Origin: Frondihabitans peucedani
GTDB taxonomy: Bacteria > Actinomycetota > Actinomycetes > Actinomycetales > Microbacteriaceae
Direction of reading: 5' to 3'
Assembly (NCBI RefSeq): GCF_039537585.1
Contig: NZ_BAABAU010000001.1
Location: 1,302,001-1,366,000, forward strand
DNA: 64,000 bases
In this document: one piece after another, positions 1-64,000 of the stretch
Numbering within the stretch: position 1 is the first letter of the stretch
Layout: each line of letters opens with the position of its first letter
Translations under genes and position numbers: made by a program
The notes under the pieces: generated by a model
Told to the model about the DNA's origin: nothing
What the model saw: only the letters and a program-made list of their open reading frames with translations
The model's database searches: none

Positions 1-2
1 TG

Positions 3-2114
3 ACGGCTCTCGCCGTGGCCCTCCTGTTCGCCCTGCTGCCCGCCGGCAAGAGCGACTCCTTCCCCGCGTCGGGCCTGCCCTCGTCGGCGGAGTCTGCGAG
101 GGTGACGAAGCTGCTGAAGAGCTTCCCGTCGGCGGACACGACCGTCGGCATCGTCGTCTTCGACCGCGGCGACAGGGCCCTGACCGACGCCGACAAGCAG
201 GCCGTCGCCTCGCGCGCCGCCGATCTCGCCGACCTCTCGACCGTGCCGCAGGCGGTGCGCCCGCAGTTCAGCGACGACGGCACCGCCGCGATCCTGGCCG
301 TCCCCCTGTCGAGCCGGACCGTGCAGGACGACGTCGCGAAGGCGGCGACGTCGCTCCGGTCGGCCGCCTCCAGCGGTCTGCCCGACGGCCTCACCGCGCA
401 GCTCACCGGCCCGGTCGGATTCCAGGACGACATCGCGAACTCCTTCGCGGGCGCCGACTTCCGCCTGCTGCTCGTGACCGTCCTCGTGGTCGCCGTGCTG
501 CTGATCGTGACCTACCGGAGCCCGGTGCTCTGGATCGTCCCGCTCGCCGTGGTCGGTGCGGCCGACGGTCTGGCGGGCGTCGTCGTCAAGGCGCTGGCCG
601 AGCCGTTCGGGCTCACCGTGGACGCGTCGATCTCGGGCATCCTCTCGGTGCTCGTCTTCGGCGCCGGGACGAACTACGCCCTGCTCCTCGTCGCCCGGTA
701 CCGCGAGGAGCTCACGCGCACCGACGACCGCTTCCGCGCCATGCGCACCGCGTACTCGAGCGCGGGGCCGGCGATCGCCGCGAGCGGCGGGACGGTCGCA
801 CTGAGTCTCATCACGCTGCTCGCCGCGTCGCTGTCGAACAACCGCGCGCTCGGCTTCGCCTGCGCGGTCGGCGTCGTGATCGCGATCCTGTTCGCCCTCG
901 TGGCCCTGCCGGCTGCGCTGGTGGTCTGCGGCCGCGGGCTGTTCTGGCCGTTCGTGCCGCGGCGGGCGGCGTCGGTCGGTGCTGAGGGCGGTGCCGGTGC
1001 GAGTTCCGAGGCCGGAGACACCGGAGACACCAGCGACACCGGCGACACCGGCGACACCGGCGACACCAGCCTCACCGAGGCCGAGGCGCGCGGCTTCTGG
1101 GCAGGGCTCGGCCGCCGCGTGGCCCGCCGACCCGTCGCCGTCTCGGTCGCGGCCGTCGCGGGGCTGGCGATCCTGAGCCTCGGGCTCTCCGGGTACGCGG
1201 TCGGCCTGTCGCAGACGGCGCAGCTCCTCGGCGATCCGGCGAGCGTCACCGCCCAGAAGGTCATCGACCGCTCGTTCTCGGCCGGGCTCACCAGCCAGAC
1301 CACGGTGCTCGCGCCGACCTCCGCCGCCGGCCGCGCCGTCGACATCGCGAAGGCGACGAAGGGCGTCGAGTCGGCGACCGCGGGCGAGACCCACGCGGGC
1401 CGGACGAGCATCGCCGTCTCGCTCAGCGCCGAGCCCGAGAGCGACGCGGCCTTCGCGTCGATCGACCGGCTCCGGAGCGCCTACTCGGACGCCGGCGGCA
1501 CCGTCGCCACGACCCTGGTCGGCGGGACCGACGCGACCGCCCTCGACACGCAGAACGCCGCGAAGCACGACCAGGACCTCGTCATCCCGATCATCCTCGC
1601 CATCGTGTTCGCCGTGCTGGCCGTCCTCCTGCGCTCGCTGGTCGCCCCGGTCCTGCTCATCGCGAGCGTGCTGGCGACCTTCTTCGCGAGTCTCGGGGCG
1701 TCGACGTTCCTGTTCACGCATCTGCTCGGCTTCCCGGCCCTCGACTCGAACGTGACCCTGTTCGCGTTCCTGTTCCTGGTGGCGCTCGGCGTCGACTACA
1801 ACATCTTCCTGACGACGAGGGCGCGGGAGGAGCGCGACCGCCACGGCACCCGCGAGGGCATGATCCGAGCGCTCGCCTCGACCGGCGCCGTGATCACGAG
1901 CGCGGGCATCCTGCTGGCCGCGGTGTTCGCGGTCCTGGGGGTGCTGCCGGTGGTCGCCCTGACCCAGATCGGCGTGATCGTCTGCATCGGCGTGCTGCTC
2001 GACACGCTCGTCGTGCGGACGGTGCTCGTGCCCGCCCTGGTGTTCCTGACCGGCGACCGGTTCTGGTGGCCGACGCGCGTGCGGCGCTCCGAGCACGTGG
2101 CGACCGCGCGGTAG
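3..2114 (+). CDS. MMPL family membrane transporter (5' end outside window)
   Basis: The reading frame is already open at the first base, so the start lies upstream. The first visible residues (TALAVALLFALLPAGKSDSF) look like the tail of the first membrane helix, so probably only 20-30 residues are missing. The protein has the MMPL/RND layout: a periplasmic-type domain, then a block of helices with the GAGTNYALLLVARYREEL motif (about residues 220-240), a cytoplasmic linker, a second periplasmic domain, and a second helix block with GVDYNIFLTTRAREE. MMPL proteins export lipids or hydrophobic compounds using the proton gradient. The substrate cannot be told here. The linker carries a Gly-Asp-Thr repeat encoded by a 9-bp minisatellite (1014-1067). 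The family call is firm. Confidence 0.9.
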   Translation, partial: TALAVALLFALLPAGKSDSFPASGLPSSAESARVTKLLKSFPSADTTVGIVVFDRGDRALTDADKQAVASRAADLADLSTVPQAVRPQFSDDGTAAILAVPLSSRTVQDDVAKAATSLRSAASSGLPDGLTAQLTGPVGFQDDIANSFAGADFRLLLVTVLVVAVLLIVTYRSPVLWIVPLAVVGAADGLAGVVVKALAEPFGLTVDASISGILSVLVFGAGTNYALLLVARYREELTRTDDRFRAMRTAYSSAGPAIAASGGTVALSLITLLAASLSNNRALGFACAVGVVIAILFALVALPAALVVCGRGLFWPFVPRRAASVGAEGGAGASSEAGDTGDTSDTGDTGDTGDTSLTEAEARGFWAGLGRRVARRPVAVSVAAVAGLAILSLGLSGYAVGLSQTAQLLGDPASVTAQKVIDRSFSAGLTSQTTVLAPTSAAGRAVDIAKATKGVESATAGETHAGRTSIAVSLSAEPESDAAFASIDRLRSAYSDAGGTVATTLVGGTDATALDTQNAAKHDQDLVIPIILAIVFAVLAVLLRSLVAPVLLIASVLATFFASLGASTFLFTHLLGFPALDSNVTLFAFLFLVALGVDYNIFLTTRAREERDRHGTREGMIRALASTGAVITSAGILLAAVFAVLGVLPVVALTQIGVIVCIGVLLDTLVVRTVLVPALVFLTGDRFWWPTRVRRSEHVATAR
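1014..1067 (+). repeat. 9-bp minisatellite inside the MMPL gene
   Basis: Six tandem 9-bp units (GGAGACACC twice, AGCGACACC once, GGCGACACC three times) encode a Gly/Ser-Asp-Thr run in the cytoplasmic linker between the two transporter halves. The length is a multiple of three, so gain or loss of units would keep the frame. Confidence 0.85.
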
Positions 2115-2154
2115 CCCGCCGGAGGCGCGGCGTCCCAGAGGAAGCGAGGAGCCG

Positions 2155-3258
2155 TCAGAGGCGCAGGATCAGCCGCCGCCCGAGGTGCCGCGCGTACTCG
2201 GCCGCCCGACGCTCGACGGCGGAGGCAACCGCCCCCGGCAGCGGTGCGAACGGCTCCACCTCGACCTCGACCGAGGCGTCCGCCGACGTGGCCGAGCCGA
2301 CGAGCGACCGCCGCCACACCCCGACGACGACGCCGTCGACGGTCAGGACCGCGCTGAAGAGCCCGTTCGAGTGCGGCACGACCCGCGCGAAGTCGGCCGC
2401 GGCGAGAGTCGCCGAGCGGTCGCGGTACCCGAGCAGCAGTTCGTCGAAGGGCGGCAGGAGGCGCACGTCCGGGCCGCCGGCCCTGTCGGCACCGAGGGCG
2501 CCGGCTCCGGCGCTACGCGCGCTGACGAGGAGCCCGTCGTCGTGCCGCTCGACGGCGTCGCCCGCGAGTGCCACGGCGCGCTTCGCCTCGGTCACCGTGA
2601 GTCCGCCCCACCAGGCGAGGTCGTGGACCGTCGCCGGTCCGTGGCCCGAAAGATAGCGGTCGGCCAGTCGGGCCAGCGCCTCGTCGCGGTCGAGGCGCTC
2701 GGCGTCGGGCAGCCACTCGTCGAAGAGCACGAGGGTCTGCTCGGTTCCGTGGGCCGGACCGAGGACGATCACGGCCTCCCCCGCGATCCTGCGGATCAGG
2801 TGCGACCCGCGGCCGCCCGAGGTCTCGAGCCCGGCCTCGTCGAAGGCCCGGAGCAGAGCGGCCCTGGGCAGCGCTCGGCCGCCCGCGAGGACGTCTCTCG
2901 CCACGGAGGCCGCGGTGACGAAGTCGCCCTCGACGAGACCGGCCCTCCGCCAGATGCTCGCGCTCGCGGCGAAGGAGCGCGGGGCGGCGAGCTCGGTCAG
3001 CCAGCGTGCGTCGTGACGGGCGACGATCAGCAGGGTGCCGCGCATCGGCCAGGTCCGGACGACCGTGCCGCTCGCCAGAGCCTCGTCGACGTCGCTCCGG
3101 AGGCCGGTCGACCGCAGCGCGAGCGCCCACTCCGCCCCGTGGAGATCCTGCGCCTGCGTGGCCAGCAGCCGGTGGGCGGCCCCCGCGACCGACGGCTCGG
3201 CGGGCCCCGCGACACCCTGGGCGGCGAGGCGTCGACGCGCGATCTCGGCCGGCTCCAT
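2155..3258 (-). CDS. Winged-helix DNA-binding protein, AlkZ/HTH_42-like
   Basis: This 367-residue protein has the hallmarks of the winged-helix family that includes the AlkZ/YcaQ glycosylases: an early QAQD motif followed by ALALRSTG (about residues 54-70), then VVRTWPMRGTLLIVA. Members are actinobacterial proteins of the HTH_42 (DUF1006) group. AlkZ and YcaQ unhook DNA crosslinks, but many members have no assigned activity, so glycosylase function is inference. The ATG at 3258 sits six bases after a CACAGT hexamer (3265-3270 on the minus strand), which fits a leaderless start. It converges with the MMPL gene across about 40 bp. Confidence 0.75.
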   Translation of the reverse strand: MEPAEIARRRLAAQGVAGPAEPSVAGAAHRLLATQAQDLHGAEWALALRSTGLRSDVDEALASGTVVRTWPMRGTLLIVARHDARWLTELAAPRSFAASASIWRRAGLVEGDFVTAASVARDVLAGGRALPRAALLRAFDEAGLETSGGRGSHLIRRIAGEAVIVLGPAHGTEQTLVLFDEWLPDAERLDRDEALARLADRYLSGHGPATVHDLAWWGGLTVTEAKRAVALAGDAVERHDDGLLVSARSAGAGALGADRAGGPDVRLLPPFDELLLGYRDRSATLAAADFARVVPHSNGLFSAVLTVDGVVVGVWRRSLVGSATSADASVEVEVEPFAPLPGAVASAVERRAAEYARHLGRRLILRL

Positions 3259-3386
3259 GCCGACACTGTGTCACGGGAACGGGATGTTCACCCCCGAACG
3301 CGTGACTGGAGTGACCCCTGTCGCCTACCCTGACCCCACGGTGCCGTCGTTCAGGGTCGACGCCGCTCATCGGGGAGGTCGTCGTC

Positions 3387-5102
3387 ATGCAGCACACCAT
3401 CGAGAATCCCGGCAGGATCACGCGCTCTCGCGCCGTCCTGGCGGTGGCGGCTCTCGCCGCGTCCAGTCTCGCTCTCACGCTCGGCGGTCACGCCGGCGCG
3501 GCCCACGCCGCCGAGGCGAGCGCGTGGGGCTCCTTCACCGTCACCGGGTCGGCGCGCGCCTACACCGGCACGATGACCCTCCCGGGCGGCTTCCCGGACA
3601 CCGCGTTCACGAGCACCTCTCGCTACGCCACCGTCGTCACGGGCGCGAGCACCTGGCAGGCGGCCTCTACGCCTCCCGGCGGCCTCTACGGATCGAGCCG
3701 GAACCAGACGTACCTCAACCAGCGGCCGGCCGCCGACAACCCGACGTCGCCCGCGATCACCACCTACACCTTCGCCACGCCGACTCCCGCGAGCGGCTGG
3801 TCGTTCGTCCTCGGCGACATCGACGCCGACCAGGCGACCGTCTCCGCAACGGCTGTCGACGGCTCGGCCGTCCCGATCGCCGACCTCGGCTTCCAGGGCG
3901 CCTACAACTACTGCCAGCGCGCCGGGGGTCCGTCGTGCACGGGGATCGGCCTGACCGACGTCCCGACCTGGAACCCGACGACGGGTGTGCTGCAGGGGAA
4001 CACGGCGGCGACCGACACCTCGGGCGCCTCCGGCTGGTTCAGCCCGTCCGTGCCGCTCAAGACGCTGACGATCAGCTATCAGGAGCGCTCGGGGCTGCCG
4101 GTCTACCAGACCTGGTTCGCGACCAGGACCTTCTCGCCGTCCGGCACGGTCACCGTGAACGGCACGCCCGTCTCCGGGGTCCCGCTGACGATCCGCGACG
4201 CCTCGGGCGCCGTCGTCGGCACGACCACGAGCGGGGACGACGGCACCTGGAGCCTCCCCGGCCTCGTGTCGACGAGCGGCTACACCGTCGGGGCGGGCAC
4301 ACCGCCGGAGGCTGCCGCGCTCCCGCGCCTGGCCTTCGACACGCTCGACGCCGACACCCCGGGGCTCGACTTCGCGTTCACGGTGCCGACGGTGGCGGTG
4401 ACCGGGACGATCGACGCGGCCGACGGCGATCCTGCGGCGGGAGAGCCGATCGTCTTCACACCCGTCGCCGACGGTCTCCCCGAGGTGTCCACGTTCACGG
4501 ATGCCGACGGCGGCTTCACGGCCGACCTCGTGCCCTCGCAGGCCTACACCGCCGTGATCGGCGATGCGACCGACCAGCCGATCCCGTTCACGGCGCCCGA
4601 GGCCGACGGCCCGCTCGACGCGCCGCTCGTGCAACCGGCTCCCCCGGCTCCCCCGGTGACGACGCCCGCGACGATCGAGGTGACCGGCACCGCTCTGACG
4701 GCCTCCGGCGATCCTGCGGCGAACGAGACGCTCGTCTTCACCCCGGACGACGACTCGCTGCCGTCGACGACCGTCACCACCGACGAGACCGGGGCCTTCA
4801 CGGCCGACCTCTTCCCGTCGGAGCCGTACACGCTCGTCGTCGGTGGCGCGACCGGGCAGCCGATCCGCTTCACGACGCCCGCCGCGGCCGGCCCCCTCGC
4901 GGTGCCGCTCGTCCAGCCGGCAGCGGCATCGACGACACCGCCGCCGACGGTCACCCCGGGCTCGACGTCGACTCCGGCCGAGCTCGCGATGACCGGGTCG
5001 ACCCCCGCCGTGCCCGCCTCGGTCGCGATCCTGCTGGCCCTCGCGGGCTCCGCCCTCCTGATGCGGGAGCGCGCCGGGAGGCGCCGCACCGGCCGGGAGT
5101 AG
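3387..5102 (+). CDS. Secreted cell-wall anchored protein with carboxypeptidase-like repeats and LAxTG signal
   Basis: This 571-residue protein starts with a signal peptide ending near AHAAEA (about residue 42). A roughly 200-residue domain without a clear family follows, then three similar beta-sandwich repeats of the carboxypeptidase-regulatory or surface-protein B type. The later repeats share VTGT, GDPAA and FTADLxPSxxYT elements. The C terminus has LAMTGS, a hydrophobic stretch and an RRR-rich tail, which is a class E-type (LAxTG) sorting signal, so it is probably attached to peptidoglycan by a sortase not in this window. The start has GGGGAGG eight bases upstream, and TACCCT at about 3327 may be its -10. 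Ligand or role unknown. Confidence 0.75.
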   Translation: MQHTIENPGRITRSRAVLAVAALAASSLALTLGGHAGAAHAAEASAWGSFTVTGSARAYTGTMTLPGGFPDTAFTSTSRYATVVTGASTWQAASTPPGGLYGSSRNQTYLNQRPAADNPTSPAITTYTFATPTPASGWSFVLGDIDADQATVSATAVDGSAVPIADLGFQGAYNYCQRAGGPSCTGIGLTDVPTWNPTTGVLQGNTAATDTSGASGWFSPSVPLKTLTISYQERSGLPVYQTWFATRTFSPSGTVTVNGTPVSGVPLTIRDASGAVVGTTTSGDDGTWSLPGLVSTSGYTVGAGTPPEAAALPRLAFDTLDADTPGLDFAFTVPTVAVTGTIDAADGDPAAGEPIVFTPVADGLPEVSTFTDADGGFTADLVPSQAYTAVIGDATDQPIPFTAPEADGPLDAPLVQPAPPAPPVTTPATIEVTGTALTASGDPAANETLVFTPDDDSLPSTTVTTDETGAFTADLFPSEPYTLVVGGATGQPIRFTTPAAAGPLAVPLVQPAAASTTPPPTVTPGSTSTPAELAMTGSTPAVPASVAILLALAGSALLMRERAGRRRTGRE

Positions 5103-5111
5103 CGTCGGGCC

Positions 5112-6098
<987 letters not shown>

Positions 6099-6109
6099 GC
6101 GAGCACCGG

Positions 6110-6388
6110 GTGAGCGAGAGCATCCGGCAGAGGGTCGTCGTCTCGGGGCTCGTGCAGGGCGTGGGCTTCCGCTACTGGACGGTGCAGGAGGCCACCAGGA
6201 TCGGCGTCTCGGGCGATGTCACGAACCGCGCCGACGGCACCGTCCTCGCGCACGTCGAGGGTGCGGCCGACGACGTCGACCGGCTGGTCAACTGGTTCCG
6301 CGCCGGCGGTGCCCCGAGCGCGCGCGTCGACTCCGTCGAGGTGACGGACGAGCCGCCCGTCGGCGCGAGCTCGTTCGACATCGTCTAG
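6110..6388 (+). CDS. acyP: Acylphosphatase
   Basis: This 92-residue protein covers the whole acylphosphatase fold. It hydrolyses the carboxyl-phosphate bond of acyl phosphates in the cytoplasm. The phosphate loop GLVQGVGFRYW with catalytic Arg21, and Asn39 in VTNRADGTV, are both present, and length matches the family. A GTG start at 6110 is used. The gene follows the aldo/keto reductase at 11 bp and probably shares its transcript. It converges with the amidohydrolase gene over a 43-bp gap. Confidence 0.92.
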   Translation: MSESIRQRVVVSGLVQGVGFRYWTVQEATRIGVSGDVTNRADGTVLAHVEGAADDVDRLVNWFRAGGAPSARVDSVEVTDEPPVGASSFDIV

Positions 6389-6431
6389 CGGCTCGATGCG
6401 GGCGGGCGCCTCGCTGCGAGCAGGCGACGCG

Positions 6432-7412
6432 TCAGGCGGAGTGGCCCGTGAGCAGGGTGCGCGGGTTCTGCGAGAACACGGCGTGGTTGAACACGCGGCC
6501 GAGCTCGGGATCGCGCGGCTGACGGAACGGCCGGTCGGAGCCGTGCACGAGCGGGCCGACCCCGACGATCCTGGCCATGGCGTCGATGGCGCGCTCGTCG
6601 TAGGCGCTCGTCTCGTAGAAGACGTTGGGATCGCTCTTCGGCGGCCGGCCGCTCCGCGACGACGCCGCGGCGAGCGCGAGCGGCGCCAGCCCCGCGAGAG
6701 CGACGAACGCGATGCGGAGGCTCGGGTGCTGCTCGTGGCCTCCCTCGTTCCAGGTGAGCCACGCGGCCTTCAGCTGCTCGGCGCGCGGAAGCGTGTCGGA
6801 GGTGGCGACGCCGTGGTTCGGCGTCGCGACGACGTGCCGTGGGTGCACGAGCACGGGCTTCCGGGCCTCCTCGACCAGCGCGAGCACCGGTCGCAGGCGC
6901 TCGAGGTCGGCTGCCGTCGCCAGGTGAGTCGCCGGGACCTGGAGACCGACGACCCGCTCGTGGGCCAGGATCGCGCGGAGGCCGTCGAGGTCGAACTCCC
7001 CGCAGGGCGTCGCGGCCCAGACCCGGAACGGGTCGCCGAGCGCGAGGGCGGAGCGGTGCCAGATGTCGATGAGGGCCCGGGCGTCGTCGGCCGGGAGGTC
7101 TTCCACGCGGAGGTTGCCGGGGAGCGACACGAGGACGTCCGCCTTGCCCTCCGCGAGCTCGCGCATCCGGCGCCGCTCGACGTCGTGGGCGAGCGGGTTG
7201 AGGGAGTACGGAGACTCGCCCTCGGTGAGGAGGGTCCAGTCGTCGATGAGGCGCGGCACCACGGTGCGGCTGCGGAGGGCCGCGAGGAACTCCGGCGGCA
7301 TCAGGTGCTGGTGGAGGTCGATGCGGGTCGCGACGGCGGCCGGCGGTGAGGCCGGGGCCGGCGCAGCGGCAGACGGACGGGGAGCCGTACGGGGAGACGC
7401 CGCCTCGAGCAT
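6432..7412 (-). CDS. Amidohydrolase family protein
   Basis: This 326-residue protein has an N-terminal DLHQHLMP metal-ligand motif (about residues 30-37), VLVHPRH in the barrel centre, and HGSDRPF near the C terminus. These match the amidohydrolase_2 (ACMSD-type) metal-dependent hydrolases and decarboxylases. Substrate unknown. The start chosen is the ATG at 7412, preceded by an Ala/Pro-rich stretch of about 25 residues before homology begins. A TTGACC box near 7442-7447 on the minus strand followed 16-17 bases later by GATTCA is a plausible promoter, and AGGAGGGG lies about 13 bases upstream of the start. Confidence 0.75.
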   Translation of the reverse strand: MLEAASPRTAPRPSAAAPAPASPPAAVATRIDLHQHLMPPEFLAALRSRTVVPRLIDDWTLLTEGESPYSLNPLAHDVERRRMRELAEGKADVLVSLPGNLRVEDLPADDARALIDIWHRSALALGDPFRVWAATPCGEFDLDGLRAILAHERVVGLQVPATHLATAADLERLRPVLALVEEARKPVLVHPRHVVATPNHGVATSDTLPRAEQLKAAWLTWNEGGHEQHPSLRIAFVALAGLAPLALAAASSRSGRPPKSDPNVFYETSAYDERAIDAMARIVGVGPLVHGSDRPFRQPRDPELGRVFNHAVFSQNPRTLLTGHSA

Positions 7413-7481
7413 GGTGCAAGTGAATCCCCTCCTGCCGCCCCCGGTCAAATCGGTGTCGGAGGCCGGCCCTAGGCTTCCTGC

Positions 7482-8114
7482 ATGACCAGCGAAGACGACC
7501 TCGTCACCGGGCCCGACGGGCTCGCCCGTCCGCGCTGGGCGGCGTCCGACGAGCGCATGCGCCTCTACTACGACACCGAGTGGGGCATGCCGGTCCGCGA
7601 CGAGCGGGGGCTGTTCGAGCGGCTGAGCCTCGAGGCGTTCCAGTCGGGGCTTTCCTGGTCGACGATCCTGAACAAGCGGCCCGCGTTCCGGCTCGCCTTC
7701 CGCGACTTCGACCCCGACGTCGTCGCGCGGTTCGACGACGGCGACCGGGCGCGGCTCCTCGCCGACGCCGGCATCGTCCGCAACCGGCTCAAGATCGACG
7801 CGACCATCGACAACGCCCGCGCCACCGTCGCCCTCCGCGACGAGGGCGGCCTGGTCGACCTCGTCTGGTCGTTCCGCCCCGAGGAGACGCCCGCGCCGAC
7901 GACGGTCGCCGAGATCCCGGTCACCTCGCCCGAGTCCGTCGCCCTCTCGAAGGCCCTGAAGGCGAAGGGGTTCCGCTTCGTGGGGCCGACGACGATGCAC
8001 GCCCTGATGGAGGCCACCGGCATCGTCGACACGCACCTCGTCGGGAGCCACCGGCGCGGCACTTCGGGCGTCTGGTCAGGATCCCCACCTGCGTCGAGTA
8101 GAACTGTCCCGTGA
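7482..8114 (+). CDS. tag: DNA-3-methyladenine glycosylase I-like
   Basis: This 210-residue protein aligns along its length with Tag glycosylases, which remove 3-methyladenine from DNA. It shows [21 protein letters not shown] with the catalytic-position Glu51, [14 protein letters not shown] and the C-terminal [18 protein letters not shown]. The zinc-binding residues of E. coli Tag are mostly lost: the early Cys is Trp/Ala (RPRWAA), His17 is Tyr (LYYDTEWG) and Cys179 is Ser (HLVGSH). The ATG is six bases after TAGGCT (7470-7475), a leaderless arrangement. Its TGA overlaps the next gene's GTG (GTGA), so the permease is probably translationally coupled. Confidence 0.85.
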
Positions 8115-10099
8115 CCACCACAGATCAGACCGGCGTGACCGACGCGCTCGAACAGGGCCAGCAGTCCCGAGCGCCGAGAGGCTCCCTCCGGGCCTGGCTC
8201 CTGCAGGGCGCCAACGCGCAGGCCGGCAAGCACCCGGGGCCGCACGCCGAGACGGTCGAGAAGACGCACTCGTGGTGGCGGGTCATGTGCCTCACCGGCG
8301 TCGACTACTTCTCGACCCTCGGCTACCAGCCGGCCATCGCCGCCGTCGCCGCCGGGCTCCTCTCCCCGTTCGCCACGATCGTCCTCGTCCTGCTCACGCT
8401 GCTCGGCGCGCTGCCGGTCTACCGCCGGGTCGCCCGCGAGAGCTTCAAGGGGTCGGGGTCGATCGCCATGCTCGAGCGGCTGCTGCCGTGGTGGGGCGGC
8501 AAGCTGTTCGTCCTCGTCCTGCTCGGCTTCGCCGCCACCGACTTCATGATCACGGTGACCCTGTCGGCGGCCGACGCCACCGCGCACGCCATCGAGAACC
8601 CGTTCGCGCCGTCCTGGTTCCACGGGGCGCAGATCCCGCTGACCCTGTTCCTCATCGCGCTGCTCGCCGTCGTGTTCCTCCGCGGCTTCAAGGAGGCCAT
8701 CGGCATCGCGGTCGTCCTCGTCGCGATCTACCTGACGCTCAACGCCGTCGTCATCATCGTGTCGTTCGGCCACATCGCCGAGAACCCGGGCGTCGTCGAC
8801 GACTGGTGGAGGGCGCTCACGACGCAGCACGCCAACCCGCTCGCGATCATCGGCATCTCGCTGCTGGTGTTCCCGAAGCTGGCGCTCGGCCTGTCCGGGT
8901 TCGAGACCGGCGTCGCCGTCATGCCGCAGATCACCGGCGACGAGAGCGACACCCCCGAGCTGCCTCGCGGCCGGATCAGAGGCGCCAAGCGCCTCCTCGC
9001 GACCGCCGCCGTCGTGATGAGCTGCTTCCTCATCACCTCGAGCATCGTCACGACGCTCCTCATCCCGCAGAAGGCGTTCCAGTCGGGCGGGCCCGCCAAC
9101 GGCCGCGCGCTGGCGTACCTCGCCCACCAGTACCTCGGCAACGGCTTCGGCACCGTCTACGACGTCTCGACCATCTTCATCCTGTGGTTCGCCGGCGCCT
9201 CGGCCCTGGCCGGCCTCCTGAACCTCGTGCCGCGCTACCTCCCGCGCTACGGGATGGCGCCGCAGTGGGCGTCGGCGGTGCGCCCCCTGGTCCTGGTGTT
9301 CACGGCCATCGGGTTCCTGATCACGATCCTGTTCCAGGCCGACGTCGACAAGCAGGGCGGCGCGTACGCGACCGGCGTGCTCGTGCTCATCACCTCGGCC
9401 TCGGTGGCGGTGTTCCTGTCCGCGCTCCACAAGCAGCAGCGGAAGCGCACGATCGGCTTCGGTGCCGCCGTGGCGGTCTTCGGCTACACGACCGTGCTCA
9501 ACATCATCGAGCGGCCCGAGGGCGTCCGCATCGCGGCCCTGTTCATCGTCGGGATCTTCGTGGTGTCGATCCTGTCGCGCATCCGCCGGTCGTTCCAGCT
9601 GCGGGCGACGAGCGTCTCGCTCGACGACGCGGCGCTGTCGTTCGTGCAGGAGGACGCCGACGAGTACGGCGCCGTCCGGATCGTCTCGAACGAGCCCGAC
9701 GACGGCTCCCGCCTGGAGTACAAGACGAAGCTCGCCGACGAGCGGAAGGCGAGCGGCATCCCGATGCGGTCGCCGATCATCTTCCTCGAGGTCTACCCCG
9801 ACGACTCGTCCAACTTCGAGGAGGACCTCGAGGTCCGCGGCGTCACGATGCACGGCTACCGCGTGCTCAAGGTCCGAAGCGGCAACGTGCCCAACACGAT
9901 CGCGACGATCCTGCTCGAGATCCGCGACGTCACCGGCGTCAAGCCCGACATCTACTTCGAGTGGACCGAGGGCAGCCCGATCTCGAACATGTTCAAGTTC
10001 CTGGTCACGGGTGTCGGCGAGGTCGCCCCCGTGACGCGCGAGGTGCTGCGCCGCGCGGAGCACGACCGCGCGCGGCGGCCCGACGTCCACGTGAGCTAG
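8111..10099 (+). CDS. APC-superfamily amino acid/cation permease with cytoplasmic tail
   Basis: This 662-residue integral membrane protein has about twelve hydrophobic helices between residues 60 and 500. It starts with [20 protein letters not shown], typical of APC-family permeases. A soluble C-terminal tail of about 160 residues follows the last helix. Family members move amino acids or potassium across the inner membrane; the substrate is not known here. The GTG start overlaps the stop of the tag gene by four bases (GTGA). That coupling to a DNA repair gene looks accidental in function, but it fixes the start codon. The gene ends at a large inverted repeat shared with the convergent SDR gene. 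Confidence 0.85.
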
Positions 10100-10106
10100 T
10101 CGGCGC

Positions 10107-10174
10107 CACCGCGTCACGGGATACGCACCGCGTCTCGTCCTGACGGGACGCGGTGCGTCAGGCGTGACGCGGTG
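10107..10174. terminator. Nested inverted repeat between convergent genes
   Basis: The outer arms CACCGCGTCACG (10107-10118) and CGTGACGCGGTG (10163-10174) are perfect 12-bp complements. The inner arms CGCACCGCGTC (10124-10134) and GACGCGGTGCG (10147-10157) are perfect 11-bp complements. CACCGCGTC therefore occurs twice directly and twice inverted. There is no U tract on either strand. The position between two converging genes argues for a bidirectional terminator. Confidence 0.7.
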
Positions 10175-10177
10175 AGC

Positions 10178-10909
10178 TCAGGCCTTGCGCAGCGGCCGCA
10201 CCGAGACGCTCTCGGCGACCGCGTTGCCCGGCAGGTCGACGACGAGGCGGACGGCGTCGGCGACATCCTGCGCGGCCAGGTAGAAGTCGGTGTCGTAGGT
10301 GCCGCCCTGCTTGGCGACGAGGGCGCGCTGCATGTCGCTGTCGGTGCGCCCGGGGTGCACCGAGCTCACCCGGACCCCGTTCCCGCGCTCCTCCTCGCGC
10401 AGCGCGTCGGCGAAGGCCCGCAGCGCGAACTTGCTGGCGGCGTAGACGCTGCCGCCCGGGTTCGACGCGAACCCCGAGCCGGAGTTGATCAGGATCACCG
10501 TCCCCTCGGCTCGCCGGAGCGCCGGGAGTGCCAGCCGGGTCACCTCCGCGACCGCCACGACGTTCACCTCGAGCACCTGCCGCCAGGTGACCCGGTCGGT
10601 CTCCTCGACTGTCGCGCCCGCCTCGATCCCGGCGGAGTGGACGACGACGTCGAGACCGGAGTCGGGGACGTTCTCGAGGAACCCGTCGAGGGGCTCCTCG
10701 CCGGCGAGCTCCACGGCCCAGGTCGACGCCGACGGCAGGGTCGCGGCGAGGGCGTCGAGGGCCCCCTGGTCGCGACCGGCGAGGATGACGTGGTGCGTCC
10801 GGCCGAGGTCCTCGGCGATCGCGCGGCCGATCCCCCGGGTCGCTCCGGTCACGAGGGCGGTGGGAAGGGGGGAGGGCGCGCCGAGGCCGGCTGTGCTGTC
10901 GAAGACCAT
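10178..10909 (-). CDS. Short-chain dehydrogenase/reductase
   Basis: This 243-residue Rossmann-fold oxidoreductase has the cofactor motif TGATRGIG (residues 21-28), an NNAG-equivalent VVHSAG, a catalytic Ser in LINSGSG, and YAASK with the catalytic Tyr and Lys. The HPGRTDSDM motif follows the active site, as in classical SDRs. Substrate unknown. The ATG at 10909 stands six bases after CAGGAT (10916-10921 on the minus strand). The divergent nucleotidyltransferase gene starts 33 bp away, so the two leaderless promoters are interleaved. Confidence 0.88.
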   Translation of the reverse strand: MVFDSTAGLGAPSPLPTALVTGATRGIGRAIAEDLGRTHHVILAGRDQGALDALAATLPSASTWAVELAGEEPLDGFLENVPDSGLDVVVHSAGIEAGATVEETDRVTWRQVLEVNVVAVAEVTRLALPALRRAEGTVILINSGSGFASNPGGSVYAASKFALRAFADALREEERGNGVRVSSVHPGRTDSDMQRALVAKQGGTYDTDFYLAAQDVADAVRLVVDLPGNAVAESVSVRPLRKA

Positions 10910-10942
10910 GACCCCATCCTGCCCGTCCGCTAGCGTCGGAGG
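10910..10942. promoter_or_regulatory. Divergent leaderless promoter pair
   Basis: The 33 bp between the two ATGs contain TAGCGT (10931-10936, plus strand) six bases before the nucleotidyltransferase ATG. They also contain CAGGAT (minus strand, 10916-10921) six bases before the SDR ATG. There is no room for separate leaders, so both genes should be transcribed from or near their start codons. Confidence 0.6.
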
Positions 10943-11743
10943 ATGCTGAGACGTGTTCCGGAAGACCTCGATCCCGCGGTGGTGGCTGAGATCGACGCCC
11001 GTCTCGACGGAGTGGTCCGCGATCACGGCGTCGGCGTGCCCTGGGCGATCGAGAGCGGAAGCCGCGCCTGGGGCTTCCCGTCGCCCGACAGCGACTACGA
11101 CTGCCGCTTCCTCTACGTGCGCCCCGCTCGGGACTACCTCTCGCTCTGGCCCGACCGCGACGTCATCGAGACTCCCCTCGACGAGGTCTTCGACGTCAAC
11201 GGCTGGGACCTCGCCAAGGCCGTCCGGCTCCTGACACAGGGCAACGCCGTCGTCGTCGAGTGGCTCCGCTCCCCCATCGTCTACCGCGGCGACGAGACCT
11301 TCCGCGACGGCCTGCTGGCTCTCGCCGCAGAAGTCGCCGACAGGCCGCTGACCGGCCGGCACTACCTCCACACGGGCCGGAACAACTGGCGGGCAGACGG
11401 GAGCGAGGTCAAGCTCAAGCGCATCTTCTACGCGCTCCGAGCTGCCGCCGCCCTTCGCTGGCTCCTCGAGAATCCCGCGTCCGCGGTGGTCCCGATGGAG
11501 CTCGAGACGCTCCTCGCCGAGTCGGATCCGCCCGAGCCGGTCCTGCGCGAGACGCGCGAGCTGCTGGAGCGCAAGCGGGTCACCCGGGAGATCGGCACGG
11601 GTGCCACGCCACCGGCCGTCGCGGCCTTCATCGAGGCGGAGTTCGCCCGAGCAGACGAGCTCTACGAGCGTGCGGAGCTCCGACCGTCCGCCGAGAAGCG
11701 AGCCGCGGCCGACGCCTTCTTCCGCAGGATGACGCTGGGCTGA
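10943..11743 (+). CDS. RlaP-like nucleotidyltransferase
   Basis: This 266-residue protein has the polymerase-beta nucleotidyltransferase signature: Gly39-Ser40 in ESGSRAWGF, then Asp51 and Asp53 in SDSDYDCRF. The rest (WDLAKAVRLL, NAVVVEWLRSP, KLKRIFYALRAAAALRWL) matches the RlaP (COG3541) family, linked by homology to RNA repair. No RNA ligase is adjacent, so the job here is open. The family call is good and the substrate is unknown. The ATG follows TAGCGT by six bases, so a leaderless start is likely. The CGGAGG directly before ATG is too close to act as a ribosome binding site. Confidence 0.8.
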   Translation: MLRRVPEDLDPAVVAEIDARLDGVVRDHGVGVPWAIESGSRAWGFPSPDSDYDCRFLYVRPARDYLSLWPDRDVIETPLDEVFDVNGWDLAKAVRLLTQGNAVVVEWLRSPIVYRGDETFRDGLLALAAEVADRPLTGRHYLHTGRNNWRADGSEVKLKRIFYALRAAAALRWLLENPASAVVPMELETLLAESDPPEPVLRETRELLERKRVTREIGTGATPPAVAAFIEAEFARADELYERAELRPSAEKRAAADAFFRRMTLG

Positions 11744-11856
11744 GACCCGCACTGCCGTAGCGCCGGGCATACCAGCGGGCGACAGCCGTCGTCAAGGGGT
11801 CGGCGTCCGGCCCCGGTCTCTCGTAAAGTCACGGGGTCCCGCACAAACGATCCGGA

Positions 11857-12198
11857 ATGAGCAGCACCATCGGAACCTTCGCCTACGGCTCCGTCCCCAT
11901 CGAGGTCCATCTCGATGATCGACTCCTCGCCCATCTCCAGGTGGTGATCGTCTCGAAGCTGCGGCGGCGGGAGTCCTTCGTCTTCTCCTGGCGCGAGGAC
12001 GCGTCGTCCGGGGAGGGGCGGACCAGCGTCTGGCTGCACCCCGACGCCGATCTCAGCTTCCACTTCTTCGGCAGCCGGGCACCGCGGATCAACCGGATGT
12101 GGATCGCCCAGCTCACCTCGCTCGCGAACAGCGGGGCAGGGCTCAGGATCATCCCGGAGCCGTCCGAGACAGCCGAGACCTGGCCCCAGGACGGCTGA
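11857..12198 (+). CDS. DUF7882-type small protein
   Basis: This 113-residue protein resembles a short conserved family of Microbacteriaceae. It has an opening YGSVPIEVHLDDRLLAHLQVV, a central KLRRRESFVFSW, then SVWLHPDADLSFHF and a C-terminal NRMWIAQLTSLANSGAGL helix. In databases this family is often mislabelled as ATP-dependent DNA ligase, but no ligase motif is present and the protein is far too short. Function unknown. The hexamer AACGAT ends five bases before the ATG, close to a leaderless spacing. It converges with glucose-6-phosphate dehydrogenase over 27 bp. Confidence 0.7.
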   Translation: MSSTIGTFAYGSVPIEVHLDDRLLAHLQVVIVSKLRRRESFVFSWREDASSGEGRTSVWLHPDADLSFHFFGSRAPRINRMWIAQLTSLANSGAGLRIIPEPSETAETWPQDG

Positions 12199-12225
12199 GC
12201 GGGGCCGCGCCTGCGCGCGCGACCG

Positions 12226-13623
12226 TCAGCGCTCGGCCGGGACCACCACGTCGGGCGCGGGCCACGACTCGGGTCCGTCAGATCCTGCCGGGTACTCGTC
12301 GAGCGGGACCCGGCCGTCCTTCCACGCCGTGAGCACCGGCGCCACGATGCGCCAGCCCTCGACGGCCGCGTCGCCGCGCACCGACAGGGCCGCGTCGCCG
12401 TCCAGGATCCCCTGGAGCACCTCGCCGTAGGCGGGGAGGTCGCCCGCGTTGAACTCGGTCTTCAGGGTCGCCCGGTCGATGACGTAGGGGTCGCCGGGGC
12501 CGTTCACGTTGATCTCGAGCGACATCTCGTCGGGTGCGATGCAGATGCGGAGCCGGTCGGCCGAGCGGAGCGTCGTGAACTCCGGCGGCACGTGGCTCGG
12601 CGCCTTGAACGTCACGATGATCTCCCGCCGGTGCGACGCGAGCGCCTTGCCGGAGCGGAGCAGGATCGGGACCCCCGCCCACCGCATGTTCCGCACCTCG
12701 ACGACGACCTCGGCGAGCGTCTCCGTGCCGAGGTCGGGGTCGACGCCGTCCTCGTCGCGGTAGGCGGGGAGCTCGCGGCCGTCGACGGTCCCGGCCGAGT
12801 AGCGCGCCCGGCGGCTCGAGGTCGGGTCGTCCTCCCAGATGCGGGTCGCTCGGAGGGCGAGCTGCTTCTGGTCGCGGAGGTCCTCGGCGCGGAGGGTCGC
12901 CGGGGCCTCCATCACGAGGACCGCCATGACCTGCAGCAGGTGGCTCTGGATCATGTCGACCAGCGCGCCGGCGTGGTCGTAGTACCTGGCGCGGTTCTCC
13001 AGGCCGAGCTGCTCGTCGTAGACGATCTCGATGCTCTCCACGTCGCGGTTCGACAGCATCGGCTCGATGAGGCGGTTCGCGAACCGGAGGCCGAGGAGGT
13101 TGAGCACGGTCGACCGGCCGAGGAAGTGGTCGACCCGGTGGATCCTGCCCTCCGGCACGATACGTGCAAGCAGGGCGTTCAGGTGCTTCGCGCTCTCCTC
13201 GTCGGTGCCGAAGGGCTTCTCGAGGGCGAGCGACGTCTCGGGCGGGAGGTCCATCGTCGCGAGCTGCTCGCACGCCTTCTCGGTGATGGCCGGCGGCAGG
13301 GCGAAGTAGACCGCGGGGGTCGCCTCACAGGCGTCGAAGAGAGCCTGCAGGTCGTCCTTCGCGGTGACGTCCGAGGTCATGTAGGTGGTGGTCGCGAGGA
13401 GCTGCTCGACGGCCGGCCCGGAGGCGCCCTCGCTGTCGAACGACGCCTTCACGCGCTTCTTCCAGTCGGCGTCCGAGATCTCCTCGACGCCGGCGCCGAG
13501 CAGCTGCACCCGCCGCTCGGGCTCCTTCGTCAGCAGCATGCCGAGGCCGGGCATCAGCAGGCGGGCCGAGAGGTCGCCGGAGGCGCCGAGGATGAGCAGG
13601 GTGGACGTAGACGCGTCGGGCAT
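12226..13623 (-). CDS. zwf: Glucose-6-phosphate dehydrogenase
   Basis: This 465-residue enzyme oxidises glucose-6-phosphate to 6-phosphogluconolactone in the pentose phosphate pathway. The nucleotide motif GASGDLSARLL (residues 13-23) and the active-site stretch RVDHFLGRSTVLNLLGLRFA are clear. Length is slightly under the usual 480-510. It is the last gene of the galactoside operon, ten bases after the second GH42 gene. However, TAGCAT lies exactly six bases before its ATG and includes the TAG stop of that GH42 gene, so it may also have a private leaderless promoter. It is probably a paralogue, since zwf usually sits with pgl, opcA and tal; that point is inference. Confidence 0.93.
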   Translation of the reverse strand: MPDASTSTLLILGASGDLSARLLMPGLGMLLTKEPERRVQLLGAGVEEISDADWKKRVKASFDSEGASGPAVEQLLATTTYMTSDVTAKDDLQALFDACEATPAVYFALPPAITEKACEQLATMDLPPETSLALEKPFGTDEESAKHLNALLARIVPEGRIHRVDHFLGRSTVLNLLGLRFANRLIEPMLSNRDVESIEIVYDEQLGLENRARYYDHAGALVDMIQSHLLQVMAVLVMEAPATLRAEDLRDQKQLALRATRIWEDDPTSSRRARYSAGTVDGRELPAYRDEDGVDPDLGTETLAEVVVEVRNMRWAGVPILLRSGKALASHRREIIVTFKAPSHVPPEFTTLRSADRLRICIAPDEMSLEINVNGPGDPYVIDRATLKTEFNAGDLPAYGEVLQGILDGDAALSVRGDAAVEGWRIVAPVLTAWKDGRVPLDEYPAGSDGPESWPAPDVVVPAER

Positions 13624-13632
13624 GGCTGGATG

Positions 13633-15684
13633 CTATTCCAGCCGGGCCCGACGCGTCCCGTCCAGGTCTCCACAGTGCGCCTGGCGCAGGATCGCGACGC
13701 CCTGCGGACCGAGCTCGAGCTCGCGACCCGGCGCTCCCGTGAGGACGTCCTCCCCCGGCTCGTCGAGGGTGACGGCCTCCTCCCCGTGGTTGACGGCGAC
13801 CAGGAGCCCGCCTCGGCGGACGAACTCGACGCCGTCGACGCGCGGCAGCCGCTCGACGCCGGCCAGCTCCGCGAGGTGGAGCACGAGGTGCAGCAGCGCG
13901 TCGTCGGAGAGCTGGGTCGCCACGTACCACGCGGATCCTGCGCCCCGGGCGTTGCTCGTGACCGCCGGCCGACCTGCCTCGACGCCGCCGACGAAGGCCG
14001 CCTCGACGCGCGCCGCGGTCACCCGCACGACCTCGGCCCAGAGGCCCGCCTCGGCTCTCCCGCCGAGCACGTCGCCCTCGACGGCGAGCGCCGGCGGAGG
14101 AGTGCCGCCGCGGGCCGCGAGGTCGGGCGCTGCCGGCGGCGTGAACTCCTCGACCCAGAGGCCGAGGGTGTCCTGGAGCACCCCGAGGTATCCCCCGGTG
14201 CGGATGTGGAGGTCCTCGTCGGTGACGGCCGTCTGGTAGGTGGCGATCAGGGTGCCGCCTGCCGCGGCGTAGGCGTCGAGGGCCTCGAGCTGCCGGTCGC
14301 CGGCGACGAGGAGGTGCGGGACCACGACGAGGCGGTAGGCCGAGAGGTCGTCGGTGGCGCGGACGAAGTCGACGGTGACGCCTGCCGCGGCGAGCGCGCG
14401 GTACCAGGAGAAGACGCCCTCGAGGTACGACAGCCTCGTCGGCGCCGCCTCCTGCTCGAGGGCCCACCAGCTGTCCCAGTCGAAGACGACGGCGACGTCG
14501 GCCTCGACGCGGCTCCCGAGGAGGCCCGACGAAGCGAGCGAGGCGAGTTCGGCGCCGAGCGCCTCCACCTCGCGGAACACACGGGTGTCGGTGCCGCCGT
14601 GCGGCAGCATCCCGGCGTGGAACTTCTCCGCACCGGCCTTCGCCTGCCGCCACTGGAAGAACAGGATGCCGTCGGCGCCGCGGCCGACGCACTGGTAGCT
14701 CCACGCCCGCATCTGCCCGGGGCGCTTCGCGGCGTTCCGCTCCCGCCAGTTCACGGCGCTCGGCGACTGCTCCATCAGCAGCCACGGCTTGCCGCCCCCG
14801 AGGGAGCGCAGGAGGTCGCGCTGCATGGCGCCGAACACCGGCGCCAGCGGGTCGGCGGGGTCGGGATAGGAGTCGTCCGAGACGACGTCGACCTCGGGAG
14901 CCCAGGCCCAGTAGTCGACCGCCTTGAAGAACCCCATGAAGTTCGTCGTGATCGGCACGCTCGACCGCTCGCGGATCACCCGGACCTCGGCCCGGTAGCA
15001 CTCGAGGAGCTCCCGCGACGAGAAGCGGTCGAAGTCGAGCAGCTGCGTCGGGTTCTTGAACGTCGGCGCCGACCGGGGCGGCAGGATCTCGTCGAACGAG
15101 TCGTAGCGCTGCGACCAGAAGGCCGTGCCCCACGCCTCGTTCAGCCGGTCGATGTCGCCGTACCGGTCGCGGAGGAAGACGCGGAACGCGTCGGCCGAGG
15201 CATCGCAGTAGCAGTGGCTCACGTGGCAGCCGTACTCGTTGTTGACGTGCCAGAGCTCGAGGGCGGGGTGGTCGGCGTAGCGGTCGACGATCGCCCGGAC
15301 CAGCCGTTCAGCGTGGCGGCGGTAGACCGGCGACGACGGGCAGTACGCCTGCCGGCTGCCGGACGAGAGCCGGGTGCCGTCCTCGAGCTGCGGCCGCATC
15401 TCCGGGTGCTTCACGAGGAGCCACGGCGGCGGTGACGCGGTCGCCGTGGCCAGGTCGACCCGGACGCCTCCCGCGTGCAGCAGCTCGAGGACCTCGTCGA
15501 GCCAGGCGAAGTCGAACTCGCCGTCGCGGGGCTCGATCCTGGCCCACGAGAAGATGCCGACGGAGGCGAGGTTCACGCCGGCCCGGTTCATCAGGGAGAC
15601 GTCCTCCGGCCAGACCTCGGCGGGCCACTGCTCGGGGTTGTAGTCGCCGCCGAAGGCGAAGCGGCGTCCCAGCACGTCGCTCAC
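13633..15684 (-). CDS. GH42 beta-galactosidase with Cys metal site
   Basis: This 683-residue glycoside hydrolase hydrolyses terminal beta-galactosides. The acid/base Glu150 lies in WHVNNEYG and the nucleophile Glu305 in WLLMEQSPS. Cys115, Cys153, Cys158 and Cys160 (CHVSHCYC) form the zinc cluster typical of GH42 enzymes. The N-terminal TIM barrel is followed by a trimerisation-type domain and a small C-terminal beta domain. There is no signal peptide, so it acts in the cytoplasm on imported sugars. The GTG start overlaps the stop of the upstream permease gene (GTGA), which fixes the start and implies coupled translation. Confidence 0.92.
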   Translation of the reverse strand: MSDVLGRRFAFGGDYNPEQWPAEVWPEDVSLMNRAGVNLASVGIFSWARIEPRDGEFDFAWLDEVLELLHAGGVRVDLATATASPPPWLLVKHPEMRPQLEDGTRLSSGSRQAYCPSSPVYRRHAERLVRAIVDRYADHPALELWHVNNEYGCHVSHCYCDASADAFRVFLRDRYGDIDRLNEAWGTAFWSQRYDSFDEILPPRSAPTFKNPTQLLDFDRFSSRELLECYRAEVRVIRERSSVPITTNFMGFFKAVDYWAWAPEVDVVSDDSYPDPADPLAPVFGAMQRDLLRSLGGGKPWLLMEQSPSAVNWRERNAAKRPGQMRAWSYQCVGRGADGILFFQWRQAKAGAEKFHAGMLPHGGTDTRVFREVEALGAELASLASSGLLGSRVEADVAVVFDWDSWWALEQEAAPTRLSYLEGVFSWYRALAAAGVTVDFVRATDDLSAYRLVVVPHLLVAGDRQLEALDAYAAAGGTLIATYQTAVTDEDLHIRTGGYLGVLQDTLGLWVEEFTPPAAPDLAARGGTPPPALAVEGDVLGGRAEAGLWAEVVRVTAARVEAAFVGGVEAGRPAVTSNARGAGSAWYVATQLSDDALLHLVLHLAELAGVERLPRVDGVEFVRRGGLLVAVNHGEEAVTLDEPGEDVLTGAPGRELELGPQGVAILRQAHCGDLDGTRRARLE

Positions 15685-16616
15685 TCCTTCACGCTCCCGG
15701 AGGCGAGACCGGTCTGCCAGTACCGCTGCAGGAAGAGGAACGCGATGATCAGCGGCACGATCGAGACGGCGGATCCTGTGATCACCGTCGAGAACAGCGC
15801 CTGCGACCCGCCGCCACCGGCGCTGGTCGCCTGCTGCTGCGCGAGGCCCACGGTCAGCGGGTAGAGGTTCGACGAGTTCAGCATGATCAGAGGGAGGAAG
15901 TAGTTGTTCCAGGTCGCGACCAGGGCGAACAGGAACACGGTGACGATGCCGGGGCCGAGAAGGCGGAGGCCCACCTGCCAGAAGATCCGGAACTCGCCGG
16001 CGCCGTCGACACGGGCCGCCTCGATCATCGAGTCGGGGATCGCGTCGGCCGCGTAGACCCGCATCAGGAAGACCCCGAACGGACTCACGAGCGACGGCAC
16101 GATGACCGCGATCGGCGTGTTCGTGATGCCGAACTGGCTGAAGATCAGGTACGTCGGCAGGGCCAGCGCCGTCAGCGGGATCATGATCGCGCCGAGCACG
16201 ACGCTGAACAGGATCTTCGCGCCCGGGAACCGGTACTTCGCGAACGCGTAGCCCGCCATCGTCGCGAGGAACGACGCGCCGATCGCACTGACCGCCGCAT
16301 AGATCACGGTGTTCAGCGCCCACTGCAGGTAGATGCCGTTCGAGGTCGTGAAGACGTCCTGCAGGTTCTGGAACAGGTTGAAGTGGCCGAAGGCGTAGCC
16401 GAAGGTCGAGAAGAGGTCGGCGTTGTCCTTCGTCGAGGCGATGGCCAGCCAGGCGATCGGCAGGATGAAGTAGAGCGCCAGCAGCCAGAGGATGACGGTC
16501 AGGAGGTTCGAACGCCGCCGGTCGCGGTTGTAGGCCCTCTTCGTGCGGGGGCGGGCGGGATCCTGCGCCCTCGAGCTTGCCGGTCGAGTGGACTCGCCGG
16601 TGGTCGCGGTGGTCAT
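15681..16616 (-). CDS. Carbohydrate ABC transporter permease, MalG type
   Basis: This 311-residue inner membrane protein has six predicted helices. The permease EAA loop appears as EAARVDGAGEFRIFWQVGLRLLGP (about residues 205-228), which contacts the ATPase. With the adjacent MalF-type permease and lipoprotein it forms a sugar importer of the CUT1 class. No ATPase gene is present, so a shared MsiK-like ATPase elsewhere is expected, as is usual in actinobacteria. The ATG overlaps the stop of the upstream permease gene (ATGA) and its own TGA overlaps the GH42 start, giving tight translational coupling. Confidence 0.92.
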   Translation of the reverse strand: MTTATTGESTRPASSRAQDPARPRTKRAYNRDRRRSNLLTVILWLLALYFILPIAWLAIASTKDNADLFSTFGYAFGHFNLFQNLQDVFTTSNGIYLQWALNTVIYAAVSAIGASFLATMAGYAFAKYRFPGAKILFSVVLGAIMIPLTALALPTYLIFSQFGITNTPIAVIVPSLVSPFGVFLMRVYAADAIPDSMIEAARVDGAGEFRIFWQVGLRLLGPGIVTVFLFALVATWNNYFLPLIMLNSSNLYPLTVGLAQQQATSAGGGGSQALFSTVITGSAVSIVPLIIAFLFLQRYWQTGLASGSVKE

Positions 16617-17554
16617 GAGGCGCGCGCCTCCCTTCGCTGCGTCGACAGCTGGACGACGTACGACACGATGGCGATGACGATCCCGAGGAGGAACGCGATC
16701 GCGGCGGCGTAGTTGACGTCCTGGTTGATGAACGCGAGGTTGTAGGCGTAGTAGTTCGGGGTGAACGCGTTGTCGATCACGTTCGGGGCGAGGCCCTTCA
16801 GGAGGCTCGGCTCGTTGAAGAGCTGGAAGGTCCCGATGATCGAGAAGATCACGGTGAGCATGATCGCCGGGCGGATCGCTGGGATCTTGATGCTCCACGC
16901 GATGCGGAACTGGCCGGCGCCGTCGATCTCGGCCGCCTCGAACAGCTCGGACGGGATCGACCGGAGGGCCGCGTACATGATGATCATGTTGTAGCCGACG
17001 AACTCCCACGTCACGATGTTCATGATCGAGCCGAGGATCGTGCTCGCGCTGAGGAGGTTCGGCGCCCCGAAGCCGAGGGCGCGGAACACCTGCGCGATCG
17101 GTCCGAAGTCCTGGCCGTAGAGGTAGCCCCACATCAGCGTGGCGACGACGCCCGGGACGGCGTAGGGCAGGAACACGAGCAGCCGGATGGCGCCGGCGCC
17201 GCGGGCTCGACCGGAGTCGATCGCGAGCGCGAGAAAGAGCGCCAGGCAGAGCATGATCGGCACCTGGATGACGAGGAACAGCCCCATCCGCCCGACGCCC
17301 GCGAGGAAGTCCGCGTCGGTGAAGGCGCGGATGTAGTTCGTGAGCCAGGCGAACTGCGACCCGCCGATGAGCCGGGTGGCGAAGAGGCTGAGATAGCCGG
17401 AGTAGAAGAGCGGGACGAGGAGCATCAGGACGAACACGAGCATGAACGGGGCCACGAACAGGTACGCAGCCCGGTTCTGCCGCCGCTGGTTCGCGTTCGT
17501 GCGCCGTCTCGCCCCCGTCGACGCCCGGGATGGCGCCGCGACGGTCTGGGTCAT
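16613..17554 (-). CDS. Carbohydrate ABC transporter permease, MalF type
   Basis: This 313-residue permease has six helices and an EAA loop reading EAAEIDGAGQFRIAWSIKIP (about residues 208-227). It follows the short Arg-rich cytoplasmic start typical of CUT1 permeases. It pairs with the next gene's MalG-type permease. It starts 67 bp after the solute-binding lipoprotein gene in the same operon. The likely cargo is a galactoside or galacto-oligosaccharide, inferred from the two flanking beta-galactosidases. Confidence 0.92.
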   Translation of the reverse strand: MTQTVAAPSRASTGARRRTNANQRRQNRAAYLFVAPFMLVFVLMLLVPLFYSGYLSLFATRLIGGSQFAWLTNYIRAFTDADFLAGVGRMGLFLVIQVPIMLCLALFLALAIDSGRARGAGAIRLLVFLPYAVPGVVATLMWGYLYGQDFGPIAQVFRALGFGAPNLLSASTILGSIMNIVTWEFVGYNMIIMYAALRSIPSELFEAAEIDGAGQFRIAWSIKIPAIRPAIMLTVIFSIIGTFQLFNEPSLLKGLAPNVIDNAFTPNYYAYNLAFINQDVNYAAAIAFLLGIVIAIVSYVVQLSTQRREARAS

Positions 17555-17621
17555 GAGGAACTCCTTCGTTCACATCAGAGGTGGGTGCGGGGCGGCCGGG
17601 CCGGCCGCCCCGCGGAGACTG

Positions 17622-18983
17622 CTACTTGTTGACGGAGAAGCCCTGCTGGGTGCCGTAGCTCACGAGCGACTTCTGCCACGCGTCGAGACCGGCCGAGAGG
17701 TCGCCCTTCGCGGCGAGCGCCTTGCCCATGGTCTCGTTGTAGCTCGAGTAGGCGTAGTCCATGTAGGGCAGCCACTCGAACTTCGTGTCGACCGTCCCCG
17801 AGATGCCCGCGAACAGCTTGTTCACCTGCTGACCCCCGTAGAAGTCGGCCTTCTGGTCGGTGAAGTCGGTGCTCTCGAGGGTCTTCGTGGCCGTCGGGAA
17901 CAGGAACTGCTTGTTGGCGAACTGCAGCGTCGACTCCGCGTCGTTGTTGATGAACTTCGCCAGCTCGTACGAGGCGATCGGGTTCTTCGTGGTCTTCAGG
18001 ACCGCGTCGCTCGAGCCGCCCCAGTTGCCCGAGACGTTCTCGCCCGACGAGTACTGCGGCAGCGGCGCCGCAGCCCAGAGGCCGGACGTCTTCGCCGCGG
18101 TGCCCTGCAGGAACACCGGACCCCACGCTGCGGTCAGCCAGCCGGCGTACTTGCCGTTCGCGAGACCCTGGTACCAGCTGTCGGTGAAGTCGGGGTCGGT
18201 GGAGACGCTGCCCTCCTGGATCAGCTTCTGCCAGTACGAGGCGACCTCCTTCGCCTTGGCCGAGTTCACGTCGACCGTGACGCCCTTGTCGCCGTCGTAG
18301 CCGAACGGCTTGACGCCGGCCTGCCAGAGCAGACCGAGCATCTGGCCGGCCTGGCTGGAGGCGAGGTCGGACATGTACGACCCGGTCTTCTCCTTGACGA
18401 TCTTCGCGTCCGCCGCATACTCCTCCCAGGTCTCGGGAGCCTTGGTGATGCCGGCCTTCGCGAGGATGTCCTTCCGGTACAGGTTGCCCATGGGGCCGGC
18501 ATCCTGCGGGATCCCGTAGACGGCCTTGTCGCGCTTGACCTGGTTCCAGACCCACGGCGTGTACTGGTCGGACAGCTTGCTCGCGCCGTACGGGGCGAGG
18601 TCGAGCAGGTTGCCGGTGACGTTGAACGACGAGATGTACTGGTACTCCATCTGGACGACGTCGGGGGCGCCCTTGCCCGCTTTCACCGCGGTGCGGATCT
18701 TCTGGTAGTGCGGAGCTCCCTGGCCGACGTTCTGCACGTTGACCTTGATCTTCGGGTACTTCTTCTCGAAGAGGGCTACCTCGTTCTTGATGTCGGGGAC
18801 CCAGGTCCAGAAGTTCAGGGTGGTCGGAGTGTTCATCGCCTTGTCGATGTCGGCCTGCGACACCGTCTTGGTGGACGTGGTCCCGCCGGTGCCGCCCGCT
18901 CCGGAGCAGCCGGACAGGACCAGGGTGACAGCAAGGAGGCCGGTGCCCAGCGCCACTGCTGTTCTCGGTGCGTTCTTCCTCAT
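17622..18983 (-). CDS. Extracellular sugar-binding lipoprotein of the ABC importer
   Basis: This 453-residue protein is the substrate receptor for the adjacent permeases. Its lipoprotein signal has the lipobox VLSGC with the lipidated Cys at about residue 26, followed by a Gly/Thr-rich linker. The mature part is a family 1 solute-binding protein with LNFWTWVPDIKNEVALFEKK at the start of the fold and YGTQQGFSVNK at the end. The 67-bp gap to the permease is the largest inside the operon after the promoter. Substrate is inferred from context to be a beta-galactoside. Confidence 0.92.
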   Translation of the reverse strand: MRKNAPRTAVALGTGLLAVTLVLSGCSGAGGTGGTTSTKTVSQADIDKAMNTPTTLNFWTWVPDIKNEVALFEKKYPKIKVNVQNVGQGAPHYQKIRTAVKAGKGAPDVVQMEYQYISSFNVTGNLLDLAPYGASKLSDQYTPWVWNQVKRDKAVYGIPQDAGPMGNLYRKDILAKAGITKAPETWEEYAADAKIVKEKTGSYMSDLASSQAGQMLGLLWQAGVKPFGYDGDKGVTVDVNSAKAKEVASYWQKLIQEGSVSTDPDFTDSWYQGLANGKYAGWLTAAWGPVFLQGTAAKTSGLWAAAPLPQYSSGENVSGNWGGSSDAVLKTTKNPIASYELAKFINNDAESTLQFANKQFLFPTATKTLESTDFTDQKADFYGGQQVNKLFAGISGTVDTKFEWLPYMDYAYSSYNETMGKALAAKGDLSAGLDAWQKSLVSYGTQQGFSVNK

Positions 18984-19032
18984 TGGTTTTTCCTTCTTCT
19001 TCGGGTTCGTCGATCGGCTGTGACGGACGAAC

Positions 19033-21144
19033 TCACTCGTCGACCAGGGCCAGGGACGACCACGGTTCCAGAGAGATCACGGTGCCGGCGGGGTGCCGGA
19101 CGGGTTCGGTGCTGGTGAGGTCCGCGACGTCGCGCGGAACGGTGATGCTCGAGGGCCGGGCCGACCAGTTGTGCACGAACCAGGCCCGGAGGCCGCTCGG
19201 CAGGAGGCCCGACGAGATCGTCACGGTCGCGCCGCGGGCCCACTCCGCGGCCACCGGCTCGGCGACGGCGAAGCGGACGAGGTCGCTCGCGAGGGCGGCG
19301 TTCGGGACGGTCCCCACGGTGGTGATGCGGCCCGATCCTGCGGCCTTCGTCACCACGGCGGGGAAGCGCTCGAATGCCGGGTCGGCGTAGCGCAGCAGGA
19401 CGTCGGCGCCGCCGGGCTCCGAGAGCACGAGGCCGTCCGCCCAGTCGTTGGCCCGCGCGTCGTCGCTGAGGGCGAAGCCGCCCTCCGCGGTGACGGACAC
19501 CGGCGCATCGAGGTTGGAGAACTCCTCGTACCAGACGCCCGCGGGGCCGTGGAGCCGGTCGGGGGCCACCGCGAGGCGGGCGCGCGCCTCCTCGTCGGCG
19601 TACCCGGTGCGGACCCCGACGATCAGGTGGCCGCCCGCCTCGGCGTAGTCGGCCAAGAGCTGGAGCTCCGCGTCGGTCGCGATGTACACGGCGGGCGCGA
19701 TCAGCACCGGGAACCGCTCGGCGAGGCCGGCAGCCCCGAGAGCGGACGCCTGGTCGAGGTGCAGGATCCGCGCCTGGGCACCCGCGCCGATGACACCCGC
19801 GTGGAACGCGTCGACGATGTACTGGTAGCTGTCCGGGCGGGCCTCGCGCCCGCCGAGGTTCAGCGGGGGCGTGAAGTCGAAGGCGAAGCGCGTGTCGGTC
19901 GACCACAGGATCGCGACGTCGGCGTCGGGCTCGTAGCCGTCGAGCCGCTCGCCGACCGCCTTCAGGGCCCGGCCGATCTCGGAGACCTCGCGGTAGACGC
20001 GGCCCGGCACCTGGCTGTGCGGCAGGACGCCGCCCCAGTACGTCTCGGTGCCGAAGTGCAGCGTGTGCCAGTGCCAGTACTCGATCTGCGCCGCGCCGCG
20101 GGCGATCAGCGCGAAGGCGGCCTGCTTGAGCTGGCCCGGGTAGGGCGGGTAGTTCTGCGTCGCGCCGCCGATCGACCAGGCGTTCGTCTCGGTCACGAGG
20201 AACCGCTGCTGGTTCGAGGAGAACATGCGGTCGGCCTGGCGGAAGAGGCCGGCGACGCCGGTCGAGGTCCACGAGGTCGGGACCTCCTTGGCGTGGTCGA
20301 GCGACAGGTGGTCCTGGACGCCGTAGTAGGGGTTGCCGGCCGTGATGTCGAGGCGCGCGACGAGCTTCTCGTCGTCGAGGGCGGGTCGCGGGTAGGCGAT
20401 GCAGGTCGTGACGAACTGGTCGGGGCGGCTGTACTCGCGGACGATGTCGGCCTGCCAGGCGATGAACTCCGTCGTGACCGCAGCCTGGAAGCGCCGCCAG
20501 GCGAGGTCGTACTGCGGCTGCGCGTTGCCGTCGGGGGTCCAGAGCTCCGACCAGTCGGCGATGCGGTGCGACCAGTAGACGAGCCCCCACTGCCGGTTCA
20601 GCTCCTCGACCGTCCCGTACTGCTCCTGGAGGCCCCGGACGAACCGGCGGAAGGTGCCGGGGTTGTGGAAGAGCAGCATGCCGGGCTCGTTGTCGACCTG
20701 GAAGCCGATGACCGCAGGATGCTCGGCGTAGCGGGCGATGACCGCGCGGATCACGCGCTCGGCGTGGAACAGGAACGCGGGGTGGCTGTAGTCGACCTCC
20801 TGGCGCGATCCCCAGGGGTGCGGCTGCCCGGTCTTCACGTCGGCGGCGATCTCGGGGTGGCTCTGCTGCAGCCACGGCGGGACGGCGTAGGTCGGGGTGC
20901 CGAGGATGACCGAGATGCCTCGGGCGTGGGCTCCGTCGAGGACGGGCTGCAGCCAGTCGAGGTCGAACTCGCCGTCGCGGGGCTCCCACGTCGACCAGAC
21001 CGACTCCCCCACGCGGATCACGGTGAAGCCGGCCTCGACCATCAGGTCGAGGTCGACGTCGAGTCGGTCGGTGAGCTGGTACTCGGCGTAGTAGGCGGCT
21101 CCGAAGAGCACGCGGGAGGGCGCGGCGGAAGGCAGGGACGGCAT
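19033..21144 (-). CDS. GH42-family beta-galactosidase, first gene of the operon
   Basis: This 703-residue enzyme has the GH42 acid/base Glu153 in FQVDNEPG and nucleophile Glu319 in FLVTETNAW. Unlike the second GH42 enzyme of this operon it lacks the CxxxxCxC metal cluster after the acid/base Glu, so the two belong to different subgroups and probably split linkage or chain-length preferences. No signal peptide is seen. It is the promoter-proximal gene, 96 bp downstream of two LacI-type operators. The ATG at 21144 is preceded by GGAG about 12 bases upstream. Confidence 0.9.
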   Translation of the reverse strand: MPSLPSAAPSRVLFGAAYYAEYQLTDRLDVDLDLMVEAGFTVIRVGESVWSTWEPRDGEFDLDWLQPVLDGAHARGISVILGTPTYAVPPWLQQSHPEIAADVKTGQPHPWGSRQEVDYSHPAFLFHAERVIRAVIARYAEHPAVIGFQVDNEPGMLLFHNPGTFRRFVRGLQEQYGTVEELNRQWGLVYWSHRIADWSELWTPDGNAQPQYDLAWRRFQAAVTTEFIAWQADIVREYSRPDQFVTTCIAYPRPALDDEKLVARLDITAGNPYYGVQDHLSLDHAKEVPTSWTSTGVAGLFRQADRMFSSNQQRFLVTETNAWSIGGATQNYPPYPGQLKQAAFALIARGAAQIEYWHWHTLHFGTETYWGGVLPHSQVPGRVYREVSEIGRALKAVGERLDGYEPDADVAILWSTDTRFAFDFTPPLNLGGREARPDSYQYIVDAFHAGVIGAGAQARILHLDQASALGAAGLAERFPVLIAPAVYIATDAELQLLADYAEAGGHLIVGVRTGYADEEARARLAVAPDRLHGPAGVWYEEFSNLDAPVSVTAEGGFALSDDARANDWADGLVLSEPGGADVLLRYADPAFERFPAVVTKAAGSGRITTVGTVPNAALASDLVRFAVAEPVAAEWARGATVTISSGLLPSGLRAWFVHNWSARPSSITVPRDVADLTSTEPVRHPAGTVISLEPWSSLALVDE

Positions 21145-21170
21145 CGTGCAGGAACTCCGTTGTTCGACTG

Positions 21171-21229
21171 TGTTAGCGGTAACATCGCTGTGTGGAATGA
21201 CCCTAGACCGTTTGTGTTACCGGTCACAA
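21171..21229 (-). promoter_or_regulatory. LacI-type twin operators over the galactoside operon promoter
   Basis: On the minus strand TTGTGA (21224-21229) and TAGGGT (21200-21205) are 18 bases apart and make a credible -35/-10 pair, with the start of transcription near 21193. Operator 1, TGTTAgcggTAACA (21171-21184), lies just downstream of the start. Operator 2, TGTTAccggTCACA (21215-21228), covers the -35 box. Both fit a TGTTA-N4-TAACA palindrome of LacI-family type. The adjacent LacI gene makes it the obvious repressor; the pairing is inference. Confidence 0.75.
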
Positions 21230-21260
21230 GGGTCGAGTCCGATTCGTTACCAGACGCCCG

Positions 21261-22367
21261 TCACTCGGAGGGCGGGGTCGTCGTCGCCGTCGACTCGCGC
21301 ACCCGCAGCTGCGCTCGGAAGGTCTGGGCCGGCGTGGTCGCCGCCCGGTCGGGGTTCTCGATCAGGTCGAGGATGTGCTCGAACGCGAGCCGGCCCTGAA
21401 GCTCGAAGTCGAGGGAGACCGTCGTGAGCGGGGGCTGGAAGAACGGCGCCTCGGGGATGTCGTCGAAGCCGACGACGCTCATGTCGCCGGGAACCGAGAC
21501 GCCGCGCTCGGCCAGCGCGCGGATCGCCCCGAGGGCCATCTGGTCGTTCGCGACGACGAGGGCCGTGGCGTCGCGGTCGAGGGGCAGCTCGAGGCCCGCG
21601 AGGTAGCCGGAGCGGGGCGACCAGTCGCCGAAGACGGTCGCCACCTCGGTGAGGCCCCGGGCCCGAGTGGCCACGTCGAAGGCGAAGCGCCGGTTGCGCG
21701 CCGAGATCCAGCCCTCGGGCCCTGCGATCTGCAGGATCCGGCGGTGGCCCAGGTCGGCGAGGTGGTCGACGAGCATCTGGACGCCCTGGCCGTTCCGGGT
21801 CTGCTCGTGGCCGCCGATCCGGTCGTCGACCTCGCCGGCGATGAACCAGGGCACGGAGAAGCCGGAGGCGGTGAAGGCCTCCACCACGCGGTCGGTCGAG
21901 GCGAACGCGATGATGCCGGCGAGGTCGCTCGAGTCGGCGATGCGGAGGGCGCGCTGGATGTCGTCCTCGTCGTGGGGGTCGAAGCTGACGATGTCGAGCA
22001 GGTACCCGGCCGTGCGGGCGCCTCGGCTGGCGCCCTGCAGGATCTTGCTCGGCCCGACCTGCTCGATCTCGTGCGACAGCGCCCCGATGCGGTGGGAGCG
22101 GCTCGTCGCGAGCGATCTCGCCGTCAGGTTCGGGCGGTACTCGAGCGCCGCGAGGGCGGTCTCGACCCGCTCGCGCGTCTCCGGGCGGATGCCCTGGAAG
22201 CCCTTGAGGTAGCGGCTGACGGTCTGGTGCGAGACGCCCGCGACCTTGGCCACGTCGTAGATCGTCGGAGCCCGCCGCGCGGCCGGAGCCGAGAATCGCG
22301 TGCGATCCTCGGCTCCGGCTCCGTTCGAGACGGGCTCGGCGGTCGCCGGAGAGATGCCGTCGGCCAT
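21261..22367 (-). CDS. LacI family transcriptional repressor
   Basis: This 368-residue regulator has an N-terminal LacI helix-turn-helix (TIYDVAKVAGVSHQTVSRYL, about residues 33-52) followed by the hinge helix (LTARSLATSR). A periplasmic-binding-protein-like effector domain ends in FDDIPEAPFFQPPLTTV. A tail of about 30 disordered residues precedes the HTH. It lies directly upstream of the beta-galactosidase operon on the same strand and should bind the twin operators at 21171-21228. A minus-strand GATAAT (22395-22400), overlapping the stop of the S53 peptidase gene, is a likely -10. GGAGAG supplies the ribosome binding site. Confidence 0.92.
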   Translation of the reverse strand: MADGISPATAEPVSNGAGAEDRTRFSAPAARRAPTIYDVAKVAGVSHQTVSRYLKGFQGIRPETRERVETALAALEYRPNLTARSLATSRSHRIGALSHEIEQVGPSKILQGASRGARTAGYLLDIVSFDPHDEDDIQRALRIADSSDLAGIIAFASTDRVVEAFTASGFSVPWFIAGEVDDRIGGHEQTRNGQGVQMLVDHLADLGHRRILQIAGPEGWISARNRRFAFDVATRARGLTEVATVFGDWSPRSGYLAGLELPLDRDATALVVANDQMALGAIRALAERGVSVPGDMSVVGFDDIPEAPFFQPPLTTVSLDFELQGRLAFEHILDLIENPDRAATTPAQTFRAQLRVRESTATTTPPSE

Positions 22368-22395
22368 GGCCGCTCTCCGATCTGTCGGAGTCAGA

Positions 22396-23985
22396 TTATC
22401 CGCTGTGGGCGGCGCTCCCCGACAGGGCGGCGAGCAGGCGCGTGCCGTCGGGCGAGCCGAGGCCCGTGCAGGCGTCCCAGCCCGTACCCGCCGAGAACGC
22501 TCCGTTCGAGCCCTCGGTGATGTCGCGGAACGACGACTCGACCGGGTAGAGCTTCGGACCGAGCAGCCCGACCGGAGCCCCGAGCGACTGCGCGAGCCGG
22601 GCCGCCAGCGCCGCCCACAGCGGAGCCACGGCGCTCGTGCCGCCGATGACGGAGCGCTGCCCGTCGACCAGGACCTCGTAGCCGGTCGCAGGATCGGCGT
22701 TCCCCGCGACGTCCGGGACGCCGCGCCCCGAGCCCGTGCCGGGCACACCCGCCGCCGTCTGCCACGCCGGAGCCGCGAAGGTGTCGCTGATGCCGCCGCC
22801 GGTCGCACCGCGCCCGGCGCCGTTGTTCCAGACCGTCTCGGACGAGATCGCGCCCGCGGTGGCCTTCAGGCTGGTGCCGCCGCAGGCGAGCAGATGCGGG
22901 CTCGACGCAGGGAAGTCGACGTGCTGGCGGCCGTCGGTCGCGCCGTCGGTGCTGCCGTTGTCTCCGGAGGCGGCCGTCACGGTCACGCCGAGGGCCGCCG
23001 CGTCGACGAGCGCCTCGTCGAAGGCCTGCCGGGCCTGCGCCGTCCACTGGTCCTCGCTCTGACCCCAGCTGATGCTCAGGGCGGTCGGCGTCGGCGTCGC
23101 ATGGGCCGCGGCGGTGACGGCGTCGACGAATCCGGCGTCGGTGTTGGGGGCGAAGTAGACGACGATGTCGGCGCGGGGCGCGAGGGCGCCGACAACCTCG
23201 ATGTCGAGCAGGACCTCGCCGTCGGCGCCCGAGGGATCGCCCCCGGGCTGGTTCGTCGCCCCGTCGACCGAGGCCGACCGGACCGCCGGCGACCCGACGC
23301 CGAGGGGCCCGAAGTAGGCGTCGAGGTCGCTCTGGGCGAAGCCGCCGCCGAGCTCGATGATGGCGACCGTCTGGCCGGTGCCGTCGGTGCCCTCGGGGAA
23401 CGCGTACAGCTCGCCGAGCTCGACGGGCGTGAAGCTCGTGTCGACCGCCTCGGCGTGCGCGATGCGGAACTGAGCCCTGGCCTGCGGGCGGTCGTCGAGG
23501 CCGAGCACGGCGGTCACGACGCCGTCGAGAGCACGTGGGACACTCAGCCCGCCGGAGCGGTGCCGGTGCTCGACGCGCGGTGCGGCGGCGGCGGCGGTGC
23601 TGCCGGGCGCTTCGCTCGTCACGGCCTCCAGCTCGGTGCCGAAGACCCGGGCGACGACCGGTGCCGGACCCTCGACGCGGACGCGGCGGGTGGCCGCGTC
23701 GCTCTCGAGGACCGTCAGCCCGAGACCCGTGAGGGTCGAGGCGACCAGGTCGACGTCGGCAGGATCGGCCCCGTGGTCGCGGAGGTAGGCCGCAGCGTCG
23801 GGCACGCCCTGCGCGACCTGGTCGAGATCGACCGCGTTCTTCCGGCGGATCACCAGGGTCGCCTGGACCGGGGCGTCGGAGGGCAGCGCGGCTGCCGCGG
23901 GCTGGAGCCCGGGCGCGGGCGGCCGCTCGCTGCCGGCGAGGGGGACGAGGTCGAGGTGGTCGAGGGGCTCCGTGGGATCGCTCAT
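22396..23985 (-). CDS. S53 (kumamolisin-type) serine-carboxyl peptidase without signal peptide
   Basis: This 529-residue protein has an activation prodomain (about residues 35-175) and an S53 catalytic domain. The catalytic residues are Glu257 and Asp261 (GEVLLDIE), the oxyanion Asp342 (SGDNGS) and the nucleophile Ser451 (GGTSAVAP). The C-terminal calcium-site region is recognisable (GWDACTGLGSPDG). S53 peptidases are acid-active endopeptidases. No N-terminal signal sequence is visible from the chosen ATG at 23985, so the export route is unclear. An upstream in-frame extension to 24129 exists but is Pro/Arg-rich and not signal-like. Confidence 0.88.
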   Translation of the reverse strand: MSDPTEPLDHLDLVPLAGSERPPAPGLQPAAAALPSDAPVQATLVIRRKNAVDLDQVAQGVPDAAAYLRDHGADPADVDLVASTLTGLGLTVLESDAATRRVRVEGPAPVVARVFGTELEAVTSEAPGSTAAAAAPRVEHRHRSGGLSVPRALDGVVTAVLGLDDRPQARAQFRIAHAEAVDTSFTPVELGELYAFPEGTDGTGQTVAIIELGGGFAQSDLDAYFGPLGVGSPAVRSASVDGATNQPGGDPSGADGEVLLDIEVVGALAPRADIVVYFAPNTDAGFVDAVTAAAHATPTPTALSISWGQSEDQWTAQARQAFDEALVDAAALGVTVTAASGDNGSTDGATDGRQHVDFPASSPHLLACGGTSLKATAGAISSETVWNNGAGRGATGGGISDTFAAPAWQTAAGVPGTGSGRGVPDVAGNADPATGYEVLVDGQRSVIGGTSAVAPLWAALAARLAQSLGAPVGLLGPKLYPVESSFRDITEGSNGAFSAGTGWDACTGLGSPDGTRLLAALSGSAAHSG

Positions 23986-24049
23986 GGGACCGGTGTACTC
24001 CGACCCTCCGACACGGAGCGTGGGAGGTCGTGAAGAGGACGCGGGACGA

Positions 24050-24101
24050 ACATGCCCCCGTCCCGCCGAGCGCGAGGCGTCGGGCGGGAACGGGGGCATG
24101 T
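24050..24101. promoter_or_regulatory. Large inverted repeat in a divergent intergenic region
   Basis: ACATGCCCCCGT (24050-24061) pairs perfectly with ACGGGGGCATGT (24090-24101). The stem continues as CCCGCC (24062-24067) with GGCGGG (24083-24088) across a one-base bulge. It lies between two divergent genes, so a terminator role is not expected. If the S53 gene is transcribed from a minus-strand TTGCGT-19-TACTGT box near 24215-24240, the hairpin would fall in its leader. Function unknown. Confidence 0.55.
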
Positions 24102-24258
24102 CGGCGTCGAGAGGATGCTCGATTCGCACGCCACTCGGATCAGGAGAAGGACGGGCGAGTCGTCCTCATCGACGCGGAGGCGCTCGGTAACCAGCCGAGA
24201 CGCGATATCACAGTAGCGAAGAACTCTGCGAGCGACGCAACTTTCTTTTCGGGGCGCA

Positions 24259-24483
24259 ATGCCTGGGATAGTGGAGGCCGTGACTCCCCTGATCATCGCC
24301 CTGCTCGTGGCCGCCGTCATCCTGCTGGTCGTCGTCCAGGGCGTGGCCCGCCACCGACGCCTCACCTCGCGAGAGGCCGCCGGCCAGACCACCCTCCCGC
24401 GCTCGACCTGGTACGTCTTCGGCGCCGCCTGCGCGTTCTTCCTGTTCGCGGTCTTCGTGCTGCCGCACCTGCTCCGCCGGTGA
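24259..24483 (+). CDS. Small membrane protein
   Basis: This protein of up to 74 residues has two hydrophobic helices (about residues 10-28 and 50-70) and an Arg-rich tail. No family is recognised. The ATG at 24259 is taken, but a GTG at 24280 (MTPLIIALLV...) is equally plausible and gives 67 residues. Its TGA overlaps the GTG of the next gene (GTGA), which argues that it is a real gene translated together with that gene. It sits in the divergent region opposite the S53 peptidase. Confidence 0.6.
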   Translation: MPGIVEAVTPLIIALLVAAVILLVVVQGVARHRRLTSREAAGQTTLPRSTWYVFGAACAFFLFAVFVLPHLLRR

Positions 24484-25235
24484 TCCCGGTGCCGAGTCTC
24501 TCGTCCGACTGGCGGCAGCTCACGGTCGGCCTGGTGCTGCCCGACGTCGCATTCGGCGCCGCCGTCGACGTCGACGACCTCCTCGACGAGCCCGAGCTGC
24601 ACTTCTCGGCGACGCCGTCGTCGTCCCGGCTGCTGCTCCTGCCGCGGGCCGGGAGCTTCACCCGGCTCGTCCTGGAGTGGGAGAACCTGCCCGAGATCGG
24701 CGTCTTCACGGCCGGTGCCGCACCCGGCGACGCGCTCGCGCCCGAGCAGGCCGCCCGCCTCGAGACCTGGATGCGCGACGTGGCCGTCATCTGCCACGCG
24801 ATGCGCGACGCGATCCGGGAGGCCTCCGAGCGCGCGGTCGACGACGCCGCGGCCGGCGTCTCCGAGAGCCTGCCGCGCCGCGAGGCCGCGTCGACACGCG
24901 TGGTGTCGGCTCACATCGGCACGAGCGTGGCCGGACCCGATCCTGCGCTCCCCTTCGACGTGGTCGACGTGGTCGTCGGAGACCACCCCGGCCTGATGCT
25001 GTTCGTCGACCGGGCGACGGGCGAGACCCTCGGGCGCAGGATCACGACGCGCGACGGCGACGAGGTGGTGGCCGTCCGGTTCGAGCCTCTCGCCGCCTCG
25101 GTGCAGCCGGCCCTGCTGCAGGGCTGGTACGACCAGCACATCGCCCGCGAGGTGCTCTTCGACGACGTCTGGCAGGTCTACGTGCACCTGATCACGGGGC
25201 TCGACGCCCCCGCGAGCGTCCACTCCCCCGGCTAG
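24480..25235 (+). CDS. Conserved hypothetical protein coupled to a small membrane protein
   Basis: This 251-residue soluble protein belongs to no family I recognise. It starts IPVPSLSSDWRQLTVG and has no membrane segment or clear active-site motif. The last 40 residues are aromatic and acidic (LQGWYDQHIAREVLFDDVWQ). The GTG start overlaps the stop of the small membrane protein by four bases. Longer starts in this frame would run antisense through unrelated sequence and were rejected. It converges on a large inverted-repeat terminator. Confidence 0.65.
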   Translation: MIPVPSLSSDWRQLTVGLVLPDVAFGAAVDVDDLLDEPELHFSATPSSSRLLLLPRAGSFTRLVLEWENLPEIGVFTAGAAPGDALAPEQAARLETWMRDVAVICHAMRDAIREASERAVDDAAAGVSESLPRREAASTRVVSAHIGTSVAGPDPALPFDVVDVVVGDHPGLMLFVDRATGETLGRRITTRDGDEVVAVRFEPLAASVQPALLQGWYDQHIAREVLFDDVWQVYVHLITGLDAPASVHSPG

Positions 25236-25259
25236 CGCGCGGGCCCGGCCCCCGACGGC

Positions 25260-25321
25260 CGCACCCCCGTCCGGCGCAGGATCCCCCGACCGACGGGGTG
25301 CCTGCGCCCGACGGGGGTGCG
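25260..25321. terminator. Long nested inverted repeat between convergent genes
   Basis: CGCACCCCCGTC (25260-25271) pairs with GACGGGGGTGCG (25310-25321), and GGCGCAGG (25273-25280) pairs with CCTGCGCC (25301-25308). This gives a stem of about 20 bp with one small bulge. The loop contains a further CCCC/GGGG pairing and one copy of the octamer GCAGGATC. It lies between two converging genes and is probably a bidirectional terminator. Confidence 0.7.
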
Positions 25322-25335
25322 AGGGGTGACGCTGC

Positions 25336-26739
25336 TCAGACCTCTTCGAGGCCGAAGCGGTCGATGCGGCGGTGGTAGCGCAGACCGGCGAGCCCGCCGA
25401 GGAGGGCGCCGCCGAGCGACAGCACGACGATGAGGCCCTCGGCGATCAGCGCGTCGACCGTGATGAACGACTCGAGCTTGAGGCCCGCACCCATGTTCGA
25501 CACCTGCGAGACGGCCTGGCTGCCGATGACGACACCGACGACCGCGGCGATGATCGACATCACGAGGCCCCAGAGCCAGACCGCGAGGCCCTGCTTGAGG
25601 CCCGAGAAGCGGGCCATGCGCGACGCCACGAAGCCGCCGACGAAGTACGACAGGAACAGGATCACGAGGAACACCACGAGGGCGGTGATCTGCAGGGTCC
25701 GCGTGTCGAACGCGGAGCCGAGCGACTCGACGCGCGACGCCGAGCCGGTCAGGACCGACGGCTGCGCGAGGCCCGCCGCGACGGCGATGCCGCCGGCGAT
25801 CAGGTAGAGCAGCCCCGCGAGTCCGACGGCCGCGAGCCAGCCGAAGAACGCCGAGCCGAAGTTGATGCCGGCGAACTCCTGCTTCTGCCGGAACGCCATC
25901 TCGTCGCGGAACGAGCGGCGCTGCGCGAGCTCCTCCGGAGTGAAGCCGTCGTCGCCCCCGGCGATGCCGTCGGCGAAGCCGAGGTTCTCGGCCGGCGACG
26001 TGCCGAGGCTCGAGATCGGGGTGGTGCTGGTCGCGGGGGCCGCGGCCGAAGCGGGCATGGCCTGCGTCGGCGGAGCGTAGGGGGTCGGCGTGGTGCCGGT
26101 CGCGGGAGCGGCGTACTCGGTCGGCGACGCGGGGGCAGGCGGCGGCGTCCAGGCGTTGCCGGCGCGCGGGGTGCCCGGAGTGATGCGGGTGTCGTCGACG
26201 TCGGCGGTCTCGGTGCGGCCGGCCTGGTCGCGGCCGGTGTCGTCGCGGCCGTCCTCGTCACGGGCGGCACCGGAGGGGAGGACCTCCGTCGCAGGATCCA
26301 CCCGCTCGCCCGAGCGGGCGGCCTCGGCTGCGCGCAGCGCGCTGTCGTCGTGGAGGGCCCCGGTCTGCGGGGCTCCGGCGGCGGCGGCGGTCGCCTGCGG
26401 GGGTGACAGCGGCGGGACGCTGGCGGTCTCGGCGCGGGGAGCCGGAGCATCCTGCGCGCCCTCGTCGACCGGGTCGCTGACACGGACCGGCTCGGCCCCG
26501 CCGTACTCGCTGCTGTCGGCGTCGGGCTCGGGGCGGTCGAACGCCCGGCGCTCGTCGGACGCCTGGCCGTGCTCGTCGATCGACTCGTGCTCGGCGATCG
26601 GCTCGTCTCGGGCGGTCTCGGGCTCGGCCGGGTCGACGGCCGGCTCTCGGGGCTCCTCGCGGACGGTGTCGACCGCCTCGTCGTCGGTGTGCGACACGGT
26701 CTGGTCGCCGCCGCGTGCGGGCGTGCTGGGGTCCGTCAT
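25336..26739 (-). CDS. Membrane protein with long disordered acidic N-terminal region
   Basis: This is a 467-residue protein. Residues 1 to about 270 are low-complexity, acidic and Pro/Ala/Thr-rich. The C-terminal 190 residues hold four or five membrane helices beginning near INFGSAFFGWLAAVG and ending with GGALLGGLAGLRYHRRIDRF. No functional family is recognised beyond a resemblance to small YrzE/TIGR04086-like membrane proteins. GAGGAG lies before the ATG at 26739 and supports the start. A TACTGT hexamer about 37 bases upstream may be its -10. Confidence 0.65.
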   Translation of the reverse strand: MTDPSTPARGGDQTVSHTDDEAVDTVREEPREPAVDPAEPETARDEPIAEHESIDEHGQASDERRAFDRPEPDADSSEYGGAEPVRVSDPVDEGAQDAPAPRAETASVPPLSPPQATAAAAGAPQTGALHDDSALRAAEAARSGERVDPATEVLPSGAARDEDGRDDTGRDQAGRTETADVDDTRITPGTPRAGNAWTPPPAPASPTEYAAPATGTTPTPYAPPTQAMPASAAAPATSTTPISSLGTSPAENLGFADGIAGGDDGFTPEELAQRRSFRDEMAFRQKQEFAGINFGSAFFGWLAAVGLAGLLYLIAGGIAVAAGLAQPSVLTGSASRVESLGSAFDTRTLQITALVVFLVILFLSYFVGGFVASRMARFSGLKQGLAVWLWGLVMSIIAAVVGVVIGSQAVSQVSNMGAGLKLESFITVDALIAEGLIVVLSLGGALLGGLAGLRYHRRIDRFGLEEV

Positions 26740-26896
26740 GATGGCTCCTCGTGATCGGTGTTCACGCGGGACAGTACCCCCGGACGGGGCTGAATCACGG
26801 CTCCCCCGCCGATGGCGCCCGAGCCCGGTTCCGCTGTCACCGCCCGCCCGGCACTAGCGTGAGAACATCGATCGACGACGACGAGCACGAGGTCCC

Positions 26897-27754
26897 ATGA
26901 GCAACGCACCGAGCATCCCCGCCACCGACCGCCCGCGACCCGACGCCGAGATCGCCCGGTCCTGGCTCCTCGTCCCCGGCACGAAGCCGGAGTCGTTCGA
27001 CCAGGCGGCGCGGTCGCGAGCCGATCAGATCGTGCTCGACATCGAAGACGCGGTCGACCCGAAGCGGAAGCCCGAGGCCCGCGACGACGTCGTCGCCTGG
27101 CTGTCCGGCGGCGGGCAGGCCTGGGTCCGGATCAACGACCGCTCGACCGACTTCTGGTCGGACGACGTCGACGCCCTCGTCGGGCTGCCCGGCCTCCTCG
27201 GCGTGATGCTCGCGAAGACCGAGGCCGGCGAGCACGTCACCGAGACCTTCGACCGCCTGCACGGCGCGAGGCCCGTCCTCGCCCTCGTCGAGTCGGCCGT
27301 CGGCATCGAGCTCTCGCCGACCATCGCCAGCGCCCGCGGGGCCTTCCGCCTCGCGTTCGGCTCCGGCGACTACCGCCGCGACACCGGCACCAGCGCCGAC
27401 GACATGGCCATGGCCTACCCGCGGTCCCGCCTCGTCGTGGCCTCCCGCATCGGCAACCTGCCGGGGCCCATCGACGGCCCGACGGTCGGCTCGAGCCACG
27501 GCGTCCTCCGCGAGCAGTCGACCGTCGCGGTCAACCTCGGCCTCACCGGCAAGCTCTGCCTCGACATCGAGCAGCTGCCGGTGATCAACGAGGTCATCAG
27601 CCCGACTCCGTCCGACACCGCGTGGGCGCGCGACTTCCTGGCCGACTTCGAGAGCCGCGGCAGGATCATCCGCGACGGCAGCGACCTGCCCCGGCTCGGG
27701 CGCGCGCAGAAGATCGAGCGCCTCGCCTCGGCGTTCGGGGTGCAGCCGAACTGA
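26897..27754 (+). CDS. HpcH/HpaI aldolase, CitE-type CoA-ester lyase
   Basis: This 285-residue TIM-barrel lyase has the family's opening RSWLLVPGTKPESFDQA (about residues 17-33), VLDIEDAVDP with a metal-ligand Glu, the catalytic-site VESAVGIE and a GSGDY motif. Relatives cleave citramalyl-, malyl- or methylmalyl-CoA. The exact substrate is uncertain and no pathway partner is adjacent. The leader has TAGCGT near 26856 as a -10, and GAGG supplies a modest ribosome binding site ahead of the ATG. Confidence 0.87.
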   Translation: MSNAPSIPATDRPRPDAEIARSWLLVPGTKPESFDQAARSRADQIVLDIEDAVDPKRKPEARDDVVAWLSGGGQAWVRINDRSTDFWSDDVDALVGLPGLLGVMLAKTEAGEHVTETFDRLHGARPVLALVESAVGIELSPTIASARGAFRLAFGSGDYRRDTGTSADDMAMAYPRSRLVVASRIGNLPGPIDGPTVGSSHGVLREQSTVAVNLGLTGKLCLDIEQLPVINEVISPTPSDTAWARDFLADFESRGRIIRDGSDLPRLGRAQKIERLASAFGVQPN

Positions 27755-27762
27755 CGCCCGGC

Positions 27763-28032
27763 TCAGAGCCCGGCGCGCCGCCCGCCGGCCGACCCGGTGT
27801 CGACGTCGTCGCCGCCCTCGAGCAGCGGCCCGTCGCCCTCGGTGATGTCGATGTCGAAGCCGCGGACCTCCTCGGGCGCCGGGTCGTCGTCGCCGGCGAC
27901 CAGCGCGATGTCCTCGCGGAGGTTCTCCTCGTCCTCGACGAAACCGTCGCCGAACGGGTCGGCGCCCGTCCCCTGATCCTGGCGGTCGCCCTGGCCCTGG
28001 CCCTGGTCGTTCTGGCCGTTCTGGTCGCTCAC
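27763..28032 (-). CDS. Small acidic hypothetical protein
   Basis: This 89-residue, very acidic protein starts with a Gln/Gly repeat (NGQNDQGQGQGD), followed by FGDGFVEDEENLREDIAL and a DIDITEGDGPLLEGG segment. No family is identified. The GTG start at 28032 is supported by a near-perfect GGAGGAGGAG ribosome binding site five bases upstream, one of the strongest in the window. It converges with the CoA-lyase gene with only eight bases between stops. Confidence 0.6.
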   Translation of the reverse strand: MSDQNGQNDQGQGQGDRQDQGTGADPFGDGFVEDEENLREDIALVAGDDDPAPEEVRGFDIDITEGDGPLLEGGDDVDTGSAGGRRAGL

Positions 28033-28137
28033 GGTGTCTCCTCCTCCGGCGGCCCGGCGGCCGCTCCGGGCCCACGGTAGGCACGCCGGCGCGATCCTGC
28101 CCGCCCTTCTCGGAGCCTTTCGTGTCACGCTGGGGGC

Positions 28138-28419
28138 ATGCCCGACCGCCCCCGACGCAGCTCCGTCCGGATGACGCTGCCCGAAGCCGAGCGGATCGTC
28201 GCGCTCGACCACGAGGGCCGGCTCGACCGGAACGACCCGTCGGTGTCGAAGGTCGTCTTCGAGGCGCACACCGTCGTCCAGCGCGCGGCGATGTGGGGAG
28301 GCGAGCCGGGGCATCCTGCGCGACGCCGGACCGGGTGGATCATCCTCGCCTGCGGACTCTTCGTCGCGATCTGGATCGCCGGGCTCCTAGTGCCGCTCGT
28401 CCTCGGGGCAGGGCGCTGA
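28138..28419 (+). CDS. Small single-pass membrane protein
   Basis: This 93-residue protein has a hydrophilic N-terminal domain (about residues 1-65) and one membrane helix (GWIILACGLFVAIWIAGLLV). No family is recognised. The ATG is exactly six bases after CACGCT (28126-28131), a leaderless arrangement. Its stop is one base before the ATG of the next gene, so both are almost certainly one transcript. Confidence 0.6.
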   Translation: MPDRPRRSSVRMTLPEAERIVALDHEGRLDRNDPSVSKVVFEAHTVVQRAAMWGGEPGHPARRRTGWIILACGLFVAIWIAGLLVPLVLGAGR

Positions 28420-28420
28420 G

Positions 28421-29050
28421 ATGGCGGGCCGGAACCCGGGCACGACGCGCCAGGCGCGCCTGACCGCGCTCGCCCTCGTGATCCTGCTCGTCGTCGGCGC
28501 CGTCGCCGCGGGCTTCGTCGCCCACGAGCGGGCGACCTCGACCACGCTCGCCCACGGGGCCGCGAGCGCGCCGCCCTGGCCCGCACCCGCCGGCGCCGAG
28601 CAGCGCGAGCGGACCGCCGCAGCCCGGCTGCCGAACGTCTACGGGAAGAAGCTCGCCGAGCACATCCACGCGCACCTGGCCATCACCGTCGACGGCCGCG
28701 CTGTCACGGTGCCCGGGCAGATCGGGCTCCACGAGGAGGACCGCTTCGCGACGGCCCTGCACACCCACAACACGTCGGGCATCGTCCACATCGAGTCGCC
28801 GACGAAGACGGAGTTCACCCTCGGGCAGTTCTTCACCGAGTGGGACGTCCGTCTCGACGCCCGACACGTCGGGGCCGAGGGCGGAGACGTCGGCGAGACG
28901 CTGACCGTGTTCGTCGACGACCACCGGAGGGCCGGCGATCCCGCCTCGATCGTGCTCCGCGACCTCCAGGACATCGACCTCGTCGTGACTCCCGCCGGTG
29001 TGGCCGCGCATCCGACGCCCGCGTTCGACTGGCCGCCGAACTACCACTAG
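28421..29050 (+). CDS. Membrane-anchored conserved protein with His-rich HIHAHL motif
   Basis: This 209-residue protein has an N-terminal membrane anchor (about residues 12-33) and an exported C-terminal domain. The conserved core reads HIHAHLAITVDG, then VPGQIGL, ALHTHNTSGIVHIESP and FTLGQFFTEWDV. The four closely spaced His residues suggest a metal site; this is inference, and no activity is known to me for the family. It follows the small membrane protein by one base. Its TAG shares a CTAG with the stop of the convergent hydrolase gene (29047-29050). Confidence 0.65.
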   Translation: MAGRNPGTTRQARLTALALVILLVVGAVAAGFVAHERATSTTLAHGAASAPPWPAPAGAEQRERTAAARLPNVYGKKLAEHIHAHLAITVDGRAVTVPGQIGLHEEDRFATALHTHNTSGIVHIESPTKTEFTLGQFFTEWDVRLDARHVGAEGGDVGETLTVFVDDHRRAGDPASIVLRDLQDIDLVVTPAGVAAHPTPAFDWPPNYH

Positions 29051-30138
29051 CCGCCCGCGGGCTCCGCCGTCTCGTCCGCCGCCGGGCTCTCCTCCGCCGC
29101 CGGGCTCTCGTCCTCCGCCGCCGGGCTCTCGTCGGACCCCTCCGCCCGCTCGTGCGCCTCGAGCATGGCCTCGGCGTGCTCGGTCTTGCCCTCGGCGATG
29201 AGCCGGTCGTCACGGCGGAGCATGCCGAGCGCCTCGGTCAGGCGGCCTCGGACGGCGGAGACCACGTTCGCGGGGGTGGGGCGGTACTCGCCGCTCTCGC
29301 CGCCGTCGCGGGCATGCCGGAACTCCCGGAGGACGCCGCCCTCGTCGACCTCGATGGGCTGCTCGGCGTGCTCGACGCAGAGCTCCGCGACCTCCTCCGC
29401 GTGCGCGTGCATGACGGAGTGGCCGGCGCCCGGGATCTCCCACAGCCGCGACGACGGCAGCAGCTCGCCGACCCGGCGGACCCAGTCGGGCGGCGCCACA
29501 GCGTCGAACTCGCCTCGGATCACGAGCGTGTCGGCGCGCACGCGAGGCAGGGCCCGCTCGATCGGGAACCGCATCATCTTCGGCAGGATCCGCGAGAACC
29601 ACTTCGGCCCGCAGAACAGGTACGCCGTCAGCGCCAGCAGCTTCACCCGGCCGGGCTCGTGCGCGGCCGCCTGGAGGAACCGGACGGCCTGCACGCCGAC
29701 GCTCCGCTCGCGCGGGTTGATGACGGGGCCGATGAGCACCAGGGTCCTGATCTCGGGCCGCCTGGCCACGAGGTCGACGACGACCTGGGTGCCCATCGAG
29801 TGGCCGACGACGACCGGGTCGACGAGGCCGAGCCGGTCGATCGCGAACCCGACCAGGTCGGCGTACTGCCGGATGGTCATCGCCCGCTCCGGGTGGGGCA
29901 CGCCGGCGAAGCCCGGGAGGTCGAGGGCGTGCACCGGACCGAAGCGGTTCAGGTTCGGAGCGAGGCGCTCGAAGTAGTTGCTGGCGACCCCGATGCCCGG
30001 CACGAGCACGAACGGTCGCGTCCCGCCCTGTCCGATGGTGCTGACGCGGACCGACACCTCGCCGGCATCGAGGCTCCGGACCGTGACCTCGGTGGCGGAG
30101 TCGCCGGGCTCGAGCGGTGCGGCGGATTCGGCGGGCAT
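29047..30138 (-). CDS. Alpha/beta hydrolase with C-terminal CsbD-like segment
   Basis: This is a 363-residue protein. Residues 1 to about 265 form an alpha/beta hydrolase with VLVPGIG, the nucleophile elbow GHSMG, the acid in RGEFDAVAPP and the catalytic His in GAGHSVMHAH. After a linker, RGRLTEALGMLRRDDRLIAE with GKTEHAEAM resembles the CsbD stress-protein repeat (K/RGKxxEaxGxxxxDxxLxxeGK). The tail repeats DESPAAE-like units. The substrate is unknown and the fusion is unusual. The ATG follows CACACT by six bases. Its stop shares CTAG with the convergent gene. Confidence 0.8.
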   Translation of the reverse strand: MPAESAAPLEPGDSATEVTVRSLDAGEVSVRVSTIGQGGTRPFVLVPGIGVASNYFERLAPNLNRFGPVHALDLPGFAGVPHPERAMTIRQYADLVGFAIDRLGLVDPVVVGHSMGTQVVVDLVARRPEIRTLVLIGPVINPRERSVGVQAVRFLQAAAHEPGRVKLLALTAYLFCGPKWFSRILPKMMRFPIERALPRVRADTLVIRGEFDAVAPPDWVRRVGELLPSSRLWEIPGAGHSVMHAHAEEVAELCVEHAEQPIEVDEGGVLREFRHARDGGESGEYRPTPANVVSAVRGRLTEALGMLRRDDRLIAEGKTEHAEAMLEAHERAEGSDESPAAEDESPAAEESPAADETAEPAGG

Positions 30139-30216
30139 CGCCCCAGTGTGGCAGGCGACGGCAGCGGCGCAGGATCACGCCGAGGCATCGCACCGAGACG
30201 ACTTCCGACGAAGGCC

Positions 30217-30250
30217 TTGACTCAAAGAACTATCACGATATATCTTTGAG
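30217..30250 (+). promoter_or_regulatory. padR promoter with overlapping palindromic operator
   Basis: TTGACT (30217-30222) is a strong -35, with TATATC (30239-30244) or TATCTT (30241-30246) as the -10 at 16-18 bases. The palindrome CTCAAAGA (30221-30228) and TCTTTGAG (30243-30250) spans exactly this promoter, with an AT-rich centre containing ATATATC. PadR proteins usually bind such sites in their own promoters, so autorepression is likely. Confidence 0.75.
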
Positions 30251-30340
30251 CTATCGCACACGGGAACACCCGACAGCGAGAGCGGCCCGGGCCGAGAGCC
30301 CGCCGCCCCACGACGATCACCACACTGAAAGGAGTACCCC

Positions 30341-30982
30341 ATGGGTACCCACGACGACCACCACTTCTCAGCACAACCCCAGCACCACCACCACGACATG
30401 CCGCAGCGCGGCGACTTCGGCCCCTTCGGCCGCGGCCGCGGTGCCGGTCGAGGCTTCGGCCCCGGCATGGGCTTCGGCCCGGGCATGGCCATGGGCTTCG
30501 GCCCCGGCATGGGCTTCGGTCCGGGCCGCGGCGGCCGCGGCCGGGCTCGCAAGGGCGACGTGCGCCTCGCGATCCTGTCACTCCTCGGCGAAGAGCCGGC
30601 GAACGGCTACGGCCTGATGAAGGCCATCGCCGAGCGCACCGACGGCACCTGGCGCCCGAGCCCCGGCTCGGTCTACCCGACGCTTCAGCAGCTCGTCGAC
30701 GAGGGTCTCATCACCGCCGTCGGCGAGGGCCGCCAGTCGACCTTCCAGCTCACCGAGGCGGGCGTGACCTACGTCGCCGCGCACTCGGAGGAGATCGCGA
30801 AGGCCTGGAACGACGCCGAGGCGCCCTCCGAGCACCGTCACGACGAGTTCATCGGCGCCGCCATGAAGCTCGCCGGCGTCATGAAGCAGTTCGCCTTCGA
30901 CGCCACCCCCGAGCAGCGCAAGCAGGCGACGGCCAAGGTCGACGAGCTGCGCCGCGCGCTCTACACGATCCTCGCCGACTAG
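30341..30982 (+). CDS. PadR family repressor with His-rich and GFGPGM-repeat N terminus
   Basis: This is a 213-residue protein. Residues 1-70 are unusual: two His clusters (HDDHH, HHHHD) and then four GFGPGM/GFGPGR repeats in a Gly/Arg-rich stretch. The PadR winged helix begins at DVRLAILSLL, with NGYGLMKAI, the recognition part SPGSVYPTLQQL and the wing GRQSTFQLTEAG. A C-terminal dimerisation helix follows. AAAGGAG lies six bases before the ATG. The promoter carries a matching palindrome, so it probably represses itself. No efflux gene is adjacent, and the ligand may be a metal or drug. Confidence 0.88.
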   Translation: MGTHDDHHFSAQPQHHHHDMPQRGDFGPFGRGRGAGRGFGPGMGFGPGMAMGFGPGMGFGPGRGGRGRARKGDVRLAILSLLGEEPANGYGLMKAIAERTDGTWRPSPGSVYPTLQQLVDEGLITAVGEGRQSTFQLTEAGVTYVAAHSEEIAKAWNDAEAPSEHRHDEFIGAAMKLAGVMKQFAFDATPEQRKQATAKVDELRRALYTILAD

Positions 30983-31004
30983 CTCCGGCGGGCTCGACCC
31001 CGAG

Positions 31005-31067
31005 AGCCCCGCTGTCTCGGCACACCCTCTCCTGCACGCAGGCGGGGTGGTCCGGAACAGCGGGGCT
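31005..31067 (+). terminator. Inverted repeat downstream of padR
   Basis: AGCCCCGCTGT (31005-31015) and ACAGCGGGGCT (31057-31067) are perfect 11-bp complements enclosing a 41-base loop that can pair further (CACCC with GGGTGG). It lies 23 bp after the padR stop. There is no long U tract, only CTTCT after the stem. Confidence 0.5.
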
Positions 31068-31221
31068 TCTGCGTGCCCTGGCCGCGTCGCGATCCTGCGC
31101 GCCGTCCGTCGACACCTGCCGGACATCGCACCGCCCCCGAGGACTACCGTGCAGTTCGCGCGACGATGCGCGGTGTGCAGACCTGCGGGTCGCGAAGGCT
31201 CGCGAGGCGGAAGGACGAGAG

Positions 31222-32661
31222 ATGACATCGACGACGAACAGCGGAGGACGGACCATGAGTCTCGTCCCGGCCAGGATGGACCGCCTCCCCTGGACGCGCT
31301 TCCACTGGTCGATCATCGTCGGACTCGGCATCTCGTGGGTGCTCGACGGCCTCGAGATCCAGATCGTCGCCTCGAACGGGTTCGCCGAGGAGTTCCACAT
31401 GTCGTCGGGGCAGGTCGGCGCCCTCGGCACGACCTACCTCGTCGGGCAGGTCGTCGGCGCGATCGTCTTCGGGCGGCTCTCCGACAAGCTCGGGCGCCGG
31501 AAGCTCTTCATCCTGACGCTGGTCATCTACCTCGTCGGCTCGGGGCTCGCCGGCCTCGCCCCGGCGGTCTGGTTCCTCTTCGCGATGCGCTTCGTCGCCG
31601 GTCTCGGAATCGGCGGCGAGTACGCGGCCATCAACTCCGCGATCGACGAGCTGATCCCGGCGAAGTACCGCGGCCGCGTCGACATCGCGATCAACGGCAC
31701 CTACTGGGGCGGTGCCGCCATCGGCGCGGCCACCAACTTCTTCTTCCTGAACCACGAGATCTTCCCCGTCAACATCGGCTGGCGGCTGGCGTTCTTCATC
31801 GGCCCGGTGCTCGGCATCCTGATCATCTTCCTGCGCCGCAACATCCCCGAGAGCCCGCGCTGGCTCATGACGCACGGCCGCGAGCAGGAGGCCGAGGCCA
31901 CGGTCGACGACATCGAGGGCCGGGTGCAGCGCGAGGGCGGCGTCCTCACCGACGTCGACCCGAAGCTCGCCATGGAGGTCAAGTCGACCGACAGCATCCC
32001 GTTCCGCACGATCCTGCACGTGCTCTTCAAGCAGTACCCGAAGCGGACGCTCGTCGGTGCGACGATGATGATCACGCAGTCGTTCCTCTACAACGCGATC
32101 TTCTTCACCTACGCGCTCGTGCTGACGAACTTCTACGGCCTGAACTCGAGCAATGTGCAGTTCTACTTCTTCCCGTTCGCCATCGGCAACCTGGTGGGGC
32201 CGCTGGTGCTCGGCCCGCTGTTCGACTCCATCGGGCGCCGGAAGATGATCTTCTCGACCTACGTGCTCGCGGGCATCGTCCTGGCCGTCTCCGCGGCGCT
32301 CTTCAGCGCCGACCTCCTGACTGCGACGACGCAGACGATCTTCTGGTGCGTGGCGTTCTTCTTCGCCTCGGCGGGTGCGTCGAGCGCGTACCTCACGGTC
32401 TCGGAGATCTTCCCCCTCGAGATCCGGAGCCAGGCGATCTCGTACTTCTTCGCCCTCGCCCAGATCTTCGGCGCGGTGGCGCCGCTCGTCTACGGAATCC
32501 TGGTCGGCGACGGCAGCGACCGCGGCCCGCTGACCGTCGGCTACTACCTGGGCGCCGGGATCATGATCCTCGGCGGCGTGATCGCGGCGATCTTCGGAGT
32601 GGACGCCGAGCGCCGCGGCCTGGAGTCGATCACGCAGCCGCTCTCGGTCGTGAAGAGCTGA
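31222..32661 (+). CDS. MFS transporter, sugar-porter/aromatic-acid type
   Basis: This 479-residue protein has twelve predicted helices. MFS signatures are present: GRLSDKLGRRK between helices 2 and 3, RFVAGLGIGGEYAAINSAID in helix 4, PESPRWL after helix 6 and GPLFDSIGRRKM in the second half. It resembles NiaP-like and other organic-acid carriers of the SP/AAHS groups. The substrate is not predictable. The ATG at 31222 has AAGGA eight bases upstream. An internal ATG at 31255 is a weaker alternative. Confidence 0.87.
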   Translation: MTSTTNSGGRTMSLVPARMDRLPWTRFHWSIIVGLGISWVLDGLEIQIVASNGFAEEFHMSSGQVGALGTTYLVGQVVGAIVFGRLSDKLGRRKLFILTLVIYLVGSGLAGLAPAVWFLFAMRFVAGLGIGGEYAAINSAIDELIPAKYRGRVDIAINGTYWGGAAIGAATNFFFLNHEIFPVNIGWRLAFFIGPVLGILIIFLRRNIPESPRWLMTHGREQEAEATVDDIEGRVQREGGVLTDVDPKLAMEVKSTDSIPFRTILHVLFKQYPKRTLVGATMMITQSFLYNAIFFTYALVLTNFYGLNSSNVQFYFFPFAIGNLVGPLVLGPLFDSIGRRKMIFSTYVLAGIVLAVSAALFSADLLTATTQTIFWCVAFFFASAGASSAYLTVSEIFPLEIRSQAISYFFALAQIFGAVAPLVYGILVGDGSDRGPLTVGYYLGAGIMILGGVIAAIFGVDAERRGLESITQPLSVVKS

Positions 32662-32684
32662 ACCTGGTCAGGCCCTGACCCTCC

Positions 32685-33383
32685 TCAGACCCTGACGGCG
32701 GGCTCCTCCCGCGCCAGTTCGTCCCCCGTGCCGATGTCGACCACCACGAGCCGACCGGCCAGCCCCGAGCCCGGCGCGAGGAGGAGCCCCGCCTTCGCTC
32801 CCCCGAACATCACTGTGACGAGCGCGGGCAGGACGACGCCGTCCGGCAAGGCGCCATCGTCCGCGCCGATGCCCGACGGCAGGTCGACGGCCACCACGGA
32901 GGGCGCGTCGGCCCGCCGCATCAGCACCCGGGGCCGGAGGGCGGCCACGACCTCGCGGGCCCGGCCGCGGAGCCCAGGATCGCCGCCGGCGCCGATCCCG
33001 AGGATCCCGTCGACGATCACGTCCACCCCGTCGACGAGGTCGGCGAAGGCCTCGGACCCGGGCTCGGCCTCGCGCTCCGCGGTGAAGGCTCCCGCGGCCT
33101 CGGCCGCCGCGAGCCCCGCCTCGTGGACGCGCGACCCGGTGGTCAGGATCCGCACCGCGACGCCGGCCCCGGCGAGGGAGGCGGCGGAGAACAGGGCGTC
33201 GCCGCCGTTGTCGCCGGATCCTGCGAGCACCAGCACTGCACCTGGCGCCGCGCCGCGCGTGGCGAGCACCTCCCGGATCACGGCGGTGAGGCCTGCGGCG
33301 GCCCGCTCCATCAGCGGCTCGCCCGCTTCGAGGTGGGGCGCCTCCGCGCGTCGGATCTGCTCTGCCGTGTACCCGGGGATCAT
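32685..33383 (-). CDS. nnrE: NAD(P)H-hydrate epimerase
   Basis: This 232-residue YjeF_N-domain protein epimerises damaged NAD(P)HX so that the dehydratase can repair it. The signatures are EPLMERAAAGL, the phosphate loop VLAGSGDNGGDAL and VAVDLPSGIGADDG. It stands alone here, without the NnrD dehydratase domain that is often fused. The ATG at 33383 follows CAGCAT by six bases on the minus strand. The divergent hydrolase gene starts 33 bp away, so the two promoters overlap. Confidence 0.88.
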   Translation of the reverse strand: MIPGYTAEQIRRAEAPHLEAGEPLMERAAAGLTAVIREVLATRGAAPGAVLVLAGSGDNGGDALFSAASLAGAGVAVRILTTGSRVHEAGLAAAEAAGAFTAEREAEPGSEAFADLVDGVDVIVDGILGIGAGGDPGLRGRAREVVAALRPRVLMRRADAPSVVAVDLPSGIGADDGALPDGVVLPALVTVMFGGAKAGLLLAPGSGLAGRLVVVDIGTGDELAREEPAVRV

Positions 33384-33415
33384 CGGCCCATGCTGCCACG
33401 CGCGAGAATGGACCG
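33384..33415. promoter_or_regulatory. Divergent leaderless promoter pair
   Basis: The 32-bp gap between nnrE and the alpha/beta hydrolase holds GAGAAT (33404-33409) six bases before the plus-strand ATG. It also holds CAGCAT on the minus strand (33390-33395) six bases before the nnrE ATG. Neither gene has a Shine-Dalgarno sequence at usual spacing. Confidence 0.55.
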
Positions 33416-34216
33416 ATGCGCGCCACCGTCTCTAACCCGACCGACGCCACCGAGATCGCCTACGAGGTGAGCGGTGCGGGCGACCCCGTCCTTCTCGTGC
33501 ACGGGTCGGGCCTGTCGAAGGGCAGCTGGCGGGGGCTCGGGTACCTCCGCGACCTCGAGCGCGACTTCACCGTGATCGCTCTCGACCTCCGCGGGCACGG
33601 CCGGAGCGGCAAGCCGCACGACGCGGCTGCCTACCGGCCCGAGCGCTTCATCGAGGACGTCGACGCGGTCCTCGACGCGGTCGGCGCCGGGCCCGTGCAC
33701 CTCGTCGGGTACTCGATCGGCGCGCGCATCGGTCTCCGGATGGCTGCGGCGACTCCCGAGCGGTTCCGCACGCTCACCACCATCGGCGGCTCGTTCGAGG
33801 CGATGACCGACAGGATCGGCCTCACCTTCTTCCCCACCTGGCGCGAGGCCCTCGACTCCGGCGGCATGGACGCCTTCGTCACCGCCTGGGGCGAGCACCG
33901 CGGGCGCGACATCGACCCCGCGACGGCCCTCGCGTTCCGGCAGAACGACCCCGTCGCCCTCCGCGCCTACTTCGACGGCATCGAGGCGGCGGTCCCGCTC
34001 GGGATCGACGGCGCCGCGGCCATCACCGTGCCGACGCTCCTCCTCGCCGGCACCGACGACCCCGACCGGCTCCGCCAGTCGCAGGAGGCGGCGCGGCGCA
34101 TGGCGACGGCCAGCTTCTTCGAGCTGATCGGGCAGGATCACGGGTCGTCACTCCTCCCCGTCGACGAGATCACCGACCTGCTGCGGACGTTCGTCGAGCT
34201 GAACGCCGGCGGCTGA
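33416..34216 (+). CDS. Alpha/beta hydrolase
   Basis: This is a 266-residue hydrolase of the alpha/beta fold. LLVHGSGLSKGSW carries the oxyanion HG, DLRGHGRSGKP is the classic second motif, GYSIGARIGL holds the nucleophile Ser, GTDDPDR carries the acid and GQDHGSSL the His. Substrate unknown. The ATG is six bases after GAGAAT. The next gene begins about 50 bp after the stop, with its own -10. Confidence 0.86.
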   Translation: MRATVSNPTDATEIAYEVSGAGDPVLLVHGSGLSKGSWRGLGYLRDLERDFTVIALDLRGHGRSGKPHDAAAYRPERFIEDVDAVLDAVGAGPVHLVGYSIGARIGLRMAAATPERFRTLTTIGGSFEAMTDRIGLTFFPTWREALDSGGMDAFVTAWGEHRGRDIDPATALAFRQNDPVALRAYFDGIEAAVPLGIDGAAAITVPTLLLAGTDDPDRLRQSQEAARRMATASFFELIGQDHGSSLLPVDEITDLLRTFVELNAGG

Positions 34217-34267
34217 GCGCCAGGGCGCGTTCGTCCGTCGTTCACCCGTCCGCGCTAGCTTCGGGGC

Positions 34268-34567
34268 ATGGCAGCCCGGCTGAAGCTCCTCGATCGCCCC
34301 GACGGGGCCCGCGGGCCCCTCACGCGCGAGTCGGACGTCCACTTCTTCTGCACGGGGCGTGACCGCTGGTCGATCTACGACCGCCGGCTCGATCCTGCGG
34401 ATCCGGCCGCCTTCCTCGGGCGCCTCCGAAGGATCGCCGGACTCTTCGAGGTCAGCTTCGCCGACGCCGACCTGCCCCGCTCTTACTGCACGAGCCTCAA
34501 CGAGTCGCGCGCCCAGTTCGTCGGCCGGGGCGCCCTCGAGACCCGCCCGCCGCTGCGTCTCGTCTGA
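34268..34567 (+). CDS. Hypothetical 99-residue protein
   Basis: This small soluble protein has two Cys (FFCTGRDRW and SYCTSLNE), several aromatic residues and no membrane segment. No family is recognised. It is supported as a gene by its GC-rich third codon positions and by TAGCTT (34256-34261) exactly six bases before the ATG. It lies between the hydrolase and the aminopeptidase. Confidence 0.55.
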   Translation: MAARLKLLDRPDGARGPLTRESDVHFFCTGRDRWSIYDRRLDPADPAAFLGRLRRIAGLFEVSFADADLPRSYCTSLNESRAQFVGRGALETRPPLRLV

Positions 34568-34619
34568 CCCTCAGCGGGCGCTCCGGGACGCCCCGGGCGA
34601 CCCCGGAGTTCCGCCGGTT

Positions 34620-34638
34620 CGTCTCCGACCCGGAGACG
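34620..34638 (+). terminator. Short perfect hairpin
   Basis: CGTCTCC (34620-34626) and GGAGACG (34632-34638) are perfect 7-bp complements around a five-base loop, 53 bp after the hypothetical gene and 61 bp before the aminopeptidase start. No U tract follows, so the terminator role is tentative. Confidence 0.4.
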
Positions 34639-34699
34639 TGACGAGCCGGCGCCCGTCATGGAAGGCGCTTCTGCCGTGAGGCGTGGCAGGGTGGAGGGG

Positions 34700-35989
34700 A
34701 TGACTCCCGCGCTCAGCCCCCACCTGTCCTCGTTCGCCTCGTTCGTCCAGGCGTCGCCGTCGTCGTATCACGCCGCTGCCGAAGCGGCCCGGCGCCTCGA
34801 CGACGCCGGATTCCAGAGGCTCGACGAGACCGAGGCGTGGCCGAGCGGGCCCGGGCGCCGCTACGTCGTCCGCGACGGAGCGGTCATCGCCTGGGTCCAG
34901 CCCCGCGGCGAGACGGCGACGGCCCCGTTCCGGATCGTCGGCGCCCACACCGACTCCCCCTCGTTCAAGCTGAAGCCGAACCCCGACACCGGCGGCTACG
35001 GGTGGCGCCAGGCCGGCGTCGAGGTCTACGGCGGCCCGCTGTTCAATTCGTGGCTCGACCGCGACCTGGAGTTCGCCGGGCGCCTCGTCACGCGCGACGG
35101 CTCGGTGCACCTGGTGCGCACCGGCCCGGTCCTGCGCTTCCCGCAGCTCGCCGTCCACCTCGACCGCGGAGTCAACTCCGAGGGGCTGAAGCTCGACCCG
35201 CAGCGGCACCTGCACCCGATCACCGGGCTGTCCGGACGCACCGGGCGCGGCGACATCCTGGAGTCCCTCGCCCGGATCGCGGGAGTCTCGGCGGGCGACG
35301 TCCGGGGGCACGACGTCATCGTGGCCGACACGCAGGAGCCCGGCCTGCTGGGCTTCGACGGCGAGCTGTTCGCCTCGGGCCGCATGGACAACCTGACCAG
35401 CGTGCACGCGGGGCTGACCGCGCTGATCGACACCGCCGACCAGCTCGAGTCCGGTGCGTCGACCGCCGTGTTCGCCGCCTTCGACCACGAGGAGGTCGGC
35501 TCGGCCACCGTCTCCGGTGCGAGCGGCCCGTTCCTCGCCGACATCCTGAGCAGGATCAGCGCCGGCCGCGGAGCCGACGAGACCGAGCGCATGCGCGCGT
35601 TCGCCGCCTCCTGGTGCCTGTCGTCCGATGCCGGGCACGCGGTGCACCCGAACTACCCGGAGCGCCACGACCCGGCCAACCACCCGGTGCCGAACGGCGG
35701 CCCGCTGCTCAAGATCAACGCCCAGCAGCGGTACGCGACCGACGGCGCAGGATCGGCGGAGTGGTCGCGATGCTGCGACCAGGCGGGCGTGTCGTTCCAG
35801 CCCTTCGTGTCGAACAACGCGGTGCCGTGCGGCTCCACCATCGGCCCGCTCACGGCCACCCGCCTCGGCATCCGGACCATCGACGTCGGCGTCGCCCTCC
35901 TGTCGATGCACTCCGCGCGAGAGCTGTGCGGAGCGGACGACCCGGGCCATCTCGCTCGCGCGGCCGGAGCGTTCCTGCTCCCGGCCTGA
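34700..35989 (+). CDS. M18 family aminopeptidase
   Basis: This 429-residue metalloaminopeptidase (aspartyl-aminopeptidase family) removes N-terminal residues, usually acidic ones, in the cytoplasm. It has GAHTDSPSFKLKP with a zinc ligand, the FDHEEVGSATVSGA catalytic Glu pair, a GRMDNLTS motif and a C-terminal SMHSARELCGADD. Length matches the family if the ATG at 34700 is used. A longer start at 34658 adds a basic stretch without homology. CAGGGT lies seven bases before the chosen ATG. Confidence 0.92.
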   Translation: MTPALSPHLSSFASFVQASPSSYHAAAEAARRLDDAGFQRLDETEAWPSGPGRRYVVRDGAVIAWVQPRGETATAPFRIVGAHTDSPSFKLKPNPDTGGYGWRQAGVEVYGGPLFNSWLDRDLEFAGRLVTRDGSVHLVRTGPVLRFPQLAVHLDRGVNSEGLKLDPQRHLHPITGLSGRTGRGDILESLARIAGVSAGDVRGHDVIVADTQEPGLLGFDGELFASGRMDNLTSVHAGLTALIDTADQLESGASTAVFAAFDHEEVGSATVSGASGPFLADILSRISAGRGADETERMRAFAASWCLSSDAGHAVHPNYPERHDPANHPVPNGGPLLKINAQQRYATDGAGSAEWSRCCDQAGVSFQPFVSNNAVPCGSTIGPLTATRLGIRTIDVGVALLSMHSARELCGADDPGHLARAAGAFLLPA

Positions 35990-36025
35990 CCACCTGTATC
36001 CTGATGAGGGATCCTCACAACATGG

Positions 36026-36052
36026 GAGGCGCCACGCTGGGTGGCACGCCTC
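36026..36052 (+). promoter_or_regulatory. Leader hairpin before the acyl-CoA ligase gene
   Basis: GAGGCG (36026-36031) pairs with CGCCTC (36047-36052) and CCAC pairs with GTGG inside. The stem ends just before AAAGG, the ribosome binding site of the GTG at 36067. A TATCCT about 65 bases before the start could be the -10. A role in translation control is possible but unproven. Confidence 0.4.
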
Positions 36053-36066
36053 GAGAAAGGCACCTA

Positions 36067-37785
36067 GTGACAACCACCGCGGGCGGCACCGCCACCTCGA
36101 CCGGCTCCGAGCGCAACAGCGACTACGACCCGAGCGTCCTGAAGGGCGTCTTCGAGAAGAACTACACCTACGCCAACGGCTTCGAGCGGAACACGCACCG
36201 GTACGCGGGCCGGACGGCCCTCACCGACTCCGTGACCGGCGCCAGCTGGACCTACGCCGAGCTCGGCGAGGTCACCGGCCGACTCGTCGCGGGCCTCCGC
36301 GAGCACGGCGTCGGCACCGGCGACGTCGTCTGCTACCAGCTGATGAACCGGCCCGAGTTCGCGTTCCTCTACCTGGCGACCCAGGGCCTCCGCGCCGTCG
36401 GGTCCCCGATGAACTTCCGGCTCGCACCCGGCGAGTCCGCCTTCATCCTCGACGACTCCCGCCCCGCCGTGTTCTTCTTCGAGGCGAGCGATGCGGCGCA
36501 GGTCGCGGCCGCCCTGGAGCTCGCCGAGCACCGGCCCGAGGTGCTCGTCGCGGTCGGTGACGACGACGACCTGGCCGGCCTCGACAGGATCCTGCGCTTC
36601 GACGATCTGCTCGTCGAGGGGGCGCCCTCGTTCACGGCGCCCGACGACGCGACCACCTGGGACGAGACGACGCGGCTCTACACCTCGGGCACCACGGGGC
36701 GGCCGAAGGCGGTGCCGCTGACGAGCCTGAACGAGGTGCTCACGGCGCACGACGTGATCATCAACATGTCGCTCACCCCGAAAGACAGGACGATGAACAT
36801 GTCGCCCTGGTTCCACCGCGGGGGCACCTACTGCGCCGGCCCGAACACCGTCTTCTACGTCGGCGCCGAGGCCGTCACACTGCCGCAGTTCGACCCCGGC
36901 CTCGTCATGGACCTCGTCGAGGAGCGCGGCCTCACCTACGTGATCGGCGCGCCGACGAACCTGGAGCGCCTCGCCGACGAGCAGGAGGCGAAGCCGCGCG
37001 ACCTCTCGACCCTCAAGGGCATCGTCACGATGGGCGCGCCGTTCGAGCGCACCGCGGCCCTCCGCTATCAGAAGGTCCTGACACCGAACATCTCGAACGG
37101 CTACGGCACCACCGAGGCCTTCTGGAACACGTTCCTCCCCGGCGACGAGCTGACGACGTTCGCCGGCGCCGCCGGACGCGCGTCGATCGACGACGACGTC
37201 GTGGTGGTCAAGGTCTCGAGCGAGGGCCCGGGCGACCCCGCGAAGCCCGTCGCGAAGGACGGCAAGGAGATCGGCGAGGTCGCCGTCCGCTCCGTGAAAT
37301 CGGGCTACACCTACCGGGGCAACCCCGAGGAGGACGCCAAGAAGTTCCGCGACGGCTGGTTCTTCGCGGGCGATCTCGCGACCTGGAACGATGAGGAGGT
37401 GATCACCGTCGTCGGCCGCAAAGACGACATGATCATCTCGGGCGGCGAGAACGTCCACCCGGTCCAGGTCGAGGAGACCCTCGCCCAGCACCCGGCCGTC
37501 GCCGACTCGATCGTCTGCGGCATGGCCGACACCGAGTGGGGTCAGGTCGTCGTGGCCTACATCGTCCGTCGGCCGGGCGTCGCCGACGACGAGCAGCAGG
37601 CCGCCGACGCCCTCGAGGCGCACTGCCGGGCGTCGGTCGACCTCGCCGGCTTCAAGCGGCCGCGCTACTACTCCTTCGTCGCCGAGCTCCCCTACACCGC
37701 CACCGGCAAGAAGCAGCACTTCGTGATGCAGGACCGCTCGCCCCGCGACTTCGCGGACGGCCGATTCGTCAAGCCGCGGCGCTGA
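36067..37785 (+). CDS. AMP-dependent acyl-CoA synthetase/ligase
   Basis: This 572-residue member of the adenylate-forming superfamily activates a carboxylic acid with ATP and joins it to CoA. The P-loop LYTSGTTGRPK (about residue 200), NGYGTTE, the hinge FAGDLATWN followed by VGRKDDMIISGGENVHP, and the C-terminal catalytic Lys in PYTATGKKQHF are all present. Medium- to long-chain fatty acids or aromatic acids are likely substrates; this is inference. The GTG start at 36067 has AAAGG at eight bases, and the upstream in-frame extension is antisense-like and rejected. A hairpin follows the stop. Confidence 0.9.
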   Translation: MTTTAGGTATSTGSERNSDYDPSVLKGVFEKNYTYANGFERNTHRYAGRTALTDSVTGASWTYAELGEVTGRLVAGLREHGVGTGDVVCYQLMNRPEFAFLYLATQGLRAVGSPMNFRLAPGESAFILDDSRPAVFFFEASDAAQVAAALELAEHRPEVLVAVGDDDDLAGLDRILRFDDLLVEGAPSFTAPDDATTWDETTRLYTSGTTGRPKAVPLTSLNEVLTAHDVIINMSLTPKDRTMNMSPWFHRGGTYCAGPNTVFYVGAEAVTLPQFDPGLVMDLVEERGLTYVIGAPTNLERLADEQEAKPRDLSTLKGIVTMGAPFERTAALRYQKVLTPNISNGYGTTEAFWNTFLPGDELTTFAGAAGRASIDDDVVVVKVSSEGPGDPAKPVAKDGKEIGEVAVRSVKSGYTYRGNPEEDAKKFRDGWFFAGDLATWNDEEVITVVGRKDDMIISGGENVHPVQVEETLAQHPAVADSIVCGMADTEWGQVVVAYIVRRPGVADDEQQAADALEAHCRASVDLAGFKRPRYYSFVAELPYTATGKKQHFVMQDRSPRDFADGRFVKPRR

Positions 37786-37794
37786 TCCTGCGGG

Positions 37795-37846
37795 CCCAGG
37801 TCTCGCGAGCGGCGCCGCCACCGCTGCTCGCAGGGCGAGACCTGGG
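37795..37846 (+). terminator. Strong hairpin after the acyl-CoA ligase gene
   Basis: CCCAGGTCTCGC (37795-37806) and GCGAGACCTGGG (37835-37846) are perfect 12-bp complements. Inside, GAGCGG pairs with CCGCTGCTC in part. It begins ten bases after the ligase stop and ends before the ABC exporter promoter, so it probably separates the two units. Confidence 0.65.
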
Positions 37847-37849
37847 AGC

Positions 37850-37901
37850 CCTCAGGGTGGTACCTGAGGACGATGACCGCGGCCGGGGGCGCTCCTAGGT
37901 T
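37850..37901 (+). promoter_or_regulatory. ABC exporter promoter with upstream operator
   Basis: CCTCAGG (37850-37856) and CCTGAGG (37863-37869) form a 7-bp palindrome around GTGGTA. ATGACC (37873-37878) and TAGGTT (37896-37901) are 17 bases apart and fit a -35/-10 pair. The palindrome sits directly upstream of the -35, a position typical of activators, for example response regulators. No regulator gene is adjacent. Confidence 0.6.
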
Positions 37902-37922
37902 GAGAGCCATGGAGCGAACAGC

Positions 37923-38858
37923 ATGATCCACGCAGAGAACCTGACCAAGCGCTACGGCGAGCGCACCGCCCTCGACAGCGTCTCGTTCGACGTCAAGCCG
38001 GGCCTCGTCACAGGCTTCCTCGGCCCGAACGGCGCCGGCAAGTCGACCACGATGCGCCTCATCGTGGGCCTCGACCGTGCCACCTCCGGGAGCGTCACCG
38101 TCAACGGCCGCCGCTACGCCGAGCACGCGGCTCCCCTCCGCGAGGTCGGCGTCCTGCTCGACGCGAAGGCCGTCCACCGCGGGCGCAGCGCCTTCGACCA
38201 CCTGCTCGCCATGGGCGCGACCCACGGGATCGGCCGCAAGCGCGTCGACGAGGTCATCGCGCTCACCGGCCTCGAGTCGGTCGCCAAGAAGCGCGTCGGC
38301 GGCTTCTCGCTCGGAATGGGACAGCGGCTCGGAATCGCCGCCGCCCTCCTCGGAGACCCGGCCACGCTGATCCTGGACGAACCCGTCAACGGCCTCGACC
38401 CCGAGGGCGTCGTCTGGGTGCGGAACCTGGCGCGCCACCTCGCCCGCGAGGGCCGCACGGTGTTCCTGTCGTCGCACCTCATGAGCGAGATGGCGCAGAC
38501 CGCCGACCACATCATCGTGCTCGGCCGCGGCCGCGTGATCGCCGACGAGTCCGTCGAGACGATCATGGCCCGCGCCAAGGGCGACGCCGTCCGCGTCCGC
38601 ACCCCGCACGCCGCCCAGCTCACGCCGCTGCTGGCCGAGCAGTCCGCCAGCGTCACCGGCACCGCCGCCGACCTCCTCGAGGTCCACGGCATCCCCGCCG
38701 CCCGCATCGGCGAGATCGCCGCCGCGTCCGGCGTGATCCTGCACGAGCTCACCCCTCTCGACGGCTCGCTCGAGGACGCCTACATGGCCCTCACGCAAGA
38801 CGAGGTCGAGTACCGCGACACGGCGGCCGCCGCCCCGACACCGGAGGTCGTCCGATGA
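37923..38858 (+). CDS. ABC transporter ATP-binding protein
   Basis: This is a 311-residue ATPase. Walker A GPNGAGKST is at residues 34-42, with signature FSLGMGQRLGIA, Walker B LILDEPVNGLD and H-loop SSHLMSE. It is of the drug/bacitracin exporter type (CcmA/NatA-like). It pairs with the ABC-2 type permease that follows by an ATGA overlap. GGAG is eight bases before the ATG. A five-codon open frame (ATG at 37909, seven bases after the -10 TAGGTT) ends in a TGA that overlaps this ATG, so a leaderless mini-leader could couple translation. Confidence 0.93.
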   Translation: MIHAENLTKRYGERTALDSVSFDVKPGLVTGFLGPNGAGKSTTMRLIVGLDRATSGSVTVNGRRYAEHAAPLREVGVLLDAKAVHRGRSAFDHLLAMGATHGIGRKRVDEVIALTGLESVAKKRVGGFSLGMGQRLGIAAALLGDPATLILDEPVNGLDPEGVVWVRNLARHLAREGRTVFLSSHLMSEMAQTADHIIVLGRGRVIADESVETIMARAKGDAVRVRTPHAAQLTPLLAEQSASVTGTAADLLEVHGIPAARIGEIAAASGVILHELTPLDGSLEDAYMALTQDEVEYRDTAAAAPTPEVVR

Positions 38859-39742
38859 CTACCGCAACCGCTCCCGCCCGCCCGTCGTCGCACGGGCACG
38901 CGAACCTGTCCCGCCTCAGCTTCGGCGGCATCCTGCGCTCCGAGTGGGTCAAGCTCCGCTCGCTGCGCTCCACCTTCTGGTGCTACCTGCTGATCCTGCT
39001 GCTGAACGTCGGATTCGCGGCACTCATCTCGGCGCAGAACCTCAGCCAGGGTGCCGGCGGCCAAGGACCCGCGCGCGCCGCCTCCGGCGAGCAGGGCATG
39101 GCGGCCGCCGTCACCGCGGTCACGCTCGGCATCAACTTCACCGGGCTCATCGCCGCCGTCCTCGGTGCCCTGATGATCACCGGCGAATACGGCACCGGCA
39201 TGATCAAGTCGACCTTCACCGCCGACCCCAAGCGCCTCGGCGCCCTCTTCGGCAAGGCGATCGTGTTCGGCGTCGTGACGTTCGTGGTGGGCCTGGTGTC
39301 GCTGATCCTGGCGGCCGTGGTCTCGGCGCCGCTGCTGTCGAACAGCAGCGACATCACGCTGGACTGGGGCAACGGCACCTTCTGGCTGTCGCTCGTCGGC
39401 GGCGCGGGCTTCCTCGCCCTGGCCGGCCTCATCGCCTACGGCTTCGGCGCCATCATCCGCTCGAGCGCCGGCGGGATCGCTGCGGCCATCGGCCTGCTGT
39501 TCGTCGCGCCGATCGTCCTGCAGGTGGTCCAGGGGCTGACGCAGGCGAAGTGGGCGCAGAACATCAACGCGTTCCTCCCCTCGAACGCCGGCGGGCTGAT
39601 GTTCGGCTACGGCTCGGGCACCGCCAGCGTGAAAGACGGCATCGTCACCCTCGACCAGACGCAGGGGCTCCTCGTGATGATCGCCTGGGTCGTCGTGTCG
39701 CTCGTCGTCGCGACCGTGCTGGTCAAGCGCCGCGACGCCTGA
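38855..39742 (+). CDS. ABC-2 type permease subunit
   Basis: This 295-residue membrane protein has about six helices. It begins with a short cytoplasmic region ending SEWVKLRSLRSTFW, common to actinobacterial ABC-2 permeases, and has large loops after the first helix. Its start overlaps the ATPase stop (ATGA). The two genes form a complete exporter of the NatA/NatB class, probably for antibiotics or ions. A very strong terminator lies 58 bp downstream. Confidence 0.87.
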   Translation: MTTATAPARPSSHGHANLSRLSFGGILRSEWVKLRSLRSTFWCYLLILLLNVGFAALISAQNLSQGAGGQGPARAASGEQGMAAAVTAVTLGINFTGLIAAVLGALMITGEYGTGMIKSTFTADPKRLGALFGKAIVFGVVTFVVGLVSLILAAVVSAPLLSNSSDITLDWGNGTFWLSLVGGAGFLALAGLIAYGFGAIIRSSAGGIAAAIGLLFVAPIVLQVVQGLTQAKWAQNINAFLPSNAGGLMFGYGSGTASVKDGIVTLDQTQGLLVMIAWVVVSLVVATVLVKRRDA

Positions 39743-39800
39743 CGCCGGGGCGAGCCGCCGGCTCCGGCTCCGGCTCCGGCTGGCGCTTACGGCTCACCCC

Positions 39801-39850
39801 GCAGAAGCCCGCGAACCCGCGCCTCGAGCGCCCGGTTCGCGGGCTTCTGC
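39801..39850 (+). terminator. Very strong terminator after the ABC exporter
   Basis: GCAGAAGCCCGCGAACC (39801-39817) and GGTTCGCGGGCTTCTGC (39834-39850) are perfect 17-bp complements around a 16-base loop that can itself pair. CGATTTCGGGG follows. This is the longest uninterrupted stem in the window. Just before it (39761-39782) CCGGCT is repeated about four times in tandem. Confidence 0.8.
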
Positions 39851-39897
39851 CGATTTCGGGGTGTGCGCTGCTGCCGCTTGCGGGGTGTGGGTCCGTG

Positions 39898-40057
39898 CAT
39901 ATGGACGGAGATCCTGCTTCCCGGGGCCTCCGGCGTACATATGGACGGAGATCCTGCTTCCCGGGGCCTCCGGGCGTACATATGGACGGAGATCCTCCCG
40001 AAAACACGAAAGTGAGGCGGATCGGGAGGGGTCGGCGCGAGAATCTCCGTCCATATG
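39898..40057. repeat. CATATGGACGGAGAT repeat cluster (three direct, one inverted)
   Basis: CATATGGACGGAGAT starts at 39898, 39938 and 39979 (periods 40 and 41 bp), and the complement ATCTCCGTCCATATG lies at 40043-40057. The first two units are identical for about 36 bp and include GATCCTGC. The third copy and the inverted copy can form a double stem: the outer 15 bp plus inner CCTCCCGA with TCGGGAGG. The 419-bp gap 39743-40161 holds only this cluster, the terminator before it and a small tandem repeat after it. No convincing gene is present. Confidence 0.85.
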
Positions 40058-40062
40058 CGTCA

Positions 40063-40088
40063 AGGGCACAGGACGAGGGCACAGGACG
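40063..40088. repeat. 13-bp tandem duplication
   Basis: AGGGCACAGGACG occurs twice head to tail (40063-40075 and 40076-40088), followed by degenerate GAGCCAGGACTC and GGGGCCAGGAGCAGGAGC stretches up to the XRE stop. It lies in the same gene-free gap as the CATATGGACGGAGAT cluster. Confidence 0.7.
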
Positions 40089-40161
40089 AGGAGCCAGGAC
40101 TCACTCGCACACGACGAGGGGCCAGGAGCAGGAGCACGAGCCTGAGCGCAGCCCGCACCTG

Positions 40162-41040
40162 CTACGCAGACAGCGACCCGGCGCCGGCGGCCACGCCGGC
40201 AGAAGCGCGCAGGAACTCCAGCTTCTCGGCCTCGGGCGACCCCGCGGGCACGGTGTAGGCGACGATCCTGAGGTCGGCACCGGCGACGGTGAACACGTCG
40301 CAGTCGATCTCGATGTCGCCGACGACGCTGTTGAGGACGGTCTTCCGCTCGGACTGGTGCTCGCCGACGCAGCCGACGGCCCAGAGGTCGGCGAACTCGG
40401 GGCTCTGCGCCAGGAGGTCGTCGACGAGGGAGCGGAGGCGCGGATCCTGCGGGTACCGGCCCTGGACCAGCCGCAGATCGCTGACGAGCGACCGCTTGAA
40501 GTGGTCGCCGCCGTCGTCGTGCCGCACCCGGGTGCCCTCGCCGTAGGCGGGGTGGCCGATGCCGAAGGTGCCGGCGACGACGTTCCGCTCGAGGGGCGTG
40601 CGGCCGCTGGGGTCTCCGAGCAGGATCGCCCAGAGCGGGCTCCAGGCGAGGAGGTCCCAGGACGCGCTGAACACGGCGATCGGAGACTCGGAGAGGCGCG
40701 TGAGGAGCCGCTGCACGCCCGGCGGGATGTGGGTCGGGACGACCTCGGGCGACGGCGGCAGGAGCCCCGCGACGCGGAACAGGTGGTCGCGCTCGGCGTC
40801 GCCGAGCTGCAGGGCGCGGGCGATCGACGCGGCGACCTGGTCGGAGGGATTCCGGGCGCGGCCCTGCTCGAGGCGGATCACGTAGTCGACCGACAGTCCG
40901 GCCAGCTGGGCGAGGTCCTCGCGGCGGAGGCCGGGCGTCTTGCGCGACGAGCCGGACGGCAGACCGACGTCGATCGGCGACACCGTCGCGCGCCACATCT
41001 TCAGGAGCGAACCGAGGTCGCCGTGCTCGCGTGACGTCAT
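40162..41040 (-). CDS. XRE family regulator with MmyB-like ligand domain
   Basis: This is a 292-residue regulator. The N-terminal helix-turn-helix (TPGLRREDLAQLAGLSVDYV then RLEQGRARNPSDQV, about residues 35-68) is followed by an MmyB-like PAS-related domain with LLAWSPLWAILLG and a final FTVAGADLRIVAYTV. Such regulators often repress a divergent oxidoreductase gene, as here with an SDR 101 bp away. The ATG follows GAGAAT by six bases on the minus strand, so a leaderless start is likely. Confidence 0.9.
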   Translation of the reverse strand: MTSREHGDLGSLLKMWRATVSPIDVGLPSGSSRKTPGLRREDLAQLAGLSVDYVIRLEQGRARNPSDQVAASIARALQLGDAERDHLFRVAGLLPPSPEVVPTHIPPGVQRLLTRLSESPIAVFSASWDLLAWSPLWAILLGDPSGRTPLERNVVAGTFGIGHPAYGEGTRVRHDDGGDHFKRSLVSDLRLVQGRYPQDPRLRSLVDDLLAQSPEFADLWAVGCVGEHQSERKTVLNSVVGDIEIDCDVFTVAGADLRIVAYTVPAGSPEAEKLEFLRASAGVAAGAGSLSA

Positions 41041-41141
41041 GCGACCATTCTCCGGGCTGGCCGGGGGTTGCGCCTGGTACCCGTGGTCCTAGGGAGCGGC
41101 GGAGCCTTCCGGGCCTCAGGCGGGGAGCGCAGGATCGAGTC
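41041..41141. promoter_or_regulatory. Divergent control region XRE/SDR
   Basis: This 101-bp spacer has GAGAAT six bases before the XRE ATG and CAGGAT six bases before the SDR ATG; the latter is part of a GCAGGATC octamer. In the middle CTGGTACCCGTGGTCCTAG carries two GGTnCC half-sites and is the best candidate operator. The palindrome at 37850-37869 also contains GGTACC. Confidence 0.5.
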
Positions 41142-41834
41142 ATGACAACGACACTCATCACCGGGGCCAACAAGGGCCTCGGCTACGAAACCGCCCGCCG
41201 CCTCCTCGAGGCCGGGCACACCGTGTGGGTCGCCGCCCGCGACGAGAGCCGCGGCCGCGCCGCAGCCGACGCGCTCGGCGCCCGCTTCGTCCAGCTCGAC
41301 GTGACCGACGACGCGTCGGTGCAGGCCGCCGCCGCCATTGTCGCCGCCGAGGGCGGCCTCGACGTCCTGATCAACAACGCCGGGATCACCGGCCCCCACC
41401 GCGACGCCGCCGACCTGACCGGCGCGGACGCCCTCGAGGTGTACTCGACCAACGTGGCGAGCATCGTCCGCACCATGCACGCCTTCGTCCCGCTCCTCCG
41501 GCGGTCCGAGAACCCGACGGTGGTGAACGTGACGAGCGGCCTCGGCTCCTTCACCGCCGTGCACGACACGTCGCGGGTCGAGGCGTCCGTGGTCTCGCCC
41601 CTCTACAACTCGTCGAAGTCGGCCGTGACGATGCTGACCGTGCAGTACTCGCGGGCGCTTCCGGAGATGCGGATCAATGCCGCCGACCCCGGCTACACGG
41701 CCACCGACCTCAACGGCAACTCCGGCCACCAGACGGTGACCGAGGGCACCGACGCCGTCGTCGAGCTGGCCCTCCGCGGCCCGGACGGCCCCACCGGCAC
41801 CTTCATCGACCGCTCGGGCGTCGCTCCGTTCTAG
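41142..41834 (+). CDS. Short-chain dehydrogenase/reductase
   Basis: This 230-residue SDR has TGANKGLG (residues 7-14), DVTDD, NNAGITGP, a catalytic Ser in VTSGLGS and YNSSKSAV with Tyr and Lys. The tail AADPGYTATDLNGNSGHQT resembles carbonyl-reductase-like SDRs that are often paired with XRE/MmyB regulators, as here. The ATG at 41142 is chosen because homology starts there and CAGGAT lies six bases upstream. Its TAG shares a CTAG with the stop of the convergent DUF805 gene (41831-41834). Confidence 0.88.
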   Translation: MTTTLITGANKGLGYETARRLLEAGHTVWVAARDESRGRAAADALGARFVQLDVTDDASVQAAAAIVAAEGGLDVLINNAGITGPHRDAADLTGADALEVYSTNVASIVRTMHAFVPLLRRSENPTVVNVTSGLGSFTAVHDTSRVEASVVSPLYNSSKSAVTMLTVQYSRALPEMRINAADPGYTATDLNGNSGHQTVTEGTDAVVELALRGPDGPTGTFIDRSGVAPF

Positions 41835-42424
41835 GAGCCGGAGCCGGCGCCGTGTCTGACGGAGCCGGCCCGCGAGCGGTGTCGCGCCACACCCGGGTCG
41901 CCTCGGCCGTCGAGCGGCGACACCTCCGCGTCGGGCACGCTCCGGCCGAGGGCAGCGATCAGCAGCGCCAGATCGATCAGCGGCAGCCCGCCGAGGAGAG
42001 CCGCCCACGGCGGGCCGCCGCGGTCGCGGAGCCGTCGGAAGCCGAGTGCGACGTTCGGGACGACGGTCGCCACGCACCACACGAAGAGCACCCACTGCTC
42101 GGGCGGGCCGCCGGAGAACCACCTCAGCGACCCGCCGGGGCCGCCCCCGAAGTCGAGTCCGACGATGGTCTGGCCGATCCCGAGGAACCCGGGCGCGTCG
42201 TGATACGCCGTGAACGGGTCGCTCGCGGGAGCACTGCTCGGGCCGGTCAGCTGAGGGACGACGACGGTCGCCAGCGCGACCACGACGAGGTCGGTGAGGC
42301 GCTGCCACCAGAACTCGCTGCGGCTCGCCCGACCGCCGAACGAGAACGCCCCGGTCCAGAAGCGCCGGGTCGCCTGGGCCCAGCTCGCGCCGATCAGCGG
42401 CGCAGGATCACGGACACCGGTCAT
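41831..42424 (-). CDS. DUF805 family membrane protein
   Basis: This is a 197-residue membrane protein. It opens with the family motif FSFGGRASRSEFWW (about residues 27-40), has three or four helices and includes FRRLRDRGGPPW, another DUF805 hallmark. Function unknown. TAGCGT (42431-42436, minus strand) lies six bases before the ATG and overlaps the end of the RpiR gene, so it may be transcribed separately. Its stop is shared through CTAG with the SDR gene. Confidence 0.82.
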   Translation of the reverse strand: MTGVRDPAPLIGASWAQATRRFWTGAFSFGGRASRSEFWWQRLTDLVVVALATVVVPQLTGPSSAPASDPFTAYHDAPGFLGIGQTIVGLDFGGGPGGSLRWFSGGPPEQWVLFVWCVATVVPNVALGFRRLRDRGGPPWAALLGGLPLIDLALLIAALGRSVPDAEVSPLDGRGDPGVARHRSRAGSVRHGAGSGS

Positions 42425-42428
42425 GCCC

Positions 42429-43316
42429 TCACGCTAGCGGCCGGGCCCGCCGTCGCTCGACAGCGGCCACGAGCGCGTCGAGGACCGCGACCTGCACCAC
42501 GGCGGACGCCGATGCGGCGTCGCGATGCGCCGATCCGGACGCCCCGACCACGAGGGCGACGTCGGCCTGCCGCGCGAGCGTCGAGCGCGCGAAGCCGGTG
42601 ACGGCCGCGATCGAAGCGCCGGAGGCCTGACCGGCTCGGACGACAGCCAGGGTCTCGAGCGACTCCCCCGAGTGGCTGACCGCCAGGACGACGTCCTCCG
42701 CCGTCGAGCGTCCGGCGAGGAGGCACTGGAGGCGGACGTCCGGAGCGCACTGCGCGTCGACACCCGCAGCGACCAGGGCGGCCGTCACCCCGAGGGCGTG
42801 CGGTGCCGACAGTCCGACGCCGGTGACGACGATCCTGCGCGCCCTCGCCACCGTCTCGACCAGCGCGTCGAACGCCGGACCGTCGAGGCTCGCGGCCGCC
42901 TCCCCGATCGCCCGGGCGGTGTCCTGCAGCAGGAGCGCCCCGGAGAGTCCCCCGAGCTCGTGGTCGGCCCGGCTCTCGACGCCGGCTGGCGCAGGGCCGT
43001 CCGAGCCGTCGCCGCGGGGCCGCGACTCGGAGGCGAGGCGGATCTTGAGGTCGAGGTAGCCGCGGAGGCCGATGCGGCCGGCGAGACGCACGACGCTGGC
43101 AGGCGACGTCCCGGCGAGATCTGCGAGCTCCGTCACGGTGAGGTGCACGACGGCACGCGGGTCGAGCAGGATCGCGTCGGCGACCCGTCGCTCCGCCGGC
43201 GTGAGGGCCGGTCGCGTGGCTCGGAGCCGCTCCCGGACCGGGGTGGTGTCGAGGTCGCCGAGCCGCGCCGGGACGCCCTCGCCGAGGGGTGTCGGGGCGG
43301 GCGGATCCTGCATCAC
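42429..43316 (-). CDS. RpiR family regulator with SIS domain
   Basis: This is a protein of about 295 residues. An N-terminal RpiR helix-turn-helix (LTPAERRVADAILLDP, then LADLAGTSPASVVRLAGRIG) precedes a sugar-phosphate isomerase (SIS) domain with VLAVSHSGESLETL. These proteins sense phosphosugars. No sugar gene is adjacent, so its target is unknown. I take GTG at 43316 because TAGCGT ends seven bases upstream. The ATG at 43313 is the alternative and differs by one residue. Confidence 0.88.
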   Translation of the reverse strand: MMQDPPAPTPLGEGVPARLGDLDTTPVRERLRATRPALTPAERRVADAILLDPRAVVHLTVTELADLAGTSPASVVRLAGRIGLRGYLDLKIRLASESRPRGDGSDGPAPAGVESRADHELGGLSGALLLQDTARAIGEAAASLDGPAFDALVETVARARRIVVTGVGLSAPHALGVTAALVAAGVDAQCAPDVRLQCLLAGRSTAEDVVLAVSHSGESLETLAVVRAGQASGASIAAVTGFARSTLARQADVALVVGASGSAHRDAASASAVVQVAVLDALVAAVERRRARPLA

Positions 43317-43472
43317 AGAGGGCACGCTAGGCCCCACCCGTGAACGCCGGGACACGCCCGCGTGAACGCCGGAACACCGTTTCACCGAGCCGGGAATCGC
43401 GGCATCGGAGTCCACTCGGAGGGCCCCGGCCGCCGGGTTTGCGCACGCCCGGATCCAGGCCACAATGAGCAC

Positions 43473-43757
43473 GTGACGAAGAAGATCGATACCGCCCTGA
43501 AAGACCTCACGAAGGCTCTCGAGAAGCACGCGCAGATCGTCGGGCTGAAGCCCGTGCCGCTCAAGAAGGCGGGGCGCGCTGCCGCCGAGCTCCGCGTCGC
43601 GGCCGCGGCCTACGCGAACATCGTCGAAGCCAAGACGGGTCAGACGAACCCGTTCATCGACTTCCTCGACACGGCGACCATCGAGTCGCTCGTGCACGAG
43701 CGCGACGCCATCGCGAAGCGCAAGGCGGCCGAGGAGAAGGCTCCGAAGAGCGACTAG
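43473..43757 (+). CDS. Small basic helical hypothetical protein
   Basis: This 94-residue, Lys- and Ala-rich protein is mostly helical by composition (TALKDLTKALEKHAQIV, then AAELRVAAAAYANIVEAKTG). No family is identified. The GTG start is chosen because TTTGCG (43438-43443) and CACAAT (43461-43466) are 17 bases apart and the hexamer ends six bases before GTG, a complete leaderless promoter. An upstream ATG at 43362 would add 37 non-conserved-looking residues. Confidence 0.6.
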   Translation: MTKKIDTALKDLTKALEKHAQIVGLKPVPLKKAGRAAAELRVAAAAYANIVEAKTGQTNPFIDFLDTATIESLVHERDAIAKRKAAEEKAPKSD

Positions 43758-43787
43758 CCCGAGGCCCGACGGCGCCCGGCCGACCGC

Positions 43788-44150
43788 CTACGGCCGCTGA
43801 TCGACCAGCGCGATGAAGCGGCTCCCGATGCCGTCGACCTCGTGGCGTGCGAGTCCCGCCTCGGGATCCGGCACCTGGTCGGGCGCGTGGTAGTCGCACG
43901 ACAGGTAGGTCCACTCGGGCCACCACTTCTTCGGCCTGGCGTCCTCGGCGAACCCGCAGACGACGCACTCGAGGTGCACCCAGACCGGCTTCCTGCCGGT
44001 CCGGTTCGCTCGCGACTGGACCAGCCACGCGGGCGGATCCTGCTCGATCGCCCGGATCTCGGCCTCGCTGAGGCGCGAGGGGAGCCCGTGCCTCGTCGCC
44101 ATCTCGAGCGGGATGTCGAGGCGGAGGGCAGCGTCGCGGCGGGTGAGCAT
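43788..44150 (-). CDS. Hypothetical protein with CxxC-type cysteines
   Basis: This 120-residue protein starts with a helix-turn-helix-like segment (MLTRRDAALRLDIPLEMATR). It then has EIRAIEQDPPAWLVQSRANR, which recalls the small actinobacterial DUF5997 group. A Cys/His cluster (LECVVCGF, then SCDYHAP) that could bind zinc follows. Assignment is tentative. TAGGCT lies six bases before the ATG. It converges with the small basic protein over 30 bp. Confidence 0.6.
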   Translation of the reverse strand: MLTRRDAALRLDIPLEMATRHGLPSRLSEAEIRAIEQDPPAWLVQSRANRTGRKPVWVHLECVVCGFAEDARPKKWWPEWTYLSCDYHAPDQVPDPEAGLARHEVDGIGSRFIALVDQRP

Positions 44151-44233
44151 CGTCCAAGCCTACGGCTGCTCCCACCGCACGACGAAGCGCGGCGCACCCC
44201 GGAGGATGCGCCGCGCCGTCGTCGTGCGGGAGG

Positions 44234-46222
44234 CTACTTGCCCTTCACCAGAGCGGTGAAGAACGCTGCTCCGTTCGGGGTGCCGACGCCGGTCTCGTCG
44301 TCGTAGCCCCTCTTGGAGTGGATGGTCGACGACTGCGTGTCGATCGTCTGCAGCTGGAACTTCAGGCCCTCGCTCGAGTCGAGCGAGTTCACGAAGTCGG
44401 TCCGGACCTGGTAGGGCTGGTTGGCTGCCGTCGGAGCGACGATGTCGTGCAGGGCCTTGGTCTGGTTGAGCTTGTAGTACAGCGGGTTGGCGAAGCCGAA
44501 CTTCTTGTGCGCTGCCTGCTCGGCGACGGCGAGGACACCGGCCATCAGGGGCGACGAGAGGCTGGTGCCGCCGATGCGGTACTGGTCCCAGTAGGTGCCG
44601 TCGGGGAACTCCTGCGTCTGTCCGACCACCATGCCGGTGTTCGGGTCGCCCGCCATGGAGATGTCAGGCAGGGTGCGCATCGGGTCCGTCGTGCCGTAGG
44701 CCTTCGAGATCGAGTCCGGGACGATGCCGCGCTGGTACCAGGGCTGAGCGAACAGCTGGCTGGTGCCGCCGGTGCCGCCCGAGCTGTAGACGCCGGGGAG
44801 CGGCGACCACGTGTTGCCCGAGAGCTGCGAGTAGGCGTTCTGCCATCCGTACTCGCCGAGCCAGTTGTTCGACTTGCCGATCTGGACGCTGGTGCCGCCG
44901 ACGCCGGTCACCAGGGGGAGGTCGGCGGGGAAGCCGAGCGTCTTGGCTGCGAGGTCGGTGCCGCCCTTGGTCGCGTCGCCGTTGTCACCGGTGGAGAAGT
45001 TGATGGTGATGCCGGTCAGCGCAGCCTCGGTCGAGTACTGCTGGTAGAAGTCGATGTACGACTGGCCGAGGTCGGCGAGGTCGTCGACTCCGTCCGACCA
45101 CGAGTTGGTGATGATGTCGCCATAGTGGTTGTCGATCGATGCAGCCCAGGCCTCGTCGAGACCGGTGACGCAGTCGACGCCGCCCACGTACTTGATCTTC
45201 GCGCCCGGAGCCATGGCGTGCACGGCTTCGACGTCGAGGGTCTCCTCGCCGTACCAGCCCGACGCGTCACAGAGGTCGGCGTTGGAGTAGCCGCTCGAGG
45301 ACGGGGTGATCTGCGAGAACTGGTTCTTCTTGAACAGCGGCTGACCGTGGACCTTGTTGTACTTCTGGGCGTCCTGCAGGATCGTCGGCGACGCGTACGC
45401 GTCGGTGATGACGACCGTCACGCCCTTGCCGTCGATGCCCTTCTTGAGCTGCGACGAGACGCCGTAGGCGCCCTGCAGCTGCTGGGGACCGTAGCCGCAG
45501 ACCGCGTAGGGCTGCTTCTTGCCGTTGACCGCGGGCTTGTCGGTGGCGGTCTTCTGGCCGTAGTAGGCCGAGCAGGGCTGGACGCCGGTGCGCGAGCCGG
45601 GGCCGGGGCCGGGCTCCGTGTCGGCGGGCTTCTTGAGCGCGGTGGCCTGGTCGAGGCCGACGACGCCGCTGACCGAGCCGACGATCTGAGCCGACGTGCC
45701 GCTCGGGAGCGAGAGGTTGGTCGTGTTCGTCTGCACCGTCTTGCCCTGGTACGAGAACTTCGCCAGCTGGGTGTTGAACGTCTTCTCGACCTGCGCCGTC
45801 GTGCCGGACGCCTTGACGTACATGCCGCTCGGGAGGGTCTCGCCGACGGTGAAGCCCTGCGTGCGGAGCCAGCCCTGGACGGCCTTGACGTCGGAGGCGG
45901 CGGGCGCGTAGGTGGCGTTGAACTGCTTGTTCGTCAGGAACTTGCCGTACGAGGCGCTGGACGGGTCGGACACGGCCTGCACCTGGGCCTGCGCCGCGGC
46001 GGAGTTCCGGAGGTTGAGCAGGACGCCGAAGCTGACCTTCGAGGCGCTCGGGGTCTCGGCGACCTTCTTCGCGTGGCCGAGCCATCGCGGCGAGCTGTTG
46101 GGTAACACGTGGTTGGTCGGGGCCGCGTTGGCCGGAGCGGCGAGGCCGGTGAGACCGGCGAGCGACGCTGCCGCGACCGCGGCGACGATTATGGGACGAG
46201 AGCGGGACGAGGAACCACGCAC
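44234..46222 (-). CDS. Secreted S53 (sedolisin) peptidase with propeptide
   Basis: This 662-residue protein has a signal peptide ending near APANAAP (about residue 34). An activation prodomain (about 40-195) and the S53 catalytic domain follow. Catalytic Glu326 and Asp330 lie in GEETLD, oxyanion Asp413 in STGDNGD and Ser554 in GGTSLSSP. It should be an extracellular acid-active endopeptidase. The GTG start has GGAGG five bases upstream. On the minus strand TTGACG near 46300-46305 may be the -35. It is only distantly related to the S53 peptidase at 22396. Confidence 0.92.
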   Translation of the reverse strand: MRGSSSRSRPIIVAAVAAASLAGLTGLAAPANAAPTNHVLPNSSPRWLGHAKKVAETPSASKVSFGVLLNLRNSAAAQAQVQAVSDPSSASYGKFLTNKQFNATYAPAASDVKAVQGWLRTQGFTVGETLPSGMYVKASGTTAQVEKTFNTQLAKFSYQGKTVQTNTTNLSLPSGTSAQIVGSVSGVVGLDQATALKKPADTEPGPGPGSRTGVQPCSAYYGQKTATDKPAVNGKKQPYAVCGYGPQQLQGAYGVSSQLKKGIDGKGVTVVITDAYASPTILQDAQKYNKVHGQPLFKKNQFSQITPSSSGYSNADLCDASGWYGEETLDVEAVHAMAPGAKIKYVGGVDCVTGLDEAWAASIDNHYGDIITNSWSDGVDDLADLGQSYIDFYQQYSTEAALTGITINFSTGDNGDATKGGTDLAAKTLGFPADLPLVTGVGGTSVQIGKSNNWLGEYGWQNAYSQLSGNTWSPLPGVYSSGGTGGTSQLFAQPWYQRGIVPDSISKAYGTTDPMRTLPDISMAGDPNTGMVVGQTQEFPDGTYWDQYRIGGTSLSSPLMAGVLAVAEQAAHKKFGFANPLYYKLNQTKALHDIVAPTAANQPYQVRTDFVNSLDSSEGLKFQLQTIDTQSSTIHSKRGYDDETGVGTPNGAAFFTALVKGK

Positions 46223-46313
46223 GTATGCCTCCGATAAGGGCTGAGTGGGAATCCGCTATGAATGGCGGGTTCGTGTATCGGACCACCCCCGAACGAGTGA
46301 CGTCAAGTCCTCC

Positions 46314-46341
46314 TTTTTGCGCGACGCGCAGTTTTTGCGCG
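46314..46341. repeat. Direct repeat TTTTTGCGCG
   Basis: TTTTTGCGCG occurs at 46314-46323 and again at 46332-46341, with CGCGCA between them that can pair with TGCGCG. It lies in the divergent spacer between the secreted peptidase and the HD protein, about 95 bp upstream of the peptidase start. The T runs stand out in this GC-rich sequence. Possible regulator site. Confidence 0.45.
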
Positions 46342-46408
46342 CTGCGGCGCCCGAATGGCCGACTTCGGCCGTCGAACGACGAAATCGTGCGCGCGAGGTG
46401 AATACGGT

Positions 46409-47017
46409 GTGAACGTGAACGATCTCGACGCACTCATCCGTCCCCCCACGCAAACCGCTGCGGCTGCCCTCGAGGTGCTCCGGGCCGCTGCCGACCCGGC
46501 GCTCGTCAACCACTGCCTCCGGTCGTGGGCGTGGGCCGGCGCGATCGCTCTGGCCAGAGGACTCCGCTTCGACGCCGAGCTGCTCTACGTCGCGGCGATG
46601 CTGCACGACCTCGGTGTGACACCCGTCTTCGACTCGCACACCGAGCCCTTCGAGGAGGCCGGCGGCGCGGTCGGGCGGGTCTTCGCCGCCGGTGCCGGCT
46701 GGCCGCCAGAGCGGAGCGAGCGCGTGCGGGAGGTGATCGTCCGGCACATGCTGCCGAGCGTCGATCCTGCGCAGGATCCCGAGGGCCACCTCCTCGAGGT
46801 CGCGACGACTCTCGACGTGCGCGGCGCCGGAGCCGACGACCTCGACCGGGGCTTCGTCCGCGACGTCACGCGACTCCTCCCCCGGCTCGGCTTCAGCGAG
46901 GCGTTCGACACCGCGATCGCCGGGCAGGCGGCCCGGAAGCCGTCGTCGCAGGCCGCGCGCCTCCACGCCGGCGGCGGTGTCGCTGAGGGCGGGCGCTTCT
47001 GGGCTGCGTTCGACTAG
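46409..47017 (+). CDS. HD domain protein
   Basis: This 202-residue protein is an HD-type metal-dependent phosphohydrolase. It has the pattern NHCLRSWAWA, LLYVAAMLHDLG with the HD pair, and FDSHTEPFEEAGG. Relatives include cyanamide hydratase-like and nucleotide phosphohydrolase proteins; the substrate is unknown. The GTG at 46409 is chosen because GAGGTG lies eight bases upstream. An ATG at 46355 would add 18 basic residues. Inside the gene GATCCTGC and GCAGGATC abut to make a perfect 16-bp palindrome (46763-46778). Its TAG shares CTAG with the convergent gene. Confidence 0.8.
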   Translation: MNVNDLDALIRPPTQTAAAALEVLRAAADPALVNHCLRSWAWAGAIALARGLRFDAELLYVAAMLHDLGVTPVFDSHTEPFEEAGGAVGRVFAAGAGWPPERSERVREVIVRHMLPSVDPAQDPEGHLLEVATTLDVRGAGADDLDRGFVRDVTRLLPRLGFSEAFDTAIAGQAARKPSSQAARLHAGGGVAEGGRFWAAFD

Positions 47018-48264
47018 CCGAGGCGGCGCCGCCGACGCAGGATCACGAGGGCGAGCCCGGCTCCGAGCAGGAGCGCGGCGCCCAGGAGCGGTGCCGCGGG
47101 CGAGGAACCCGTGAAGGCGAGCTCACCGGCCGCGGCGACACCCATGCCGGTGGGATCGCCGGCCGGCGTCGTCGGGACGATCGGGGCGGGCCCGGAGGCC
47201 GATGTCGGTCCGGGGCTCGGCGCGGGAGCAGGCGCGGGTGCCGACGCCGGAGCGGCGGTCAGCACGAACTGCCGCGGGGCGCTCGGGAGCGACAGCGGGA
47301 ATCCCGCCGAAGAGTGCACGTCGTCGTCGGCGATCAGGGTGGCGACCGCCGCCCAGGTCCCCGGAGCCAGAGTCGTGGTCGCCGTCCAGTTCCCGTCCGC
47401 GTCGAGCACGCCCGTCGATTCGAAGCGTCCTTCGGGCAGCGTGTTGGCGGCCGTCCGGGCAGCGGCGTCGACCGGCGAGAAGAACACCGACACTGCCGGG
47501 CCACCCGTCGCCGTCCCGGAGACGGTGACGGTGGTCGATGGAATCGTCGTTCCCGCCGCGGGGCTCACGACGACCGGCGTCGCGGACGGAGCCGGGAGGG
47601 CGAGATCGCTCACCGTCCGCGGGACGAAGGGTGCGCCGGACGGATCCTGGCCGCCGAAGGTCACCGACGCCCTCGAGAGCAGGGCGTTCAGGCTCTCGAC
47701 AGAGAATCGGATCGTGAACGACCACGCGCCCGAGTCGCCCACCACGACGTCCGGCTGATAGGTGCCGAGCCCTGCCGAGTCCGCGGACACGATAGAGCCC
47801 GCAGGTGCGGTTCCTCGGAAGGTCACCTCGCGGGAGGGCACGGTGCTGCCGCTCGTGGGCGAGGTCACGGCCAGCGCGGGTGATGCCGGCTGCTCGAAGG
47901 TGACGTAGATCCCGGCCGAGTCGAGGGTCCCCGACGCGACGATCTGGTGGAACCCGACCGCATCCGTGCCAACGCTGAGCGGCACGTCCCAGGTCCCGTC
48001 GGGCTGCACGGTCGCCGACGGCTCCGCGGGCGTCGTCTGGACGCCGGGGATCTCGATGGTCACGCGGTCGCCCGAGGCTCCCGTCCCCGTGATGTCCACG
48101 GCGCCGGTCTGGACCGTCTGGTTCGGCGTCGGGCTCGTGATCGTGAAGGGGAGTGCCACATCGGCGCTGGCCGCTGACGCTCCGAGGAGCGAGGCGCCGG
48201 AGAGGAGGACGGTGGCGACGACGACGACGCCGAGCGAGCGGACTCGCGTTCTAGGGAAAGTCAC
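47014..48264 (-). CDS. Secreted surface protein with Ig-like repeats and LAxTG signal
   Basis: This 416-residue protein has a signal peptide ending near ASAADV (about residue 35). Three beta-sandwich repeats follow, each opening with a variant of ITSPTPNQTVQTGAVDITG, bacterial Ig-like in style. After a Pro/Ala linker come LAFTGSSP, a hydrophobic stretch and RRRRRLG, a class E-type sorting signal. It is probably wall-anchored; ligand unknown. The GTG follows TAGATT by six bases. The stop shares CTAG with the HD gene. Confidence 0.78.
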   Translation of the reverse strand: MTFPRTRVRSLGVVVVATVLLSGASLLGASAASADVALPFTITSPTPNQTVQTGAVDITGTGASGDRVTIEIPGVQTTPAEPSATVQPDGTWDVPLSVGTDAVGFHQIVASGTLDSAGIYVTFEQPASPALAVTSPTSGSTVPSREVTFRGTAPAGSIVSADSAGLGTYQPDVVVGDSGAWSFTIRFSVESLNALLSRASVTFGGQDPSGAPFVPRTVSDLALPAPSATPVVVSPAAGTTIPSTTVTVSGTATGGPAVSVFFSPVDAAARTAANTLPEGRFESTGVLDADGNWTATTTLAPGTWAAVATLIADDDVHSSAGFPLSLPSAPRQFVLTAAPASAPAPAPAPSPGPTSASGPAPIVPTTPAGDPTGMGVAAAGELAFTGSSPAAPLLGAALLLGAGLALVILRRRRRLG

Positions 48265-48436
48265 AGCTGCAATCTAGGGCCGATTTGCGCCGGAGTCTCG
48301 CGTCGGCCGGAGATCAGGACTAGCTTGACCCCTCAAGAGGGGCCACCCGACCCCTCGGCACGGGCTGTCGTCATCTGGGAGCGACAGCGATCACCCACCG
48401 TGTCGTCTGCTGTGCAGTGCCCAGAAGGGAACACCC

Positions 48437-49393
48437 TTGTTCGACAAGCGCTTCATCACCAAGGCCATCGGCCGCAGTGCCGAGAACCCGCTCGACCGCC
48501 GCCGCTTCCTCGCCGCAGCCGGAGTCACCGGAGTGGGAGTCGGCGCCGCCGTCCTCGCCTCCGGAGCACCGGCCATGGCGTCGACGGCCAAGACCGCTGC
48601 CTACGAAGGAGAGGTCACCGACTCGGCGATCCTCAACTTCGCGCTCAACCTCGAGTACCTCGAGGCCGAGTTCTACCTCCGCGCCGTCACCGGCACCGGG
48701 CTCCCCTCGAGCATGATCGACGGCATCGACCCGCAGGGCGGCGTCGTCGGCGGACACAAGGTTCCGTTCAAGACGGGCGCGATCAAGTCGATCGCCACCG
48801 AGATCGCGGCCGACGAGAAGGCGCACGTCGCCTTCCTGCGCGCAGCCCTCGGCGGCGCGAAGGTGTCGCGCCCGGCGATCGACCTCAAGTCGAGCTTCAA
48901 CGCGGCGGCCGTCGCGGCCGGGCTCATCAAGCCGGGCCAGTCGTTCGACCCGTTCGCGAGCGAGGAGAACTTCCTGCTCGGCGCCTTCATCTTCGAGGAC
49001 GTCGGGGTGACCGCCTACAAGGGCGCCGCCCCGCTCATCACCAACAAGACCTACCTCGGGGCGGCCGCGGGCATCCTCGCGGTCGAGGCGTACCACGCCG
49101 GCATCATCAGGGACCGCATCCTGAGCATGGGCCTCTACCACCAGGCGGATGCGATCTCGGCCGCTCGCGACAGCCTCGACGGCAAGACCGACGACGACCA
49201 GGGCGTGGTGGTCAACAACGTGATCAGCCTCGTCCCCACCGACGCGAACAGCATCGCCTACGGCCGCACCGCCGAGCGCGTGCTGAACGTCGTCTACCTC
49301 AACCCCAACCAGATCGACCGCGGCGGGTTCTTCCCGGCGGGCGTCAACGGCGCGATCGTCGCCAGCGGCAACCCCGGAAGCCCCACGGCCTAG
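48437..49393 (+). CDS. Tat-exported ferritin-like domain protein
   Basis: This is a 318-residue protein. The twin-arginine signal [12 protein letters not shown] (residues 21-32) with hydrophobic stretch and ASGAPAMAS cleavage region indicates export in a folded state. The mature part is a ferritin-2 type four-helix bundle, with [16 protein letters not shown] and [16 protein letters not shown] carrying Glu/His metal ligands. This family (PF13668-like) is common in soil actinobacteria and has no firmly known role. Translation starts at TTG 48437 with AAGGGA seven bases upstream. A convergent hairpin lies after the stop. Confidence 0.85.
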
Positions 49394-49401
49394 TCGGACG
49401 G

Positions 49402-49443
49402 GAGGGCAGGATCGCGGGGCGCGCGCCCCACGATCCTGCCCTC
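49402..49443. terminator. Terminator built from an inverted GCAGGATC pair
   Basis: GAGGGCAGGATCG (49402-49414) and CGATCCTGCCCTC (49431-49443) are perfect 13-bp complements, and the interior GGGGCGC/GCGCCCC extends the stem after one mismatch. The arms are the genome's dispersed octamer in inverted orientation. It lies between the converging ferritin-like and corA genes. Confidence 0.78.
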
Positions 49444-49465
49444 TGCCGTTCGTCGGGCCGCGCCG

Positions 49466-50464
49466 CTACAGCCAGCGGCGCTTGCGGAACACCCAGTACA
49501 GCCCGAAGCCCGCCGCGATCATGAGCAGGATCGCGAACGGGTAGCCGAACTCCCACTTCAGCTCGGGCATGTGGGTGAAGTTCATGCCGTAGATCGACGC
49601 GATGAGGGTGGGCGTGAAGAGGATGGCCGCCCACGACGAGATCTTCTTGACCTCCTCGTTCTGCTGGATGCTCTGGTCGGTCTGCCGGCGCGTGACGATC
49701 GTCGCGTGCACGGTGAGCGCGTTGTCGAGGATCGCGCGGAACGAGGCGACCCGCTCGACGATCAGCAGCGTGTGGTCGAGCACGTCGCGGAGGCTGCGCT
49801 GGAGCTCCAGGTCGACGCCGTACTTCTCGGAGCCCTTCTGCAGGCCGTCGAGCATCTTGACCAGCGGCACGACCGCCCGCTGGAAGTTGATGACCTCGCG
49901 CGAGAGGTTGTAGATGCGCTCCGAGAGGCCGGTGCTCTCCTCCGAGAAGAGGTCGTTCTCGATCTCGTCGATGTCGTTCTCGAGGCCGGCGATGACCGGC
50001 TCGTACTCGTCGACGACCTGGTCGAGGATCGCGTAGAGCACGGCCTCCGGCCCCTGGGCGAGGAGCTCGGGCGCCGCCTCCATGCGCTGCCGGACCTTCA
50101 TCAGGTCGGGCGACTCGGCGTGCCGGATCGTGACGACGAACTCCGGCCCCAGGAAGATGTGCAGCTCGCCGAACTCGACGACCTCCTCCGCGTCGACGTA
50201 GCGGGCCGGCCGCAGGACGGCGAACAGGATCTCGTCGTACCGCTCGAGCTTGGCCCGCTGGTGGCCGAGCAGGGCGTCCTCGATCGCGAGGGGGTGCAGC
50301 TCGAACTCGTGCGCGACGGAGCGGATCTCGTCGGGGCTGGGGCGGTACAGGCCGATCCAGCCCATGCCGTCGTTGTCGTGCATCAGGCGGTAGGTCTCGT
50401 CGAGACTCCGGGGATTCTCGATGCGTGTTCCGGCGACGTAGACGCCGTTGTCGATCAGGGGCAT
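49466..50464 (-). CDS. corA: CorA magnesium/cobalt channel
   Basis: This 332-residue protein has a cytoplasmic alpha/beta domain and long helices (about residues 1-265). Two C-terminal membrane helices follow, with the signature YGMNF just after the first (ASIYGMNFTHMPEL). CorA pentamers let Mg2+ enter the cell. Length and layout are typical. CATCCT lies six bases before the ATG at 50464, a weak leaderless candidate. The DUF6518-like gene lies 36 bp upstream on the same strand. Confidence 0.93.
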   Translation of the reverse strand: MPLIDNGVYVAGTRIENPRSLDETYRLMHDNDGMGWIGLYRPSPDEIRSVAHEFELHPLAIEDALLGHQRAKLERYDEILFAVLRPARYVDAEEVVEFGELHIFLGPEFVVTIRHAESPDLMKVRQRMEAAPELLAQGPEAVLYAILDQVVDEYEPVIAGLENDIDEIENDLFSEESTGLSERIYNLSREVINFQRAVVPLVKMLDGLQKGSEKYGVDLELQRSLRDVLDHTLLIVERVASFRAILDNALTVHATIVTRRQTDQSIQQNEEVKKISSWAAILFTPTLIASIYGMNFTHMPELKWEFGYPFAILLMIAAGFGLYWVFRKRRWL

Positions 50465-50500
50465 GAGGGCAGGATGCCCGGTGCGGGTGAACGTTTCAGG

Positions 50501-51070
50501 TCAGGCGCGCCGCCGGACGATCGCCGCCGCGAGGAACGCCGCGCCGGCCACGACCTCGAGGGTCCAGTAGACGGGGCTGGTCGATCCGAGCAGCGTCACC
50601 AGCCCGTACGCGCCCTCCGCGACGAGGACGGTGCTCAGGATCGCGACTCCCCCGATCCGCCTCGCGTGCCGGGGCGATCGCGCGAGGCTCGCGGCGACGC
50701 CGATCACCGGGCCAGCGAAGAGGCCGATGAGGGTCCAGCGCGACGAGAACGGTGCCGCGTAGAAGTAGCCGCGCCAGCCGCTGACGAGCCCGTAGGCCTC
50801 GACCATCGCCACGAAGGCGAGAGCGCCGAGCACGGCCGCGAGGGCCGGCCGGGCCCGGACCAGCCAGACGAGCAGGAAGGCGAACAGGCTCCAGCCGCCC
50901 GAGGAGTTCGCGAGCGAGGTGAGCCAGGAGGGGAGGTACTGCTGGCCGAGGCTCGTGAGGCCGCCCACGAGGAGGGCGCCGAGCACCACGACGGCGGCGG
51001 CTGCGAGGCCCGAGGGCAGAGCTCGGGCGAGGGCGGGTCGCCGGGCTGCGGAGGTGTCGAGTGGGGTCAC
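50501..51070 (-). CDS. DUF6518-like membrane protein
   Basis: This 189-residue protein has five or six hydrophobic helices. GGLTSLGQQYLPSWLTSLAN followed by SSGGWSLFAFLLVWLVRARP in the first half resembles the actinobacterial DUF6518 group. No function is known. The GTG start follows TAGCCT (51077-51082, minus strand) by six bases, so a leaderless transcript is likely. Confidence 0.65.
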   Translation of the reverse strand: MTPLDTSAARRPALARALPSGLAAAAVVVLGALLVGGLTSLGQQYLPSWLTSLANSSGGWSLFAFLLVWLVRARPALAAVLGALAFVAMVEAYGLVSGWRGYFYAAPFSSRWTLIGLFAGPVIGVAASLARSPRHARRIGGVAILSTVLVAEGAYGLVTLLGSTSPVYWTLEVVAGAAFLAAAIVRRRA

Positions 51071-51212
51071 CCGAGCAGGCTAGGTCGCCGGGGCCGCCCG
51101 GCTCGTCCGTCTCGGGATCGGACGCCGTAGTCCTCCGGGTGGACCTGCGCCCTCGACCGACCGGCGACGGCGGGTACGCTGCGAGGACACTTCGACAGCC
51201 AGGGGGGCAGCC

Positions 51213-52139
51213 ATGCTCGACCACTCGTCCGGGACGCCCTCGTCGGCGCTCCGAGCCGTCGCCCTCAGCTGCCTGGCCGTCTCGCTCCTGGCGGTCACCG
51301 GCTGCTCCTCGACCCGGCCGTCGACCGGCGCGGAGACGACGGGTGCGGTCACGCCGGGCGCGGAGACGACGCCGCCGGCGACCAGCACCCCTCCTGCCCC
51401 CGGCGCCCCCGGCCCGATCACGGCCGGCAGGATGCTCGGAGACGCCGTCGCCGTGTCGAGCGTCACCGACACCCTCGGCACGTACGCCCACGTGGGCCTC
51501 TCGCCGCAGGCGAAGGCCGCCGCCTTCGATCCGGCCCTGGTCGACCCGGACTCCGAGAAGGGCCTGTTCGACGCGGCGCGACTCGCCTCGGCTCAGAGAT
51601 GGGTCACCGGGTTCATCGCCTCCGAGACGCTCGACTCTCCGGCGCTCGACGTCGCCCGGAACTACCCCGCCTGGAGCGCGCGGGCGGAGGAGGACTCCGT
51701 CGCCCCCGGCGGCTCGGCGCTGCTCGACGCGGGCACCGACGGGACGAACGCGATCACCTGGAACGCGGCCGGGACGAACATCGTCCCGCGCCTGATCCGC
51801 GACGGCGGACCGCGGATGACCAGAGAGACCGTCGACGTGACGAGGGTGTACCCGTTCACCGACGGCGGTCCCGGCCCCGCCATCGCCTTCTTCGTCACCG
51901 CCGAGGCCGACTACCGCGTCTCGGACGAGGCTGCCAGGGCCTACGTCGAGGCGCGCGACCCGACCGACAGCGCGGCAACCCGCGAGAGGAAGACCGTCCC
52001 CGCGCTCTACGACGGCACGGGCGAGAACTCCTTTCCGGTGAAGGGAACGCTCGTCTACTCGGTCGTCCAGCGGGAGTCGTCCTGGAGGATCGCCGGGGTG
52101 AAGGTCACCTACGACACCCCTCAGACCTGGCAGAAGTAG
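51213..52139 (+). CDS. Putative lipoprotein of unknown function
   Basis: This 308-residue protein has a lipoprotein signal ending LLAVTGC (Cys at about residue 31). A Thr/Pro/Gly-rich linker of about 45 residues precedes a globular C-terminal domain containing NYPAWSARAEEDS and RRVYPFTDGGPGPA-like stretches (read here as TRVYPFTDG) with a mixed beta pattern. No family is recognised. GGGGGG lies before the ATG. TACGCT near 51174 is a candidate -10. Confidence 0.65.
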   Translation: MLDHSSGTPSSALRAVALSCLAVSLLAVTGCSSTRPSTGAETTGAVTPGAETTPPATSTPPAPGAPGPITAGRMLGDAVAVSSVTDTLGTYAHVGLSPQAKAAAFDPALVDPDSEKGLFDAARLASAQRWVTGFIASETLDSPALDVARNYPAWSARAEEDSVAPGGSALLDAGTDGTNAITWNAAGTNIVPRLIRDGGPRMTRETVDVTRVYPFTDGGPGPAIAFFVTAEADYRVSDEAARAYVEARDPTDSAATRERKTVPALYDGTGENSFPVKGTLVYSVVQRESSWRIAGVKVTYDTPQTWQK

Positions 52140-52225
52140 CCGCCGCGTCCGCGGTCGGCGAGCCGTCGCCACGGGATGACACAGTTCACCGGCGCGACCG
52201 GTCGACCCGCTAAGGTACGGGCCCG

Positions 52226-55200
52226 ATGAGCACGCTTCCCGAGACGCCGATCCTGCCCGAGCGAGGACTCCTCCGCGGGTCGGCCCGCACGCCGGAGGCG
52301 CGGACGCTGGTCGACGTGCTGAACGCCACCGTCGCCCTCCACCCGGAGGCGTCGGCCCTCGAGGACGAGCGCGGAGCCCTGAGCTACCGGGAGCTGGCGA
52401 TGCGGGTCAGGCAGGTCGCGCTGGCCCTCGCCGCGGCGGGCGTCGGCCGGGGCGACCGGGTCGGGGTGCGGATGCCGTCCGGCGACCGGTCGCTCTACGT
52501 GGTGATCCTCGGGGTCCTCGCCGCGGGCGCCGCCTACGTGCCGGTCGACGCCGACGACCCGGAGGAGCGGGCAGCCCTCGTCTTCGGCGAGGCGGGGGTC
52601 GTGGGCGTGGTCGGCGCGGGCGGGATCCTGCGACGCGGCGAGGAGGCGGTCGCGCTCCTCGCGGGTGCGGCCCCGGGCCCGATCGGCTCGGCCGTGATCC
52701 TGCCGTCCATCGCGCAGCCGGACGACGACGCCTGGATCATCTTCACGTCGGGGTCGACCGGCACGCCCAAGGGCGTCGCCGCGAGCCACCGGTCGGCTGC
52801 CGCCTTCGCGGATGCCGAGGCCCGGCTGTTCCTCGCCGATGCCGAGGCGGACGACGCCGACGTCTCGGGCCCGCTCGGCCCCGGCGACCGCGTCCTGGCG
52901 GGCCTCAGCGTCGCGTTCGACGCGTCCTGCGAGGAGATGTGGCTCGCCTGGCGGAGCGGCGCCTGCCTGGTGCCGGCGCCCCGCTCGCTCGTCCGGAGCG
53001 GTGCCGACCTCGGGCCGTGGCTGGTGCTGCACGGCATCACCGTCGTCTCGACGGTCCCGACGCTCGCGGGGCTCTGGCCCGCCGAGGCGCTCGACAGCGT
53101 CCGGCTCCTCATCTTCGGCGGCGAGTCGCTGCCGCCCGAGATCGTCGACCGCGTCGCCACCTCGTCGCGCGAGGTCTGGAACACCTACGGCCCGACCGAG
53201 GCCACCGTCGTCACCACCGGAGCCCGCGTCTTCGCGGGCGAGCCGGTGCGCATCGGGCTCCCCCTCGACGGCTGGGACGCCGCGGTGGTCGACGCCGACG
53301 GCCACCCGGTCGCCGACGGCGAGGTGGGCGAGCTGATCATCGGCGGCGTCGGGCTGGCCCGCTACCTCGACCCGGCGAAGGACGCCGAGAAGTACGCGCC
53401 CCACGAGGGGCTCGGCTGGGAGCGCGCCTACCGCTCCGGCGACCTGGTGCGGTTCGAGCGCGACGGGCTGGTCTTCCAGGGCCGAGCCGACGACCAGGTG
53501 AAGGTCGGCGGCCGGCGCATCGAGCTGGGCGAGATCGAGGCGGCGCTCCTCGGGCTGGACGGCGTGGGCGGGGCCGCCGCCGCCGTCCGGAAGACCGACG
53601 CGGGCAATCAGATCCTGGTCGGCTACCTGGCCGTGCAGGATCCGGTCGACTTCGATCGCACCGAAGCGCTCGGCCGGCTCCGCGAGGAGCTCCCCGCCGC
53701 CCTCGTGCCGCTGCTGGCGCTCGTCGAGGGCGACCTGCCGACGAAGACCTCCGGGAAGATCGACCGCGACGCACTCCCCTGGCCGCTCCCTCAGACCTCG
53801 GTCGACACGGCCGACGGCGGCATGACGCCCGACGAGCTGCTCCTCGCCGCCGACTGGCAGGCGGTCCTCGGGCTCCCCGTCGACGACGCGACCGCGAACT
53901 TCTTCGACCTGGGCGGCGGATCGCTCGCCGCGGCCCAGCTGGTCGCCCGCATCCGGCAGCGCGATCCCGAGTTCACGGTCGCCGAGATCTACGCGCACCC
54001 CCGGTTCGGCTCGATGGCCGACGCCCTCGCGGTCCGCGTCGGCTCCCGGGAGGCCCCGAGCGACGACTACCACCGCAGCCGGCCCACCCCGCTCCGGATG
54101 CAGTGGCTCCAGACCCTGCTCGGCCTCCCCCTCCACATCCTGAGCGGTGCGCGCTGGGTGACGTACGCGCTCACGGCCTCCAGCATCCTGCACGCGGCGT
54201 CGCCGGAGTTCCGGGTGCTTCCCACCGCAGCGCCCTGGCTCCTGGTCGTCCTGCTGCTCGTCTTCGTGACGCCGTTCGGGCGGATGGCGATCTCGGTCGT
54301 CGCCGCGCGCCTCCTCCTCTCCGGGGTCCGGGCCGGCGACCACCCGCGCGGCGGCGGCGTGCACCTGCGCCTGTGGCTCGCCGAGCAGATCGCCCACCAG
54401 ATCGGCGCGACGGGCCTCGCCGGCGCCCCCTGGATCAGCTACTACGCCCGAGCCCTCGGGGCCAGGATCGGGCCCGACGTCGACCTCCACGCGCTGCCCC
54501 CGGTGACCGGCATGCTCCGCATCGGCCGCGGCGCCTCCATCGAGCCGGAGGTCGACCTGTCCGGGTACTGGATCGACGGCGACGTGGTGCGGATCGGCGC
54601 TATCCGAATCGGCGCAGGATCGACGGTCGGCATGCGGTCGACGCTGCTCCCGGGCACGCGCATCGGCAAGAACGCGTCGGTCGCCCCGGGGTCGGCCGTC
54701 TTCGGCCGCGTCCGGTCGGGGCAGGAGTGGGCAGGATCGCCCGCGGCCCGCGTCGGCAGGAACCGCACCTGGTGGCCCGCCGAGCGGCCCGGCCGCTCCC
54801 GCCGGTGGCTGGTCGCCTACGGCCTGTCGTCGGTCGTGCTCTCGCTGCTGCCGGTCGCCTCGCTCGCCGCGGGAGGAGCGGTGGTCGCGACCGGCGTGGC
54901 GGGAGCCGCGACGCTCGGCGAGGCGTTCTGGCTCGCGCTGGCGCTCCTCGTGCCGGGCGTGCTCCTCGCCGGCTTCACCGCGTCGATCCTGGTGATCGCG
55001 CTCGTCCGGCTGCTCGCGCTCGGTGTCACCGAGGGGACCGTGCCGGTGCGGTCGCGGATCGGCTGGCAGGTCTGGAGCACGGAGCGACTGCTCGACCTGG
55101 CGCGCACCTTCCTCTTCCCGCTCTACTCGAGCCTGTTCACGCCGGTCTGGCTCCGGCTGCTCGGGGCCCGCGTGGGCCGCGACGTCGAGGCCTCGACGGT

Positions 55201-56221
55201 GCTGCTGCTGCCCGCGATGACGACGATCCGCGACGGCGCGTTCCTCGCCGACGACACGCTCGTGGCCTCGTACGAGCTCGGCGGCGGGTACCTCCGGGTG
55301 GCGCGCGCCGAGATCGGCGAGCGCGCGTTCCTCGGCAACTCGGGCATGACGGGCCCCGGGCACTCCGTGCCGCGCGACGGCCTCGTCGCGGTCCTGTCGG
55401 CGGCCCCGCGGAAGTCGAAGGCCGGGTCGTCGTGGCTCGGCTCGCCCGCGGTCCGGCTGCGGCGGACCGTGGCCGTCACCGACGCGGCCAGGACGTTCAG
55501 CCCGCCCGTAGGCATCCGGGCCGCCCGCATCCTGTGGGAGCTCGGCCGCTTCGTGCCGGTCGTCGTCACCTGCCTGATCGGTCTGGGGCTCGTCTTCGCC
55601 CTTCTCGCGCTGACGTCGGCGATCGGCGTCGGCTGGACGATCCTGGTCTCCGGCGCGGTCATGCTGGCGGTGGGCGCTGTCGCCGCCGCGGTGTCGACCG
55701 CGGCGAAGTGGGCGCTGATCGGCAGGATCCGGGTCTCGGAGAAGCCGCTCTGGTCGAGCTTCGTCTGGCGGAGCGAGGTCGCCGACGTGTTCATCGAGCT
55801 CTGCGCGGCGCCCTGGTTCGCGCAGGCCGCCTCCGGAACCCCCGCACTCGTCTGGTGGCTGCGGTCGCTCGGCGCCACGATCGGCCGGGGCGTCTGGACC
55901 GACAGCTACTGGCTGCCCGAAGCGGATCTCGTCACTCTCGGCGACGGGTCGACCGTCAATCGGGGCTGCGTCGTGCAGACGCACCTCTTTCATGATCGAA
56001 TCATGAGCATGGACACCGTCACCCTCGATCCCGGCTCGACCCTGGGTCCCCACAGCGTCGTCCTCCCGGCGGCGACGATCGGGTCGCATGCGACCGTCGG
56101 CCCGGCGTCGCTCGTGATGCGCGGCGAGGGCGTCCCGGTGGGCAGCCGCTGGTCGGGCAACCCGATCGGCCCGTGGCGCGAGGTGCGCTTCGCCGACTAC
56201 CACGCCACCGCGAACGCGTGA
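52226..56221 (+). CDS. Pls/PosA-type single-module membrane NRPS
   Basis: This is a 1331-residue protein. An adenylation domain (about 1-520) shows IIFTSGSTGTPKG, FDASCEEMW, NTYGPTEATV, YRSGDLVRF and KTSGKIDRDALP. The thiolation domain (about 535-600) carries the phosphopantetheine Ser in FFDLGGGSLAAAQL. The remaining 700 residues hold several membrane helices between left-handed beta-helix (hexapeptide) segments such as VRIGAIRIGAGSTVGMRS. There is no condensation or thioesterase domain. This is the architecture of epsilon-poly-lysine synthetase relatives, which polymerise one amino acid at the membrane. The product here is unknown. TAAGGT lies nine bases before ATG. Confidence 0.9.
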   Translation: MSTLPETPILPERGLLRGSARTPEARTLVDVLNATVALHPEASALEDERGALSYRELAMRVRQVALALAAAGVGRGDRVGVRMPSGDRSLYVVILGVLAAGAAYVPVDADDPEERAALVFGEAGVVGVVGAGGILRRGEEAVALLAGAAPGPIGSAVILPSIAQPDDDAWIIFTSGSTGTPKGVAASHRSAAAFADAEARLFLADAEADDADVSGPLGPGDRVLAGLSVAFDASCEEMWLAWRSGACLVPAPRSLVRSGADLGPWLVLHGITVVSTVPTLAGLWPAEALDSVRLLIFGGESLPPEIVDRVATSSREVWNTYGPTEATVVTTGARVFAGEPVRIGLPLDGWDAAVVDADGHPVADGEVGELIIGGVGLARYLDPAKDAEKYAPHEGLGWERAYRSGDLVRFERDGLVFQGRADDQVKVGGRRIELGEIEAALLGLDGVGGAAAAVRKTDAGNQILVGYLAVQDPVDFDRTEALGRLREELPAALVPLLALVEGDLPTKTSGKIDRDALPWPLPQTSVDTADGGMTPDELLLAADWQAVLGLPVDDATANFFDLGGGSLAAAQLVARIRQRDPEFTVAEIYAHPRFGSMADALAVRVGSREAPSDDYHRSRPTPLRMQWLQTLLGLPLHILSGARWVTYALTASSILHAASPEFRVLPTAAPWLLVVLLLVFVTPFGRMAISVVAARLLLSGVRAGDHPRGGGVHLRLWLAEQIAHQIGATGLAGAPWISYYARALGARIGPDVDLHALPPVTGMLRIGRGASIEPEVDLSGYWIDGDVVRIGAIRIGAGSTVGMRSTLLPGTRIGKNASVAPGSAVFGRVRSGQEWAGSPAARVGRNRTWWPAERPGRSRRWLVAYGLSSVVLSLLPVASLAAGGAVVATGVAGAATLGEAFWLALALLVPGVLLAGFTASILVIALVRLLALGVTEGTVPVRSRIGWQVWSTERLLDLARTFLFPLYSSLFTPVWLRLLGARVGRDVEASTVLLLPAMTTIRDGAFLADDTLVASYELGGGYLRVARAEIGERAFLGNSGMTGPGHSVPRDGLVAVLSAAPRKSKAGSSWLGSPAVRLRRTVAVTDAARTFSPPVGIRAARILWELGRFVPVVVTCLIGLGLVFALLALTSAIGVGWTILVSGAVMLAVGAVAAAVSTAAKWALIGRIRVSEKPLWSSFVWRSEVADVFIELCAAPWFAQAASGTPALVWWLRSLGATIGRGVWTDSYWLPEADLVTLGDGSTVNRGCVVQTHLFHDRIMSMDTVTLDPGSTLGPHSVVLPAATIGSHATVGPASLVMRGEGVPVGSRWSGNPIGPWREVRFADYHATANA

Positions 56222-57534
56222 TGGCCGCCGCCCCGGGGCGACGGCGGAGCTACCTCCCCGACAGTGGGAACGCCGGCTACCGCACGCTCTCGTACGACCT
56301 CGACCTCGCGTACCGCGTCGCCACCAACCGCCTCGACGGCCAGGCGACGATCCGCGCCGTGGCGACGGCCGACCTGTCCCGCATCTCGTTCGACCTGACC
56401 CGGCTCCGCGTGTCGAAGGTGCGGGTCGACGGCACCAAGGCCGCCCGCTTCACGCAGTCGGCCGCGAAGGCGGTCGTCACGCCGGCCCGACCGGTCGAGG
56501 CGGGCCAGGAGTTCGTCGTCGTGATCGACTACTCCGGTGATCCTGCGCCCCGGAACAGCCCCTGGGGCACCGTCGGCTGGGAGGAGCTCACCGACGGCGT
56601 GATCGTGGCCGCGCAGCCGAGCGGCGCGCCGACCTGGTTCCCCTGCAACGACGACCCCGCCGACAAGGCGACCTACCGCATCCGGGTCAGCACCGAGCAG
56701 CCCTACGCGGTCGTCTGCAACGGGAGCCTCGCCCGGCGCGCGACCCGCTCCGGCCGCACGACCTGGGAGTACGTGCAGCCCGAGCCGACGTCGACCTACC
56801 TCGCCACGGTGCAGATCGGCCGGTACGAGCTGGTCCCGGCGGCCCTCGCCGGCGTGCCCGGGGTGCTGGCCGGGCCGCCTGCCCTCCGCTCGCGCATCGG
56901 GCACGACTTCGGCACCCTGCCCGAGATGATGGAGTGCTTCACGGCCCGCTTCGGCGACTACCCGTTCGAGGGCTACAGCGTCGTCGTCACCGAGGACGAC
57001 CTCGAGATCCCGCTCGAGGCCCAGGGCCTGGCGATCTTCGGAGCGAACCACGCCGACGGCCGCTCCGGCTCCGACCGCCTGATCGCGCACGAGCTGGCTC
57101 ACCAGTGGTTCGGCAACAGCGTGGGGCTCGCGAGCTGGGGCGACATCTGGCTGAACGAGGGCTTCGCCTGCTACTCCGAGTGGATCTGGTCGGAGTACTC
57201 CGGCGGCTGGTCCGCAGCCCGGCACGCCGCCGCCGCGCACGCCCGACTCTCGAGGCTGCCGCAGGATCTCGTGGTCGGCGACCCCGGGCCCGACGACATG
57301 TTCGACGACCGCGTCTACAAGCGCGGCGCGCTCACCCTCGCGGCACTCCGGGCGAGGGTCGGCGACGACGCGTTCTTCGAGATCCTGCGCACCTGGACGA
57401 CGCGGCACCGCCACGGGGTCGTGTCGACCACCGACTTCGTGGAGCTCACCGTCGAGCTGGCGGGCGACGACACCCTGCGGGAGCTGTTCACCGCCTGGCT
57501 CGACCGGCGGCCGCTGCCCGAGCTGCCGCGGTAG
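56221..57534 (+). CDS. M1 family metallopeptidase
   Basis: This 437-residue zinc aminopeptidase-like protein has the HELAHQWFGN motif (His290, Glu291, His294) and the third ligand Glu313 in WLNEGFA. The usual GAMEN exopeptidase motif is replaced by a LAIFGANH-like stretch, so substrate handling may differ. It is shorter than full M1 enzymes because it lacks the large C-terminal domain. Its ATG overlaps the TGA of the NRPS gene by one base (TGATG), so the two are translationally coupled and probably act together on one product. A convergent hairpin follows. Confidence 0.88.
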   Translation: MAAAPGRRRSYLPDSGNAGYRTLSYDLDLAYRVATNRLDGQATIRAVATADLSRISFDLTRLRVSKVRVDGTKAARFTQSAAKAVVTPARPVEAGQEFVVVIDYSGDPAPRNSPWGTVGWEELTDGVIVAAQPSGAPTWFPCNDDPADKATYRIRVSTEQPYAVVCNGSLARRATRSGRTTWEYVQPEPTSTYLATVQIGRYELVPAALAGVPGVLAGPPALRSRIGHDFGTLPEMMECFTARFGDYPFEGYSVVVTEDDLEIPLEAQGLAIFGANHADGRSGSDRLIAHELAHQWFGNSVGLASWGDIWLNEGFACYSEWIWSEYSGGWSAARHAAAAHARLSRLPQDLVVGDPGPDDMFDDRVYKRGALTLAALRARVGDDAFFEILRTWTTRHRHGVVSTTDFVELTVELAGDDTLRELFTAWLDRRPLPELPR

Positions 57535-57544
57535 GTCGCGTCGT

Positions 57545-57604
57545 GGCACGGGTTCCGGCTCGAGACACGCGACGTAGCGCGTGACTCGGGCCGGAATGCG
57601 TGCC
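57545..57604. terminator. Nested inverted repeat between convergent genes
   Basis: GGCACG (57545-57550) pairs with CGTGCC (57599-57604), TTCCGGC pairs with GCCGGAA inside it, CGAG pairs with CTCG, and the centre ACGCG/CGCGT pairs again. Together they give a long, slightly interrupted stem. It is placed between the M1 peptidase and the convergent acetyltransferase, as in the similar structures at 10107 and 25260. Confidence 0.65.
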
Positions 57605-57620
57605 GCGAGACCCGCGCCGA

Positions 57621-58172
57621 CTACCGGAGCTCGGAGGGCGGGCCCGCAGGATCGCCCGCGGCCGGGAGCCGGAGCTGCATCCAGCCGACCGAGTGCCAGG
57701 CCCCGAGCTTCCAGCCGATGTCGGGGTAGGTGCCGACCTGCTCGAACCCGAGGGCCTCGTGCAGGCCGACGCTCGCGTCGTTCGGCAGGGTCATGCACGC
57801 CATGGCCACCCGGAAGCCCCGCTCGGCGAGGCGGGGCAGCAGCGCCGCGTACAGGGCGCGGCCGCCGCCTCGGCGCGAGGAACCCTGCTCGAGGTAGACG
57901 CTCACCTCGGCGGCCCAGCGGTAGGCGGCGCGCCTGGCGAAGGGGCCCGCGTAGGCGTAGCCGAGGATTCGCCCGGCGCCGTCGGGCTGCGCCTCCTCGA
58001 GCACCAGCCAGGCGTGGCCGAGCTGGGCGTCGGCGATCCTGCGCTCCATCTCGGCCGTGTCGGGCGCCGACTCCTCGAAGGTGATCGCCGTCGACTCGAC
58101 GTAGGGCGCGTAGATCTCGCGACAGCGCTCGGCGTCGGCGGGGGTGGCGTCTCGGACGACGTGGCTCAGCAT
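57621..58172 (-). CDS. GNAT acetyltransferase, phosphinothricin-type
   Basis: This 183-residue acetyltransferase shows the family start VRDATPADAERCREIYAPYV with TAITFEE, an RWAAEVSVYLEQGSSRRGGG acetyl-CoA loop and LHEALGFEQVGTYPDIGWKL near the end. These match the PAT/bar-like N-acetyltransferases. Substrates range from phosphinothricin-like compounds to methionine sulfone; the actual one is unknown. The ATG is six bases after TACTAT, a good -10, in a 38-bp divergent spacer shared with an XRE-cupin regulator. Confidence 0.87.
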   Translation of the reverse strand: MLSHVVRDATPADAERCREIYAPYVESTAITFEESAPDTAEMERRIADAQLGHAWLVLEEAQPDGAGRILGYAYAGPFARRAAYRWAAEVSVYLEQGSSRRGGGRALYAALLPRLAERGFRVAMACMTLPNDASVGLHEALGFEQVGTYPDIGWKLGAWHSVGWMQLRLPAAGDPAGPPSELR

Positions 58173-58210
58173 CGCACCATAGTAGCGATTTCGAGTCGTA
58201 TAGTGACAGC
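58173..58210. promoter_or_regulatory. Divergent leaderless promoters with AT-rich centre
   Basis: On the minus strand TACTAT (58179-58184) is six bases before the acetyltransferase ATG. On the plus strand TATAGT (58199-58204) is six bases before the XRE-cupin ATG. The 14 bases between the two hexamers (GCGATTTCGAGTCG) form an imperfect CGA/TCG palindrome, a likely site for the XRE protein to control both genes. Confidence 0.65.
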
Positions 58211-58780
58211 ATGACGGACGCCCTCACCGCCTCGCTCGCCGCAGCCCTCCAGAGCGCCCGGGCCGGCCGCGACCTGAGCGTCAGCGCCCTCGCCGAGAGA
58301 TCCGGCGTCTCGCGGGCGATGATCGCCAAGATCGAGCGCGGCGACGTCCAACCCACGGCGGCACTCCTCGGCCGGCTGACCGGGGCCCTCGGGATGACCC
58401 TGTCCGAGCTGATCGCCCAGGCGGAGGAGCGCGGAGCACCGGGCAGGATCGCCAGGCGCTCCGACCAGTCCGTCTGGCAGGATCCCGAGACGGGCTACCG
58501 CCGGCGGGCCGTCTCGCCTGGCGCGGGAGGTCCGATCGAGCTCGTCGAGGTCGAGCTGCCTCCCCGGGTGCGCATCGCCTACCCCGCCGACTCCTACTCG
58601 TTCACGCACCACCAGCTCTGGGTGCTCGAGGGCTCGCTCCGGTTCGACGAGGGCGACACGACGCATCGACTGGGTGCGGGCGACTGCCTGCAGCTCGGCG
58701 CGCCGGTGCCGTGCGCCTACGAGAACGAGACGGACGAGCCCTGCCGCTACCTGGTCGCCCTGGCCCGACGGGCTGTCTGA
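58211..58780 (+). CDS. XRE family regulator with C-terminal cupin
   Basis: This is a 189-residue regulator. The helix-turn-helix (LSVSALAERSGVSRAMIAKI, about residues 22-41) is followed by ERGDVQPTAALLGRLT. A cupin sensing domain (HHQLWVLEGSLRFDEGD then HRLGAGDCLQLG) completes it. Members control nearby transport or acetyltransferase genes. Both neighbours here are GNAT enzymes, one divergent and one 19 bp downstream. The start is fixed by TATAGT six bases before the ATG. Confidence 0.9.
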   Translation: MTDALTASLAAALQSARAGRDLSVSALAERSGVSRAMIAKIERGDVQPTAALLGRLTGALGMTLSELIAQAEERGAPGRIARRSDQSVWQDPETGYRRRAVSPGAGGPIELVEVELPPRVRIAYPADSYSFTHHQLWVLEGSLRFDEGDTTHRLGAGDCLQLGAPVPCAYENETDEPCRYLVALARRAV

Positions 58781-58799
58781 GGTCCGGCAGAATGAGGGA

Positions 58800-59300
58800 G
58801 TGACTGATGCAACCGCCCTCGTCGTCGAGCACGTCGACTGGAACGACCCCCGCGCCGAGCTGCTGCGCGACAGCATGGAGGTCGAGATGTCGGCCCGCTA
58901 CCGCGACAAGAACTCGGCGCAGACGCCCGAGCAACGGGCAGCGCTGCACGACGCTCTCGCCGTCGACCCGGCGAGGGTCTTCGTGACCGTGCTCATCAGC
59001 GACTCCGCGGGAGTGCCGGTCGGACACGCGGCGCTCCGCGACCTCCGCGGCGAGTGGGAGATGAAGCGCGTCGTCGTCGATGCCACCCGCCGCGGTGCCG
59101 GCATCGGTGCCCGGCTCATGACCGAGCTCGAGGCCGCTGCCCGCGCGGGCGGCGCACACCGGATCATCCTGCAGACCGGCGACCGCCAGCCGGAGGCCGT
59201 CCGCCTCTACGAGCGCTCCGGCTACACGCCGATCCCGATCTACGAGCCCTACGTCTCGACGATCCCGTTCTCGCTCTGCTACGAGCTGGTGCTCGACTAG
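58800..59300 (+). CDS. GNAT acetyltransferase
   Basis: This 166-residue protein has the acetyl-CoA loop VDATRRGAGIGARLMTELE (about residues 96-114) and a final GYTPIPIYEPY. Substrate unknown. The GTG start at 58800 follows CAGAAT (58788-58793) by six bases, so it may be transcribed separately from the XRE-cupin gene although only 19 bp separate them. Its TAG shares the CTAG at 59297-59300 with the convergent kinase gene. Confidence 0.85.
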   Translation: MTDATALVVEHVDWNDPRAELLRDSMEVEMSARYRDKNSAQTPEQRAALHDALAVDPARVFVTVLISDSAGVPVGHAALRDLRGEWEMKRVVVDATRRGAGIGARLMTELEAAARAGGAHRIILQTGDRQPEAVRLYERSGYTPIPIYEPYVSTIPFSLCYELVLD

Positions 59301-59917
59301 CGCGACCCCACCACGAGAGAGGCGCGGGCGCGAGACGCCCGCACCAGAGCGGCGTTCCGCTCGTCGGGGCCCGTCGCCCAGGCGCGGGCGGCGTCGGGGG
59401 TCTTGCCGAAGGCGACGTGGCGGGCGGCCAGCCACTCGAGGCGCTGCTCCTGCGGGGTGTCGACGAACCAGACCTCGTCGAGCGCCTCGGCGACGCGCGA
59501 CCAGGGCTCGCCCTCCAGCAGCAGGTAGTTGCCCTCGCTGATCACGACCGGCACCTCCGGGGCGACCAGGATCGAGGAGCCGATGCTCTCCTCCACGTCG
59601 CGCACGTACTCCGGCGCGTAGACGCTCTCGCCCTCCTTCTGCGCCCGCAGCCGCCCCAGCAGGGCCAGGTAGCCGAACGCGTCGAAGGTCTCGGGCGCGC
59701 CCTTCCGGTCGGCGAGGCCGAGTCGTCGGAGCTCCGCGTTCGAGAGGTGGAAGCCGTCCATCGGGGCGACCACGGCGTCTCCGAGAGCCTCCGCGAGCGC
59801 CGCCGCGAGAGTGCTCTTGCCGGAGCCGGGCTCCCCCGCGATGCCGATCAGCACGCGGGATCCCGGACGGCCCCGCTGGAGGGCTCGGACACGGTCGACC
59901 AGGACGGACATCTGCAC
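59297..59917 (-). CDS. P-loop nucleoside/fructose-type kinase family protein
   Basis: This 206-residue kinase of the uridine kinase/phosphoribulokinase superfamily has Walker A GEPGSGKST (residues 28-36), PMDGFHLSNAEL and VISEGNYLLLEG. The last two are typical of the YfdR/FrcK-like subgroup that phosphorylates sugars or nucleosides. The exact substrate is not known. The GTG start at 59917 lies six bases after CAGACT (59924-59929, minus strand). An internal ATG two codons later is an alternative. Confidence 0.83.
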   Translation of the reverse strand: MQMSVLVDRVRALQRGRPGSRVLIGIAGEPGSGKSTLAAALAEALGDAVVAPMDGFHLSNAELRRLGLADRKGAPETFDAFGYLALLGRLRAQKEGESVYAPEYVRDVEESIGSSILVAPEVPVVISEGNYLLLEGEPWSRVAEALDEVWFVDTPQEQRLEWLAARHVAFGKTPDAARAWATGPDERNAALVRASRARASLVVGSR

Positions 59918-60003
59918 GGGACCAGTCTGCCGCCTGTGACGGTCGGGTGAACTCCGGAGGGTTCCTGAGCACTCGGGCCGACAAGACAGGCGACAATGTC
60001 GAC

Positions 60004-60693
60004 ATGGAACCCGATCTGAGAATCGTCAGCTACAACCTCCGCGAGCACCTCGCGATCGGTGAGCTGCATGAACTCGTCACCGCTCACACGATGGACGTGC
60101 TGTGCCTGCAGGAGTGCGACAGCACCGACATCCCCGACGAGATCAACGGCCTCACGCTGGCGGCGTCGACGAAGACGAACCGGCTGGGCCTCGCGCTGTA
60201 CTACCGGAAAGACCGGTTCGAGCTCCTCGGCACCAGCCTCTTCGCGCTGATGAAGTCGATGCACGACCGCGTCATGGCCCCCGCGCACGAGCGGCTGCTG
60301 GCCGCGCGGCTCCGCGACCGGACCACCGGCCAGGAGCTGATCGTGGCCGACTTCCACGCCGCTCCGCTGACCGCTACGAACGCGCTCCGCCGCAAGCAGA
60401 TCGGCCTGGCGCACGAGAAGCTCAGCGAGCTCGCCGGCGGCATCCCGACCGTGATGGTCGGCGACTTCAACTACCCGTGGTTCCGGCAGGGCCTCCGGAA
60501 GCACCTCCTGAAGACCGGCTACGAGCTGTCGATCACCGACGAGCCGACCTACGCGCGCCCCGGCTTCAGTGGTCACTTCGACTTCGCGACCACCATGGGG
60601 ATGCAGATCGGGAGCGTCTTGTCGCTGCCGCAGGGCAAGTCCGACCACCGTCCGATCCTGCTCCTCGCGAGCGTCGCCGCCGTCCCCGCCTGA
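60004..60693 (+). CDS. Endonuclease/exonuclease/phosphatase family protein
   Basis: This 229-residue protein has the EEP fold motifs: VSYNLREH at the start, VLCLQECD with the metal Glu, VGDFNYPW and a final GKSDHRPILL carrying Asp-His. Members cleave phosphodiester or phosphate bonds in DNA, RNA or lipids. No signal peptide is seen. The start chosen is the ATG at 60004, six bases after GACAAT (59992-59997). An ATG-like extension to 59947 adds 19 residues without homology. Confidence 0.83.
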   Translation: MEPDLRIVSYNLREHLAIGELHELVTAHTMDVLCLQECDSTDIPDEINGLTLAASTKTNRLGLALYYRKDRFELLGTSLFALMKSMHDRVMAPAHERLLAARLRDRTTGQELIVADFHAAPLTATNALRRKQIGLAHEKLSELAGGIPTVMVGDFNYPWFRQGLRKHLLKTGYELSITDEPTYARPGFSGHFDFATTMGMQIGSVLSLPQGKSDHRPILLLASVAAVPA

Positions 60694-60751
60694 CGCCGGA
60701 GACGACAGGGGACGCCGTTCCCAGTGAACCCGCAGCCCGGATGCCGGTGTC

Positions 60752-60790
60752 TTGTTGCTCAAGATACGTAATCTGATTAGTATCTTGACT
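60752..60790 (+). promoter_or_regulatory. AT-rich long palindrome overlapping a promoter
   Basis: TCAAGATAC (60759-60767) and GTATCTTGA (60780-60788) are perfect 9-bp complements. Between them TAATC and GATTA pair as well, so the site is one near-continuous 14-bp palindrome with a single extra G. TTGCTC (60755-60760) and TAGTAT (60778-60783) are 17 bases apart, a credible promoter lying inside the palindrome. It is strikingly AT-rich here. It is probably an operator for one of the GntR proteins downstream. Confidence 0.65.
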
Positions 60791-60809
60791 ACGCCACTGA
60801 TCCGGCGGT

Positions 60810-60855
60810 GGCGGGAGCTCTTTTATTCGGGTAAGAGACTCCCGCCCATTCTCTT
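60810..60855 (+). terminator. Hairpin after the palindromic promoter: terminator or attenuator
   Basis: GGCGGGAG (60810-60817) pairs with CTCCCGCC (60839-60846) and CTCTT (60818-60822) pairs with AAGAG (60833-60837), with a one-base bulge and a ten-base AU-rich loop. CATTCTCTTT follows. It starts about 20 bases after the predicted transcription start, so a short RNA of roughly 65 bases would result. Alternatively it attenuates the GntR operon. A second -10, TATACT (60924-60929), lies beyond it. Confidence 0.5.
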
Positions 60856-60981
60856 TGGTGCCTCTTAAGCAGGGACGCCGCTCTCGGCCCAGGGGCGCCG
60901 TCTCCGCTCACGCACCGCCTCCGTATACTCGGGTCACGCCTCCCCTCCCGGGTGAGCGCTCGGGGCGATGAGGGGACGGTC

Positions 60982-61683
60982 ATGCGCGACGACACGAATC
61001 CGCGCACGCTCCTCCGCGAGCGGATCCACGGGCAGATCCTGCAGGCGATCCTCGACGGCACCCTGAAGCCGGGCGACCGTCTGCGCGACGACGAGCTCAT
61101 CGCGTGGCTCGGCACCAGTCGCGCACCCATCCGCGAGGCCCTGACCCGGCTCGCCGACCTCGGCGTCGTCGAGATGTCGCCGAACCGCTTCACGAAGGTG
61201 GCCCACGTGTCGCCGCGGCTCTACGCCGAGAGCGCCGCCGTCTGGGCGACGCTCGTGACGCGCGGCATCCACTGGGGCATCCTGGCGTTCCCGGCCGACG
61301 AGCTGCCGCTCCTCGAGCGCCTCAACGACGAGCTCCGAGCGTCCGACCCGAACGACTTCCCGCCCGGGCCGACAGTGATCGACCGGTTCGTCGGCGCGAT
61401 CCTCGGCCACTGCAGCAACGAAGTGCTGCTCGACAGCATCCACACGCTCGACCCGGTACTGCAGCTGGGCGTCAACAGCTACAAGGGGTTCCTCCGGTCG
61501 GAGCCGATCAGCGCCTACTTCGCCGAGCTCGTCCGCCGCTGCCGCGACCACGACGTCGACGGGTACGAGGAGGGCATGCGCGCGTTCCTCGCCGGCCCCA
61601 TGCACGGCTACATCGAGGACGTCACCACGGCGAACGGCTACGAGCACTTCGAAGGGACCTACGGTGCCCGTACCGAGAAGTAG
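60982..61683 (+). CDS. GntR family regulator (first of a tandem pair)
   Basis: This 233-residue regulator has a GntR winged helix (LRERIHGQILQAILDGTLKP, then GDRLRDDELIAWLGTSRAPIREALTRLADLG, about residues 11-60). An all-helical FCD-like ligand domain follows. The ATG at 60982 is preceded by GAGGGGA, and TATACT about 53 bases upstream is a likely -10. It overlaps the next GntR gene by 20 bp. Ligand unknown. The upstream palindrome at 60759 is a candidate operator. Confidence 0.88.
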   Translation: MRDDTNPRTLLRERIHGQILQAILDGTLKPGDRLRDDELIAWLGTSRAPIREALTRLADLGVVEMSPNRFTKVAHVSPRLYAESAAVWATLVTRGIHWGILAFPADELPLLERLNDELRASDPNDFPPGPTVIDRFVGAILGHCSNEVLLDSIHTLDPVLQLGVNSYKGFLRSEPISAYFAELVRRCRDHDVDGYEEGMRAFLAGPMHGYIEDVTTANGYEHFEGTYGARTEK

Positions 61684-62374
61684 CGGCGGCGGGGAGTACT
61701 CCGCCTCGGCTCAGCCGACCCGACGGCTCCTGACCGACGACGTCTTCGACCGCCTCACCGACGAGATCGTCCGCGGGTCTCTCGCGCCCGGCGAGCGGAT
61801 CCACGACCAGGATCTCGCAGCCCGGTTCGGTCTCTCGCGCGCCACCATCCGGACGGCCCTCCTCCGACTGGCCGACCTCGGACTGGTCGAGACCGTCCCC
61901 AACCTCTTCACGCGCGTCACCCCCATCCGCATCTGCCGGTACCTCGACGCCCAGGACACCGCGCGGGCGCTGTCGGTGTTCGCCGTGCGGTACGGGACCC
62001 CCGTCCTGACCGATGCCCAGGTCGAGGCCCTGCAGGTGTGGGCGACCCGGCTCGGCGACCGCGACGCCGTCTCGCGCGAGGCCATCTTCGACGGAGCGGC
62101 CAGCGGCTTCTTCCTCGTGTTCCAGTCGGCCCTCAGCAACCGTCCGCTCGACCGGGCGCTCCTCCGGCTGCGGCCGCACCTCCAGCGGGTCATCGGCCAG
62201 TACTCGCACCTGCTGCCGGCGCGCGAGACCGACGCCGTGCTCCTCGAGGTCGTCGCGGCTGCCGCGCGCCGCGACGCCGACGCCGCGGCCAGCGCGATGA
62301 CGGCGTACTACGACGGCCCCGTCGAGGTCTTCCACGCGCGCCTGCGCGAGCAGCCCGAGCTCAGCGCCGACTAG
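61664..62374 (+). CDS. GntR family regulator (second of a tandem pair)
   Basis: This 236-residue paralogue of the preceding protein has VFDRLTDEIVRGSLAPGERI, then RFGLSRATIRTALLRLADLG and LVETVPNLFTRV, the same order as ADLGVVEMSPNRFTKV in the first. The C-terminal helical domain is also similar but clearly diverged. The GTG start at 61664 lies inside the end of the first gene, so both are co-translated and could form heterodimers. A hairpin with a TTTT run follows the stop at 62411. Confidence 0.86.
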   Translation: MPVPRSSGGGEYSASAQPTRRLLTDDVFDRLTDEIVRGSLAPGERIHDQDLAARFGLSRATIRTALLRLADLGLVETVPNLFTRVTPIRICRYLDAQDTARALSVFAVRYGTPVLTDAQVEALQVWATRLGDRDAVSREAIFDGAASGFFLVFQSALSNRPLDRALLRLRPHLQRVIGQYSHLLPARETDAVLLEVVAAAARRDADAAASAMTAYYDGPVEVFHARLREQPELSAD

Positions 62375-62410
62375 GGCTGCTCTCTGCCCGGCGCGAGGGC
62401 GACCCGCCGC

Positions 62411-62445
62411 GGCCGGTCGACCCGGGCATCCTGGGCGGCCGTTTT
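62411..62445 (+). terminator. Hairpin with T run after the GntR pair
   Basis: GGCCG (62411-62415) pairs with CGGCC (62436-62440) and CCC pairs with GGG inside. GTTTT (62441-62445) follows directly. This is the most classical intrinsic-terminator arrangement in the window, though the stem is imperfect. Confidence 0.55.
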
Positions 62446-62539
62446 GTGTACCCGTGTGACGAGCGGCTGTCGACCGGCTCGCGGCCCGGGCTAGCCTTCG
62501 GAGACCACCGCCACACGTCTCCCGAAAGCCGGTACCGCA

Positions 62540-63967
62540 ATGACCTCCTCCGAGTTCGACTTCGACACCCGTCAGATCCACGCGGGAACGAGGCCCGATG
62601 CGGAGTTCGGCGCGCGCCTCCCACCCGTCTACCAGACGGCCGGATTCGTCTTCGACTCGTTCGACGACGGCGAGGGGCGCTTCAACGGCACCGTCGCCGG
62701 CCCGGCCTACTCGCGGACCGACAACCCGACGAACGCCGCCGTCGCCCGGCGCCTCGCCGACCTCGAGGGCGGAGCCGGCGGCCTGCTGACCTCGAGCGGG
62801 ACGGCCGCGATCGCCGCGACGCTGAACAGCCTCGCCGTCGCCGGCGACCACGTCCTCGCGACCGACAGCCTCTACGAGGGCACCCGCACCCTCTTCTCCA
62901 ACAGCTTCGGGCGCCAGGGCGTCGAGATCGAGCTGCTGCCTGCCGACGCCCCGCTCGAGGTCTGGCAGCGCGCGATCCGGCCGACCACCAAGGCGCTCTT
63001 CACCGAGACGATCCCGAACCCGAAGAACGACGTCGTCGACCTCGAGCGCCTCGCGGGCATCGCTCGCGCCGGCGGGTTCCCCCTCATCGTCGACAACACC
63101 GTCGCCACGCCGTACCTCAACCGGCCGATCGAGCACGGCGCCGACCTCGTGATCCACTCGACCTCGAAGTGGCTGTCCGGGCACGGGGCCGTCATCGGCG
63201 GCGTCGTCATCGACGCGGGCACCTTCGACTGGGACTCCCAGGCGTCGAGGTTCCCGAACATCGCCTCCCCCAGCACCCGCGGCGTCGCCTCCTTCACCGA
63301 GCGGTTCGGCCGCCTGGCGTTCCTCACCTACCTGCGGAGCGTGACGGCGCTCGACTACGGCCCGACGCTGCCGGCGACCAGCGCGTTCATGCTGCTCCAG
63401 GGCATCGAGACGCTGTCGCTGCGGATGGACCGCCACGTCTCCAACTCGCTCGCGCTCGCCCAGTGGCTGGAACACCGTGACGAGGTGACCTCGGTGTCGT
63501 ACCCCGGGCTCGTGACCGACCCGTCGTACGCCCGCGCGCAGAAGTACCTCCCCCAGGGCTCCGGCGCGGTCGTGACGTTCGAGCTCGCCGGCGGCCGCGA
63601 GGCGTCGCGCGCCTTCATCGACTCGCTGCAGCTCATCAGCAAGATGACGCACCTCGGCGACGTCCGGACGCTCGCCATCCACACCGGCTCCACGATCCAC
63701 GGACACCTGACCGAGGCCGAGCGCCTCGAGCGCGGGATCACGCAGGGCACCATCCGCCTGTCGATCGGGCTCGAGAGCGTCCGCGACCTGCGGGCCGACC
63801 TCGAGCGGGCGCTCGGGGCGGCGGCTGCGGTCGCCGGTAGCGGTTCGGGTGCGCTCGCCGGGGCCGGGTCGGCTGCCGGGTCGGGGGCTCCTTCGGACGC
63901 CGCTTCAACGGACGCCGCCTCGCTGGACGCCGCCTCGACGGAAACCGACGACGCCGAGGCGGCCTGA
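62540..63967 (+). CDS. O-acetylhomoserine sulfhydrylase/cystathionine lyase-type PLP enzyme
   Basis: This is a 475-residue Cys/Met-metabolism PLP enzyme. It has TRQIHAGTRPD at the start, YSRTDNPTNAAVARRLADLE, the PLP-stacking region TDSLYEGTRTLF and the PLP Lys in HSTSKWLSGHG, followed by the conserved GDVRTLAIHTGSTIHGHL region. The pattern fits O-acetyl-L-homoserine sulfhydrylase best, acting in methionine synthesis; related lyases cannot be excluded. The last 45 residues are a low-complexity Gly/Ala/Ser/Asp tail not found in the fold. TAGCCT (62492-62497) is a likely -10. The remaining 33 bases to the window end hold nothing I can assign. Confidence 0.88.
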   Translation: MTSSEFDFDTRQIHAGTRPDAEFGARLPPVYQTAGFVFDSFDDGEGRFNGTVAGPAYSRTDNPTNAAVARRLADLEGGAGGLLTSSGTAAIAATLNSLAVAGDHVLATDSLYEGTRTLFSNSFGRQGVEIELLPADAPLEVWQRAIRPTTKALFTETIPNPKNDVVDLERLAGIARAGGFPLIVDNTVATPYLNRPIEHGADLVIHSTSKWLSGHGAVIGGVVIDAGTFDWDSQASRFPNIASPSTRGVASFTERFGRLAFLTYLRSVTALDYGPTLPATSAFMLLQGIETLSLRMDRHVSNSLALAQWLEHRDEVTSVSYPGLVTDPSYARAQKYLPQGSGAVVTFELAGGREASRAFIDSLQLISKMTHLGDVRTLAIHTGSTIHGHLTEAERLERGITQGTIRLSIGLESVRDLRADLERALGAAAAVAGSGSGALAGAGSAAGSGAPSDAASTDAASLDAASTETDDAEAA

Positions 63968-64000
63968 CGGCGCCCCGCCCGCGTCAGTAGCTCGTGTTGC

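What the first reader, a model, noticed from the sequence alone, without database searches (positions are those of the whole stretch)
2163..61042. Octamer GATCCTGC is heavily over-represented
About 60-65 copies were counted by eye on the two strands together, against an estimate of about two from base composition (assuming 70% GC). Strand use is nearly balanced and copies sit in genes and spacers, roughly one per kb with some gaps. Balanced orientation argues against Chi or KOPS-type signals, which are skewed. It resembles DNA-uptake sequences known from Neisseriaceae and Pasteurellaceae, which I do not know from Actinobacteria. A methylation or binding-protein site is the other option.
Basis: partly seen in the sequence, partly recalled or inferred. 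Interest (0 to 1): 0.88.

Follow-up and report, generated by a model that had tools for sequence, protein, structure and literature searches.

The report
Dialect-like repeated DNA word in Frondihabitans
An eight-letter DNA word is repeated thousands of times across a Frondihabitans chromosome, differs between sister species like a dialect and is scarce on plasmid DNA, which looks like the self-recognition tags that two unrelated bacterial families use when taking up DNA, though uptake was not tested here.

Summary
Codon usage does not explain it: 340 copies in sampled genes against 38 after shuffling synonymous codons, and 45 in spacers against 2.6. Strands are balanced stretch by stretch, against Chi or KOPS. 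The genome is a Frondihabitans (Microbacteriaceae). Sister species favour GCAGGAAC, GCAGGATG or AGGATCCG instead, around a shared AGGA core. The word is at background on plasmid DNA. A broader word, CGGATGC(C/G), exceeds 3.5 times its control in 34 of 53 other Microbacteriaceae genomes and in 0 of 38 from 19 other families. The genome carries a type IVa pilus operon with PilT, plus ComEA and ComEC. Best explanation: a DNA uptake sequence for natural transformation, which would be a third independent case and the first in Actinomycetota (0.6). Against: no uptake experiment; DprA not found in this genome; across the family, motif strength does not track pilM; spacing is random. Sites are not conserved in place; density is.

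The parts
2163..2170 (-). GATCCTGC copy 1 of 75
2785..2792 (+). GATCCTGC copy 2
3144..3151 (+). GATCCTGC copy 3
3412..3419 (-). GATCCTGC copy 4
4428..4435 (+). GATCCTGC copy 5
4710..4717 (+). GATCCTGC copy 6
5027..5034 (+). GATCCTGC copy 7
5687..5694 (+). GATCCTGC copy 8
9907..9914 (+). GATCCTGC copy 9
12281..12288 (+). GATCCTGC copy 10
12660..12667 (-). GATCCTGC copy 11
13141..13148 (+). GATCCTGC copy 12
13686..13693 (-). GATCCTGC copy 13
13934..13941 (+). GATCCTGC copy 14
15081..15088 (-). GATCCTGC copy 15
16559..16566 (+). GATCCTGC copy 16
19334..19341 (+). GATCCTGC copy 17
19761..19768 (-). GATCCTGC copy 18
21731..21738 (-). GATCCTGC copy 19
22037..22044 (-). GATCCTGC copy 20
22688..22695 (-). 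GATCCTGC copy 21
23759..23766 (-). GATCCTGC copy 22
24939..24946 (+). GATCCTGC copy 23
25036..25043 (-). GATCCTGC copy 24
25276..25283 (-). GATCCTGC copy 25
26291..26298 (-). GATCCTGC copy 26
27660..27667 (-). GATCCTGC copy 27
28093..28100 (+). GATCCTGC copy 28
28480..28487 (+). GATCCTGC copy 29
29583..29590 (-). GATCCTGC copy 30
30169..30176 (-). GATCCTGC copy 31
31091..31098 (+). GATCCTGC copy 32
32010..32017 (+). GATCCTGC copy 33
33217..33224 (+). GATCCTGC copy 34
34132..34139 (-). GATCCTGC copy 35
34391..34398 (+). GATCCTGC copy 36
35550..35557 (-). GATCCTGC copy 37
35747..35754 (-). GATCCTGC copy 38
36588..36595 (+). GATCCTGC copy 39
37784..37791 (+). GATCCTGC copy 40
38735..38742 (+). 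GATCCTGC copy 41
38992..38999 (+). GATCCTGC copy 42
39910..39917 (+). GATCCTGC copy 43
39950..39957 (+). GATCCTGC copy 44
40443..40450 (+). GATCCTGC copy 45
40620..40627 (-). GATCCTGC copy 46
41129..41136 (-). GATCCTGC copy 47
42402..42409 (-). GATCCTGC copy 48
42831..42838 (+). GATCCTGC copy 49
43166..43173 (-). GATCCTGC copy 50
43304..43311 (+). GATCCTGC copy 51
44036..44043 (+). GATCCTGC copy 52
45376..45383 (-). GATCCTGC copy 53
46763..46770 (+). GATCCTGC copy 54; with copy 55 forms a 16-base perfect palindrome
46771..46778 (-). GATCCTGC copy 55
47037..47044 (-). GATCCTGC copy 56
49406..49413 (-). GATCCTGC copy 57; left arm of an inverted pair in the spacer between convergent called genes 48437-49393(+) and 49466-50464(-)
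49432..49439 (+). GATCCTGC copy 58; right arm of that inverted pair (terminator-like by eye, not folded)
49525..49532 (-). GATCCTGC copy 59
52249..52256 (+). GATCCTGC copy 60
52624..52631 (+). GATCCTGC copy 61
52696..52703 (+). GATCCTGC copy 62
53635..53642 (-). GATCCTGC copy 63
54614..54621 (-). GATCCTGC copy 64
54731..54738 (-). GATCCTGC copy 65
55722..55729 (-). GATCCTGC copy 66
56539..56546 (+). GATCCTGC copy 67
57261..57268 (-). GATCCTGC copy 68
57381..57388 (+). GATCCTGC copy 69
57646..57653 (-). GATCCTGC copy 70
58035..58042 (+). GATCCTGC copy 71
58443..58450 (-). GATCCTGC copy 72
58477..58484 (-). GATCCTGC copy 73
60654..60661 (+). GATCCTGC copy 74
61035..61042 (+). GATCCTGC copy 75

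Best explanation
GCAGGATC (= GATCCTGC) is a DNA uptake sequence of Frondihabitans. A surface protein of the DNA-uptake machine, most likely a fast-evolving minor pilin of the type IVa pilus or possibly ComEA, prefers double-stranded DNA carrying the word; the pilus retracts (PilT), ComEA and ComEC pass the DNA in, and homologous recombination puts it in the chromosome. Because DNA with the word enters more often, copies that arise by mutation spread through the population and the word accumulates genome-wide on both strands at no fixed place (molecular drive). When the receptor changes specificity, a new dialect builds up, which is why sister species carry different words around a common AGGA core. 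Shown here: the enrichment, its independence of codon use and strand, the dialects, its background level on plasmid DNA, and the presence of the pilus operon, ComEA and ComEC. Inferred: that the word is read during uptake, which protein reads it, and that the species transforms at all.
For: Genome-wide excess: 3208 copies against 22 for the reversed word, and 24-871 copies in 91 relatives outside Frondihabitans and G052. Excess in genes in every register and in spacers at about the same density, 0.96 against 1.01 per kb. Locally balanced strands. Dialects by whole-genome counts, GCAGGATC / GCAGGAAC / GCAGGATG / AGGATCCG: window genome G000 3208/278/858/429; G006 2980/289/553/460; G001 2135/304/463/777; G002 2092/199/1063/585; G003 844/1394/302/264; G004 1013/207/1213/454; G005 919/173/215/1735; for comparison G019 686/239/201/380 and G050 633/347/298/439. 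In spacers of the sampled stretches the species' own word is raised about 19-30 times for G000 and G003-G006, less for G001 and G002 (4 against 0.9, 5 against 1.0). Background level on plasmid-like contig C2: 3 in 40 kb where 41 would match the chromosome (P 2e-14), and on 50 kb of the 212,902-base plasmid of Frondihabitans sp. PAMC 28766: 7, where 22 would be expected if its chromosome has the density of G002, an assumption. Machinery: PilB, PilT, PilC, pilins, PilD, PilM, PilO in one run; ComEA with SLBB and helix-hairpin-helix domains; open ComEC frame. PilM in 7 of 7 Frondihabitans, split in G006. In the one pair compared (G000, G003) pilin-like proteins are 33-59% identical, PilD 68%. Sites are conserved in place about as often as other octamers, as expected when density, not position, is maintained.
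Against: No uptake or transformation experiment for this genus appeared among the 15 of 81 Frondihabitans papers listed. DprA (PF02481) was found in 6 of 6 other Frondihabitans and in G052 but not in the window's own genome, which has the highest count. Across 44 other Microbacteriaceae genomes over 2 Mb, CGGATGCS enrichment does not differ between those with PilM (26, median ratio 6.3) and without (18, median 5.4), p 0.38. G012 and G016 are enriched with no PilM and one low-scoring T2SSF match each; G009 has neither, with a ratio of 6.0 but only 1.7 times after synonymous shuffling. Seven PilM-bearing genomes with little CGGATGCS showed no clear replacement word. Spacing is random (CV 1.10; random 95% range 0.92-1.10) and inverted pairs are few: 13 of 19 neighbour pairs under 45 bases among about 410 sites, unlike what I recall for Haemophilus and Neisseria. 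The receptor is not identified.
Confidence: 0.6

Rival explanations
1. A methylation-linked word, like HIP1 in cyanobacteria: an orphan methyltransferase recognises it and repair or selection tied to methylation keeps it abundant.
For: G000's word contains GATC; HIP1 is linked to two orphan methyltransferases recognising GATC and CGATCG inside it (PMC4390886, start of abstract in search listing). Genome-wide, unpolarised and chromosomal, as observed.
Against: Dialects GCAGGAAC and GCAGGATG have no GATC. Non-palindromic. Near-miss words are not systematically depleted, as a Vsr-like conversion would cause; the one strong depletion, GGAGGATC 17 against 56, may be avoidance of Shine-Dalgarno-like sequence. 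Methyltransferase genes and methylation were not tested.
Confidence: 0.15
2. A recombination hot-spot word of the Chi type, read by the cell's RecBCD/AddAB-like enzyme during repair of broken ends.
For: Octamer, about 1 per kb, over-represented, differs between taxa.
Against: Chi is polarised on the leading strand and recognition depends on orientation (PMC8022716, passages); here strands fit 50:50 over 18 stretches with no excess variation. Dialect change inside one genus would need a fast-changing repair enzyme (inference).
Confidence: 0.07
3. A binding site of a chromosome-organising protein (nucleoid-associated or segregation factor), maintained by weak selection for many sites.
For: Similar density in genes and spacers, chromosome-wide, background level on plasmid DNA.
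Against: Dialect change between sister species and no positional conservation would be unusual for such proteins (inference); no polarity.
Confidence: 0.1
4. Compositional or codon-pair by-product (Ile-Leu ATC-CTG).
For: The ATC-CTG register is the most used (135 of 340) and about 30 are expected from codon usage alone; in many other sampled Microbacteriaceae the word is about 1-4.5 times expectation in genes with few copies in spacers, and 24-871 copies occur in 91 relatives.
Against: Raised 14-240 times in the four other in-gene registers with a non-zero expectation and 17 times in spacers.
Confidence: 0.02

Closest known systems
DNA uptake sequence (DUS) of Neisseriaceae, read by minor pilin ComP
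   Same: Short word in about 940 to 5900 copies per genome; dialects between related species around a short invariant core (CTG there; PMC3630211 section 6 read; AGGA/TCCT here). ComP is a minor type IV pilin preferring DUS (PMC6370729, passage); a type IV pilus operon is present here.
   Different: Actinobacterium without an outer membrane, no sequence relation shown, 8-letter word without extended flanks, few inverted pairs, receptor unknown, no functional test.
Uptake signal sequence (USS) of Pasteurellaceae, for which minor pilin ComN/PpdA was proposed as receptor in 2025
   Same: Genome-wide word with two types, type IV pilus system (PMC12616744, passages).
   Different: Nine-letter words AAGTGCGGT and ACAAGCGGT there (further flanking segments recalled); no flanks found here. 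Different phylum.
HIP1 (GCGATCGC) of cyanobacteria
   Same: Highly iterated octamer.
   Different: Palindromic and tied to GATC/CGATCG methyltransferases (PMC4390886, start of abstract in listing); here non-palindromic and the GATC is lost in two dialects.
Flp/Tad-pilus natural transformation of Micrococcus luteus (Actinomycetota)
   Same: ComEA, ComEC and a type IV filament in an actinobacterium (PMC4322843, passages).
   Different: Uses Tad pili; the term 'uptake sequence' occurs 0 times in that paper.

Membership tests
DNA uptake sequence (DUS/USS) | Short motif strongly over-represented genome-wide | tested here: met
   3208 against 22 for the reversed word; 389 against 43 by order-3 model in a 405 kb sample
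DNA uptake sequence (DUS/USS) | Not explained by codon use; in genes and spacers | tested here: met
DNA uptake sequence (DUS/USS) | No replication-strand polarity | tested here: met
   203 against 207, chi-square 7.8, 18 df
DNA uptake sequence (DUS/USS) | Dialects with a shared core among relatives | tested here: met
   core CAGGA in G000, G001-G004 and G006, AGGATCC in G005
DNA uptake sequence (DUS/USS) | Competence machinery encoded (type IV pilus, ComEA, ComEC, DprA) | tested here: inconclusive
   Pilus, ComEA, ComEC present; DprA found in 7 of 8 genomes searched, not in the window's own
DNA uptake sequence (DUS/USS) | Motif raises DNA binding, uptake and transformation | not testable with these tools
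   needs an uptake assay
DNA uptake sequence (DUS/USS) | Sequence-specific receptor (ComP-type minor pilin) | not tested
   pilin-like candidates in L203:4445-9619 only listed and compared with one sister species
DNA uptake sequence (DUS/USS) | Frequent inverted pairs as terminators; even spacing (features recalled, in my view not defining) | tested here: not met
   13 of 19 neighbour pairs under 45 bases inverted, few in all; spacing CV 1.10 is random
Chi | Polarised on the leading strand (PMC8022716 passages) | tested here: not met
KOPS | Strand skew switching at ori and ter (recalled) | tested here: not met
   no stretch-wise departure from 50:50
HIP1-like word | Palindromic with an internal methyltransferase site | tested here: not met
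   non-palindromic; GATC absent from two dialects

The most novel reading that the evidence does not exclude
Many Microbacteriaceae run a self-DNA recognition system: an ancestral word of the type CGGATGC(C/G), enriched in many genera, turned into AGGA-core dialects in Frondihabitans and G052, each read by a species-specific receptor during DNA uptake. This would be a third independent origin of sequence-specific uptake, the first in Actinomycetota, and would make barriers to gene exchange readable from sequence across a whole family.
Probability: 0.4. Interest if true: 0.92.

Novelty: new variant of a known kind. Interest (0 to 1): 0.85.

Why it matters
[quoted passage not shown] A case in Actinomycetota would show the trait arose again behind a quite different cell envelope, give a fresh system for asking why such words evolve (mate choice against molecular drive), and supply a practical handle: DNA carrying the right dialect might transform species that have no genetics. 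The dialect switches between closely related species would make receptor evolution directly testable.

Tried and rejected
Codon or codon-pair bias: rejected as main cause by synonymous shuffling and spacers. Longer hidden consensus: flanks show little beyond the octamer, a slight C at -1 and G at +1; the first base may vary (about 3 times for each alternative). Chi/KOPS: rejected by local strand balance. Vsr-like conversion: no systematic depletion of near-misses. Fixed regulatory sites: motif octamers are conserved in orthologues about as often as other octamers of the same register and GC (23 conserved of 88 alignments, 21 expected, over seven comparisons of which two are of G005); same-dialect genomes 12 of 31 (7.6 expected), other-dialect 11 of 57 (13.6 expected), Fisher p 0.07. 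In-place dialect conversion: no aligned G000 site reads GTTCCTGC in G003. Link with the type IVa pilus across the family: PilM gave no association in genomes over 2 Mb (p 0.38) and one in copies per kb over all sizes (p 0.01) that genome reduction may explain. Other dialects in PilM-bearing genomes with low CGGATGCS (G021, G036, G037, G038, G040, G047, G055; 58-80 kb each): no word I find convincing, although GCAGCAGC in G021 reaches 55 against 10.9 with 4 in spacers; a failed prediction of the simple pilus model. G039, without PilM, has a strong CGGATCC word. Reversed-word ratio as a measure: crude, since G022 has a ratio of 10.4 but only 13 against 9.4 after synonymous shuffling. Phage Min1 as a control for the family word: GGATGCCG 5 and CGGATGC 22 in 46 kb, against 0.89 and 1.05 per kb in 11 Microbacterium loci, so lower than in the host genus; its own host species was not sampled. 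The genome-contig scan used a widely conserved protein and returned mostly other genera; it served mainly for naming. Literature: 0 papers in the held library have GATCCTGC or GCAGGATC as a word; the 2 papers with GGATGCC are, by title, on an aptamer and on rice; topic searches showed no actinobacterial uptake word among the papers listed, which are capped lists. Subscription papers and preprints are not held.

Full report
Observation. The octamer GATCCTGC (reverse complement GCAGGATC) occurs 75 times in the window, 39 on + and 36 on -, where dinucleotide-preserving shuffles give 3.4. In the whole genome there are 3208 copies, 1629 and 1579 on the two strands, while the word read backwards occurs 22 times. 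In a 405 kb sample it is the top octamer by a wide margin. A background exists: 91 relatives outside Frondihabitans and G052 have 24 to 871 copies.

Not a codon effect. I called genes with a simple codon-model gene finder on the window and 16 sampled stretches. Of 340 sites in 337 kb of coding sequence, 37.8 are expected after shuffling synonymous codons. The register GAT-CCT-GC, which needs rare codons, has 62 against 0.65; GCA-GGA-TC has 36 against 0.15; the other two antisense registers 58 against 4.2 and 46 against 2.5; the favoured Ile-Leu register ATC-CTG 135 against 30; the Ser-Cys register only 3, against 0. Spacers carry 45 in 47 kb against 2.6 from a first-order model, about the same density as genes. 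So the cell appears to pay in codon choice to hold the word.

Shape of the word. Flanking bases add little. Single-base variants of GCAGGATC: the first base may vary (2.8 to 3.9 times expectation); the third, seventh and eighth each tolerate one alternative a little over 2 times; the second, fourth, fifth and sixth are stricter (up to 1.8). GGAGGATC is depleted, which may be avoidance of Shine-Dalgarno-like sequence. Strands are balanced: 203 against 207, chi-square 7.8 on 18 df. Spacing is random. Of 19 neighbour pairs under 45 bases, 13 are inverted, six of them the overlapping GCAGGATCCTGC; one pair, 49406-49439, lies between convergent genes and could be a terminator.

Which organism. The window genome is therefore taken as a Frondihabitans, family Microbacteriaceae. 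The region looks like ordinary chromosome from its called genes.

Dialects. Whole-genome counts show that sister species prefer different words around AGGA. GCAGGATC: G000 3208, G006 2980, G001 2135, G002 2092, against 844-1013 in G003-G005, near the 633-686 of G050 and G019. GCAGGAAC: G003 1394, the six others 173-304. AGGATCCG: G005 1735, others 264-777. GCAGGATG is less clean: G004 1213, G002 1063, G000 858, others 215-553. Per Mb the favoured word exceeds its sisters 5-9 times for GCAGGAAC, 2.6-7 times for AGGATCCG and 1.5-6 times for GCAGGATG. In the sampled stretches the species' own word is also raised in spacers: G003 11 against 0.4, G004 18 against 0.6, G005 21 against 0.8, G006 17 against 0.9, G000 49 against 2.6; G001 and G002 are weaker, 4 against 0.9 and 5 against 1.0. 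G001 and G004 also have GCAGGAGC in excess (59 against 14.2, 54 against 11.9), which contains AGGAG and may be partly ribosome-binding sequence in spacers. G052, another genus, carries GCAGGATC/CAGGATCC (1559 copies of GCAGGATC in 2.9 Mb; spacers 20 against 0.5).

Wider family. In 53 other Microbacteriaceae genomes CGGATGC(C/G) has a median ratio of 4.8 to its reversed control, above 3.5 in 34 of them (4980 copies in G034), against a median of 1.4 and maximum of 2.6 in 38 genomes of 19 other families of the order. This excess is weaker than the Frondihabitans one: about 2 to 6 times in genes of enriched groups after synonymous shuffling, and 3 times in Microbacterium spacers (32 against 10.3). 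Nineteen of 53 genomes do not show it, among them 5 of 8 under 1.9 Mb. That AGGAT-type words descend from CGGATGC-type words is plausible from the shared GGAT but not shown.

Plasmid and phage DNA. Contig C2 of G000 (94 kb, 64% GC) resembles a Frondihabitans plasmid over 14% of one 20 kb piece and holds 3 copies in 40 kb, where 41 would match the chromosome. The PAMC 28766 plasmid holds 7 in 50 kb, about the family background. Microbacterium phage Min1 holds 5 GGATGCCG in 46 kb, against 0.89 per kb in 11 Microbacterium loci.

Machinery. At G000:C1:2145048-2158213 one run of genes encodes PilB and PilT (both T2SSE), PilC (T2SSF), a pilin with the N_methyl motif and a second with nearly the same N-terminus (not scanned), three longer proteins that look pilin-like by position and by similarity to the G003 operon (one scanned, no pilin family hit), PilD, PilM, a protein in the PilN position without a Pfam match, and PilO. 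ComEA (SLBB plus HHH_3) and an open ComEC frame lie at about C1:624.1-627.4 kb. ComEC is found in 57 of 59 relatives searched, PilM in 50 of 98, including 7 of 7 Frondihabitans and G052. DprA was found in the six other Frondihabitans and G052 but not in G000; loss, divergence or an assembly gap are all possible. Tad genes, methyltransferases and repair helicases were not searched as such.

Results against the uptake reading. Motif strength in the family does not depend on PilM in genomes over 2 Mb (p 0.38). Two enriched genomes, G012 and G016, have no PilM and one low-scoring T2SSF match each; G009 has neither, with a high ratio but only 1.7 times after synonymous shuffling. Seven PilM-bearing genomes with little CGGATGCS gave no other convincing word. 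Another filament, a recently lost pilus or a different mechanism could explain these. The uptake reading is therefore strongest for Frondihabitans and G052 and weaker for the family.

Turnover. In orthologous alignments motif octamers are conserved 23 times of 88, about what register- and GC-matched octamers give (21). Same-dialect genomes keep 12 of 31 (7.6 expected), other dialects 11 of 57 (13.6 expected), p 0.07. Density is kept, not places.

Comparison with the known. In Neisseriaceae eight dialects share a CTG core, with 943 to 5918 copies per genome in the section read (PMC3630211, section 6). [quoted passage not shown] M. luteus transforms with ComEC and Tad pili and has ComEA and DprA orthologues (PMC4322843, passages). 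I found no report of an uptake word in Actinomycetota in the held library with the searches.

Verdict. A real, striking, genus-level word with dialects; best read as a DNA uptake sequence (0.6), function untested.

Noticed in passing
G002:C1:2981383-2982173 (comEC): ComEC of G002 matches in two adjoining pieces; either a broken gene or a sequencing error. Its GCAGGATC density (about 440 per Mb) is half that of G000.
   Followed up: no
G006:C1:1204534-1205552 (pilM): pilM of G006 matches in two pieces and its PilC-type frames look short, while a second, divergent PilM/T2SSF pair lies on contig C2.
   Followed up: no
G039 stretches L222-L224: CGGATCC is 5-6 times over-represented (119 in 60 kb against 21) in a genome without PilM; could be another dialect.
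   Followed up: partly
L080, L082, L091 (Tsukamurella): GACGGTGC and CGACGGTG are strongly over-represented (72 against 13.6; 94 against 21.2 in 72 kb), also in spacers; a possible similar word in another family.
   Followed up: no
L022 (Planctomonas psychrotolerans): Spacer-confined repeat around CTCAGGGACCG, about 24-26 copies of its octamers in one 24 kb locus.
   Followed up: no
L225-L227 (G050) and L219-L221 (G055): Spacer-confined repeated words (TATCGAGA-type, about 15 copies; CACGTGAAAC-type, about 15 copies), not identified.
   Followed up: no
window 5695-9906, 16567-19333 and 49533-52248: The three largest gaps between neighbouring copies of the word (2.7-4.2 kb); the middle one falls in the lowest-GC 4 kb bin of the window (0.677).
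   Followed up: no
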